A DNA stretch of 48,083 nucleotides from a virus. A model generated the notes under the pieces. It did not search any database. It had not been told where the DNA came from and saw nothing but the letters and a program-made list of their open reading frames with translations. Both the position numbers and the translations under genes were made by a program. Below are positions 1-48,083 of the stretch, piece by piece (position 1 is the stretch's first letter; the number at the start of each line of letters is the position of its first letter). Location: IMG/VR virus record IMGVR_UViG_3300020469_000075, positions 1-48,083 of that record. One strand, given 5' to 3'.

Positions 1-67
1 TTGATCATAAGTGCCACCTCCCGATACAGAACCACCTTCGTTATTTGCGAGGATTACATTATAGGTT
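1..67. repeat. 67-bp perfect direct repeat, copy 1 (pairs with 685-751)
   Basis: These 67 bases are identical to 685-751. A third, diverged copy lies near 925-1000. The repeat encodes the conserved start of an InlB-like module (TYNV...GGSVSGGGTYDQ) on the minus strand. Perfect identity at synonymous positions, next to weaker similarity in the rest of the module, suggests recent duplication or gene conversion. Confidence 0.9.
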
Positions 68-1818
68 GTGGTAGGTATTTCCCTAATTACAGCATAGTGA
101 CCAACCTTCCAGTTCTGACCTGAGATAGCCCAATAGTTCCACCGCGCTACATCGCTTGCGTCACTAGGATCAAAAGTTCTTGAAAATTGGCTTGCATTGG
201 TGTCGTTATTACGGGTAATAATACCAAAGGAATCCCTATCAAACCATCCTAAAAATTCATAACCAGCGGGAGTGTCGGAATATGAATATGTAATCGTGGA
301 GCTACCATCGTATTCTCCAAATCCTGATAGTGTGCCCCAACTAGAACTCGATGATTGCGGACCATTTAATCCGATTCCAGTCAGAGTTTCTTTTATTTCT
401 ATATCGCTGTTGTCACCTACTCGAAAATCAGCAGAATGGTTTGGATTGGTGTCGGTATATGTAAAGGTTGCATCAGACTCAATCCATTCAATGACTCCTA
501 ATTCTACTGTACCGTCGATAGTATTTGTTTCCTCGAAAACCGCATAATAACTAACATTTGAATTCACGGCTTGAATAAAGGTTTGACTGGTAGTTATTTG
601 AGTTCCAGTTGCATCAGTTCCTTGTACCCACCTAACAAATTGATACCCCGTCGAGGGTGTCGCTGAAATAGGGACATTGGTATTTTGATCATAAGTGCCA
701 CCTCCCGATACAGAACCACCTTCGTTATTTGCGAGGATTACATTATAGGTTACAGGAGCTGTTTCCTCAAAAACTGCATAAAAACTAACATCCGAGTCTA
801 CGGTGGTACCAGTGAGTGTAAAGCTTGAGCCAGTGTACCATTCACTTCCACTTGAATCACTTCCTCGCAACCAACTAACAAATTGATACCCCGCCGAGGG
901 TGTCGCCATAAGAGTGGCATTTTCAGATTTATCATAAGTGCCACCTCCTGATACAGAACCACCTGTGCTACTTGCGACGTTTACATTATAGGTTGTGGGA
1001 GGTATTTCCTCAAAAACTGCATAAAAATTTGTTTGCGGATGGTCGTTTCTTCGGTCGGTTATGTTATCCTGAATAGTAACTTGGTAGGGATTTTGTAATG
1101 ACTGAGTTCCATAGGCAGTCCCCTTCACCATTCCAGTATGTTGATCAATTTTTGCCCAATTTTTGAATGTATAACCTGCCGCCGGAGTCGCTGTCAGAGT
1201 CAGAACTGGCACTTGACCACTTGTTACTTCGGGAATAGCGATTCCTATATTTGGGTTGCTGAACGCCGTTAATTCTTGACCCGCAGAAATTTGTCCTATT
1301 TGAATGTCAGATGTCACTGACACTGTTCCTCCTACATTTGTCTCATTATTCGGATCAAAATCAGCCGTCGATGACGGGTTCCCTAAACCTGTATTTATCT
1401 CTAACTCCCAAACTCCTTCAATTACTGCATAGTACTCGACATTAGCAGAACCACTCGAACTGTTGTTGACAGAATAAGTCCACTGGCCCGCAGGGCCATA
1501 CCCTTCAAGATACCCGCTGTTATCTATTTTATACCAGCCCTTAAAAGTATATCCTAGGTTTGCCGCAAAGCTGGTTCGTACAAAAGAAATACTCTCAGAT
1601 TTACTACTTCCTGTATTATTCGAAAAATTTCCCGCTCCGCTAAGGGTACCAAAACTGGTCGAGATTGTTGAATTGGAACTTGGGGCTTGCTCTATTACCC
1701 AATATCTTCCTTCTTGGGATTCTAACCACAGATCGCCGGCTCTGCCGGAGATAAAAGGATTTTCGCCTGTATGGCCCTTCCTGCGACGAATAACTCCTAA
1801 TTTTACATTTACTGCCAT
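1..1818 (-). CDS. Repeat-rich fibre-like virion protein with InlB-like beta modules (partial, C-terminus outside window)
   Basis: The frame is open from an ATG at 1818 to the window edge (606 codons, no stop). The N-terminus includes GDLWLESQEGRYWVIEQ, the kind of short opening often seen in phage fibre proteins. The rest is a series of five modules of about 75-130 residues. Each carries a GYxFxxW core and ends in YAVFEE or a variant (YYAVIEG, NFYAVFEE, SFYAVFEE, SYYAVFEE, HYAVIRE). Modules 3, 4 and the one cut by the window edge also share GGSVSGGGTYD. The pattern matches divergent InlB B-repeat/Listeria-Bacteroides repeat families, which are extracellular beta-grasp-like stalks. The gene follows the tube paralogue by 12 bp with no evident Shine-Dalgarno site, so translation is probably coupled. 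It looks less AT-rich than its neighbours. A fibre or tail decoration role is inferred; no enzyme motif is visible. Confidence 0.7.
   Translation of the reverse strand, partial: MAVNVKLGVIRRRKGHTGENPFISGRAGDLWLESQEGRYWVIEQAPSSNSTISTSFGTLSGAGNFSNNTGSSKSESISFVRTSFAANLGYTFKGWYKIDNSGYLEGYGPAGQWTYSVNNSSSGSANVEYYAVIEGVWELEINTGLGNPSSTADFDPNNETNVGGTVSVTSDIQIGQISAGQELTAFSNPNIGIAIPEVTSGQVPVLTLTATPAAGYTFKNWAKIDQHTGMVKGTAYGTQSLQNPYQVTIQDNITDRRNDHPQTNFYAVFEEIPPTTYNVNVASSTGGSVSGGGTYDKSENATLMATPSAGYQFVSWLRGSDSSGSEWYTGSSFTLTGTTVDSDVSFYAVFEETAPVTYNVILANNEGGSVSGGGTYDQNTNVPISATPSTGYQFVRWVQGTDATGTQITTSQTFIQAVNSNVSYYAVFEETNTIDGTVELGVIEWIESDATFTYTDTNPNHSADFRVGDNSDIEIKETLTGIGLNGPQSSSSSWGTLSGFGEYDGSSTITYSYSDTPAGYEFLGWFDRDSFGIITRNNDTNASQFSRTFDPSDASDVARWNYWAISGQNWKVGHYAVIREIPTTTYNVILANNEGGSVSGGGTYDQ
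685..751. repeat. 67-bp perfect direct repeat, copy 2 (pairs with 1-67)
   Basis: Identical to 1-67, base by base. The bases immediately after each copy differ, so the identity stops sharply inside the module. Both copies are in frame in the minus-strand fibre-like gene. Confidence 0.9.
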
Positions 1819-1830
1819 AACTAAATAAAA

Positions 1831-3111
1831 TTACACAAAAATTCTTTCTTCTGTTCCAGAAATAATCCAAGCAGATCCGTCCCTTAAAAATCTTTCTTCA
1901 TCGTACATATATATACCATTAAATCCATCATCATCTGGCGCAGAGTCAACCTCAAATTGTATAGTTGACATCATATTATCTCCAATTCCTACATTAAAAG
2001 ATTGGCCTGCAAGCTTTGCTCCTTTGTATATTATTCCCAACACAAGACCATTTCTTCCATCACAGTTAAATGCTCTTTCATAACCCCATATATCATCATT
2101 GTTATAAGGATTTGTAATATTCATTTTAGGATAATAAAAACGAATACCAACATTATATGTTTTATCGTCTGTCAGTATTGTTTTAAGAGCGCCTACTTCT
2201 AACTCTCTAACCAAAACATCCATATTTAAATTAGACACAATTGGAAATCTAATCTTTCTATCACCAACATAGTTGCTACCAAAACGTCTAATAGATTTTC
2301 TATTCATATTTAATGAAACATCTATGGATTGTATTGCAGTTTTCTCGAAAGAAACTAGAGAGTTTCCTCCAACCCCTCTTTCAAAATCTTCGTTTAATGA
2401 TTCATATATGTCGATTTTTATATCTCCTCTTGCAAAAGTTGGAATACTGACTCCATTGCTAAATGGCCTCACTATTTTTGGATTTAATGAAGCTCCAGAA
2501 AATCTTCCATAAGAAGCATGATCTGGATCTTCAGTTCTTGGTTTTCCTAAATAAGAATTTACCGATGGAAGCTCTGCCCCAGTATCAATATTAAATGTTT
2601 GAAAACTCATGTTTGATCCAAGCAAACCAAGCTCAACAGTAGGAAAAGAATCCACTCCTAATCTTAAATTATAAGAATTTAAATAACAATTTCCGAATGC
2701 TATAATATCATCTCCATGATAATTTTCTTTAAAATATGCATCTTCGCCCTCATTGACACCGACAACAACAAAATCTAATGAATCATCAATTTTATTAATG
2801 TTGTTTTGTATAATGTCGCTAAACATTCCATACCAACTATTTGGTCCATTTATATAAAATCCTAAATTTTTTTCATTATTCCCATCGCTTAGTAAATAAG
2901 ATACCGATAAATTTACATCTGGTGCTTGCAATACTTGATTTGCAGCCAATCCAAACTTCCCAACTTGTCCAGATTTAAACCTATTTGCATCGAAATTAAA
3001 ACCAATAGATTGTATTCTGTCTAAGTTTTTAAAATCTCCAATAGAATCAGTGAATCCATGGCCTTTTCCAATTGCTACAGCCAAACTTGGGTAATGGAGT
3101 CTATTCCTCAT
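1831..3111 (-). CDS. Tail tube protein paralogue (second tube protein)
   Basis: A 426-aa beta-rich protein clearly related to the 684-aa protein encoded just upstream (3186-5240). Shared blocks are APDVNLSVSYLLSDGNNE here against APTVGLDFSYLLTNGENE there, FGNCYLNSYNL against VGNGYITDYSI, a block ending in RKSIRRFGSNY against RSVIQRLGNQF, and a final GIGDN against SIGDN. It lacks the CBM-like insertion of the larger paralogue, so it is close to the bare core. The known family role is assembly of hexameric rings around the tape measure. Which of the two builds the bulk of the tube is inferred: the bigger gene has its own probable promoter and is followed by a hairpin, so this one may be made in smaller amounts, for example for a terminal ring. 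The start has a weak purine-rich AAGAAAAGAA just upstream. Confidence 0.7.
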   Translation of the reverse strand: MRNRLHYPSLAVAIGKGHGFTDSIGDFKNLDRIQSIGFNFDANRFKSGQVGKFGLAANQVLQAPDVNLSVSYLLSDGNNEKNLGFYINGPNSWYGMFSDIIQNNINKIDDSLDFVVVGVNEGEDAYFKENYHGDDIIAFGNCYLNSYNLRLGVDSFPTVELGLLGSNMSFQTFNIDTGAELPSVNSYLGKPRTEDPDHASYGRFSGASLNPKIVRPFSNGVSIPTFARGDIKIDIYESLNEDFERGVGGNSLVSFEKTAIQSIDVSLNMNRKSIRRFGSNYVGDRKIRFPIVSNLNMDVLVRELEVGALKTILTDDKTYNVGIRFYYPKMNITNPYNNDDIWGYERAFNCDGRNGLVLGIIYKGAKLAGQSFNVGIGDNMMSTIQFEVDSAPDDDGFNGIYMYDEERFLRDGSAWIISGTEERIFV

Positions 3112-3132
3112 TTTTATTCTTTTCTTATAAAT

Positions 3133-3166
3133 AAATACACCACAGCCCGAAGACTGTGGTGTATTT
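3133..3166 (-). terminator. 13-15 bp hairpin with cUUCGg tetraloop between the two tube genes
   Basis: Positions 3133-3145 and 3154-3166 form a perfect 13-bp inverted repeat. On the minus-strand RNA the 8-nt loop reads UCUUCGGG, which adds a U-G and a C-G pair around a UUCG tetraloop. This exceptionally stable cap forms only on the leftward transcript; the plus strand gives CGAA. After the stem the minus strand runs ATTTATTTATAAG, an interrupted U-tract, so the element may terminate partially or protect the 3' end of the upstream tube mRNA. On the plus strand a run of six T follows, so some bidirectional action is possible. Confidence 0.8.
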
Positions 3167-3185
3167 TTTAAAAATTTATTTTAAT

Positions 3186-5240
3186 TTAAAGGTCTTGAAA
3201 GACGCCGCCAGAATTAAAGTAACGAGGATTTCGTTTAGTTCCAGTTCCGAAAATAAACAGTCCATTACTTTTATCATTTGGTCCACCAAGCTGAGCGTTA
3301 AAAGTCAAATCAACAGTCTTGTTGTCTCCAATTGAAGAGCTGTAGTTTTCACTTTCTAGTCTAGCTCCTGCTATAATATAAACCAATTTCTTCGCTGCCG
3401 TCGGTTTTGTGCATCGAGGGTCTTTTGGCTCATTAAGCGCAATAGCTAAGTTGCAAGTAGGATTAGTGTAAAGTCTTTCGATTAAGTTAGCTTCCTCGAG
3501 TTCAGAAAGAATTGCGTTAACCGAAACCGACATGGTTACTGGAAAGTCAATTGATCTTCCAAATCCAAACTGGTTACCAAGTCTTTGAATTACGCTTCTT
3601 CCAATTGGGCAACTAAGCGAAAAGCTTTGAATATGAGATGCTCCTTCTCCATGTATATCAGCGAGAAGAGAGCTTTCTGTTGCCTCGCCAAGGTACAATT
3701 CAATATCTCCGGGGCGAAGTGCAGAAATTTCTCCAGTTTCATTATCTTCTACAGCTGCGGGAAGCTCAAAATACTCATCACAAATCATTAATCCATCGTT
3801 ACCTGCAGTTTTTCCTTCTGTGTCAACAGCTGGAATTCTGATTCCTTCTGAGCTTGCACTACCAATGCTGTCACTCTTAATGTTAAAACCTTCAACTGTA
3901 AGACTTGCTGTTGGTAAACTTCCTACTGCTGCTTCGATAGAATAATCGGTTATGTAACCATTTCCTACAGAAATAACACTTTTATCTTCGTCAGCAGCAA
4001 CAGTTCCTACAGCATCATCTCCCTCTGGAACCGTAAGCACAAAATAGTTATTTCCATCTTTGGAATCTTCGCTTGAATGCCATTGAAAAGCCGAAGTTGC
4101 TGTAGATAAAGCTGTAGTTATATCAGCGGAACCAAGTGTAGTCGAAGGAAGGGTGGAAGCGTCGTTAGTATTGAAGCCTAGCAGTCTTTCATTTTCTCCA
4201 TTTGTTAACAAGTAACTAAAGTCTAATCCAACCGTTGGAGCTTCAAGAACAAGACTGTCAATTCTTCCAAGTTGACCAAATTGATTAACGTCTGTACGAT
4301 TAATTGTAAAATTATAATTTGCAGTTTGAACACGACTAAGTTGTGCTACTACTGTTTCTGCGTCTGTACCAGCGGCAACAGTTGCGATAGAAAAGATTTG
4401 CAACTCTTCTTCTACGTCTTCTAGCCCGGCTGTGCTATCATCAATTTCAAATTGTTTAAGAAATCTTACGATTTCACCAGCGGTGGTTGCGTATCCATTT
4501 CCGGGGTTACTAACAGTCACTTCAGTAATATAACCAACTTCTTCCGTTACTTCTTCCCAGTTTGCAGAAGTTCCGGGCAAGTTTGCAGATGCTACTCCAG
4601 CGCCAATAAATACTGGTGACAAAGTTCCTGCACCACCGGCGCCAAGATTAATTCTTTTCCAAATTTTACCATCATATTTAACAATTGGAATGTCACCTAC
4701 ATCTTTTCCGTAATCAAATTGACCATCTACATTTGCTGGGTATTCCCATAATGCAGCTGTATTTAAGTCATCTGCTCCACCGCCACCGTTAACTGCTGGT
4801 GACCAGTCGGCCGCTGTAGTAGGATCACTTCCAACAGCTGCGCCAGCAGCATTAGTAACAATATATAGAGCAAGAGCCCCACCAGTTTCAAAAGTAACTA
4901 TTTCTCCAATTCCATATGCTTTTGTTGCATCATAAAGGTCAGCTCCTCCGTAGCAATCTTGATCTACTTTACTGACCTCTACAACTCCACCTTGTCCGGC
5001 GGCAGATACAGTTGTTACACTTTGATCTCCAACCTTCCATACAGGATAAAAGCTTTCGGAGGTTTGCGCCCGAACTGTACCCTTAGTAGCAGGGATCGTT
5101 AATGTTTCTATTCCATCAGTAGAAGCCGGAGTGGCCTTACTTGACAAACCCGTATTTCCCGGGCTCTTAAAGTGGAAAGATGTCGAATTTGGGCTTACAA
5201 ACAAAGCCTCACTTTGATAAATTACTCTATTGCGTGCCAT
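3186..5240 (-). CDS. Major tail tube protein with inserted CBM5/12-like modules
   Basis: This 684-aa protein shares its core with the 426-aa neighbour, and with two tail proteins downstream of the tape measure (blocks VGNGYITDYSIEAAVGSLP, RSVIQRLGNQF, SIGDNKTVDLTF). Residues about 101-150 read like a ChtBD3/CBM5/12 module: an aromatic start, AYGIGEIVTF, an aromatic, then SDPTTAADW. Residues about 164-231 look like a second, looser copy ending in TSANWEEV. The core fits the fold shared by siphovirus tube proteins, and the position between a terminator candidate and a paralogue fits gpV of lambda. At 684 residues it is far longer than the usual 150-300, the excess being inserts that would sit on the outside of the tail. 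The gene appears less AT-rich than its neighbours. It starts 106 bp after the upstream gene, the longest gap in the block, and is followed by the UUCG hairpin. High expression is inferred. Confidence 0.72.
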   Translation of the reverse strand: MARNRVIYQSEALFVSPNSTSFHFKSPGNTGLSSKATPASTDGIETLTIPATKGTVRAQTSESFYPVWKVGDQSVTTVSAAGQGGVVEVSKVDQDCYGGADLYDATKAYGIGEIVTFETGGALALYIVTNAAGAAVGSDPTTAADWSPAVNGGGGADDLNTAALWEYPANVDGQFDYGKDVGDIPIVKYDGKIWKRINLGAGGAGTLSPVFIGAGVASANLPGTSANWEEVTEEVGYITEVTVSNPGNGYATTAGEIVRFLKQFEIDDSTAGLEDVEEELQIFSIATVAAGTDAETVVAQLSRVQTANYNFTINRTDVNQFGQLGRIDSLVLEAPTVGLDFSYLLTNGENERLLGFNTNDASTLPSTTLGSADITTALSTATSAFQWHSSEDSKDGNNYFVLTVPEGDDAVGTVAADEDKSVISVGNGYITDYSIEAAVGSLPTASLTVEGFNIKSDSIGSASSEGIRIPAVDTEGKTAGNDGLMICDEYFELPAAVEDNETGEISALRPGDIELYLGEATESSLLADIHGEGASHIQSFSLSCPIGRSVIQRLGNQFGFGRSIDFPVTMSVSVNAILSELEEANLIERLYTNPTCNLAIALNEPKDPRCTKPTAAKKLVYIIAGARLESENYSSSIGDNKTVDLTFNAQLGGPNDKSNGLFIFGTGTKRNPRYFNSGGVFQDL
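4548..4940 (-). other. Tandem CBM5/12-like modules inside the tail tube protein
   Basis: These positions encode residues about 101-231 of the tube protein. Both modules follow the pattern aromatic - Y/F - G-D/E-(I/V)-V - aromatic - P - W seen in chitin-binding type 3 modules. The first is clear; the second is looser (WEYP ... DVGDIPIVKYDGKIW ... SANW). Confidence 0.5.
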
Positions 5241-5346
5241 TTTATTTTCTTGATTAGGTTATAAAAGGTTGGATTGTTTGAATTTACAAGAAATATATCT
5301 TTATGGGAAAGTTTTTTTTCTTTTTTTTTAAATTTTTTATAATCTT
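5241..5346 (-). promoter_or_regulatory. Candidate promoter region of the tail tube gene
   Basis: The longest intergenic stretch of the leftward block. Read on the minus strand it begins with long A-tracts (5311-5340) resembling an UP element. It then offers TTGTAA (5289-5284) and, 17 bp on, TTTTAT (5266-5261), overlapping TATAAC (5263-5258). A weak AAGAAA ribosome site precedes the ATG. The sequence is AT-rich, so chance matches are likely and the call is tentative. A dedicated promoter would explain separate high expression of the tube protein. Confidence 0.3.
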
Positions 5347-6258
5347 CTAGGCTCTAGGATATCTAAATTTTGAAACTTCAATATCTATAAAACCTATAAA
5401 CAGGCTTGGGCTTATCTTCGTTTCTACCTTATCACTAAGTTTTGAAACTACTACATTTGATATCACGTAGGGGCTTTTAATTTCTTCGAAAGGCAAGTCA
5501 CAGTATTTATATATATTATTCGTGGCCACGCCACTAATTACACTTTTTACATCTCCAAACTCGTCCACAGGGTGGTCATCATACGATACTTGATAAAAAA
5601 TTTCTTCTTTTGAATCATTAAACACAGATAACGCGCCATCTAATTGATATAAATTTTCAGCAAAAACTACACATCTGAACGTTGTGATTGTATTATTAAG
5701 ACCACCAAAAGCCATCGGTTCATTTCTGCTTCCTTGGTTAGCAATAAATATTGCAGGTACTACTTGAGTGTAAGGTTCAATTGGTGTTACAACTTCAAAA
5801 AACCTACTATTTGTATCGTACTTATCTTCCACAACGAGAGACTCTTCAGATTCATCTGTGGCATATATATTAAAATCTTTAACTGCAACACCTGATATTG
5901 AAATATTTTTGGTCGATGTTATATCTTTGTTAAATATAACCCTACCATTTAAATAGTCTATAGACATCTTGGGATCTATCCCCGCTCCATCGTCGGTTGT
6001 ATTTCTATTCCAAGTCACTCCATCTACAGTAACTTCACTAACTATTGTGGCGCCCACTATGTCTGAATCAAAAACCCATTGTTTATACGGACTAGAATAA
6101 GCAATATACGCAGGATCTAGCCTTGCATCATTTAAATATTGTAACTGCATAGTTCCACTTGTGGGCAAATTTCTATAAGCCTCTCCCCTTTTAAGAAGAA
6201 AATGATCAAACCACAAAGTAAAACTATTTGTAAGAGTATGCTGAAATAGAGGTTTCAT
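5347..6258 (-). CDS. Tail terminator / neck-to-tail protein candidate
   Basis: A 303-aa, mostly beta protein with no signal peptide, membrane segment or catalytic motif that I can recognise. The N-terminus has a hydrophobic aromatic patch (FTLWFDHFLL). The middle has a segment like that of many phage structural proteins, with IDYLNGRVIFNKDI followed by a short beta motif. It overlaps the upstream gene by 4 bp (ATGA) and lies directly before the tube gene. In lambda-type gene order this slot is filled by the tail terminator gpU, which caps the tube after the tape measure has set its length. It is more than twice the size of gpU (131 aa), so a fused or different neck function is possible. The assignment rests on position only. 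Confidence 0.4.
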   Translation of the reverse strand: MKPLFQHTLTNSFTLWFDHFLLKRGEAYRNLPTSGTMQLQYLNDARLDPAYIAYSSPYKQWVFDSDIVGATIVSEVTVDGVTWNRNTTDDGAGIDPKMSIDYLNGRVIFNKDITSTKNISISGVAVKDFNIYATDESEESLVVEDKYDTNSRFFEVVTPIEPYTQVVPAIFIANQGSRNEPMAFGGLNNTITTFRCVVFAENLYQLDGALSVFNDSKEEIFYQVSYDDHPVDEFGDVKSVISGVATNNIYKYCDLPFEEIKSPYVISNVVVSKLSDKVETKISPSLFIGFIDIEVSKFRYPRA

Positions 6259-6848
6259 AAGACTAAATTTCCTATTTTATTTCTAGCTTTTTCTATAATC
6301 GCTGACATATATTGGACAGGTTTATAGTTTGCTGTTCTAAGATTATTTTCAGATTGAACGGCTGTACCAGACCTACTATCTTCAATCGTTTTTTTACTAT
6401 ATGCATATTGCCCTAACCCAGACATTCCTGTTTCTATTCCTTTAGCCCAACTTCTTCCTGAGGCCCAAGGCATTGGAGTGTTCGTATATACTTCTTCGAT
6501 ATCAGGCAAGAAAAACTCAAAATATGTCATTCCTGCTATTGGTGGAGCTAGCCTCACGTATGATCTATTTATTAGCCTTCTAATTGTATCTACAGGTTTT
6601 GTTCCTGACTCAAACCCTATAAAGCTAAAAAGATTTCCCTTCCCTCCAAGCGTGCCGCTTATATTAGTAGACCTAGGTCCACCTTCTATTTCTCTCGTAA
6701 CAGGATGAGAGTTAAAATCACTGAGCATTTCTCTTTTTATTCTTTCAAAAGATACCCGAATTGTCCTTAAAGCAGAAGGGCCAATAGCTACGGCAACCTG
6801 TTTATTTGTAAGTTGATTAATATTTTTTATAGAATTTGATTTAGCCAT
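6255..6848 (-). CDS. Neck / tail-completion protein candidate (gpZ or HK97-gp10-like slot)
   Basis: A 197-aa protein with a basic, helical N-terminal third (ALRTIRVSFERIKREML), a glycine-rich middle (SGTLGGKGNLFSFIGFESG) and a basic C-terminal helix (IIEKARNKIGNL). A long N-terminal helix followed by a small alpha/beta part is typical of HK97-gp10 and lambda-gpZ tail-completion proteins, and the length is close to gpZ (192 aa), but I see no diagnostic sequence identity. It starts 2 bp after the head-closure candidate and overlaps the next gene by 4 bp, so the three are probably translated together. Role: joining the finished tail to the head, by inference from gene order. Confidence 0.45.
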   Translation of the reverse strand: MAKSNSIKNINQLTNKQVAVAIGPSALRTIRVSFERIKREMLSDFNSHPVTREIEGGPRSTNISGTLGGKGNLFSFIGFESGTKPVDTIRRLINRSYVRLAPPIAGMTYFEFFLPDIEEVYTNTPMPWASGRSWAKGIETGMSGLGQYAYSKKTIEDSRSGTAVQSENNLRTANYKPVQYMSAIIEKARNKIGNLVL

Positions 6849-6850
6849 GA

Positions 6851-7303
6851 TTAATCTGCCGGCTGGAGATAAAAACTGTAAATATGAGGGGAAAAAACTC
6901 CATGAGGCCTTTCTTGTCCGGTCATTATAAAAGTCTTGCCGTCAAAAGTTACTCGTTTTGCATCTTTTAAATACTCGTAAGCGTCTTGTTTTACTTTTAT
7001 TCTTACAGAGCCTACAGGAAGTTCGACTTTGATTTGTGCATTTGCTTCATCTACGTTTTCTTCGTCTTGATATTTTCCATATAAAATAGTTGCTTTAAAC
7101 TCTTGCATAACAGGAACATTATCTATACTCTCTTGTTTTCCCCTTACATTGTTATATAACATATTATAATTTTCATTTTTTGTAGATATCAAAACCCTTT
7201 GAGCTTCTTTATAGACAAAAATGCTTCTAGAGAAAGTATCGTGGACAGTTTCAATCGCTGTCTTCATTGCCGCCTTCGCAGCTTCTGATATTAAACTTGC
7301 CAT
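6851..7303 (-). CDS. Head-closure / head-tail joining protein candidate
   Basis: A 150-aa protein and the first gene of the leftward block. It has an alanine-rich N-terminal helix (SEAAKAAMKTAIETVHDTF) and a beta-rich C-terminal half with VTFDGKTFIMTGQERPHGVF and a final IYSFYLQP. A small beta-barrel ending in a measured-value strand (DGK.F...G) is common in head-closure proteins such as lambda gpFII, but this is a fold-level impression. It precedes the tail-completion and terminator candidates, which supports a connector role. There is no clear Shine-Dalgarno site before its ATG. Portal and terminase genes are not in the window. Confidence 0.4.
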   Translation of the reverse strand: MASLISEAAKAAMKTAIETVHDTFSRSIFVYKEAQRVLISTKNENYNMLYNNVRGKQESIDNVPVMQEFKATILYGKYQDEENVDEANAQIKVELPVGSVRIKVKQDAYEYLKDAKRVTFDGKTFIMTGQERPHGVFSPHIYSFYLQPAD

Positions 7304-7365
7304 AAATTATTTTACACTTAAATTGAATTTTTTCTCACTGTCTTTATTATTACTTAGGAATAAAA
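7304..7365. promoter_or_regulatory. Divergent intergenic region with a candidate rightward promoter
   Basis: Both transcription blocks start here, so at least one promoter in each direction is expected within or near these 62 bp. Rightward, TTGAAT (7323-7328) and TATTAT (7345-7350) are separated by 16 bp and followed by TTAGGAAT, a plausible ribosome site for the ATG at 7366; the leader would be very short. Leftward I see only a TAAAAT box (7310-7315) without a convincing -35. Phage-specific promoters of unknown sequence may be used instead. Confidence 0.35.
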
Positions 7366-7656
7366 ATGCAAGCAAACGATTTTTTAGCAGGCATCTGCAG
7401 TAAGAACACCACCACTCTCTTTAAAGGCTTTCTACATTTAGTAGAAGATCTTAAAAGCGAACATGACTCTAATTTTAAAAAACTTAAAGACGCTTTACCT
7501 GACGAGTATCACAGTTTATTAAACCAAGCAGATTATTTTGATGACTCTAAAATGCAACATCTTAGAAAGAGAATTTTAGATGTGGGCAACGAAAGTATAA
7601 GGAATATTTTATACGAAGTTGAAAATTTTACTATAACTTTTGATTTTGGTAATTAG
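7366..7656 (+). CDS. Small helical protein of unknown function ahead of the chaperones
   Basis: A 96-aa acidic, probably all-helical protein (for example FLHLVEDLKSEHDSNF and LRKRILDVGNESIRNILYEV). It has no membrane segment, cysteine motif or known signature. TAGGAAT lies just before the ATG. It is the first gene of the rightward block and ends 23 bp before the first chaperone candidate, a position where phages may encode short assembly factors. Its function is not known to me. Confidence 0.6.
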   Translation: MQANDFLAGICSKNTTTLFKGFLHLVEDLKSEHDSNFKKLKDALPDEYHSLLNQADYFDDSKMQHLRKRILDVGNESIRNILYEVENFTITFDFGN

Positions 7657-7679
7657 TATATTATAAGGAAAAAGGAAAA

Positions 7680-8477
7680 ATGGCAGACTCAAATACAAAA
7701 AAAGAACAAAAAACAATCTATAGCTTCTTGGTTGATAAAGAAGAAGAGGTTGAACAAACTGAAACTAAAAAAGTTAAAAACGAGGAAACTGGAAAAACTG
7801 AAGAAGTTAAAGAGACTCGTACTGTTAAAGAAAGCATACCTTATAGGGTTATCATTCGTCAGCCCGGTCGCCGTGAGATGGAAGAAGCTGATATGGAATA
7901 TAGCATAGAAATGAGTAAATGCATAAAAAACGGCATTCTCACAAAGGCTATGTTAGCTAAACAATACAGTGACACAGGAGGCTTAATGACAGAAGAAGAT
8001 GCTAAGTTTTTAGATAGAAAATATGGCACCCTTGCAGACCTTCAAAATAAATTTACCAAACTTAGCGCAAAGCAAAAAAGAACAGACTCAGACGAAAAAA
8101 AGATTAAAGAAATTACAGAAGAGCTTGCAGCTACAAGAAAAGTTATTATTGATCTCGAAACAAATTATTCTTCTTTATTCAATCATACTGCAGATTCAAA
8201 AGCTCAAAATAAAGCTATTATGTGGTATCTGGTTAATCTTACTTCAATCAAGAAAGATGAAGAAGAAGACGAAATGTTAGAACCTCTATTCAAGGGAGAT
8301 TCTTTTGAGGAAAAAAAAGACTATTATTATGATCTTGAAGAGACTGGAGAAGACGAAATTTTTAATATAGTTAACAACAAACTTACTACTCTTTTGAGTT
8401 TCTGGTATTTTAGTACATCAGCAACCAAAGATGACTTTGAGCGTTTAGAAAAAGACATCGAAGAAGGTAACGTTTAA
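7680..8477 (+). CDS. Tail assembly chaperone candidate, first (gpG-like slot)
   Basis: A 265-aa, strongly charged protein. A Lys/Glu-rich N-terminal segment (about 1-55) leads into a small ordered part (IPYRVIIRQPGRREMEEADME). A long coiled-coil region follows (about 110-165), then an acidic C-terminal third. A strong ribosome site, AAGGAAAAAGGAAAA, precedes the ATG. The position just before a second charged protein and the tape measure is that of lambda gpG/gpGT, which coat the tape measure before tube polymerisation. I recognise no sequence homology to gpG, so the call is positional. It ends 13 bp before the next gene in a different frame, with no room for a lambda-type slippage fusion (see findings). 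Confidence 0.5.
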   Translation: MADSNTKKEQKTIYSFLVDKEEEVEQTETKKVKNEETGKTEEVKETRTVKESIPYRVIIRQPGRREMEEADMEYSIEMSKCIKNGILTKAMLAKQYSDTGGLMTEEDAKFLDRKYGTLADLQNKFTKLSAKQKRTDSDEKKIKEITEELAATRKVIIDLETNYSSLFNHTADSKAQNKAIMWYLVNLTSIKKDEEEDEMLEPLFKGDSFEEKKDYYYDLEETGEDEIFNIVNNKLTTLLSFWYFSTSATKDDFERLEKDIEEGNV

Positions 8478-8490
8478 ACTTTAAAATCAT

Positions 8491-9516
8491 GTGGCTGAGA
8501 CCTCTGAGCCAGAGAGCTTCTTTAGAAAAATTTTTAGAGATATATCTAGAGGTTTTTCCAAAGATAAGTTAAGTAATAATTTTATCTATATAAAACATCT
8601 TTCTCAAGACGACCAAGTTGAGCTTGATGATATTGAGGAAGATTATTTCAAAGCTGCAAAGAGCAGGGGACTTCCAACCGAACAAGAAATGCTCGATCTT
8701 TTAAAAGAGCAAGGCGTATGGGGAGATAAAGAAGAAGATGAAATAGCTGCAGATAAACTATTCATACAAACTCTTACAGATTCTAAAAAAACTCTTGTTC
8801 TCAAAAGCCAAATAGATCAAAAAAATAAAGAGATTGAAGAAGCGTCAAAAGAACTTGAGAAAAAAATTCATGATAGATATCAAGTCTTGGGCAATACTGC
8901 TGAAAAATATGCAAAAGAAAAATCTAACGATCACTATATAATTCGTTCTTTTTTTAACGATAAGAAATTAGATAAACCAATTTTTACTGAAAAAGATTTT
9001 TGGGCTTTAGATGATCGTCACCTACAAAAAGCAGTATTAAAATACAACTCATTTTTTACATCTTTTTCAGAAAATAATATTAGGCATCTCTGTCTTCAGG
9101 ATTTTTATTATTCTTATTTTCCTTTTTCCGAGTCGCCAGTAGATTTTTTTGGACAAGCCATTGTAGATTTAACTTATAATCAATTAAGACTTATAGTATA
9201 TACTAAAATTTTTAAAAATATTTTTGAAAGAAATGACGCTATTCCTCATCAAATAAGAAAAGATCCAGACGCCCTTTTAGATTTTGGTAGTATTTCAGAA
9301 GAAACTAAAGAAAAAATTAAAGAAAAAATGGATGTCGACGGTGCTACTAGTTTTGTTGGAGCCACTAAAGAAGACCTTGATTATCTTAATCTTAGAGAGA
9401 AAAAAGAAGGCGATAGCGTAAGGACTGTATCTCTCACAGAAGAAGCCAAGAAAAAAGGTGGAAGTTTAAATATGGAAGACCTAATGAGAATGCAAGGAAT
9501 GGATGTAGGAGATTAA
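8491..9516 (+). CDS. Tail assembly chaperone candidate, second (gpT-like slot)
   Basis: A 341-aa charged, helical protein with a coiled coil (about 103-135: SQIDQKNKEIEEASKELEKK) and an aromatic central part (FFTSFSENNIRHLCLQDFYY). The tail includes LNMEDLMRMQGMDVGD. The reading frame is closed by TAA at 8482, so the GTG at 8491 is the first possible start; an overlapping ATG at 8490 lies in another frame and stops soon. No good ribosome site is near the GTG. Re-initiation from the preceding gene, 13 bp away, is the likely mode. It sits directly before the tape measure and probably helps to load or fold it. Function is inferred from position. Confidence 0.5.
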   Translation: MAETSEPESFFRKIFRDISRGFSKDKLSNNFIYIKHLSQDDQVELDDIEEDYFKAAKSRGLPTEQEMLDLLKEQGVWGDKEEDEIAADKLFIQTLTDSKKTLVLKSQIDQKNKEIEEASKELEKKIHDRYQVLGNTAEKYAKEKSNDHYIIRSFFNDKKLDKPIFTEKDFWALDDRHLQKAVLKYNSFFTSFSENNIRHLCLQDFYYSYFPFSESPVDFFGQAIVDLTYNQLRLIVYTKIFKNIFERNDAIPHQIRKDPDALLDFGSISEETKEKIKEKMDVDGATSFVGATKEDLDYLNLREKKEGDSVRTVSLTEEAKKKGGSLNMEDLMRMQGMDVGD

Positions 9517-9569
9517 TTTAGTAAAGAGGTTTTTTTCTGTGTAATCCAGTACTGGAAAAAGGAATTAAA

Positions 9570-12500
9570 ATGGCACGCCCAGTAAGGATACCCGCACAAC
9601 AAGAAGGATTTGAAAAGTCTGTTATGGACGCCGTTAATCGGCTGAACAGAAGCGGACAGCTCAAGCTTAATGTAAACTCTAGATCCTTTACCCAACCTTT
9701 AGGCAAGATAACTGCCAGTGCGGACGAGTTTACAAAATCTCTTGAAGCTTCTAATGCCCGTGTCATAGCTTTCGGAGCTTCCGTAGGAATTATTAATGCA
9801 GTCAGCAATGCTTTTAAGAGCTTAGTAGTTCAGACAATTCAAGTTCAAAAGCAAATGGCTGAAATTAATGTTGTCATGCAAACCGGGACTGCAGGTTTAC
9901 AACAAATGCAGACAGGTCTATTTAAAATAGCTAAAGAAACTGCCCAATCTTTTAGCGTCGTAACTGAAGCCGCTCTTGAGTTTTCTAGACAAGGTTTATC
10001 TATGGAAAAAACTCTTCTTGCTACAAAGCAAGCTATGATTCTTACTAGGATTACAGCTTTAGATGCAGCAGATGCTGTTAAAGGTCTTACAGCTGCCGTC
10101 AATGGATTTGTTGATGCTGGCATTAATCATACTCAAGTTGTAAACAAAATGTCTGCCGTTGATGTTAGCTTTGCTGTCAGTACGGAAGATTTAATTCACG
10201 GTCTCGAACGAGCTGGAGCTGTTGCTCAGGATGCCAAAGTAAGCTTTGATGAGCTTATGGGAGCTATTACTGCTGCGCAACAAATAACCGCTCGAGGTGG
10301 TAATGTAATAGGTAACTCATTTAAAACTATTTTTACTCGTATACAAAGAAGCTCCACAATAAATCGTTTAGAAGAACTTGGTATTGCCGTTAAAGATCTT
10401 GAGGGTCGAACACTCCCCGCAATGAAGATATTAAAGGAGCTTGCTTTAACATATGACGGTTTAGCGGACTCAACAAAAGCTGCTGTAGCAGAACAGGTAG
10501 GTGGAGTTTTTCAAATTAACATTTTAAAAGCAGCTCTTAAAGATCTTGGCAGAGAAAATAGCGTGTTTGCTAGAGCTACAGAAATATCTAATAGAGCTAC
10601 AGACGAAGCCACAAAGAAAAATGAAGCTTTAAATAAAACACTCTCAGCGCTAGCCGATCAAACAGGCACATCAATTCAGCAACTTTCAGAAGCTATTGGA
10701 AAACTCTCAATGGGAGGGGGAATTGAAAAAGTTTTAAAAACTATTAATACTCTGGCAGAAGGAATGTTTAAAGGCATAGAGTCCGAAGGTATTGGTGGAG
10801 ATCTTGCCCGAGGATTACTTAAGGGTATGGGCAACATACTTTCTGGGCCGGGATTAATACTTATAGGCGGCATGTTTGTCAAACTGTTTGGAGAGGTATC
10901 AAAGTTTGCCACCAAAAGTATGGCTAATATTATTGGTATTACTACGCAAAAACAAAAACAAAAAGCCGTAGAAGAAGCAATCCTTAAAGTTATGATGGAA
11001 AATGAAAGTGTCGAAGCTTCATTGCTTGCTATGGGTAAAAATAGAGTTCTTCAAGAAGAGCACGTACTAAAATTAATAAAACAACAAGCCGCAGCTGCCC
11101 GAGAGAGAGCTGCTATAGCTACCGCAGTTGCTCCGGGATTAGTCAGATCTGGAGTTAAGGGACCCAACCTTACACTTAAAGGTGGTGCTGCTGGAGGAAT
11201 TATTCCAGCTTCTCAAAAAAATGCAGAGAGAAAAGGAGCAATATCAGCTGGATACTCTCCCGGAAAAATTTCTTCTACAAAAATAAAAGGAGTTGGAGAT
11301 GTCGTATATAATAAAGCTGAATCTATAAAACAATTTCCGGGCATGCAGCAAAAAGCTATAATGCCTCCAGAGTCTAGCAGGGCTGGCTCTAAATATGCAA
11401 AAGCATTTAAAAAAGCTCATGGATTTGATCCTTATGCACCATCAGGTTTTATTCCTAATTATGGAATTATTGGTGCTCGTGGATCCGCTTCATTAAATTT
11501 GTCTAAAACAAATATGGTAACTCATGGAACCGGCGGAGGTCAGAATACCCGAGCTATGGATAAAAAGTATGGAGAAAGTGGAGAAAAGTTATTTGCAACA
11601 GAAACTGCTAGATTTGTAAACAGAAACACCCCAGAAGAAAAAAGAAGTTTACTAGGCAGGATAATGACTCGTTTATTAGATAAAGGAATTGTCACTTTTA
11701 CTCGCCCGGGATATTTTCAAAAAGAATCTTTCAAAACAAATAGAAGAAGCTCTGAAAAAGATTTCGATCAATTTGAAAGACATATGGTAAAGCAATTGTC
11801 TAGCGAAGGATATAAAAGCACAGGCAGAGTCATAGATCCTAAAAGAAGATTAGTTGAAGCTGGAAACAACCAATATCCTCAAGACGCTTTTGCCAAGGGA
11901 AAAGTTCCTCGAGAATTTAAAATTAATAGAATTGATGAGAAGGACATCTTAAGTAAGTCGATAAGAAGAACAACCGATCTTGACCCTCAAGATATTCTTA
12001 ATGGAAAATATGCCAGAGGAGATATTACAAAAGGTAATGAATTTGTACAAGTCTTAAGAAATAACTTTGGTCCAAGCTCTGGTAATCATGATGAAATTTT
12101 AATGGGCTTAGTAAGCAAGTTTGAAAAGTCGAATTTAGATTCAGCTTTAAATTTATTGCGTCAAAAAAATATCAATGTCCCTGCTGGAGAAGAAGCTTAT
12201 ACTGCTGCAATTCACGGTTTGCACAAAGGCTTTATTCCCAACTATGGTATGAGAAGAAACTTGCCTTCAGCGCATCATTTTGAAAAAGCTAAGAAATCTA
12301 TAGGTATATATAAAAGGCTTCCTGACACAAGAAAAAGATTAAAAGATTATGACGGAACCCTCGCTCAAGAAATTAGTGATGCTTGGGGGCTTAAAGACCC
12401 GCTTTATACCACAATTGTAAAAACTTTTGGCAAAGTCAAAGGCAGAGGTACAACAAAAACTGTCAATGAAGATGTTCTTGACATAATGACAAACCCTGAA

Positions 12501-15500
12501 AAATATAAAGCGTTCCCAATGCCTAACGGACAAAAAGTAAACCTTTTTGAAAAGCACAGTCAACCTGCTCCATCATGGAGCGCCAGAGATGGCAAAGAAG
12601 CACTAAAATTTTTCTCAACAAAAGGTAAGTTTGGCAGCCTAGATAAAGTAAAAATGGGGCAAAAGAGTAAGATTGATGGCATGAATTGGGAGGGCGCAGT
12701 AAAGTCTATTTTTAAGAATAAAATAAAATCTGGTGAAGTTACTGACTTTAATACTATTAGAAATAATTTTCCTTTAGATTTTAAAGGTAAAAAAGGTTTT
12801 TTTGATGCAACCCTAGGCACTCATAAACTTAAAGTAATGCTTCATAAAATTGCTAGAACATTGGCCCACCAAAATCCTTCCAAACTTAAGGATATGTTAT
12901 TAAAGGGTAAAGATTTTGATGGGGTAAGGGCTCTAGGAGGATTAGCAGAAATCTCCAAAAGTTCTTCTGGCATAAGAGATCTTTCTCGAATGATAGGAAG
13001 TCGTTCTTTGTTCCCTGAAGGTAAATTTGTAAAAGGTACGGGCTCTAAAATTGAAGATTTTTCTCAAGATATGCAGAAATGGTATGACAGTCTATCTGCC
13101 TCTGAGAAGACGAAAGTCCGATCAGCACAAATGAGCGGCTCTTGGAAAGTTCAATCTCCCGAAGAATATCAATTGAGTTCAGGCGGGTTTGTGCCAAACT
13201 TTTTGAGAATGATAAATCCATCAAAAGACAGAAGGCTTTTACTTAGAATGTGGCAAGACAAGCTCAAAAAAGCTAAAAGTATTTACCAATCAGGCAGGCC
13301 TAGAATAGAGACCGATCCTCAAGTTTCCAAACTGAACGGTGAAGCAAATGAAATATGGGATCAAATACAATTATTGAAAAAAGGCAAGCCATATTCTATT
13401 CCTAATTTTGCAAACATATCAAAAATTAGAGAGCTGGCCAAGAGAGGCAAGGGCGGAGAAAAAGCTAACGCACAAAGAATGTTGGAAAAGTTCTCTATAA
13501 GATCTAAAGGTATGTTTGATGATATGATCATTGATGATTTCTTGAGAGATCCAAATATGACATATAAAGGCCCTTGGGGAGATACAGTAACAGATTATTT
13601 ATTAAGAAAAGGTTACGATAAAAATCAAATATTAAAAGCTGCAAAAAGTCCTAGCTCATACACCCGTGCTGCAGGAGGACATGTTCCCAACTTCTCAAAC
13701 CCGCTTTCCCAAGCAATATCTAGAGAAAAAGCTGCGGGCGTGCCTGAAAACATGATAAGAATTTCTCGGTCTGACAGGCTGAAGGGTCCTCAAAACCCTA
13801 GTGGACTTGCAGTAATAAATACTAGAGATGAACCGATGGGGGTAAATCAAGGTATTAATAGATCTATTTCAATGGGGATTGATCCTAAAAAACATGGGGC
13901 AGCGAAAGGATTTACTCCTAATTTTGTTTCCGCCCAAGAATATGATGATATATTGTCAGGGCAGGCGGCTAATGTAAAAGTAATTTCGCCATCGCCTGCG
14001 ACCCCCGAACTGTCAAATATATTAGATAAAATAGGATTGAAAGGAGATCAATTGGTTTCGGTTCTTGATAATTTAGAAAAACCTTTTAATGACTTTCGAT
14101 CTAGTTTAAATACAGGCGGTACTGCAGCTAATCAACATGCCAGAAAACTTACCTCAATGATTGCAGGCCTTGGGTTGGAAGAATCTCAGACTAAAAAACT
14201 TATGAAAGAATTTTCCAATCTTGGCACTACCGCCAACAATGGAACGAGCAAGCTAAAAACTTTTATAAATAGTATTGGTACTAAATTTAGGCAAAATCCA
14301 GAAGGTCAAGGAATTTCTAAAGTAATGCAACACCCAGCTGTTCAAGCGACGGTAGGTTCAGGCGGAATGTTTTCTATGTTTAATCAAGGCCTTCAAGGAA
14401 ACGTAACTCCATCAACCTCTAGAGCCGGTCGGGCGGGGCAATCCATAGGTTTAATACATGGAAAAGTCTCAAACCCGGGGATGCAAATGGGAATGATGAT
14501 GGCCCCTATGATGACCGAAATGATGGCTGAGACTATTAGGGGTGGTAAGCCAAAGTATGAAAGAAGTCAAGCATCTAGAGCTGCGACAGGCGCTATATCT
14601 GGGCTTGGAGATGTTGCTATGTATACAGCAATGGGAAGTATGTTCGGGCCTTTGGGTACAGCCATAGGAGCTACAGTTGGTGCTACCATTGCACTTACGA
14701 AAGTTTTTAAAGAAGCCTCGCTATCATTAGAAGACATTCAGCAAAGAAACGCCAGTTACGCTGCAGAAATGCAGAAAGTTACTGGATCTATACAAGGTTA
14801 TGAAAAATCAGTTGCTGCCGTTAATCAAGCCAGAAAGTCCGGAAACTTTAATGCCGCAATAAGAGCTTCTCAAAATGAAATGCGAGCCCGCTCAGACTTA
14901 AGATTGTCAATGGGTTCAGATTTTTCCAGAAAATACACAAGAGAAACCGACCAAAATAAAAAAGCAGAGTTGGCTCTAAAAGCTTTTGACGCTCAATCTG
15001 CAGTCTCTGCTTTAGCTGCATCGGAAGAACTTATTAAAGGAGTCTCAGAAATAGATTTAACTGGACTTTCGACGGCCAGTATTAGGCGGTCAGCAGGTAG
15101 CGACAGTGAAGATTTTAGAAAGTATCAATCTGCAGAAAATTCAATAATGCGAGCAGGCCAAAACCTCCAGTCGCTTGAATCTATTTTAGATAAACAAGGT
15201 CAAGACCTATTAAAAGCATTTTTTAGCGATTCAAGATTTAACCAGCTTGCAACTGGAACAGACACAGGCCCTATGTTCAGTAATAAAGTAGCTGAAGATA
15301 TGGCAGAAGAGCTCAAAGAATTAATGCTTAGGTTGCAAGGAAATATCGATGATGATATTGGGGGTGAAAACTTAGCTCTTATTCAAAAACAATTAAAAGC
15401 ATTTGCTGACACTATAGGAAATTTAGATGAATCCGATGAAATTCAAGCTACTTTTGGCAACTTAAAGAAGGGTATTGACCTACGTGCAAGAGAAGAGATT

Positions 15501-18500
15501 GATCTTCGGAGTAAGCATACAAGAAATTTAATGCAGGAATTTAACCGTTTTGAAAAACAACTCTCTATAGTTTTTGCAGATATAACTCATCAGTTTAAAT
15601 CTTTAAATATTATTGATGGTGCAATTTCAGCTGGACAAAAACAAAGCGCAGCAATGACGATGCGCTCTATTGAGTCCACCGGAATAATTGGACAAGAAGA
15701 CCAAGCTATACTACGCGGAAATTTAGAATCAAATCAGATTGATTTAAAAAAATCGCAAGAAATTGGTCGCACTCGCAGAGAAGCTCAATTAAAATTTTCC
15801 AAAGGCCTAGAGGGAAAGAATTTTTCTGAAACTCTAACTGGTTCTCTAGCTGACCCAAATAAAACAGGCAAAACTCTGCTCCCAAAAATAATGGGAGAAT
15901 TTCTTAAGGACGCTAGCAACTCTATTGAAGATAGAGAGAAATTAATTCAAGGAGAAATTACAGACGGCTTTAAAAATTTTGTTGCAAAAAGAACTGTAGA
16001 TTTAGACTTTACAGCATTAGAAAGTGAAATTGAAGACGAAACTTTTGGTAAAATAAATGAGCAAATAAACAAATCTGCGAGATCTCTAAAAAATTATAAT
16101 AATAAATCTATGTTTATAGATGGCCCAAATAATTCGCTATCAAATACAAGATTTACTGATAGTAACCAAACTTTATTTCAAAATAAGACCAAAAGAAATA
16201 CTGCGGAGTTCGAAGCAGTAAATTATTTTACTGCTGGTATTGAAGATCTTGTGGAAAAATCTTTAAAAGGAGATTTTAAAAATGCTAATCAAGTCAATCA
16301 AGTATTTGATGATTTTATTAAAAGAGGGATTACAGAAAAGGTTTCTTCTTCAAATTTATCCACCGACAAAAAAGAAATTCAATTTGGAGATATATTAAAC
16401 GAAGAGGTTAATAACCAGATAGAATCCATCAGGGACAATGCTTTAGATAAAGTTAGAAAAATATCTCAATTAGAACAGATAAAGTCAATGCTTGATCCGT
16501 CAAGCGATGGATTCCCTAAAGATGTAAAAGGTATCTCAAATGCTTTAAAAACGACAGATGTAGGAAAGGAGCTTTTTAAAAGTTTCGAAGATTTGAAAAG
16601 AGTAGAATCTCTTTTGAAGCAAAGAATGTCCGCAGAAGAAGCTTTGCTAAAACAACAGACTGAATTTGCTATTGCCCAAGGCAGAATAATGGACGCAAGC
16701 CAAGCTCAAATTAGAGAAGCGCAAAGAAGTCTTTCAAGAGTAGAATTAAATGACCAAGGACAATTTGTTAATAAAGGAATAGAAGCTGAAAAAAGAGCCC
16801 TGAAGGCCGCTAACGCTAGAGAGCTTGAAATGGCAGAAGCTCAAGCAAATTTTAATAATATAGGACTAACATCTGGAAGCAAAGAGTTTCTTACTACCCG
16901 AGCAGTAGAAGATAAACGAAAACTTCAAGAGCCAGAATTAATTGCAAAAGAGACAAAAATAGCATCTGAAAAAATTAATCAATTATTTACTCCAGAAAAA
17001 TATGCGACACTCCTTCCTCCTGCTTTAGAGCTTAGAGAAGTGGCAAAAGAAAGATTGGCTGATTTAAATCGCCAGAAGAAAGAGAATGAAAAAAATATTG
17101 AAATATTCAAGGAATCTTTTAAAACAGTCATGGGTGTCGCTGAAGACGCGAAGATTGAGGATGTTAAGAATAAATTCACTCAAGACGGTCTAAGCAAAGA
17201 CAAACGGCCATCACAAGCCCAAACTGACGCATATAATAATTTAATTAACGCCGAATCAACAGAAAAATTCTTAGCTGAACAAACAAAAAAAGTATCTGAA
17301 AAAGCTATTAGAGAACAAGCAGGAGGCCCATCTAGTAAATTATTCCTAGGTGCAATGAACTCCTATCAACAGGACATCAATGCTTATAACGACTCATTTG
17401 ACGGTATTTCTGAGGCTTTCAAAAATGCTCCACGCGACAATGAAAAAGACTTGAGTGCAGCTGTAGAAGGCCTGAAGGCTAGCATTTCAGAAGAGATATT
17501 AAAATTTTATAGCAAAGACACTGCATTTGGCACCAAAGATGAATTTAAAAAATTATTAAATGAAACAAACAAAGTCCCTGCTGACCGTCAAGCCCTACAG
17601 GTTGCCAACAAGCAATTCCAATCTAATAAAGAAGCCTTTATAACTAAAGATTCCGAAGGGAATCCTAAAGCTAATATGGAAAAATTGGGAGAAAAATTTG
17701 AGGACATGTTCGACGAATCTACAAGATCAATAGCAAACCTCAGAGACGCCCTCCAAGAAGCGGGTAAGGATGCTTTAACTGCGGAGAAAGCAATCGCCAA
17801 ACAAAGAGTCGGAAATGACAAAGCAGCTATTGCTGCTACAAAACTTGCGGCACGAACTAGATCTGTAGCAGACAGTATGACCGATCTCGGTTCAGCCTTA
17901 TCCCACATTAATGAGCTTAGCCTGCAATTCATACAAGCTTCCCTTGATACAGATATGGGTGAAGCGGGAATGACTTCTTCACAAGTTTCAAAAAGGCAAA
18001 GAGATTTTGATTTAATGCGAGAGGTATCGCAAGGTAGAGACCAATTGCAAAGACAAAGTAAAGAAGCTACGTCGAGTTTTATTAGCCAAATTCAAGGGTT
18101 AGACATTGACGACTCAATCAAAACAAAATTTCTTGATAATTTTGATAACAAAGAAACTAAAGCAGGGATTGTAAATTCAGAAAGCTTTAAAACTGCCGCA
18201 AATAACGTTCTAGAAAACACTAACTTTTTGTCTAAGACAAAATCTGATCAAGGGGCTCTGGCTCTTGGCAATGCCAGCCCAGAAGACGTAAAGAATTTTG
18301 CAAACAACAATGCAGCTCAAGAAGCGCTAAGAGCAGAAATTGAAAAGTCAACAAATACTATTAAATTAAATGAACAAACAATTGGTAGAGAAGTTTCTTA
18401 TAGACAAAGACTTAATTCTCTATTAGATCAAAATGCTAGATATATGCAAAGCTTCGGGGCAGGAGTCTCTGGAGCAATGAGTTCAATTAAGGAGAGATTA

Positions 18501-21500
18501 GAAAACTTCCGCCGTACCGAAGGAGAAACCTTAGTTAGTTCGATGAACGAAGGATTCAAGAGAAATGCCATGGGCGACTACGGAGAAGGAGAAAGCTTCT
18601 TTTCTATAATAAATGATCGTAATAGAGAAATTGTAGCCCAAAGAAATGCAGACTCTGCTACAAATATTGTATTTGGAAATGAAATTGGAAAAACATTGGA
18701 GGCCTTTGGGGTTAAGGGTGCCTCTGAAAAATATGACATGGGCAAATTCTGGGATCCAGAAGGTAACGAGCAAAAGCGTGCAAACGAAAAAATGCTCACA
18801 AGCTTTAATGAAACAGGAAGCCTTGGAGACAACAGTCTAGATTTTTTAAGAAGCGATCTTTTAAGCTCAAAAGATATTCAAGCTGTAACCGCAGATAATA
18901 CCCGTAAAATGGTTGAGCTGCTCCAGAGCATGAAAGAGCAAGGCTTAGCAGGCGGAAATATGGGAGACGGCTCTACAGCCATGGGCCAAGAAGCTGCTAC
19001 AAAAGAAGGACAGCAAAGAACGGTTGCAACATTAAATAACCAAACAAAACAAGACGCAACGAACACAGACACACTCGCAAACACTGTCGCTCAATCAAGT
19101 AGTGATAGCGCAGGCGTAATTAGCTCCATGCTTGGATCTGCGATTGGTACGATTAAAACCGTAGGCGGAATTAATAACGACGTCCAAAGCGGGCAGTGGG
19201 GCGATGCAGGAAAAAGTATTTTTGACGGAGCAAGGGCTGCTGGTCAAAAAGTCGGAGAATGGCTTGATGATGATGATGTAGCAACTAGTTTTCGCGGAGG
19301 ATATATTTCAAGATTTAATTCTGGAGGGCGTGTCTCTCAATTTGGAGGAGATCATAATACCGACAATGTACCTGCATTGCTTACAGGAGGAGAATATGTA
19401 ATCAGAAAAGATTCAGTAGAAAAATACGGAAAAGATTATTTTGAAAAACTTAATAAAGGATTAATTCCTAAAAAATTTGAAGACGGGGGTGACGTTAAAA
19501 AAGCGGAAAAGAGCTGGTTCTCTAAGAAAATCTCTAAAATGACAAGTAATTTTTCTAACGAAATGAATCAGTTCGAGAAAATGAGGGATGGGATGGAGGC
19601 AGACAAAGGGACTTTTGCCAGCATGTTTGGAAGTGGTCAAAGAAATCGACGCTCCAGCGCAAATATGGGCATGACCAGAAATGCGGATACTGGAAGTTTC
19701 TGGACTCAAGAAAATCCAGTAATTTCTAAAGACGATTTTGGTAATGACGTAGTTGCTCTTAACAGTGATGGCACTGGCCCTGCTGAAACAAAAACTGGAG
19801 TAAACTGGGGTAATGTTGGCAATGCAGCAGTCCAAGGAGCAAACCTAGTAGGTAACGTTGCTAAAGGTTATCAAAACTACAAACAGGGCAAGGAAAATAG
19901 AGCTGCCCAACTGGCCAAAGCAAGAGCAGAAGAGAACGAAAAACGTAGAAAAAGAGATTATCAGCTGCTTAAACCTTTAGAGTATTATGATATGGCTGCA
20001 ACTCAAATTGATCTAGGAGGATTATCAGGTAAGAGTTCGATTGACCAAGGCAGGCTTAGACTTTCTGCAGCAGCAATGACTGGGCAGATCCAAGGAGATC
20101 GATACGGAACACTTTTAGTTAACGTTCAAAAAAGGACTCATGAAAATAAAATTAATGATAGACTTTTTGATATTGAATATGCAAAGCAGGCAGCCTACGC
20201 AAAAGCAGTTGATAAGTACGAAAAGAAAAAAATGATTGCTGATTCTCTGATTCAAGTCGGTGGCGCAATAGCTAGTTTCGCTGGAGCTGGAGAATTTATG
20301 AAAGCAGCAGGACAGGTCAAAGATTTCGCTGGAGGAGCTCAAGCTTTATTTGGAGTTCAAGACCGTAGCCAAATGAAGCCAGCAAGCCTAAAGGAAGTCA
20401 TGAAGCAAGCCAAAGAAAGAAGAAAAGATTTTTCTGGCCCAGCAATGGATATCCATCAATACGGTAGTCTGCAGAGACTGCAGCAAAGATATGCAAATGT
20501 TAAATCTGGATCTACGAGTGGGGCAGATTTATACCTTGGGGGATTTGAGTTAACTCAACCGGGGCAAAGAGTAAGAAACCCATCTCTATATGGAAAGACA
20601 AAGAGAGAAAGAGAAGGAAAATTTTCTGGAGGACTAATAAGGCTTGCCGGAGGCGGTACAGTTAACTACGACGCTTCAAGAGTTACTAGATCATCTAATC
20701 CTGATGTTGCTGGCTCAGATAGATCAGGAAGAGTGATGACAGGTTACGATACCAAAGGCAGAGATATTTATAATTCTTTTGCTATGGGTGGTCAAGTTCC
20801 AACGTTGCAAAAAAAAGATATTTCTATTGGCCATGATTTAATAGATAGAATTGCTACTCCAGACAATTTAAATCTTAATCTTGACGATTTTGAAGTTCAA
20901 GAAATTGATAACGCTTTTCAGCTTCCTGATTCTATAATTAATTCTGTTTCAAATAAAGGCTCCGCCTTTAACCCTGCAATAATTGCAACGATGGCAAAAG
21001 GTTTTGATTATCTTGCGTCAAGAAAGCAAAAAGGCGGAGACATAACTTCTCCATTAGATCCTATGGGAATGCTTACCCTTGCGCTTGGCGGAGTAGTTAA
21101 CTCCTCCAAAAGCGTAGCTTCCTCTATTTTGGGCTTAGCAAAAGGAGGTTCAACAGATTTAAAAATTAAACCTAGCATTTCTGCTGGCTCTGCAAATACA
21201 AATAAAAATATTAATTTGCGTAATAAAGGTGGAAATATTGCCTCGCCATATAGCTCTATTGAGAAACTTGCTTTAGCTATTGGCGGTGTAGTTAATTCCT
21301 CAAAAGCAATGGCCTCTTCAGTTTTAGGCTTATCTAAAGGAGGCTTCGCTGATTTAAAGATTGAACCCGATCCCTCGACTGGTGTTACTGCTCACTTATT
21401 AAGTACATACAAAAATAGTAATAGGCATGGAAAAGCTGGCGCAGATTCAATTTATTCTCAACTAGAATCAAGTATAAAAACTGCAGGTTTAAAACATAAT

Positions 21501-21998
21501 AATCAAAATCAAACTACGGGGAGAATACAAAAATCTCATATTCTTAGCGAAAAATCTTTAGGAGGCCCTATTGAATTACAAGCGTTAACAAAATATTCTT
21601 CCGGAGGTAATGTTACTGGTGGCTCTGGAGTCAGAGATGATGTACCCGCTCTTTTGTCCGAGGGAGAATATGTTATCAGAAAAAGTTCTGCCCAAAAATA
21701 TGGATCAAACTTTCTTGATCAACTTAATGCAGGCACTAAAGCTGTTAGTAGATTTGCTGAAGGTGGAGCTGTTGGTGAGGCAGAATCTTCGCCATCGATT
21801 TCTGAGTCTAAAGAAATCACTCATAATGTATCTCAGAATTTTACCTTTAATATTTCAAAAGACGGATCAAGCTCAGAAAACGAAGAAGGTGACGATATGA
21901 GCGAAAATGAAAGAGAAAAAGAATTTGGAAGAAGAGTTCGAGTTGCTTGTCTAAAAGTCATAGAAGAAGAGCGCAGAATTGGCGGTCTTCTACATTAA
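9570..21998 (+). CDS. Giant tail tape measure protein (4142 aa)
   Basis: The start is an ATG preceded by AAGGAATTAAA. Residues about 60-350 match the TP901-type tape-measure core (helical, Ala-rich, with ALEFSRQGLS, DAADAVKGLTAAVNGF and GGNVIGNSFKTIFTRI). Residues about 625-1450 form a modular zone in which six GFxPN(F/Y)-type linkers separate globular segments, two of them nuclease-like. A hydrophobic stretch near 1680-1712 (MFGPLGTAIGATVGATIAL) may cross membranes during DNA entry. Long coiled-coil helices follow to about 3100. The last 900 residues carry two copies of the tape-measure motif VPALL(T/S)xGEYVIRK (near 3267 and 4025) and a tandem repeat. The protein ends in CLKVIEEERRIGGLL, resembling other tape-measure C-termini. 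It is cut to length and ejected in known phages; here it implies a very long tail. The large insert zone is unusual. Confidence 0.93.
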   Translation: MARPVRIPAQQEGFEKSVMDAVNRLNRSGQLKLNVNSRSFTQPLGKITASADEFTKSLEASNARVIAFGASVGIINAVSNAFKSLVVQTIQVQKQMAEINVVMQTGTAGLQQMQTGLFKIAKETAQSFSVVTEAALEFSRQGLSMEKTLLATKQAMILTRITALDAADAVKGLTAAVNGFVDAGINHTQVVNKMSAVDVSFAVSTEDLIHGLERAGAVAQDAKVSFDELMGAITAAQQITARGGNVIGNSFKTIFTRIQRSSTINRLEELGIAVKDLEGRTLPAMKILKELALTYDGLADSTKAAVAEQVGGVFQINILKAALKDLGRENSVFARATEISNRATDEATKKNEALNKTLSALADQTGTSIQQLSEAIGKLSMGGGIEKVLKTINTLAEGMFKGIESEGIGGDLARGLLKGMGNILSGPGLILIGGMFVKLFGEVSKFATKSMANIIGITTQKQKQKAVEEAILKVMMENESVEASLLAMGKNRVLQEEHVLKLIKQQAAAARERAAIATAVAPGLVRSGVKGPNLTLKGGAAGGIIPASQKNAERKGAISAGYSPGKISSTKIKGVGDVVYNKAESIKQFPGMQQKAIMPPESSRAGSKYAKAFKKAHGFDPYAPSGFIPNYGIIGARGSASLNLSKTNMVTHGTGGGQNTRAMDKKYGESGEKLFATETARFVNRNTPEEKRSLLGRIMTRLLDKGIVTFTRPGYFQKESFKTNRRSSEKDFDQFERHMVKQLSSEGYKSTGRVIDPKRRLVEAGNNQYPQDAFAKGKVPREFKINRIDEKDILSKSIRRTTDLDPQDILNGKYARGDITKGNEFVQVLRNNFGPSSGNHDEILMGLVSKFEKSNLDSALNLLRQKNINVPAGEEAYTAAIHGLHKGFIPNYGMRRNLPSAHHFEKAKKSIGIYKRLPDTRKRLKDYDGTLAQEISDAWGLKDPLYTTIVKTFGKVKGRGTTKTVNEDVLDIMTNPEKYKAFPMPNGQKVNLFEKHSQPAPSWSARDGKEALKFFSTKGKFGSLDKVKMGQKSKIDGMNWEGAVKSIFKNKIKSGEVTDFNTIRNNFPLDFKGKKGFFDATLGTHKLKVMLHKIARTLAHQNPSKLKDMLLKGKDFDGVRALGGLAEISKSSSGIRDLSRMIGSRSLFPEGKFVKGTGSKIEDFSQDMQKWYDSLSASEKTKVRSAQMSGSWKVQSPEEYQLSSGGFVPNFLRMINPSKDRRLLLRMWQDKLKKAKSIYQSGRPRIETDPQVSKLNGEANEIWDQIQLLKKGKPYSIPNFANISKIRELAKRGKGGEKANAQRMLEKFSIRSKGMFDDMIIDDFLRDPNMTYKGPWGDTVTDYLLRKGYDKNQILKAAKSPSSYTRAAGGHVPNFSNPLSQAISREKAAGVPENMIRISRSDRLKGPQNPSGLAVINTRDEPMGVNQGINRSISMGIDPKKHGAAKGFTPNFVSAQEYDDILSGQAANVKVISPSPATPELSNILDKIGLKGDQLVSVLDNLEKPFNDFRSSLNTGGTAANQHARKLTSMIAGLGLEESQTKKLMKEFSNLGTTANNGTSKLKTFINSIGTKFRQNPEGQGISKVMQHPAVQATVGSGGMFSMFNQGLQGNVTPSTSRAGRAGQSIGLIHGKVSNPGMQMGMMMAPMMTEMMAETIRGGKPKYERSQASRAATGAISGLGDVAMYTAMGSMFGPLGTAIGATVGATIALTKVFKEASLSLEDIQQRNASYAAEMQKVTGSIQGYEKSVAAVNQARKSGNFNAAIRASQNEMRARSDLRLSMGSDFSRKYTRETDQNKKAELALKAFDAQSAVSALAASEELIKGVSEIDLTGLSTASIRRSAGSDSEDFRKYQSAENSIMRAGQNLQSLESILDKQGQDLLKAFFSDSRFNQLATGTDTGPMFSNKVAEDMAEELKELMLRLQGNIDDDIGGENLALIQKQLKAFADTIGNLDESDEIQATFGNLKKGIDLRAREEIDLRSKHTRNLMQEFNRFEKQLSIVFADITHQFKSLNIIDGAISAGQKQSAAMTMRSIESTGIIGQEDQAILRGNLESNQIDLKKSQEIGRTRREAQLKFSKGLEGKNFSETLTGSLADPNKTGKTLLPKIMGEFLKDASNSIEDREKLIQGEITDGFKNFVAKRTVDLDFTALESEIEDETFGKINEQINKSARSLKNYNNKSMFIDGPNNSLSNTRFTDSNQTLFQNKTKRNTAEFEAVNYFTAGIEDLVEKSLKGDFKNANQVNQVFDDFIKRGITEKVSSSNLSTDKKEIQFGDILNEEVNNQIESIRDNALDKVRKISQLEQIKSMLDPSSDGFPKDVKGISNALKTTDVGKELFKSFEDLKRVESLLKQRMSAEEALLKQQTEFAIAQGRIMDASQAQIREAQRSLSRVELNDQGQFVNKGIEAEKRALKAANARELEMAEAQANFNNIGLTSGSKEFLTTRAVEDKRKLQEPELIAKETKIASEKINQLFTPEKYATLLPPALELREVAKERLADLNRQKKENEKNIEIFKESFKTVMGVAEDAKIEDVKNKFTQDGLSKDKRPSQAQTDAYNNLINAESTEKFLAEQTKKVSEKAIREQAGGPSSKLFLGAMNSYQQDINAYNDSFDGISEAFKNAPRDNEKDLSAAVEGLKASISEEILKFYSKDTAFGTKDEFKKLLNETNKVPADRQALQVANKQFQSNKEAFITKDSEGNPKANMEKLGEKFEDMFDESTRSIANLRDALQEAGKDALTAEKAIAKQRVGNDKAAIAATKLAARTRSVADSMTDLGSALSHINELSLQFIQASLDTDMGEAGMTSSQVSKRQRDFDLMREVSQGRDQLQRQSKEATSSFISQIQGLDIDDSIKTKFLDNFDNKETKAGIVNSESFKTAANNVLENTNFLSKTKSDQGALALGNASPEDVKNFANNNAAQEALRAEIEKSTNTIKLNEQTIGREVSYRQRLNSLLDQNARYMQSFGAGVSGAMSSIKERLENFRRTEGETLVSSMNEGFKRNAMGDYGEGESFFSIINDRNREIVAQRNADSATNIVFGNEIGKTLEAFGVKGASEKYDMGKFWDPEGNEQKRANEKMLTSFNETGSLGDNSLDFLRSDLLSSKDIQAVTADNTRKMVELLQSMKEQGLAGGNMGDGSTAMGQEAATKEGQQRTVATLNNQTKQDATNTDTLANTVAQSSSDSAGVISSMLGSAIGTIKTVGGINNDVQSGQWGDAGKSIFDGARAAGQKVGEWLDDDDVATSFRGGYISRFNSGGRVSQFGGDHNTDNVPALLTGGEYVIRKDSVEKYGKDYFEKLNKGLIPKKFEDGGDVKKAEKSWFSKKISKMTSNFSNEMNQFEKMRDGMEADKGTFASMFGSGQRNRRSSANMGMTRNADTGSFWTQENPVISKDDFGNDVVALNSDGTGPAETKTGVNWGNVGNAAVQGANLVGNVAKGYQNYKQGKENRAAQLAKARAEENEKRRKRDYQLLKPLEYYDMAATQIDLGGLSGKSSIDQGRLRLSAAAMTGQIQGDRYGTLLVNVQKRTHENKINDRLFDIEYAKQAAYAKAVDKYEKKKMIADSLIQVGGAIASFAGAGEFMKAAGQVKDFAGGAQALFGVQDRSQMKPASLKEVMKQAKERRKDFSGPAMDIHQYGSLQRLQQRYANVKSGSTSGADLYLGGFELTQPGQRVRNPSLYGKTKREREGKFSGGLIRLAGGGTVNYDASRVTRSSNPDVAGSDRSGRVMTGYDTKGRDIYNSFAMGGQVPTLQKKDISIGHDLIDRIATPDNLNLNLDDFEVQEIDNAFQLPDSIINSVSNKGSAFNPAIIATMAKGFDYLASRKQKGGDITSPLDPMGMLTLALGGVVNSSKSVASSILGLAKGGSTDLKIKPSISAGSANTNKNINLRNKGGNIASPYSSIEKLALAIGGVVNSSKAMASSVLGLSKGGFADLKIEPDPSTGVTAHLLSTYKNSNRHGKAGADSIYSQLESSIKTAGLKHNNQNQTTGRIQKSHILSEKSLGGPIELQALTKYSSGGNVTGGSGVRDDVPALLSEGEYVIRKSSAQKYGSNFLDQLNAGTKAVSRFAEGGAVGEAESSPSISESKEITHNVSQNFTFNISKDGSSSENEEGDDMSENEREKEFGRRVRVACLKVIEEERRIGGLLH
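11444..13928 (+). repeat. GFxPN(F/Y) linker repeats in the tape measure (six copies)
   Basis: Short motifs recur at residues about 625 (SGFIPNYG), 886 (KGFIPNYG), 1206 (GGFVPNF), 1274 (YSIPNFA), 1370 (GGHVPNFS) and 1447 (KGFTPNF). The segments between them have different lengths and look like independent domains, so the motifs probably act as common joints into which cargo domains are inserted. The segment from 1370 to 1447 (with ISREKAAGVPENMIRI) resembles modules I recall from other very large phage tape measures. Confidence 0.75.
21033..21366 (+). repeat. Tandem duplication in the tape measure C-terminal region
   Basis: Two in-frame copies, about 195 bp apart, encode GG(D/N)I(T/A)SP, then LAL(G/A), GGVVNSSK, AS(S)(I/V)LGL.KGG and DLKI(K/E). 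The DNA copies are diverged, so the duplication is not recent. They lie between the two VPALL...EYVIRK motifs. Confidence 0.8.
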
Positions 21999-22003
21999 TT
22001 ATC

Positions 22004-23995
22004 ATGAGTATTCGTTCTAGCTTGGGCTCTTATGAGCAAAGAGTATTAATCAACAATACTTTCATACCCGGCGTAATAAGTTTTGACGCTTCTTACCAAA
22101 CTTCAGAAGCTCCTGTAAATGCGATTGGAAAAGGTTATGCTCAAAGTTTAATTGAATCTCCTCCTGCTGGAGCATTCAGCATGACAAGAAACCTTATTTA
22201 TACTGATCCGTTAATAAATTTTACAGGAGACAACCCAATGAAAATAAGAGTGGTCTATCCTGATGGTAATAATATTGGAGACGCTTCATTAGACATAAAA
22301 GATGCTTATATGGGAGAATATTCAATCAGCTGCTCAGTCGGAGATTTGCCTAAAATATCAACTACTTTTGATGTTTATGATGACATGGGATCTACTATAT
22401 TTTTTGATGATAATTACATAGATCCAAATTTTTTAAATACCTCTGTCTGGAATAACGAGTCAGTAGAAATTAATCCTGATACTAACGGATTTCCTGCCGA
22501 AAGCCCTCGAGGATTAGCAGAAGCAACTGTAATAAAATTTGGAGATCATTCGGCTGGAAATTCTAGAATAAAAGCAAATCTTTCTGAAGTTAATCTTCAA
22601 GATTCTTTTCTTTTAAGTTTTCAAGTTAAGCCTATAACAAGTCCGGCAGCGAGCATTCTTTCTGTTTATTTAACTGGTTGCGAAGTTGGATCAAAAGGAA
22701 GAAAAGACATTAATTTAACTCAATTAACACAAGGTGAATGGACAAAAGTTAGCGTAGAATTAATCAGGGATCAGACTGATGGTACAAGCGCAAATCCTTA
22801 TTTAAATATAGAAGGCACTCCAGATTTAAAACTTTCATTATTTAATTTTAATTTTATTAAAACTCAAGAATTAGAATTTTCAGAAGAAGAAGTTATTCCG
22901 AATATGGGTAGTATTCATGTTTCTTGCGATGGTAGTGAAACTAATTCTGTCACAAACTTCAATTATTCTATAAACATAAACCGAAAACCTTTTTATGTTA
23001 TCGGCGACCTCCAGCCAAAAGAAATAGAAACAATATATCCGTTTGCTATTTCTGCAGATTTTACAATGGAGTTAAATGATTACCAAGTCAGAAATATGAA
23101 GGATGTATTTACTGGCAGAAGAGAAAGAGATATTAATATACAAATAAAAGGTAAGCAAAATACTACTAATGGAGAGGCTGTTTTTCCTCACATAACAGAC
23201 ACCATGAGTAGATCTGACAGTAGGCCTTTTAATGCTTTACTTAATGGATTGACTTCCAAAGATTCTACAAATCTTTTTGGTGACACAAACTATGGCGGTA
23301 GGCCAATTGCAATAACACCCAGCTCTCCAGCTAAAGGATTTAATGTATGGAGAGTTTTTAAAGAACCTAATTTTGCAAATGACAGGAACTTTCTAGTTGG
23401 CGTTATAGGCAGGTCAATTAGTAGTTATTTTGGCTTTGGAACGCCTTATACATTTTCTACATATGCATGGGTACCAAGTTTTATGAATGCAAATAACTCT
23501 TTTCAACAAATGTTTGCAGGTCAATATGATAGTTCTTCATTGACCACTATAGAACAAATACTAGTCAGGGTTGGAACTCCCGATGTAATAGATATATCAG
23601 ATCCTTCAAGCCTAAATCCAATAAACAACTCAGACTTGGAGTTTTGGCAAAGACCCTCTATAAGTTTTACTCCTTTAGCCCAGTATTCTAACACTCACCC
23701 AGATTTTTTTGTTATTTATTCTATTGACCTTCCTGACACTCTTGACGCCTATATAAACCTTTCTGCTTTGCAGATTGAAAACTCATCAAGACCTTCTTCT
23801 CTTGGAGAAGATACAATTTTTAATCTTCCAGTAACAAATGCTGAACTTGTTGGTGAAACTTTTGGCGGAGACTCAAATGATGGATCAGTTGTTAATTTAT
23901 CATATAAAGGTTATATAAACAAACCTCCATCAAGATGCGTCAGTGCTGGGGCTGAAGTAGAAAGTTTTAAAGATATCGATTGGGACGCAGTATGA
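22004..23995 (+). CDS. Tube-fold distal tail protein with jelly-roll inserts (first of two)
   Basis: Chosen start: ATG at 22004, 5 bp after the tape measure stop, giving 663 aa (MSIRSSLGSYEQ...); an upstream TTG in frame at 21947 is less likely. The core repeats blocks of the tube proteins: AYMGEYSISCSVGDLP (101 on), NINRKPFYVIGDL (about 320) and a final block AELVGETFGGDSNDG. Between the blocks lie two beta inserts, about 130-290 and 400-610, that look like CBM4/9-type jelly rolls (for example GEWTKVSVELIRD and FSTYAWVP). It sits where siphoviruses encode the distal tail protein that joins tube to tip, and distal tail proteins are known to share the tube fold. It overlaps the next gene by 4 bp. 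Confidence 0.65.
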   Translation: MSIRSSLGSYEQRVLINNTFIPGVISFDASYQTSEAPVNAIGKGYAQSLIESPPAGAFSMTRNLIYTDPLINFTGDNPMKIRVVYPDGNNIGDASLDIKDAYMGEYSISCSVGDLPKISTTFDVYDDMGSTIFFDDNYIDPNFLNTSVWNNESVEINPDTNGFPAESPRGLAEATVIKFGDHSAGNSRIKANLSEVNLQDSFLLSFQVKPITSPAASILSVYLTGCEVGSKGRKDINLTQLTQGEWTKVSVELIRDQTDGTSANPYLNIEGTPDLKLSLFNFNFIKTQELEFSEEEVIPNMGSIHVSCDGSETNSVTNFNYSININRKPFYVIGDLQPKEIETIYPFAISADFTMELNDYQVRNMKDVFTGRRERDINIQIKGKQNTTNGEAVFPHITDTMSRSDSRPFNALLNGLTSKDSTNLFGDTNYGGRPIAITPSSPAKGFNVWRVFKEPNFANDRNFLVGVIGRSISSYFGFGTPYTFSTYAWVPSFMNANNSFQQMFAGQYDSSSLTTIEQILVRVGTPDVIDISDPSSLNPINNSDLEFWQRPSISFTPLAQYSNTHPDFFVIYSIDLPDTLDAYINLSALQIENSSRPSSLGEDTIFNLPVTNAELVGETFGGDSNDGSVVNLSYKGYINKPPSRCVSAGAEVESFKDIDWDAV

Positions 23996-26349
23996 ATTAT
24001 ATCAATTATAGTGAATGTATTGTTACCTTAAATAATCGTCGGGTTTTTGCTACAAAAGCATCAGTTTCGGTTAGCAATAATGTGCAAGGCACTAGGAATA
24101 TTGATTCCACTCCTCATAGGCAAGTTATGTCTAGCCCAATACAAGGTAAGCTAGATTTAGACTTTTATATCACAGATGAATTTGAAGATTTAAATCCAAT
24201 GAGAATTTCAAATTGTTCTGTGGAAAACAATATAGTTAGAAACTCTAATTTTAATAGTTCCAGAAAAAATCCTATCATAAATGAATACGAACGAAGCTCT
24301 CAATATCCTAGAGGTAACTACGGAGAGTTTTTCTCAAATAATCAAATGCTTTCGGGTTGGAATTTTAAAACCAGTCATGAGTCTATAGAAGTAAAAGTTG
24401 GCCTACCTGAATTTAAGGAAGGTGGAGCAAACTACGAAGGGCATGGAATAGGAAACGGTTCTTCTTTGGTAATAATAAATAAAAAAGACGACTACCCTGA
24501 TTGGGATAGCGAAGAAGATTACCAAGAAAAAGATATAGTTAAATTTGGTTTAAATTCATGGAGCAGTCGGTCATACAATAAAAACTCCATGCCTCAAGTA
24601 GGCCTTGACTGGGAAATTTATCCAAAAAAATGGAACCCTGATGAAAGATATCTAATTGCAGATATCGTATCTTATAATAATATTCACTGGAGATCTAAAA
24701 AATTAAATATAAACAAAACACCTGAGATTGGGGAATACTGGAGTAAATACCATAGCTTGCTCGGCGCTGGCGCTGCAGAAATTTCTCAGAAAGACATTTT
24801 TGAGGTTAATGAAAAGTATATGGTGGAAATTGTTGCTAAGTCTAAAATTGGATTTATGAATACAGCCATTAGAGTAAATGATGCAAACGAAGTTGGTATT
24901 TTATCAGATCAATATCAAACTTATTTATTTGAAGTTACATCTACTAGCAAAGACTTAAGGTTTCAATTTAAAGGAGATGATTTTTTTGGTCAAACAGTTT
25001 ATATTGGATCAGTTAAAGCATATCTTAAGAAAGGAGATAGTTTTCATGATGGGTTTTCTGGATCTATTGGAGCCCTAACTTTTAGCGACGCCTATATGAC
25101 AAAATTTTCTTTTTCAGCAAGACCTTTTTCTCCAATCTTAGCTAGTGCATCATTCGATATATATGGGCCTGTCTCAGGCCAGCCTTCAAGAGATAGTTTT
25201 TGCGAAGGAAATTCAAATTTTCATAATAACGGAATACTTAATGTAAATGACAATGAGGAAATTTTTGACTCTAAAATTCCCCACTCCGCAAAAAGTTTAT
25301 TTTACTCCCTTACTGACGTTGGTATATCAGATAGCCTTGAGTTTTCATATAATCTTTCCATAGGCAGAAAGGCCAGTCACCAAATTGGAGATTTATTCCC
25401 TCGCAGCGTTTCTAGGGGCAGTAGTTCTGTTTCTATGACTCTCAGGGGAGAAGGATTAAGAGATGCACTATCGTTTAACGGTAATGACGCATCTATCTCA
25501 ATCTCTTTATTCGATATGTCTGGCAAAAAAATTCAATCTCCAAGCGAAGGTTTCCTAATCGATTTTGACGCTTCTGGCGAAGAAAAAATAAACGCTTTAA
25601 TAGATGGATCATATTCTTTTATTGATAGCGATAGTTCTAAAGTTTTTAATAGTGGAATTGCATTCAAAGAAGAATCATCCATCTTTTCTTCAGGAGATTC
25701 TATAAAGATAACAGACTTTGCTGCAGGAGATTTAGATTTAGCAATCTCAGGAGACTTAACGCTAGAGTGTCTTTTCAAAATCAGTGACTTCAACATTCCC
25801 TCAGGATGGGTCAGGGTTGCAGGCAGGGGCGGAAACATAACAAGAACTTATGGTATTTGGTATAATTTCCCTCTTCAAGTTTTTCTTTTTGAACAATTTG
25901 GTACAGATGGAAGCCGAGTGTATACTTGGACTAATCGACCTGACCACGATCTTGACTTAGACAGTAGTTTGTCGCAAGATCCTTTAGACAATTCTCATAT
26001 AAGAACTGATACTTGGTATCATTTAACTGCAATAAGAAACGCGGCGCAAAACAACTTGTACATAAATGGTAAATTGGCCGCTTCTTCCTCCAATGAAGGA
26101 ATATCGCCATGGACTAATTATGGTTCTGGAGAAGAATTTACTTTAGGCACTTGTGGATTTCCTGATACTTTTAGTCATATAGGAGAAATTTCTACTTGCA
26201 GATTATATAATAGATCATTATCAGAACAAGAAATAAAAAAGAATTTTACAAACTTTTCGTGCGATGGAAAAATTATTAGTCAAGACCTTTCTGTTTCTGC
26301 AGGAGATGTTCTTCAAGGGTCTATAACGGTTGAACAGGAATTAATATAA
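23992..26349 (+). CDS. Tube-fold distal tail protein with CBM5/12-like pair and LamG insert (second of two)
   Basis: Chosen start: ATG at 23992, overlapping the previous stop (ATGA), giving 785 aa. It is related to the preceding protein and to the tube proteins: SDAYMTKFSFSARPFSPILA (about 365), LSIGRKASHQIGDLFPRSV (about 455) and a last block DLSVSAGDVLQGSITVEQEL. An N-terminal jelly roll (about 80-350) is itself interrupted at about 169-256 by two CBM5/12-like modules (DWDSEEDYQEKDIVKFG and KWNPDERYLIADIVSYN, each ending in W). Residues about 554-753 form a LamG/concanavalin-type domain (TWYHLTAIRN, NLYINGKLAAS, CRLYNRSLSEQEIKKNF) placed just before the last core strand. This nested architecture points to a glycan-facing tail collar or baseplate protein. 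Binding specificity cannot be read from the sequence. Confidence 0.65.
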   Translation: MNYINYSECIVTLNNRRVFATKASVSVSNNVQGTRNIDSTPHRQVMSSPIQGKLDLDFYITDEFEDLNPMRISNCSVENNIVRNSNFNSSRKNPIINEYERSSQYPRGNYGEFFSNNQMLSGWNFKTSHESIEVKVGLPEFKEGGANYEGHGIGNGSSLVIINKKDDYPDWDSEEDYQEKDIVKFGLNSWSSRSYNKNSMPQVGLDWEIYPKKWNPDERYLIADIVSYNNIHWRSKKLNINKTPEIGEYWSKYHSLLGAGAAEISQKDIFEVNEKYMVEIVAKSKIGFMNTAIRVNDANEVGILSDQYQTYLFEVTSTSKDLRFQFKGDDFFGQTVYIGSVKAYLKKGDSFHDGFSGSIGALTFSDAYMTKFSFSARPFSPILASASFDIYGPVSGQPSRDSFCEGNSNFHNNGILNVNDNEEIFDSKIPHSAKSLFYSLTDVGISDSLEFSYNLSIGRKASHQIGDLFPRSVSRGSSSVSMTLRGEGLRDALSFNGNDASISISLFDMSGKKIQSPSEGFLIDFDASGEEKINALIDGSYSFIDSDSSKVFNSGIAFKEESSIFSSGDSIKITDFAAGDLDLAISGDLTLECLFKISDFNIPSGWVRVAGRGGNITRTYGIWYNFPLQVFLFEQFGTDGSRVYTWTNRPDHDLDLDSSLSQDPLDNSHIRTDTWYHLTAIRNAAQNNLYINGKLAASSSNEGISPWTNYGSGEEFTLGTCGFPDTFSHIGEISTCRLYNRSLSEQEIKKNFTNFSCDGKIISQDLSVSAGDVLQGSITVEQELI
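24498..24759 (+). other. Tandem CBM5/12-like modules in the second distal tail protein
   Basis: Two adjacent modules of about 43 residues, each with W-x4-6-Y-x3-D-I-V-x-(F/Y), an aromatic (W/H), a P, and a closing W. They are inserted in a jelly-roll domain. They fit the ChtBD3 pattern better than any other instance in the window. Confidence 0.65.
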
Positions 26350-29300
26350 TGAGTTATAGTACTACAGACTCAAATTTAAATATTTCTACAGCAAATTGGT
26401 CTGAAGGTATTAGCTATAAAAAATATGATATAGTAAATGGGTCAAATATATCTGTTTTCAATAGTTCTTCAAGTCAATTATTTATACCTTCTACTAACTT
26501 TATTGTGGCAGATTCTTTCGTTCGCATAAAATCAGGTGTTTCTAAGGTTGTAGGATACAGCAAACCTTTTCTAATGAAAGACTTATCTACTGGTTATTGT
26601 CTTTCATTTTCTACTTGGTCGACAAGACCAAGCAATGCAGCCAACCAACCTTTAGTTCAAGATGGTGCCCCCTCTAGACTTTCAGATCCTTCAACTTGCC
26701 AATCAATAAAAGTAGAACTCGAAATACTTAGTTTTAGTCAGACGCCCATCCAACCAAATATTGAAAAAAATATATTAATTTCAATAAATGAATATGCAAA
26801 GACTCCAGCTCGAGACGCTTCTAGCGCAATAAAAGTTAGTCAGGTTTTTACTGCAGAATATTTTCAGCCAAACTCAAGAGTTTATAATGGTACCTACAAT
26901 CAAACTGGAGGAATTTTTGGAAGAATTAAATTGACAAAATCTTCTTCAGAAGATGGTTCATTTGCCGAATATTATTTTGACCGCTTTTCTTTGTCTCAAC
27001 TTGACGAGCACGAAAATGATTTATACTTTTATTCTATGGAGGAGCATATGTCGGACTCTAATAACTCTCCCTTCTTTCATATGGGAGGAGATGGTTTGGA
27101 TAGCGACGCTTTTTTAAACATTCAGCCTAACAGCTCTATAGGTGGGCAAAAAATATCTTTATTATCTTCTGATAATTGGCTCACGAATGGATCACCAAAT
27201 TTTAAAAGTTTATATGATGGTAGATCTGTTTGCTTAATGAATTCAACAAGTGATACTCCCTGTTCAATATCTTCTACAATGAAAGACCTAGTTGTCGGTC
27301 AAGAGTATAGAGTAGACTTATCTTTAAACCCTGTAAGAGAGTCTAAAACGTCTTACTCTAATTGGTCTGCCGGGGAACCAAATAATTGGGGAGGTGCTCA
27401 AGACTTTGCTTACATTTTGAAAAAACCGGGGGTTAATGCCGGGACTTGGGATGACGGGGGTGGCGGTGAATTTGCTCAGGCTACGGACTTGTCAATCCCT
27501 AAGGCTGCAGGTTTTATTGTTCAACACGGAGGGCCTTATTCTTCTAACTATGAAGCAGTTCTTTTTCAGGATTCAGATGAGCGGTCATGGGCTAATGCTA
27601 GAAATTTAGCTAGATCAAACAACTATACATCAGATCTAGCTGTAGTTCTCGTTCCAGAACAGCAAACTGCATTTGAAAGTCTTGTTAGCACTTTAAATTT
27701 CGAATACAATGAGTATTACTTTTGGATTGGGTTAACAGATACTCCTTCGGATATAACAAAAGGTTTTTGCGAAGATGGAATAACTATTAATCCATCTGGA
27801 TCATGGATGTGGATCGAAGGAACGCCTCACTCTTCTTCTACAGGATTGTCTAGAGACGCAGAAAAATTCTCAAATTCTCCGTACGGAGCGAATATAAAAG
27901 TTTACGGAGAAAACTATATAGAATCCGATCCAACAACTTATGTTGTTCATCATGAAGGTCTTAAGCCCGGAGATTTCACTTTTTATTTTACTGCAGAAAG
28001 TGAAAGCCTAAATATCTCTATAGATTCAATACAGCCCCCTTCTACCGCTGGAATATTTGAAGAGAATAATACTTCTTTACTAGAACTCCCATCTACAACA
28101 GTTTTTGGAGACAACGTTTTTATTGAAAATTGTATTCAATTAAATCATATTATAGTCAGCAAAGAAATGTCTTTATGGACAAGGCACTTTACGCCAAATC
28201 CATCTTACGGCTCGAGCATTAGGCTAAGCGCTAATAATTCTGAATTAATTTTTGGAGATGGCTATAGTGAAATTAGGCCAAAAAACCTTAACTCTGTATT
28301 GATGGAGGCAGATCTTAGTTTTCAAAATAGGGGTAATTTAGAAACAAAAGCTATAATTCATTTTCTTGAAAATACTCAAGGTTACAAAAAATTAAAATAC
28401 CGAGCACCCGCACCTTTTAACAAACTTCAATCTTTTACGTGTGATTCTTTTAGTCATACTTATAACGATTATGATGATAATTCTCTTTCTGTAAAGCTTG
28501 TGAAAGACGATGGGTTTATCTTAAACAGATTCAACGATTTTTTGATGCCCCATCCGGGAAACTGGAAAGATTCTAGTAATTATTTTGAAAATGACATAGT
28601 AATTCATCAAAGTAAAAGCGCTGACGGTTCGATAAGCTCTCCAACTACTAGATCATTTTTCTATGCTTTTTCGGAAAACAAAAACAATGACCCTTTATTC
28701 TCTAGTACAACTTGGACTAAGAATCATTTTTTTTGGGTTCCATCTCAAAACAATACATTTAATAGAGAATCAAGAAAGCATAGCATATCTATGGAAAATG
28801 ATTTCGTTGGAAGGTCTAGTGACGGAACATTTCCAAATCTTTTAGAACTTGATTTAGTTTTTGATGCTCGAACTGACTTTGAAGCCAGATCTATTATGCA
28901 TTTTCTTACAAATAAAATGGGGCACATCCCATTTTTATTTAACTTACCAGAGCCTTACAGCAACTTAAAGACTGAGCCCTTGAGAGATTCTCTTGGAAAA
29001 GTTCCTAAAATATCAGCTTCTGCGGCGGAAGTTTCAGTAAAAGGGTCTGAAACTACACTGCTTCTAGAAAACCCTTTAATGACTCCTTCGGGTTCTGCAA
29101 ATCCCGGGCATGAGCTTTTGTTAAAAAATCAAGTTATAACCGTGCCCAGCTTACCTTCTAGTAAAAATAAATTTTATATATCCAAGCCTATGCAAATAAA
29201 TGGTGCAACTCAACTAAATGTTCATAATCCTTTTTACTCAGTAGAGGATATTGGAGGTAGAGAGATCAATATCCATGTTCAACAAAAAGCTTTTTACTGT

Positions 29301-29456
29301 GACCAATGGTCGATAAACTACAAATCTTTTAACAACAATTCTGTTAGAGCTGTTTTTAAAGAAATAGCTATTGCTCCTACTCTCATATCCGAATTTATTG
29401 ACATAACAATTGGTGAAGATGAGACTAATCAATATATAGATCTTTCCTCTTATTAA
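26349..29456 (+). CDS. Lambda gpM-like minor tail protein with inserted, apparently permuted C-type lectin
   Basis: A 1035-aa protein whose ATG overlaps the previous stop by 1 bp. Residues about 610-715 resemble lambda gpM (LIFGDGYSEIRPKNLNSVL, a run ending in HFLENTQGYKKLKYRAPAPF). A second gpM-like half lies at 800-870 and is completed near 980-1020, so the module is duplicated. Residues about 320-580 form a jelly roll interrupted by C-type-lectin sequence: SNWSAGEPNNWGG (EPN 343-345) and TWDDGG (367) come first, followed by SWANARNLA (413), WIGL (459) and WMWIEG (486). In normal C-type lectins the order is the reverse. CBM5/12-like stretches lie near 15-50 (weak) and 738-800 (better). The gene sits in the lambda M position, before L. 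A tip role with sugar recognition is likely. Confidence 0.7.
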   Translation: MSYSTTDSNLNISTANWSEGISYKKYDIVNGSNISVFNSSSSQLFIPSTNFIVADSFVRIKSGVSKVVGYSKPFLMKDLSTGYCLSFSTWSTRPSNAANQPLVQDGAPSRLSDPSTCQSIKVELEILSFSQTPIQPNIEKNILISINEYAKTPARDASSAIKVSQVFTAEYFQPNSRVYNGTYNQTGGIFGRIKLTKSSSEDGSFAEYYFDRFSLSQLDEHENDLYFYSMEEHMSDSNNSPFFHMGGDGLDSDAFLNIQPNSSIGGQKISLLSSDNWLTNGSPNFKSLYDGRSVCLMNSTSDTPCSISSTMKDLVVGQEYRVDLSLNPVRESKTSYSNWSAGEPNNWGGAQDFAYILKKPGVNAGTWDDGGGGEFAQATDLSIPKAAGFIVQHGGPYSSNYEAVLFQDSDERSWANARNLARSNNYTSDLAVVLVPEQQTAFESLVSTLNFEYNEYYFWIGLTDTPSDITKGFCEDGITINPSGSWMWIEGTPHSSSTGLSRDAEKFSNSPYGANIKVYGENYIESDPTTYVVHHEGLKPGDFTFYFTAESESLNISIDSIQPPSTAGIFEENNTSLLELPSTTVFGDNVFIENCIQLNHIIVSKEMSLWTRHFTPNPSYGSSIRLSANNSELIFGDGYSEIRPKNLNSVLMEADLSFQNRGNLETKAIIHFLENTQGYKKLKYRAPAPFNKLQSFTCDSFSHTYNDYDDNSLSVKLVKDDGFILNRFNDFLMPHPGNWKDSSNYFENDIVIHQSKSADGSISSPTTRSFFYAFSENKNNDPLFSSTTWTKNHFFWVPSQNNTFNRESRKHSISMENDFVGRSSDGTFPNLLELDLVFDARTDFEARSIMHFLTNKMGHIPFLFNLPEPYSNLKTEPLRDSLGKVPKISASAAEVSVKGSETTLLLENPLMTPSGSANPGHELLLKNQVITVPSLPSSKNKFYISKPMQINGATQLNVHNPFYSVEDIGGREINIHVQQKAFYCDQWSINYKSFNNNSVRAVFKEIAIAPTLISEFIDITIGEDETNQYIDLSSY

Positions 29457-29469
29457 TTTATTATAATGT

Positions 29470-32205
29470 ATGGCAAATGTAAGAAAATCAAAGGGATATG
29501 TCGATACTGTTGATTTTGGCAGCGTCACCTTTGGCTATGAATTTTCTGGCACAATTCCATTTAATAATTCTTCTAATATTCCTTTAAAATTAACTGCATT
29601 AATAGAAGGCTCAGATGCAAGTTTTTTTTCAATAGAAGGTGATCAGGTATTTCAAGTTTTTATTCCCGCAAGATCAACCTATAATCTGCCAATATCTTTT
29701 CTTCCAAATGCCGCTAGATCATTTTCCTCTACAGTTAAGTGTTCATTTAATAACTCGACTGTAAAAATTAATGGATCCGATTTTCATTCCATAGAATTAA
29801 AAGGTCAAGGCAATACAAGCCTTCCAACTAAACCGTCTTTCACCCTTAAACTTGACGAATACCCGTTTGATTCTAGAAATATAATTACAAATATAACTCT
29901 TCGTCAAGATGTAGATCGGTATGAAATTTATTATTCTCTTACCCCTGCATCAACACTTATAAAAGCAGAAGAGTATAATGGAATTTCAAGCGAATTTATT
30001 TTTTTAGGTTTAGATTTTGATACTGAATATCATATTTTAGTGCGGGCATTTAATATTCATGGCTCCACAGATTCTGATAGAATTATGATTAAAACTAAAA
30101 TTCACACTTTAAATTTAGAAATAGGAGGCATAGTTCCTAATTTAAATGTTTATGATAAAGTTCTCGGTCAAGGCAGTGATATTTATTACTACAATGATGT
30201 TGCTCTTACAATATTACAATCTTCTATTATTTACTGTGACAAATGTAATACCGCAGATGAGCGTGCTTTTAATAAAGGTTTACCATACAGATACGAAACT
30301 ACCTATACTCCCTCTATGCCTGATATGCCATCTTTTTCTCAGGCTAAACCAGCCCTGTCAACTGGCCCAAAAATAATGGACCAGACAAGGCAATTGCCTC
30401 TTAAAATTGATATTTATGGCCAAGTGCTTGGCTCTGGAGGAACTGGCGGAAACGGAGGCGGACAGAATGTTATTAACTCTACATATATTTCCCCACCTAA
30501 TTTAGTAAGAACAGAGGGTCTCTCATCATCTTTTGATTCCACTGGCCAAAAACCGGGTATTACAGGCCCGCAATTTTTGGAAGGTGGAGATGCAATCAGT
30601 ATAGAATATGATTGTGAGCTTAATATCCACGCTACAGGCAAAGTCAAAGGTGGCGGAGGCGGAGGTTATGGAGGAGGTCCTTCTTTTCATACTGGTTACG
30701 GCGGAGCATACGACGAAGAAACACCCGGCTATGGAGACGATGCAATGGCATTTAATGTTGCCGCATCTAGGATATCAAATCCAATAAATGGACAATATAC
30801 CCCAACTCATTACCACGGCAGAAGGGGAGATTCTAGCAATACAGAAATGCTAAATTGGATTAATAATGGAAAACTTTCATCAAAGAGTATTGACTCGGCT
30901 TGGCACTTAATTGATCACGGTGCGCAAAGAGTGGCTGACGATGACGATCAAACAACTAAAGATCATATAGACTTCTTTAATCAAACTGCCACTTCTTGGT
31001 CTGATGTTTGGAAAGGTGGTACCGCTTTAAACTCCACAAATCCAGATGGTAGCACACCTTCTAGGTCAAATATATTTCTAGGCGGAGGCGGCGGGGGAGG
31101 TGGGCAAGGTTTCTCTGCGGGAGATGGCGGCAAAGCTGGCAGCTGTTCTCTTTCTAGAGAACGAAGTCATCAAACTGGAAACCAAGGTGGTAATGTTGCA
31201 TACGGACATACCGGCCAAGTTTTGCAAGGATCAATGCCTTTTCAAAGAGGAGACAATGCCACAAGAGATGTTCCGGGCGGACCCAGTCAGCATTACAAAA
31301 GCGCGTTGTACCGTATACAAAGCGAAGGAATGAGTGCAGATGCGTTAAGGGCAAGAGGTCCTTATCCCTCTGAGGATGGAGAAAGGCAAAGATTTGGTCA
31401 AGGCCTTTGGTCTTTTTATGTATATGTGCATGTAAAAAAACGTAGGTGGAGAAGAAGAGTTCGTACTCGCTCTCACTTTAGGACTGGTAGGGCTATCATG
31501 GATATTAGGGGTGGAGCTGGAGGTTCTTATGGATTATACGGAGAAGAAAGGCCTGCGGACTCTTTTTTTTGCGCAGGTGGAACTTCTGACATGAATAAAA
31601 TAAGCGCCGATAATACATATCGAGACACAAGAAACCTAGGCAAAGATAATTTTTTTAGAGGTTACGTAAAAACTGATATTGCCGTAGATAATGTTATGGC
31701 TTCAAATCCTTTTAAATCAAGAGCTGATATCTGGAATATTTTTAACTTTAAATATCTTGGTTCTGATAAAATAGCAATTTACGCTTTTGGCTCACAACTT
31801 TCTATTGATGTTTCGAAAACTTTCGAACATAGTTTTTCTACATCTTTTTCTACCGCAATTTTTATGGACAAAAACGCAGCCAGCCCGGGTTATTGGAATC
31901 AACCTAGCATAATTAAAAAACCTACATCAAAACTCACCAATCCTTGCAGTCTTCAATTCGCAAGCGAAACTTTTTCTTCTTATTCCATAAATGACACAGG
32001 AATAATAGGAACTATCAAGCCTCACGGATTCCCCGGCAAAGCAATAGTTTTAAATGGCAATAACGTGTCAGGCTCTGGCTGGACTATAGGATGCCATAAT
32101 GATGATCGAATTGCTGGGCTAGTGGTTCCCGGCAGAGTCCCTAGACTAAATAAAAGAACTGTTTCGGGTGAAGTTTACAATAGAGAATATAGGAGCTTCT
32201 TCTAA
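29470..32205 (+). CDS. Adhesin-like tail protein: ASH-like and Fn3 domains plus glycine-rich sandwich
   Basis: A 911-aa protein. Residues about 1-120 resemble an ASH/choice-of-anchor-D domain (VDFGSVTFG, FNNSSNIPLKL, a Gly-rich end LKGQG). Residues about 121-215 resemble fibronectin type III (YEIYYSL and FDTEYHILVRAFN). After about 310 the chain becomes glycine-rich (SGGTGGNGGGQ, GGGGGGYGGGPS, GGGGGGGGQGFSAGDGG, GGAGGSYG) with variable loops between, as in polyglycine-II sandwich adhesins such as T-even gp38-type proteins. A very basic patch (VKKRRWRRRVRTRSHFR) lies near 655-670. The gene is inserted between the M-like and L-like genes, which lambda lacks. Receptor binding is inferred. Polyglycine-II packing is a guess from composition. 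Confidence 0.55.
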   Translation: MANVRKSKGYVDTVDFGSVTFGYEFSGTIPFNNSSNIPLKLTALIEGSDASFFSIEGDQVFQVFIPARSTYNLPISFLPNAARSFSSTVKCSFNNSTVKINGSDFHSIELKGQGNTSLPTKPSFTLKLDEYPFDSRNIITNITLRQDVDRYEIYYSLTPASTLIKAEEYNGISSEFIFLGLDFDTEYHILVRAFNIHGSTDSDRIMIKTKIHTLNLEIGGIVPNLNVYDKVLGQGSDIYYYNDVALTILQSSIIYCDKCNTADERAFNKGLPYRYETTYTPSMPDMPSFSQAKPALSTGPKIMDQTRQLPLKIDIYGQVLGSGGTGGNGGGQNVINSTYISPPNLVRTEGLSSSFDSTGQKPGITGPQFLEGGDAISIEYDCELNIHATGKVKGGGGGGYGGGPSFHTGYGGAYDEETPGYGDDAMAFNVAASRISNPINGQYTPTHYHGRRGDSSNTEMLNWINNGKLSSKSIDSAWHLIDHGAQRVADDDDQTTKDHIDFFNQTATSWSDVWKGGTALNSTNPDGSTPSRSNIFLGGGGGGGGQGFSAGDGGKAGSCSLSRERSHQTGNQGGNVAYGHTGQVLQGSMPFQRGDNATRDVPGGPSQHYKSALYRIQSEGMSADALRARGPYPSEDGERQRFGQGLWSFYVYVHVKKRRWRRRVRTRSHFRTGRAIMDIRGGAGGSYGLYGEERPADSFFCAGGTSDMNKISADNTYRDTRNLGKDNFFRGYVKTDIAVDNVMASNPFKSRADIWNIFNFKYLGSDKIAIYAFGSQLSIDVSKTFEHSFSTSFSTAIFMDKNAASPGYWNQPSIIKKPTSKLTNPCSLQFASETFSSYSINDTGIIGTIKPHGFPGKAIVLNGNNVSGSGWTIGCHNDDRIAGLVVPGRVPRLNKRTVSGEVYNREYRSFF

Positions 32206-33311
32206 TGGCAGAAACATTTTCAGCAGAAACATTAAAAATTAACGCATCACTTTTTGACTTTAATCCAGATACGCTTGTGGAGTTTTATGAAGTTAGAGTG
32301 AAAAGAACCGACACTATAAACCAAATAGATACGTTCCGCTTCCATGCTGGAATTAATCAAGAAGGCATAAGCAAAGAAGGTGGCGAAAAAGTATATGGGG
32401 TTAAATGGCAAGGAAATGTATACATTTCAGTTCCACTAGAAACCGAGTCTTTCGAAGCAAGAGGTGACGGCAGGCTACCTAGGCCATTAATAAGATTTGC
32501 AAACATAGAAGGTTTTTTCTCTGCGGCGGCAAGAGAATATGGAGACTTTGTAGGAGCTAAGGTAATACGCAAAAGAACTTTTGCAAAATATCTAGATTCA
32601 GAAAATTGGCCAAAAGTTGATGGTAAACATATGAATCCATTATCTGCGACAGGAGAAGGAGATGCTAATTCACATCTTCCAGATGATATGTTTTTTGTAA
32701 ATAGAAAGCTTTCTGAGAATAAAAATCTTTTAGAATATGAGCTAGTTTCACTACTTGAGCTTGAAGGAGTTTATCTTCCTGCAAGAATTGTGCTTTCTAA
32801 TTATTGTTCTTGGGTATATCGCAGTCCTGAGTGCGGATACGGCCACAATCACTCTTCTCAGGTTGAGCAGGTCCGCTCAGGCCTTCCTGTTGCAGATAGA
32901 GAGGATAACTTACTTGCCGAAGCTTGGACTAACATAGGAACTAATAATCAAAAAAGATCTTTTTCTTCTGAAACTTCTCGGCTTTGGAAGTCTGGCAGAA
33001 ACTACAAAAAGAATGATTTTATTTTTTTAACCTCGGGCAAAAGACTTGACGGAAGAGACGACCCCACCCAAACTTCATACTTGCTCCGCATGTTTTATGT
33101 TTGTAAAGAAGATCATGTAGCCAGCTTAGAGACACACCCTTTTTATAATAAAGAACTTTGGGTTCAAGACCAATGTTCTAAAACGGTTCATGGTTGCAAA
33201 CTTAGGCATGACCCTAAGAACACTAACGAAAACCCTGATAATAGAGATGAGGCTGATAGGCCCCCATTACCTTTTGGTGGTTTTCCATCTACAGATAGAT
33301 ATAGTTTCTAA
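32205..33311 (+). CDS. L: Lambda gpL-like minor tail protein (Fe-S tip protein) with CBM5/12-like insert
   Basis: A 368-aa protein starting on the A of the previous TAA. The match to lambda gpL is strong: RPLIRFANIEGFF, an acid-rich FVGAKVIRKRTFAKYLD, LPARIVLSNYCSWVYRSPEC, and QCSKTVHGCKLRHDPKN with a PFGGFPS end. Lambda gpL binds a [4Fe-4S] cluster through C-terminal cysteines; the four expected cysteines are here at 201, 210, 324 and 331. Between the two Cys pairs a segment of about 65 residues (259-320) reads as a CBM5/12-like module (WKSGRNYKKNDFIFL, closing in ELWVQDQC) and contributes an extra Cys at 300. The protein is longer than lambda gpL (232 aa) mainly because of this insert. Role: tail-tip assembly between the tape measure end and J. 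Confidence 0.88.
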   Translation: MAETFSAETLKINASLFDFNPDTLVEFYEVRVKRTDTINQIDTFRFHAGINQEGISKEGGEKVYGVKWQGNVYISVPLETESFEARGDGRLPRPLIRFANIEGFFSAAAREYGDFVGAKVIRKRTFAKYLDSENWPKVDGKHMNPLSATGEGDANSHLPDDMFFVNRKLSENKNLLEYELVSLLELEGVYLPARIVLSNYCSWVYRSPECGYGHNHSSQVEQVRSGLPVADREDNLLAEAWTNIGTNNQKRSFSSETSRLWKSGRNYKKNDFIFLTSGKRLDGRDDPTQTSYLLRMFYVCKEDHVASLETHPFYNKELWVQDQCSKTVHGCKLRHDPKNTNENPDNRDEADRPPLPFGGFPSTDRYSF

Positions 33312-34108
33312 TGAGAAAAGAATTAAAGGAAGAAATTATCTTTCATGCTAAAGATCATCCTGACGAAGAAGTTTGTGGGCTCATTGTGCAAAGAGATTTA
33401 ATTAATTTTTCTTTAGTTCGATGCAAAAACATTCACCCTAATCCAAAAGAATGTTTTACTATAGATCCAGAAGAAATTATAAGACATAATACTTATGGCA
33501 AAGTTGTCGCTATTTATCACTCCCATCCTACCACTAAAGCGAATCCTTCTCCATATGATATAATAAATTGCGAAGAGATTGGAATACCTTATTATATATA
33601 CAGCGTAAAGTATGATTCTTTTTACTGTGATATTCCGATGTCTTTTAAGCCAGATCCTCTTTTTGACAGGGTATACCTCGAAGACATTTATAATTGTCTG
33701 ACATTTATAAAAGACTACTATATTCAAGAAACTAACTGGCTTTCTTCCCACGAAGCGAGATTAGAAAAAAAACAAAAATGGTCAGAAGATCCTAACTTTC
33801 AAAAACACGGTTTTCTAGAAAGAGACGATAAAAGAGCTTCTTCAGAGCTTGTGGTAAAATGGATTGAAGATAATGATTTTTTTGATACAGGAAATCAAAC
33901 ATTACAAGAAATAAAAGATGGCACACTAAAGCGTCATGACTTACTTATATTTAATTTTTTTGAAAGCTCTTTTTATCATTTTGGAGTATATACTGGAAAC
34001 GGCCAATTTGTACATCATCCAATTTTTCAATTACCACAGAAGTCTTGTTATGAAAGATATCAGAAACAAGTGTATAAAACATATAGGATAGTAGATTCTA
34101 AGGTATAA
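33311..34108 (+). CDS. K: Lambda gpK-like tail protein: JAMM/MPN peptidase plus NlpC/P60 domain
   Basis: A 265-aa protein overlapping the L-like stop by 1 bp. The N-terminal half has a complete JAMM metal site: E20 (EEVCG), H70 and H72 in HSHP, S80 and D83 in SPYD. The C-terminal half is an NlpC/P60-type domain with Cys129 (YNCLTFIKDYY), His223 (FYHFGVYTGNG) and a His at 235/236 (FVHH). It thus appears able to cut both peptide bonds in a processing role and cell-wall peptides during entry, as proposed for gpK-type proteins. Position between L and I matches lambda exactly. The Asp that usually precedes the catalytic Cys is Asn here. No obvious truncation. Confidence 0.9.
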   Translation: MRKELKEEIIFHAKDHPDEEVCGLIVQRDLINFSLVRCKNIHPNPKECFTIDPEEIIRHNTYGKVVAIYHSHPTTKANPSPYDIINCEEIGIPYYIYSVKYDSFYCDIPMSFKPDPLFDRVYLEDIYNCLTFIKDYYIQETNWLSSHEARLEKKQKWSEDPNFQKHGFLERDDKRASSELVVKWIEDNDFFDTGNQTLQEIKDGTLKRHDLLIFNFFESSFYHFGVYTGNGQFVHHPIFQLPQKSCYERYQKQVYKTYRIVDSKV

Positions 34109-34116
34109 GGATAGTG

Positions 34117-35088
34117 ATGTTAAAGGTTTGTTTACATGGGTTGCTGGGTAATGAGTTTGGAGAAACTTGGAACTTAAAGGTTTCATCAGTTTCTGAAGCT
34201 GTTCGCGCAATAGAAGCAAATACCAACAAGCTTTATAAATTTTTAAGAACTAAAGACAAAGAAGGTATCGCTTATAAAATTATTGCGGGGAATCCAGAAA
34301 GTGAAAAAAGCCAGATTTTATCCGAAACAGACCTTCAGCTAAACGTCTCTTCTAAAAAAGAAATTCATATCATACCTTGCGTTAGCGGCGCAGGAGATTT
34401 TTTGATGGGTTTATTGAACGTTATAATAGGCTTAATACTTATAGTTGTTGGTCTATTTTTCTTTGCTATGGGTGGTTGGCTTTTGGTTTTAGCGGGAACT
34501 ATGATGTTAATTGGCGGCGTTATGCAAATGCTAACTAAACCACCAAGTACTGAAGATTACGAAAGCCAGCGATCTCCTTATAAAACTTCAACTACTTCTT
34601 TTTCTTTTGGACAGGTTCCAAATATCACAAATCAAGGATTGCCTGTGCCCCTCGGGTATGGCCATGCGATGATTGGAACGAGAACTACTTCTATATTTGT
34701 AAGGTCTAATAGGTATTTTGGGGAATCTTCAGAAGAGGGTACTTTTGGTATACAAGTAGAAGGTCTTGATAAAAATAATGGATACGCCCCCGGTTATTTT
34801 ACTAAAACTGTTAGTACTGATAATCCGCAAAATAACCCTAATGCAGGAAAAGCTCCTCAAGGTCAGGGAGGTTATTTTCCCGGAGAGTTTGGCACATTTA
34901 GAGTTAAAGATACTTCTGGAAGTAGCGCGGTAGAAGATGACGTTGAGATTAAAAGTTTCTTTCGTCCGGGCACAACCTCATTTAACACCTTACAGGTTGG
35001 AATTAAATACGGAGCAAAATTTGGATTTTCTTCTGATATGGTATGCATAGACGAAGTAGATCCGGGACAACAGAGCATAAGATCATGA
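34117..35088 (+). CDS. I: Lambda gpI-like tail assembly protein, first copy
   Basis: Chosen start: ATG at 34117 with AAGGA 5 bp upstream (a GTG just before at 34114 is possible); 323 aa. The N-terminal part is the lambda tail-I domain with a ubiquitin-like start (LKVCLHGLLGNEFG, VSEAVRAIEANT). It is followed by a hydrophobic hairpin at about 95-138 (LLNVIIGLILIVVGLFFFAM, GGWLLVLAGTMMLIGGVM) and KPPS. Then comes FSFGQVPNITNQGLPVPLGYG, a motif of this family linked to J. The rest is a proline/glycine-rich tail. In lambda gpI is needed for tip assembly but is not found in virions. Here the domain is larger than lambda gpI (223 aa) and has a paralogue directly downstream, overlapping by 4 bp. Confidence 0.85.
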   Translation: MLKVCLHGLLGNEFGETWNLKVSSVSEAVRAIEANTNKLYKFLRTKDKEGIAYKIIAGNPESEKSQILSETDLQLNVSSKKEIHIIPCVSGAGDFLMGLLNVIIGLILIVVGLFFFAMGGWLLVLAGTMMLIGGVMQMLTKPPSTEDYESQRSPYKTSTTSFSFGQVPNITNQGLPVPLGYGHAMIGTRTTSIFVRSNRYFGESSEEGTFGIQVEGLDKNNGYAPGYFTKTVSTDNPQNNPNAGKAPQGQGGYFPGEFGTFRVKDTSGSSAVEDDVEIKSFFRPGTTSFNTLQVGIKYGAKFGFSSDMVCIDEVDPGQQSIRS

Positions 35089-37274
35089 ACGTAAAATTAC
35101 ATGGCATGTTAGCTCAAAGATTTGGAGATAATTTTTTCTTAAATGTAGATTCTATATCTGAAGCAATTAGAGCAATTCAAGCAAATACGGGAACTTTTTA
35201 TGACTTCTTAAAGAAAAAAGATGCAGAAGGTATTTGTTACAAAGTCGTGATTGGTAAAGACGCTCTGCAGGATGGCATATCTGCAGAAGAGCTTTCGTTA
35301 AAAAGAGGTCTTTTTGGGAAAACGATTAACATTATTCCCGTTCCTCAAGGAGCAGAAAATTTACAGGCAATACTTAATATAATTATTGGTTTAGTTTTGG
35401 TTGTGGCCGGATTCATGACCGGAAATCCTTTTCTTGTTATTGCTGGCGCCATGATGATTATTGGCGGTATAATGCAACTGATAACAAAACCTCCTAAACC
35501 TCCTGCTCCCGGGAGAACTCCATCCAGAGTTACCACGCAGTCTTTCGAATTTAGTGGTCCTACATCTACAATGAAACAGGGTGTGCCAGTTAAGCTAGGC
35601 TATGGTCAATTAAAAATTGGATCAAATGTATTGTCTACTGCATATAGGAGCACTTCTTATTTTTCAGAATACGATGCTTCAACTTCTTCAGGCGGTGCAA
35701 ATTTTCTTCCCGGAGCTGGCGACTTAACCCATGCAACCCCCGTAAATTGGAGTGAAAAGCCTCCTAGATATGGGAATGTAGCTGGGATAATAGATTCCAA
35801 TCAAAAAGGAAATACTGCTGATGAACATTCTGCTCCAGAAACCCCTCCCGGTGGCCCCCTTATGTTCCCAACTTGGAGCGCTTATCTTACCGGCTTATCA
35901 ACAATGTTTGATTTAAGAGAAATCGGAGGCGCTCTGTATTTTGTTGATAAAGACGGAAACAAGGTTGATGAAAATCTTAGAGTTGCATCAGACACGCCAA
36001 CCGAAAAAGAAAAAGCAATTCAAAATTGGTTAAACTCTCGAGGGTTCACATCTTCTGGAAATTCTATTCCTGCTTATGAATCTGGATCACCAATAACGTT
36101 AGGTGGAGATAAAGTTTCAAGATCCGGCCCTTCTTCTTCTGCTCTTATGGCAAGAAGTCTAGTGGTCTCATACGATCAAACTGATGCAGATTCAGACAGA
36201 GAAACCAGCTCGTATAACTCTGTATCATTCCGCTGGTCTCCTCCCTCTACCACCACCGTAAAAGTTTCAAAATATCATGTCAAAATATATCCAATAATTC
36301 AATACCAATATATATTAGCTTTTAACGAAGAAACTGCTAGTCCGGGAGCCAAAGAATTAGACCTTCCTGAGACAGCAATATTCTACGAGTTTGATTTTGT
36401 TCAAAACAATTTAGATCACAAACCCGGGGAACAAGTAAGTCAAGAAGTTCTAACTGCAAAAGAATTTTATGATATAGCTAATCGCACGGAAGAAATTGGA
36501 CTTGCTTATAATGATAGCAAAGATTATTCTTGGATGATAAAAGACACTCTAGATCATTCAAGCATAACAAAAAGTATTGATGATATGCAATGCAACGTTA
36601 ATTATTTTTCGAAAGAATCGACATCTACATCATTAACTCTTGATGACGCAGATCCAATAACACAATGGATGAATCTTAATCCCTCGAAAGTCCAAGATCC
36701 TTATAGTGAAGTCAGAATTATTTTAGTTGGAGACAATAGCGGGCAACATGGAGCCCGAGAAAGGTATATCAGTAAGCAAACTGAAAAAGATGACACCATC
36801 GGTCCAGACGTGACAACGAAGACGGTACTTAGCCCGCGGTCGCACGAAGTAGAAGTAGAAGACACAAATGGCGTTTTCTGCGATAATGTATTACTAATAA
36901 ATGTAACTTCTGCCGAAGCTTTTGATAATTCTGGAACTAAAAAATCTTCTCATTACAGACCCTCTAAATATGATAGAGAAGTTGACCGTGAGCCGGATAG
37001 CGATACTGAAAATTATTCTTTATACGACCTTCTTGATGACGAAAATAACGCTGCCTCATCTGAATTACAATTACAAGAAAGCACTTGGTATGATACCTCT
37101 AGAAATTTTAAAATTTATATGGATGCAAGATTTATGGTGGCATTTTCTCTTGAAGTAGAATTTGAAGACGGCACAAAATCTCCTGCCTCAAATACGGTTA
37201 TGGAAAATTCAGAAATTATGCCTGTCAGAAGCTCTGCTGAAAACGACTCTTCAACAATCACATTATCGTCATGA
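35085..37274 (+). CDS. Lambda gpI-like tail assembly protein, second copy with long C-terminal extension
   Basis: Chosen start: ATG at 35085, overlapping the first copy's stop (ATGA), giving 729 aa; upstream in-frame starts would lie inside the first copy. Residues 1-190 align with the first copy over their whole length: VKLHGMLAQRFGDNF, ISEAIRAIQANTGTFYDFL, the hydrophobic hairpin at about 95-134 (IIIGLVLVVAGFM) and KQGVPVKLGYG. After about 200 the protein diverges and contains beta-rich segments, including a possible Fn3-like part around 370-420 (SVSFRWSPPSTTTVKVSKYHV). This extension is not known to me from gpI. The pair may form a heteromer, or the second copy may have become a structural tip protein. 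It overlaps the J gene by 4 bp. Confidence 0.75.
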   Translation: MNVKLHGMLAQRFGDNFFLNVDSISEAIRAIQANTGTFYDFLKKKDAEGICYKVVIGKDALQDGISAEELSLKRGLFGKTINIIPVPQGAENLQAILNIIIGLVLVVAGFMTGNPFLVIAGAMMIIGGIMQLITKPPKPPAPGRTPSRVTTQSFEFSGPTSTMKQGVPVKLGYGQLKIGSNVLSTAYRSTSYFSEYDASTSSGGANFLPGAGDLTHATPVNWSEKPPRYGNVAGIIDSNQKGNTADEHSAPETPPGGPLMFPTWSAYLTGLSTMFDLREIGGALYFVDKDGNKVDENLRVASDTPTEKEKAIQNWLNSRGFTSSGNSIPAYESGSPITLGGDKVSRSGPSSSALMARSLVVSYDQTDADSDRETSSYNSVSFRWSPPSTTTVKVSKYHVKIYPIIQYQYILAFNEETASPGAKELDLPETAIFYEFDFVQNNLDHKPGEQVSQEVLTAKEFYDIANRTEEIGLAYNDSKDYSWMIKDTLDHSSITKSIDDMQCNVNYFSKESTSTSLTLDDADPITQWMNLNPSKVQDPYSEVRIILVGDNSGQHGARERYISKQTEKDDTIGPDVTTKTVLSPRSHEVEVEDTNGVFCDNVLLINVTSAEAFDNSGTKKSSHYRPSKYDREVDREPDSDTENYSLYDLLDDENNAASSELQLQESTWYDTSRNFKIYMDARFMVAFSLEVEFEDGTKSPASNTVMENSEIMPVRSSAENDSSTITLSS

Positions 37275-40210
37275 CTAAAAAATTAGAATCCACCGCAAAT
37301 TTAATTGTTGTCGATCTTTTGTCAGAAGGAGAGATCGCTGGCCTTGTAGACCAAAACGGAGATTTAGTTTCCGGCAGAAATCGTCCCGGCAGAAAAGGTT
37401 ATGTAGATTCCTCCGGGCTACTTCAAGGCGCGTACGATAAAAGTTCTGGCCCAATTTTAGATGAAACAAATTCTTCTGCAAATCCATTTCGATACAAAGG
37501 AATTTTTCTAAATGATACTCCCGTAATAACCACTCCAAAAGGGCCTGCCTCACTAGGTAGAGAGCAAGTAAATTTTCGTAGATTTTATTCGGAAATTAGA
37601 TTTGGACACCAAGAGCAAGAGCCATTCAATTTACTTGGGTCTCAGAATACAATTTCGAAAGGCGAAAATCTCATTGGCCCTCTGGCAAGCTCTTTCGACC
37701 GCCAAGACCAGCTTTCTGAAAGCTCTAATTCGGTATACCATACCATAACTAACATAAATGTAACCGAAGTTATTGTTACCGTAAACATACCTCAATTATA
37801 TAAAGTTGAAAGTGTTCACGAAGAAACCCTCGGAGACATGAAAGATTCCGAAATAGAATTTTTTATCGAATATGGAATTGAAGGAGAGCCTTTAAGAAAC
37901 TACAGAGGCGACCATGTTCCCGACGCATATTCCCTCGGCAGCTCTCCCATTAAAATTAAAGGGATAGCTACAAGCCCATATTTTGTTGATTTCTTAATAA
38001 GAATTGGTGACCTTAATTACGATTCTGGTATAGCGGGTAAATCCATTCAAGGTTTAGAAAACCCTTATAAAAAAAATAGAGTTATTAAGTTAACTAGAGC
38101 TACAAGAGAAAAGGATCCAGAAGAAGAAGCTACTGAGGGCGATGATACCGCAGACCACAATAGAAGCATTAGGTGGCAGGCCGTTGTAGAAGTTGTTCCA
38201 GAAAACTTTAATTATGGAAACTCTGTAGTTGTTGCGTCTCAATTTGACGCAAGATATTTTGACAGAATTCCTGAGCGAAGCTTTAATTGCAAGCTCATGA
38301 AGATTCCAGTACCATCAAATTACGATCCTGAATCCAGAAGATATAAAGGACATTGGGATGGAACTTTTTCAACCGAAAAATATTTATGGGAAAACGGACA
38401 AACAGGGAAGTATTGGACAAACAATCCTGCTTGGATATTTTACGATATAATGACCAACAGGAGATATGGCGTTGCTAAATTTCTTGATCCAGATTTTGAT
38501 CCTTCAGCTCAAGTAGACAAGTGGAATCTTTATGAAATATCAAAAATTTGTGACGAAATTGTACTAACAGGAACGAGCCCGAGATACGGCTGGTCGGAAT
38601 TACAAACATTTAAAAATAAACTAAAGGCTGGTTCAAATAATTACATTGAACTAAATGTCGTTGAAAATAGTGACGACGCCGATTTAGTTAAAAAATTTGG
38701 AAACTCAAATGAGGGTGGATCTCCAAACATGCTAGATTATGCAGGTCAAGAAATTGTAATTAAGACTTGTGATAATAACATATATAAAAGAAAGATTGTT
38801 TCTAGCTCTCATGAACGAACTGCTAAATCAGGAGGTTGGCAACATGTGTTTAAGTTAACAATAGATGGAGGAATATTAGAAAATGAATTTGAAAACGAAG
38901 AAGTTTGTGCCGAAGCTGGAGTAAAATTTACAGGAGACTACGAAGTAGCCGAACCCAGATTTGCATGTAATGTAGTTATCCAAGATAAACAAGAAGCAGT
39001 GCAGGTTTTAAACGAACTTGCCTCTGTTTTTCGAGGCATGCTTTACTATGCTAATGGAATGACTTTCTTGACTACGGATGTAAAAAGAGAGCCCGTTACT
39101 CTTTTTACAAATGCTAATACTAAAGAAGGTAATTTTAGTTATAGCGGCAGTTCTAAAACATCAAGAAAATCTGTCGTTCTTGTCAGATACAATGATGTAT
39201 TTGACGGTTACAGACCAAAGATAGAATATGTCGAAGATGCCGATGCAATTAATAAATTTGGTTATCAAGAAGATGAAGTTATTGCTTTTGGTTGCACATC
39301 TAGAGGTCAAGCCAGAAGATTAGGAGAGTGGGTCTTACTTACAAATCAACTCGAAAGAGAGGCAATTAATTTTAGTACGGGACTTGAAGCTTCATTCCTT
39401 AAGCCGGGAGACATATTTAAAGTTATCGACAAAAATCGAACTATAAAGAGATTTGGAGGAAGGGTTAAAGACGTGGAATCTGATGGCGCAAGCATAGCAG
39501 AAATAACCTTAGATTCTAAAATTCAAGATAAACTTTCTCATAAAAAAATAACTATTATCACTCCAAAAAAGAATGAAAATGTAGAGACTTTAAATGCTAA
39601 AGCTGCTTCTTCTGGGGGCATATCTATTGAGGAAATTGCAAACTCTCACGAAGCTCAAATTACTACATTTGAATTTGATCCTGCATCTGATTTGTCAGAG
39701 ATTATTGAAATTAATAAAGACAAAGTAAAATTAAATCCAAATGCAAAAATAACTAGAATGACAATGGGAGAAATGCAGCATGGAAGATTTCCGGAGTGGA
39801 ATAGCTCTTCTAAATATCTTACTGGCATGAAAGTTAAATATAAAAGTTTGTACTGGGTAGCTACAGAAGCAAACGATGCTTCGATTCCTTTTGATGGCGC
39901 TGGATCATCTTGGGAAAGGTATCAAGCTTTTGATATTCACAGTATATTACTTGAAATACCAGTCGGCTCTATTTGGATAATGGAATCAGAGGATGCAGAC
40001 ATTAGCGTTCAAAGTTATTTGTACAGAACTTTAAGAGTATCTGAAAAAGCTATTGGAGAATTTGAAATTAATGGTTTAGAGTATGTACCTAATAAATTTG
40101 ACGTTATTGAAAAAGGTGCAAAATTAGAAAAGGTAAAACCTTTGCCTGCGTATAGTTACTATGGGTCTTTGCCTAATGCGTCTTTAGGAATAGAGATTGG
40201 AAATAGTTAG
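37271..40210 (+). CDS. J: Lambda gpJ-like central tail tip protein (host specificity), core only
   Basis: A 979-aa protein with very clear gpJ features in order: LLSEGEIAGLVD, IFLNDTPVITT, VPSNYDPESRRYKGHWDGTF, NPAWIFYDIMTNRRYGVAKF, DKWNLYEISKICDEIV, YANGMTFLTTDVKREP, FGCTSRGQARRLGEWVL, NFSTGLEASFLKPGDIFKV and a final LEYVPNKFDVIEKG. Between DEIV (about 437) and EPRFACN (about 565) sits an extra segment of roughly 120 residues. Near 841-887 a CBM5/12-like module (EWNSSSKYLTGMKVKYKSLYW ... SSWERY) is inserted. The chain stops where lambda gpJ passes into its Fn3/fibre half; that half seems to be carried by the next gene. Role: trimeric tip linking the tube to receptor binding. Confidence 0.92.
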   Translation: MTKKLESTANLIVVDLLSEGEIAGLVDQNGDLVSGRNRPGRKGYVDSSGLLQGAYDKSSGPILDETNSSANPFRYKGIFLNDTPVITTPKGPASLGREQVNFRRFYSEIRFGHQEQEPFNLLGSQNTISKGENLIGPLASSFDRQDQLSESSNSVYHTITNINVTEVIVTVNIPQLYKVESVHEETLGDMKDSEIEFFIEYGIEGEPLRNYRGDHVPDAYSLGSSPIKIKGIATSPYFVDFLIRIGDLNYDSGIAGKSIQGLENPYKKNRVIKLTRATREKDPEEEATEGDDTADHNRSIRWQAVVEVVPENFNYGNSVVVASQFDARYFDRIPERSFNCKLMKIPVPSNYDPESRRYKGHWDGTFSTEKYLWENGQTGKYWTNNPAWIFYDIMTNRRYGVAKFLDPDFDPSAQVDKWNLYEISKICDEIVLTGTSPRYGWSELQTFKNKLKAGSNNYIELNVVENSDDADLVKKFGNSNEGGSPNMLDYAGQEIVIKTCDNNIYKRKIVSSSHERTAKSGGWQHVFKLTIDGGILENEFENEEVCAEAGVKFTGDYEVAEPRFACNVVIQDKQEAVQVLNELASVFRGMLYYANGMTFLTTDVKREPVTLFTNANTKEGNFSYSGSSKTSRKSVVLVRYNDVFDGYRPKIEYVEDADAINKFGYQEDEVIAFGCTSRGQARRLGEWVLLTNQLEREAINFSTGLEASFLKPGDIFKVIDKNRTIKRFGGRVKDVESDGASIAEITLDSKIQDKLSHKKITIITPKKNENVETLNAKAASSGGISIEEIANSHEAQITTFEFDPASDLSEIIEINKDKVKLNPNAKITRMTMGEMQHGRFPEWNSSSKYLTGMKVKYKSLYWVATEANDASIPFDGAGSSWERYQAFDIHSILLEIPVGSIWIMESEDADISVQSYLYRTLRVSEKAIGEFEINGLEYVPNKFDVIEKGAKLEKVKPLPAYSYYGSLPNASLGIEIGNS

Positions 40211-40211
40211 A

Positions 40212-43200
40212 ATGCCTTATTCTTCTACAGTTAATTTGTCCATAGATAATGATTTTCCCATAGAATCTTCCGGGCAATATACTTACAAAGTTTACTATAG
40301 CCAACGAAATGATTCTATTTTAGCTGGAGAGTTTGATGCATATAATAGTACAGTATCTTTTGATATTTCAGGAATATACGGAGAAGTTTTTATTGATGTA
40401 TTTCTTTCTTCTGCAAGTAATACTTCTTTAGTTGCCTCAGAGTCGATGTATATCGATTATCCATTAGATGAAATTACTGAACATTATTCTATCGAGTCTT
40501 TTTCTCTTTTAGATTCTACTTCAGACACTAATCAAATATCTGATGGTGGTTCTATTTATAATCCCGCAGAATTTGATAGTCCAGACTTAAGAGTTTCTTG
40601 GACGACTAACTATCCTAAAGGTCATATTTTTTTTGGAAATCAAATGCACGGCGATGCAGATTTTTTTGCAGATTATGGCTTAGATGGTTTTGATGTAAAA
40701 ATATTAGACTCTAATGGCTCATACATTAGCGATGTTGACCTAGATGATTCCGCCAGCCTTTCTGTTGACATATTTAGACAAACGACTAGTGAGCTTATAT
40801 CTGGGTTAGTTCCTTTATCTGGAGTAAACTATCTTTACGGCACTCAATTAAAACTTTCTAACCTTGAGGGTGTGACCGGGTACAGAGCCGGCGTCACAGG
40901 TATTTCAAGTTTAGAAACCCCTTTAACTGGATACATTGATGAGCTTTGGGGGGTAACTGGACAGGAGCAAGAAATCATTCCTGCGCATACTGGAACAGTA
41001 AAAAAGTATAATACTATTACTGGCGAAACAATTAGTGGTTATAGTAGTGGTGATCCAACTTATTTGTATGGAGAACAGCTAGTAGAAGTAGAGCTTATGC
41101 TCCCGGATCCGAATGCCGTACCGTCCGGCTTAATTGAAGATATTTCCGGAATATATGTTGATTATAAAAACCATACTTCTCAATCAGATATTCTACAAAA
41201 CTACTCTTCACTAATTAATAATGGTCAAGGACTTGGTCAATCTTTAACTTTGGATCCTAGTAAAAATATCTCAAAAATATCTTTTTATAAATATTCTGGT
41301 AGCAATGATGATAGTTTTGATATAAGTTATTATCTTACTAAGGGTTCTTCTGTTGGCTCTTCCCCTCAAAGTTTTGAAAATATTATTTTTTCTGGAGAAC
41401 AAAAAATTTCTATTGGGGAAGGTTGGAGGAGTATATATATTCCACAAATAGAAACAGATTTTACTCAAGAAGAATATGCTTTTTTTATATTTAATGAATC
41501 TCCTCTGGAACTCAGAATTGCACAAAGCACGAATACTTATATTTCAGGAGAAATGTTGCAAAATGCTTCTGTCTCAACAGTTCCTTCGCCTCCTATAATA
41601 GAAGCGTTCTCAAGCATTTCAGACATTGCATTTTCACTAGACTATGGTGAGATACCTACCTCAACTATTACGACTAGCGGAATTGAGCAAGTTATATTTG
41701 GATATGAGACTGGACTCATTCCATTGTATGCTATTAACGAAATTAGAGTTGATGTTCCTGAAACTGGAATTCAAGAAACTTATGGAATAGTAGATTATCT
41801 TTCTGGCGTAACAGGATACGAGACTAGATGTGTAGAAACAGGCGTTATTGGCACAGGCGTAGTAGATTATTACATATCACCCGTAACATATCAAATTCAA
41901 AATATTACTGGATTTCTTACTGGTTGTATTTCTGAAGAATCTATTGAACTTTCTGGAATTACTGGAGTGGTAAGTGGAGTAGTTAGAAGAGATACTGTAA
42001 TCACTGGTTATCAATCTGTATTGCAAGGATATGAAACTGGAGCTATAACAGGATATGATACAGGAATTATTCGGCCTTTATATGAAGATTCTTTGGTTAC
42101 TTCTATTATAGAAGAAGACTTGACAGAAATAGTTACATTAGAATCAATATATGGTTATAGTGATGACCCTTCAGCGGAAAGGCCTTTAATACTACAATCA
42201 GGCCTTGAAATTCAAGAAATAGTTACTGGCTCTATTTACGAAAACAGTATTCCTATATATACAACTTATACCGAACGAGTTGAAGATGGATTTGAAACTG
42301 GAATTGTAGAAGAAGTCATAAACTACATTCCTCTTTACGGAGTAACCGGATACACTACAGGTGTCACAGGAACATTAGTTACTCAAATTTTAGAAACAGG
42401 GTTTATTCCTATGATTGGAATTACCGGAACTGGACTAGTCGAATCTCAATATCTAACTGGAACTTCTTTTGAAGTAACTGGATATACAACTGGCATAGTA
42501 GGATACAACAAAGTTGGGCCAAGTAACTCAGAAATTTTATCAAATTATAAACATACTCATCTAAATATTAGTTACAATTCTAATAAAGAAATTTTTGGAG
42601 AAGCATCAAGAAGTCTTGCGATTGAAGTTACTCCTATATTGAAAAGTGGAGTAAATGTAAATTCCGAACCCACTTCTTCAATTTTTTATGCTGAAAATAA
42701 AGTGCCTTCTGTAGTTTGCAGCGTTGGTGATTCAGAGCACAATAAGTTTAAAATAAATTTTGAAGTAGCTAATGGCGAAAGAATAAAAGTTTACACCATG
42801 CCAGAAGAGAACTATATGCAGTTCGCAGATCCTACAGAGTTTGAAACTGGTGTTAATTCTGACGGGCTAATTGTTGAAAATTCTGACAATAATACTATCT
42901 ATTCTCCTACTGGCGAAATTGTTGACTTTGAAATTAATAATTCTCCGGATAACCCATTTTATCCATACTATAACTTAGTTTTTGATGGCGTAATTTCTCC
43001 GGCTGCTTGGGACGTTCCTTATAATCAATTAAATTTAATTAAAGTTGTGCCCGAAGATGATTTTGGCACGGGAGTACATAATGGAATATATTTTAACCGC
43101 TACAATCAAACATATTCAACTCAAGGCACAACAACTGGATATATTTATTCAGAATCTTTACCTTCTGGAACTGTCGGTGATCTTGTAGTAGTTAATGGAG

Positions 43201-44291
43201 AGACTGGGCTTATCCCTATTTACGCTCAAGTACCAAGCGGCTATGGATATGCCTCAGTTATTACTGGTTATGGCCCTGATCCATCATTAGAATATCAATA
43301 CAGAACAACTGGAATAGTAAACGCTATTGAATCCACTGACATTCTTGATAGGTCTGACTTGGCTCCGCTTAAACTCGACGCTACAATAAACAATGTATCT
43401 TTTGAAGATTTAAATAATCAAAAGGACATGCAATTTTCTTGGAGAACTACCCAATTAGACTCAACAAACCAAATAGAAAATTTTACTGGCGCGTTTCCTT
43501 CTGAAAATCATCCTGAACTTAATATCGTTCGCTCTAGGCATCTTGCTGGATTTAATTATGGATTTTGGGATGCTTCTAAGTATCAGCTTTATCAAGATTT
43601 TGCGGATGCATCTGCTTCTGGAGAATATATCCAAAGATATGACTTACAAGGAGATACATCTAAAAAAGCCTTGCTTTCATATTCTCAAAACATTAACTTC
43701 TTCCCTCCTTACGGGTTGAGAAATATAGGTTTTTATGTTAGGCTTATGGATAGGTTCGACAGGATTATTGACCAAAAGTTTTCGTTAGGCTATATTCAAC
43801 CCCCTATAATATCTGGCATTACAATTGATAATTCCACTCCTAGGCAAGTTACATTTAATTATGAAGTTGTAGAAGAAATAGATTATGGGTTTCAAGCTCC
43901 ATATGGAAACGAAATTTCAAGAGAAGTAGATCCATATTTTTATGATAGCTCTACTGCAGAGCCAGAAGACTTAGTTTCGCTATCTGGACAAGTAATAAGA
44001 GATAAAGAAGACAAGATTACAAATTTAAGAAAGATAGAAGTTTATTCCGGGCTTTCTCCAGACTTTGACTGTACGCAAGAGTCGTTCGCAACTAAAATAG
44101 ATGGAACCGCAAGCAATATTACGGTCAATCCCTATCTTGCTCCAAAAGTTAGACAGAAAGATTATTATTACAAATTCTTGACATTTGACCATTTTGGTAG
44201 TGGATTTCTATCAGAGCCAATCAAGGCTACAGTTATAGGGTCTCGCACCCCGACTGGAATAAAACCAAGTAACATTAGAATTGCAGAATAG
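40212..44291 (+). CDS. Fn3-like, TG-repeat tail fibre protein following J
   Basis: Chosen start: ATG at 40212, one base after the J stop (an in-frame TTG at 40197 is unlikely), giving 1359 aa. The N-terminus (MPYSSTVNLSIDNDFPIES, then YTYKVYYSQ) begins like an Fn3 domain. A jelly-roll-like segment lies near 340-450. Between about 220 and 1035 the protein is crowded with Thr-Gly dipeptides (GVTGYETR, ETGAITGYDTG, GVTGYTTGVTGTL) in irregular beta-like repeats. The C-terminal part (about 1050-1359) is ordinary Fn3-like sequence (DMQFSWRT, IGFYVRLMDRFDRII, YYYKFLTFDHFGS). The gene is probably the detached fibre half of J. No catalytic motif or signal peptide is visible. Confidence 0.65.
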   Translation: MPYSSTVNLSIDNDFPIESSGQYTYKVYYSQRNDSILAGEFDAYNSTVSFDISGIYGEVFIDVFLSSASNTSLVASESMYIDYPLDEITEHYSIESFSLLDSTSDTNQISDGGSIYNPAEFDSPDLRVSWTTNYPKGHIFFGNQMHGDADFFADYGLDGFDVKILDSNGSYISDVDLDDSASLSVDIFRQTTSELISGLVPLSGVNYLYGTQLKLSNLEGVTGYRAGVTGISSLETPLTGYIDELWGVTGQEQEIIPAHTGTVKKYNTITGETISGYSSGDPTYLYGEQLVEVELMLPDPNAVPSGLIEDISGIYVDYKNHTSQSDILQNYSSLINNGQGLGQSLTLDPSKNISKISFYKYSGSNDDSFDISYYLTKGSSVGSSPQSFENIIFSGEQKISIGEGWRSIYIPQIETDFTQEEYAFFIFNESPLELRIAQSTNTYISGEMLQNASVSTVPSPPIIEAFSSISDIAFSLDYGEIPTSTITTSGIEQVIFGYETGLIPLYAINEIRVDVPETGIQETYGIVDYLSGVTGYETRCVETGVIGTGVVDYYISPVTYQIQNITGFLTGCISEESIELSGITGVVSGVVRRDTVITGYQSVLQGYETGAITGYDTGIIRPLYEDSLVTSIIEEDLTEIVTLESIYGYSDDPSAERPLILQSGLEIQEIVTGSIYENSIPIYTTYTERVEDGFETGIVEEVINYIPLYGVTGYTTGVTGTLVTQILETGFIPMIGITGTGLVESQYLTGTSFEVTGYTTGIVGYNKVGPSNSEILSNYKHTHLNISYNSNKEIFGEASRSLAIEVTPILKSGVNVNSEPTSSIFYAENKVPSVVCSVGDSEHNKFKINFEVANGERIKVYTMPEENYMQFADPTEFETGVNSDGLIVENSDNNTIYSPTGEIVDFEINNSPDNPFYPYYNLVFDGVISPAAWDVPYNQLNLIKVVPEDDFGTGVHNGIYFNRYNQTYSTQGTTTGYIYSESLPSGTVGDLVVVNGETGLIPIYAQVPSGYGYASVITGYGPDPSLEYQYRTTGIVNAIESTDILDRSDLAPLKLDATINNVSFEDLNNQKDMQFSWRTTQLDSTNQIENFTGAFPSENHPELNIVRSRHLAGFNYGFWDASKYQLYQDFADASASGEYIQRYDLQGDTSKKALLSYSQNINFFPPYGLRNIGFYVRLMDRFDRIIDQKFSLGYIQPPIISGITIDNSTPRQVTFNYEVVEEIDYGFQAPYGNEISREVDPYFYDSSTAEPEDLVSLSGQVIRDKEDKITNLRKIEVYSGLSPDFDCTQESFATKIDGTASNITVNPYLAPKVRQKDYYYKFLTFDHFGSGFLSEPIKATVIGSRTPTGIKPSNIRIAE
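40869..43330 (+). repeat. Thr-Gly-rich degenerate protein repeats in the fibre gene
   Basis: Units such as GVTGY, (E)TGxIPxY and TGYxTG recur in clusters at about 40869-41045, 41690-42080, 42290-42515 and 43125-43330. The DNA does not repeat exactly, so these are old, protein-level repeats. They are separated by ordinary domains. They may form a thin beta-solenoid or calcium-bound stalk, but I cannot tell which. Confidence 0.7.
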
Positions 44292-44293
44292 CT

Positions 44294-44800
44294 ATGCCAA
44301 TAATTACAGGATCAGATGGGTTTGAATTCGAAGAAGCAATCATAGAGTTTGATGGCGACCAAAACTTTGACTTTTATAGTGTAGAAATTAGGGAGGAGTG
44401 TAGGTGCTGGGCGCCCTATTCTTTTTTAATTGGGGGAGAAGAGCCCTCAGTCAGAATTCAAATAAAAAATACCGGGGAACATTTAATTAACATAAGTGGT
44501 TATGTTGCTGATGGGCAAATATATTCTGATTCTGTTGAGCTAAGATTTTCCGGCAGAAATGTAGATAGCACTAAAATTCACAAAAACTTAGACGCAAAAA
44601 ACGATGTTCTTGTTGGTGGAAATTTAATGGTTTCTGGTGACATATCATTTTTTGGAGACATGCATTTAGATGGACAAAGCGTAACAGATTATATTTCTAC
44701 CGAAGTTCAAAATGCGAATACAGCTGCAGACCAAGTTACATCTGCAGAAGTTGAAACAGCAAAAAGAGAAGCTATTAAATATGGAATAATTTTTGGATAA
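44294..44800 (+). CDS. Small tail-fibre-like protein
   Basis: A 168-aa protein starting 2 bp after the previous gene. The N-terminal two thirds are beta-rich with a Cys pair (EECRCW). The last third has a fibre-shaft signature (DVLVGGNLMVSGDISFFGDMHL) of the kind that repeats in phage and prophage tail fibres, then a short Ala-rich helix (EVQNANTAADQVTSAEVETA) that may trimerise. It probably belongs to a fibre together with the 154-aa protein, which has a similar shaft motif. Function inferred from the shaft motif and position. Confidence 0.55.
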   Translation: MPIITGSDGFEFEEAIIEFDGDQNFDFYSVEIREECRCWAPYSFLIGGEEPSVRIQIKNTGEHLINISGYVADGQIYSDSVELRFSGRNVDSTKIHKNLDAKNDVLVGGNLMVSGDISFFGDMHLDGQSVTDYISTEVQNANTAADQVTSAEVETAKREAIKYGIIFG

Positions 44801-44829
44801 AGTGTAATTTTAATTAAGGAATAAGGATT

Positions 44830-45138
44830 ATGATAAAAAATGCTTCTATAGCTCAAGAGTTTACTCCAATAATATCTGGGAGTTCTGCAGGTTCAGCAAA
44901 CGTTGGTTTGTATTTTTGCAACGTGTCTCCATCTCCTGAAACAATTACTTTATACGCCTTGCCTAGCGGAGAAGCTCCATCTAGTGATAATACCATTATC
45001 AAAAACCTTCCTATCCACTCAGAAGATACTTTTTACTTTGGAGAAGAAAAGTTTATATTGGGGGAAGGTGAAATAATTGGCGCTTCTTCTCTCATAGGTG
45101 GAAGAGTGACCGCAACGGCAACTTCAATAGATATTTAA
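44830..45138 (+). CDS. Small beta virion protein
   Basis: A 102-aa protein with AATAAGGAT just before its ATG. It shows the pattern of small beta-sandwich proteins found beside fibres in many tailed phages: EFTPIISGSSAG, FCNVSPSPETITLYALPSG, NTIIKNLPI, DTFYFGEEKFILGEG and a final RVTATATSI. Such proteins are commonly annotated only as structural or hypothetical. It ends 4 bp before the lectin-like gene. No enzyme motif. Confidence 0.6.
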   Translation: MIKNASIAQEFTPIISGSSAGSANVGLYFCNVSPSPETITLYALPSGEAPSSDNTIIKNLPIHSEDTFYFGEEKFILGEGEIIGASSLIGGRVTATATSIDI

Positions 45139-45142
45139 TTAA

Positions 45143-45607
45143 ATGCCTAAGTTTGTACAGAAGTATGCGTCAACTCCTTCTACAGGAGATACCGTACTTA
45201 CCTATGCAGATCAGGAAATTCTTGGGAATAAAACTTTTTATGGAGAAACTCAGATATCTGGCTCTTTGATTCTTCCAGATAGATTTGAAGCGGTATCAAC
45301 AAACGATCTTGGATTAGTAAGCGGTTATATAGATTCTAGGCTTCAAGCCGTAGAGGCAGATCCAAGAGAAGAAGTTACTTCGATGCCTATACCTTCAGGC
45401 GCCGATGGTGCCGACATTGTTTTTCCGGAGCCATATCAATCAACTCCAACTGTTTTTGTTAGTTTTAGATCAGACGCTGCTGCGGCTACGAAATTTTATG
45501 CAACAAATGTTTTCGATGTCACAAATTCCGGGTTCGGTGTATTATTTAGTGCAGACGTCCAAGAGGACGGACACTTTTTAGATATATCAATAAAAACTCA
45601 AGAATAG
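45143..45607 (+). CDS. Fibre-tip protein with H-type-lectin-like domain
   Basis: A 154-aa protein. Residues about 25-50 carry a fibre-shaft motif (EILGNKTFYGETQISGSLIL). Residues about 88-154 have the beta pattern of H-type lectins (IVFPEPYQSTPTVFVSF, NVFDVTNSGFGVLFSADV, LDISIKTQ), sugar-binding trimers or hexamers known in invertebrates, amoebae and phage fibres. There is a short hinge DPREEV between the two. Its stop overlaps the start of the next gene. It is a likely receptor-binding tip, but the sugar is unknown and the lectin call is by pattern only. Confidence 0.55.
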   Translation: MPKFVQKYASTPSTGDTVLTYADQEILGNKTFYGETQISGSLILPDRFEAVSTNDLGLVSGYIDSRLQAVEADPREEVTSMPIPSGADGADIVFPEPYQSTPTVFVSFRSDAAAATKFYATNVFDVTNSGFGVLFSADVQEDGHFLDISIKTQE

Positions 45608-46725
45608 TGAATATAGGATTAACTATAGAAAACTCATACTCTTTATTCTGCAACGGATTAAATCAGAATATTTTATTTCTTTATTGGTTGCTGGAAGATA
45701 TAGGGCATAGCCCTGTTTTAATTGACTTTAGTGATCCTGATAAAGACCCTGAATTTGGGTGCAGGGCTATAGACAAAAACTTAAACATAATTGGCAGAAT
45801 AGACCTTCTTGAGGATCCTAATAAAGTTGACATTCTTTTATCTCCCGGAGTTGCATATTCGGCAGAAGAAATTAAATTATTAAAATCTAATAACAAAAAT
45901 TTAAAAAATGTTGCGATTCATTACGGTAACATGTTAATAGATGATATTCAAAGAGTTGTTTTTAAAACTGGCGCAAATATGGATGGAGATTATAGTAACA
46001 TTTACGACTCAAATTTAGACGAAGTTTGGCTATCTCCTCACTATCACTTTTCAGTTTCTTACTTAGAATTAATGCATCGCCGTCCTGTTAAGATACTTCC
46101 TTATATATGGGACTCTTCGGTTATTGATTTACTTCAAGAAATAAAAGGAGATATTCGCTACAATGCAAATAATAAAGAAAGTGTTGTTGGAGTTTGCGAG
46201 CCAAATATAAATTTTTCAAAAAATTGCTATATACCGATTTGCATTTTAGAAAAAAACTATAGGGATTCACAGATTAAATTTGATAGAGCAATTATATACG
46301 GCGCTCAATTTTTGACTCAGAAACCTCGCTTTGAAGGACAAATAATTGGCAACTTTGACATGCCTCAAGAAAAAGGCAGGATATGTTTTCTTGACCGAGC
46401 TTCTCCAGATTTGATGCATATCGAGGATTCTGTAAATGTCATCCTCTCTCACCAGCACTATAATTCTTTAAATTATGCGCACTTAGAAGCCTTGCATCTC
46501 AAATATCCTTTAATTCATAATTCAGATGATATAGCCGAGGCAGGCTATCATTACAGTTTGTTTGACATAAATGATGGAGCTAGAGCTCTAGAATCTGCAC
46601 TCATAAATCACGATGAAAATCTAGACGATTACACCAAGCGAGCAGATCAAGTGATCAACAAGTGTAGCATTAAAAATAATCAAATAAAAAAAGAATACAT
46701 TAGATTAATAGAAAATTTAAAATGA
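45607..46725 (+). CDS. DUF2827-type, glycosyltransferase-like protein, first copy
   Basis: A 372-aa protein with a GTG start inside the previous TAG. The sequence has features of DUF2827: an N-terminal IGLTIE... NGLNQNILFLYWLLEDIGH, SPHYHFSVSYLELM, LPYIWDSS, CEPNINFSKNCYIPICILE, SHQHYNSLNYAHLEALHL, and HNSDDIAEAGYHY. These fit a two-domain GT-B-like fold in which the C-terminal half binds a nucleotide sugar, though the biochemical activity of the family is, as far as I know, not proven. No membrane segment. The next gene encodes a paralogue with the same blocks, and a sulfotransferase follows. Together they form a likely glycan-modification cassette. Target (virion, host wall or exopolysaccharide) unknown. 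Confidence 0.7.
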   Translation: MNIGLTIENSYSLFCNGLNQNILFLYWLLEDIGHSPVLIDFSDPDKDPEFGCRAIDKNLNIIGRIDLLEDPNKVDILLSPGVAYSAEEIKLLKSNNKNLKNVAIHYGNMLIDDIQRVVFKTGANMDGDYSNIYDSNLDEVWLSPHYHFSVSYLELMHRRPVKILPYIWDSSVIDLLQEIKGDIRYNANNKESVVGVCEPNINFSKNCYIPICILEKNYRDSQIKFDRAIIYGAQFLTQKPRFEGQIIGNFDMPQEKGRICFLDRASPDLMHIEDSVNVILSHQHYNSLNYAHLEALHLKYPLIHNSDDIAEAGYHYSLFDINDGARALESALINHDENLDDYTKRADQVINKCSIKNNQIKKEYIRLIENLK

Positions 46726-47807
46726 AAGTAGGTCTAGCTTTTAATTTAAAAAGAAACCCTTGGGGTAGCGGGGTTTATCAGAATGCTTTTTTTATATACG
46801 ATATACTTGTAAAATGCGGGTATGAAGTAGAGTTCATAAGTCCATTTTGGCCAGACAAGCAAGTTGGGAAAAAATACAAAATAACTAAGCAAGATGATAG
46901 TTTTTCTGTAGGGTATGATTTAATAATAATGATATCTGATCCAATATCAGAAGATTTTATTAAAAAATACAAGTCAAACAACAATAAATGCAAATTCGTT
47001 TTACTCCACTTGTTGAATAAATATCATGATCATATTTTTCACTCTTTACATCAAGGCAAAGACTCGCCAGAAGAAGTTTCTTGTTTGATAGACGAAATAT
47101 GGACTTCTCCTCATTACGCTCATTTCATTCCATATCTAGAAGTAATCTACGGGTGTGATGTTCCGGTCAAAATTTGTCCTTATCTTTGGGACAGTAGGTT
47201 TTTGAGTGAAGAAACTGAAAAGTTAAAGTTAAAAAAACTAAGCCCAAAATATAATAAAGATCTTCAAAAAAGAATATGTATATTAGAACCAAATATAAAT
47301 CTAAGCAAAGCTTGCCTAATACCCATATTGATTTGTGAAAAGCTTTACAGGGAAGACCCTTCTCTACTTGAATTTGTTACTGTTTTTTGTGGTAGTACTA
47401 TACAAGGCAATCAGTACTTTATAGATTTAATTAAAAATTGCACTTTAATGAAAGAAGGAAGAGTTTTCTTTAATAAAAGATGGAGCACGCCTAATGCTCT
47501 TAGTAAATTTGGTGGCACAGTAGTTTCTCACCAAAACTTAAATGATCTTAATTATATACATTTAGAATGCTTGCATTTAGGAGTACCAATAGTTCATAAT
47601 TCTGAATTCTTGTCAGATCTAGGATATTACTATCCAGATTTTGATATATCTCTTGCTGCGGAGTCTTTAAAAGAATCAATACTTACTCACGAGCAAAATT
47701 TTGACAACAAATGGGGTAGAGCAACAGAAGCATTTAATAAATTTAGTGTATACAATTCATTCAATATTTCAAAATATAAATCTTTAATCGAAGACCTTTT
47801 AAAATGA
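46722..47807 (+). CDS. DUF2827-type, glycosyltransferase-like protein, second copy
   Basis: A 361-aa paralogue of the preceding protein, overlapping it by 4 bp. Matching blocks: VGLAFNLKRNPWGSGVYQNAF (about 3-23), EIWTSPHYAHFIPYLEVI, ICPYLWDSRF, LEPNINLSKACLIPILICEK, VVSHQNLNDLNYIHLECLHL and HNSEFLSDLGYYYPDFD. The N-terminal half differs more than the C-terminal half, as expected if the two act on different acceptors but use a similar donor. The start of the next gene lies inside its stop codon. Activity is inferred from fold resemblance only. Confidence 0.7.
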   Translation: MKVGLAFNLKRNPWGSGVYQNAFFIYDILVKCGYEVEFISPFWPDKQVGKKYKITKQDDSFSVGYDLIIMISDPISEDFIKKYKSNNNKCKFVLLHLLNKYHDHIFHSLHQGKDSPEEVSCLIDEIWTSPHYAHFIPYLEVIYGCDVPVKICPYLWDSRFLSEETEKLKLKKLSPKYNKDLQKRICILEPNINLSKACLIPILICEKLYREDPSLLEFVTVFCGSTIQGNQYFIDLIKNCTLMKEGRVFFNKRWSTPNALSKFGGTVVSHQNLNDLNYIHLECLHLGVPIVHNSEFLSDLGYYYPDFDISLAAESLKESILTHEQNFDNKWGRATEAFNKFSVYNSFNISKYKSLIEDLLK

Positions 47808-48083
47808 TATCTAACAAAGTTTTCTATACTGCTTTTCATAAATGTGCTACAACTTCTATGGGTTATTTTTTTAAAGACGTTGGTTACGTAGTTTGCGATC
47901 ACGGTGCTTTCCAGCCCAGTAACAGGCAAGAAATAAAAAAAATTTGCGCAGGAGATTATTCTTCATTAGTTGACGCTTCTCAAAATTATGATGCTTTTTT
48001 TGATTCTCCGTGGTTTCTTTTCTACAAAATTTTTGACAATCTTTATGATGCAAAATTTGTTCACTGCATTAGAGATCCTGAGT
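47804..48083 (+). CDS. Sulfotransferase, N-terminal part (continues beyond window)
   Basis: The ATG at 47804 overlaps the previous stop (ATGA), and the frame is open to the window edge (93 codons). The start FYTAFHKCATTSMGYFF is a P-loop-like PAPS-binding motif (5'-phosphosulfate loop, K then T-T-S). DAFFDSPWFLFYKIF and AKFVHCIRDPE give the second, 3'-phosphate-binding region (R-D-P) of the sulfotransferase family. The order and spacing match small bacterial/phage PAPS-dependent sulfotransferases. It probably sulfates a sugar or protein assembled by the two genes before it. The acceptor site lies outside the window. Confidence 0.8.
   Translation, partial: MISNKVFYTAFHKCATTSMGYFFKDVGYVVCDHGAFQPSNRQEIKKICAGDYSSLVDASQNYDAFFDSPWFLFYKIFDNLYDAKFVHCIRDPE

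Follow-up and report, generated by a model that had tools for sequence, protein, structure and literature searches.

The window analysed here is an IMG/VR virus record of 48,083 bases and contains a siphovirus-type tail gene cluster. The tail genes run from a putative tube protein and its paralogue tube2 (both on the minus strand) through the tape measure (4142 aa), dit1, dit2, a gpM-like protein and a glycine-rich protein to gpL, gpK (JAB and NlpC/P60 domains), two gpI-like proteins and J (PF13550). Gene order is part of the basis for calling these proteins tube, tape measure and dit. An open-ended protein with GGSVSGGGTYD-type repeat units (1-1818, minus strand) adjoins the tube genes. The closest relatives of the window are G001, at around 90% protein identity, and L003 and G003, at around 50-75%; a wider group of IMG/VR contigs has gpL and gpM in common with the window at around 30-35% identity. 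When isolate phages were searched by tblastn with dit2, gpM and tube, nothing matched. The source phage is probably marine, and matches to the modules described below come from cyanophages and marine single-cell viruses. G003 was deposited within a metagenome-assembled genome named Halobacteriovorax; since the binning of phage contigs is unreliable, this host is a lead only.

Four tip proteins, dit2, gpM, gpL and J, carry CBM5/12 modules, either in insertions or between their core domains. The first-pass annotation had named these sites, and all four proved real, with slightly shifted coordinates. The dit2 gene (23980-26349) encodes the second distal-tail-like protein; neither Pfam nor PHROG gave a Dit match and its identity as a Dit comes from gene order alone. 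It carries two adjoining modules, a (residues 172-216; 24493-24627, plus strand) and b (residues 217-259; 24628-24756, plus strand). Module a was identified by alignment, by leave-one-out profiles, by Pfam in an orthologue and by a three-stranded sheet in the AF2 model; module b scores 16 bits against PF02839 in the window itself and matches the fold of chitinase domains. The AF2 model of the pair (mean pLDDT 75.6) consists of two three-stranded sheets, which superimpose on the chitin-binding domains of chitinase C, chitinase B and 2d49 with 0.9-1.5 Å over 42-46 columns. This match was not built into the model, because the underlying alignment held phage sequences only. A further match, to chitin deacetylases, covers the two modules together; its overall rmsd is poor (10 Å), which we attribute to the inter-module orientation. 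Foldseek also related the modelled pair to adhesion parts of phages Milano (8fqc), 7-7-1 (9rkv) and A-1(L) (8kec). Matches from the structure and PDB profile searches further include the Anabaena injection-system baseplate protein 7b5h and the PDB chain 9wwa, named 'adaptor protein'. The pair (about 97 residues) is present in the window and in G001; in G003 a few residues stand in its place between conserved flanks, and this length comparison identifies the pair as an insertion, as had been proposed. A distal-tail-like protein with a CBM in a loop, beside a relative that has none, has the make-up of an evolved Dit. A Laminin_G_3 domain lies further downstream in dit2 (25897-26238).

In the gpM-like protein (26349-29456) a CBM5/12-like module at residues 736-798 (28554-28742, plus strand) is flanked by two PF05939 (Phage_min_tail) stretches. 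It was recovered by leave-one-out profiles (p 0.0003), aligned with a CBM5/12 reference by hhalign at 1.6e-7, and is kept in all 16 distinct aligned sequences of the wider group. A second candidate at the gpM N-terminus, residues 13-52 (26385-26504, plus strand), had already been described as the weaker of the two, and in the window it is indeed weak (p 0.02-0.03). The homologous segment scores clearly in the longer gpM proteins of L159, L161 and L163 (18.9 bits and p 0.0002 in L161), and we therefore regard the window site as a decayed module. Between the two sites lies a C-type lectin domain (27582-27833), for which Lectin_C exceeds the cut-off together with its neighbours. We note that the gpM-like gene of G003 has one in-frame stop (L011:4930-4932) that parts open stretches 3886-4929 and 4933-7041.

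The gpL gene (32205-33311) matches PF05100 with an E-value of 9.8e-41, and its four cysteines are invariant in alignments A5 and A6, placing the protein in the lambda gpL family. The first cysteine pair, C201 and C210 (32805-32834, plus strand), and the second, C324 and C331 (33174-33197, plus strand), flank a CBM5/12-like module at residues 258-323 (32976-33173, plus strand). An earlier profile left gpL at noise level, so this module rests on the better alignment and its leave-one-out profile, on hhalign (1.8e-6) and on relatives: it is kept in 20 of 20 distinct aligned loops of the wider group and about 30 further loci carry it. An AF2 model of full-length gpL, built from 23 sequences after two belonging to annotated phage records had been excluded, was good in the core; the insert and the C-terminus had pLDDT below 50 and are uninformative.

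The loop between the cysteine pairs was compared across 80 gpL loci, 78 of which could be parsed. Because these loci were chosen as the top matches of a single query, the proportion with inserts is not a frequency. The loop is about 20 residues long in 45 of the 78, whereas the window's group has 96-111 residues and the other long-loop loci 105-318, which bears out the claim of an insertion in gpL. Fifteen of the 78 (among them L042, L049, L053, L055, L065, L081, L098 and L104) hold inserts of about 290-318 residues whose DGN repeats are characteristic of B_lectin; Pfam matches to B_lectin in L042 (1.3e-5) and L049 (1.4e-5) both fall below the cut-off. Other inserts occupy the same loop in L061, L062, L085, L070 and S-CBS4 (L025). 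The B_lectin-like inserts thus share their insertion point with the CBM5/12 module but are far longer (about 290 residues) and of mannose-lectin type. A motif scan of the 80 loci for further modules found one, located not in the loop but at the gpL N-terminus of L057 (L057:2543-3472); modules of this kind are present in many other proteins of phages. Judged from these alignments, the inter-cysteine loop of gpL is a recurrent insertion site.

The J-like gene (37271-40210) encodes a CBM5/12 module at residues 840-887 (39788-39931, plus strand), after the Phage-tail_3 core, identified by alignment, leave-one-out profiles and its G003 orthologue. In relatives the fibre encoded after J, of 2250-2405 residues, bears some four to five CBM5/12-like modules in a row (L122:2155-8904, minus strand; L123:5894-13108, plus strand; L121:10046-16825, plus strand). 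The J proteins of G001 and G003 (L014:16815-20000 and L011:15009-19442) also contain an insert, about 470-500 residues long, with no counterpart in the window J. It falls at gpJ residue ~522, near 38834 in the window, and by eye it looks more like beta-rich binding domains than an intein.

The modules of dit2, J, gpM and gpL have the pattern W...Y..GD.V...P...W (alignments A4 and A9). In A4, which aligns six modules, four positions never vary (W, Y, P, W), and the final Trp is invariant in A9 as well. A strict form of the motif, drawn up after the hits had been seen, was counted 4 times in the proteome of the window, whereas shuffled proteomes averaged 0.007. Leave-one-protein-out profiles recovered the modules of all four proteins in the window and in relatives, each with p ≤ 0.0003; none of 3000 shuffles of the same segment reached the real score. 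An earlier run on a poorer alignment had already picked out the dit2, J and gpM modules of relatives. A profile of 16 modules, all from phages, retrieved the chitin oligosaccharide deacetylase 3wx7 from the PDB (E 5e-8) together with the chitinases 2rts, 2d49 and 1ed7 (E 0.005-0.025). The gathering score of Pfam CBM_5_12 (PF02839) is 26.2. The window's own copies all lie below it, the best being the dit2 pair at 23.4 bits, and direct Pfam searches of the gpM, gpL and tube segments gave no CBM_5_12 match; the orthologous modules of G001 dit2 (31.0 bits) and G003 J (28.6 bits) pass. The HMM search proposed with the original assignment to CBM5/12 (ChtBD3) thus succeeds in orthologues of the dit2 pair and of the J module and falls short in the window, and the proposed structure prediction supports the family fold for the dit2 pair and is silent on the gpL insert. 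For the dit2 pair and J the family assignment is carried by the Pfam cut-off in orthologues and the PDB profile search, with the predicted fold in addition for the pair; for gpM and gpL it is carried by profile-profile comparison and leave-one-out recovery. On this comparative evidence the modules in the four tip proteins belong to CBM5/12.

The enzyme-borne CBM5/12 modules of chitinases and chitin oligosaccharide deacetylases share this pattern, and the dit2 pair also shares their three-stranded fold as predicted, whereas the modules here are carried by phage structural proteins. The gpL and gpM copies differ further from those of chitinases in having long inserts in the middle hairpin. AKWWT is the motif of CBM5; by eye it is absent from the phage modules in A4. 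The last Trp of the phage modules is presumably the counterpart of the chitin-contacting Trp in chitinase A1.

The fifth protein of the first-pass annotation is encoded at 3186-5240 (minus strand) and is a putative tail tube, so called from gene order and its tandem paralogue. It has an N-terminal insert of about 240 residues (roughly residues 37-283; 4392-5132, minus strand), missing from the G004 homologue and from tube2, which holds both sites of a proposed module pair (4548-4940). At the first (4791-4949, minus strand) a marginal CBM5/12-like half-motif was found; its p value is about 0.025 for the window and 0.0003-0.0008 for G001, where it also scores 13 bits against PF02839, and only its 17-25 initial residues match the full-length profile. 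The second (4539-4757) gained no support from profile comparisons. A comparison of the tube family with PDB sequences gave nothing meaningful. We also considered common ancestry of the tube and distal-tail proteins and rejected it; clear paralogy is confined to tube and tube2.

The modules differ in age. Since the gpL and gpM copies are kept across the wider phage clade, they are old, fixed parts of the tip. The dit2 pair, the J copy and the fibre copies are not the same in all relatives and may adjust the host range. Modular shuffling of one module type, as first suggested, therefore describes the dit2 pair, which is a clean indel, and does not describe the gpL and gpM modules.

We favour, with a probability of roughly 0.6, a tip decorated with CBM5/12 modules on dit2 (two), gpM, gpL and J that serves reversible attachment to envelope glycans. 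The modules would project from loops or lie between core domains and, the tip being multimeric, would form a dense, low-affinity, multivalent patch. The ligand could be a host-envelope polysaccharide with GlcNAc or related sugars, and a reversible first attachment would be followed by commitment through the receptor-binding fibre. This reading is favoured by analogy, because multi-site tail decoration is known, and partly demonstrated, elsewhere: in 936 phages, a CBM of the tail and another of the neck each bound to host cells when fused to GFP (PMC6669499).

The alternative that survives best, although we consider it rather unlikely, is a structural one: the CBM5/12 folds would have been recruited as spacers or clamps between tip subunits and would not bind sugar. 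Fixation of the gpL and gpM copies throughout the clade is what an assembly part would show, and the family also occurs in the injection-system baseplate protein and the PDB 'adaptor protein', neither of which is known here as a sugar binder. The carbohydrate-binding module on the neck fibre of cyanophage A-1(L), moreover, did not bind its host (PMC10966104). Spacers would not, however, readily account for the dispensability of the dit2 pair in G003, the invariance of the final Trp in A4 and A9, or the multiplication of modules in the fibre of relatives. Other sugar-binding-type domains also occur on the same tip (Laminin_G_3 in dit2, C-type lectin in gpM) and, in other phages, in the same gpL loop.

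The original proposal went further, placing modules on tube, collar and tip so that the whole tail could become a multivalent sugar-binding rod, assembled on this reading by recent shuffling of one module. The large insert of the putative tube, with its marginal half-motif and its absence from homologue and paralogue, is what speaks for such a rod. The second tube site is unsupported, collar proteins yielded no module, and the copies in gpL and gpM are old and have been inherited vertically; a rod is thus improbable, and we reduce the claim to a decorated tip and the count of five proteins to four, with the tube marginal. That the aromatic motif arose by chance or convergence is suggested by little more than the shortness of the modules (about 45 residues) and their sub-threshold Pfam scores in the window, and for dit2, J, gpM and gpL this very improbable explanation is contradicted by leave-one-out recovery, PDB retrieval, the fold match and conservation in relatives, though it could still apply to the tube.

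Decoration of tails is itself an established strategy; what is new is the CBM5/12 arrangement at a lambda-type tip. The 936 phages carry CBMs on the neck, a tail protein and the Dit (PMC6669499), and evolved Dits and Tals have been reviewed (PMC7291167). As in the decorated tip proposed here, sugar-binding modules in these lactococcal phages occupy loops of distal-tail and tail proteins at several sites per virion (PMC6669499, PMC7291167), but they are mostly BppA-type CBMs of phages with Gram-positive hosts, whereas here CBM5/12 modules are found in lambda-type gpM, gpL and J. A marine siphophage, roseophage R4C, likewise has more than one accessory domain of carbohydrate-binding type, distributed over its Dit, megatron, hub and fibre (PMC10276861); these are of differing domain types (e.g. 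CBM11-like), in contrast to the one repeated CBM5/12 module here. The folds of Milano, 7-7-1 and A-1(L) that resemble the modelled dit2 pair belong to receptor-binding complex or fibre proteins and not to gpL, gpM or J. The decorated tip would extend sugar-binding tail decoration to these three proteins, in an uncultured and probably marine phage group.

The gpL inter-cysteine loop would be one precise place at which phages have repeatedly inserted domains of sugar-binding type. An insert there could serve as a sequence marker for glycan-dependent adsorption and offers a defined site at which to address early reversible attachment. In relatives of lambda gpL the cysteines hold an iron-sulfur cluster (Tam et al. 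2013, as cited in PMC13243795). It is a speculative and doubtful extension that the loop acts as a general sugar-sensor socket, in which unrelated sugar-binding domains (CBM5/12 or B_lectin-like) lie between putative cluster ligands and glycan engagement could couple to the cluster and to opening of the tip.

Near the end of the tail cluster a small protein (45143-45607) matches an H-type lectin at 22.0 against a cut-off of 24. It is followed by two adjoining, related (paralogous) proteins (45607-46725 and 46722-47807), the first of which is a DUF2827 member (4e-58).
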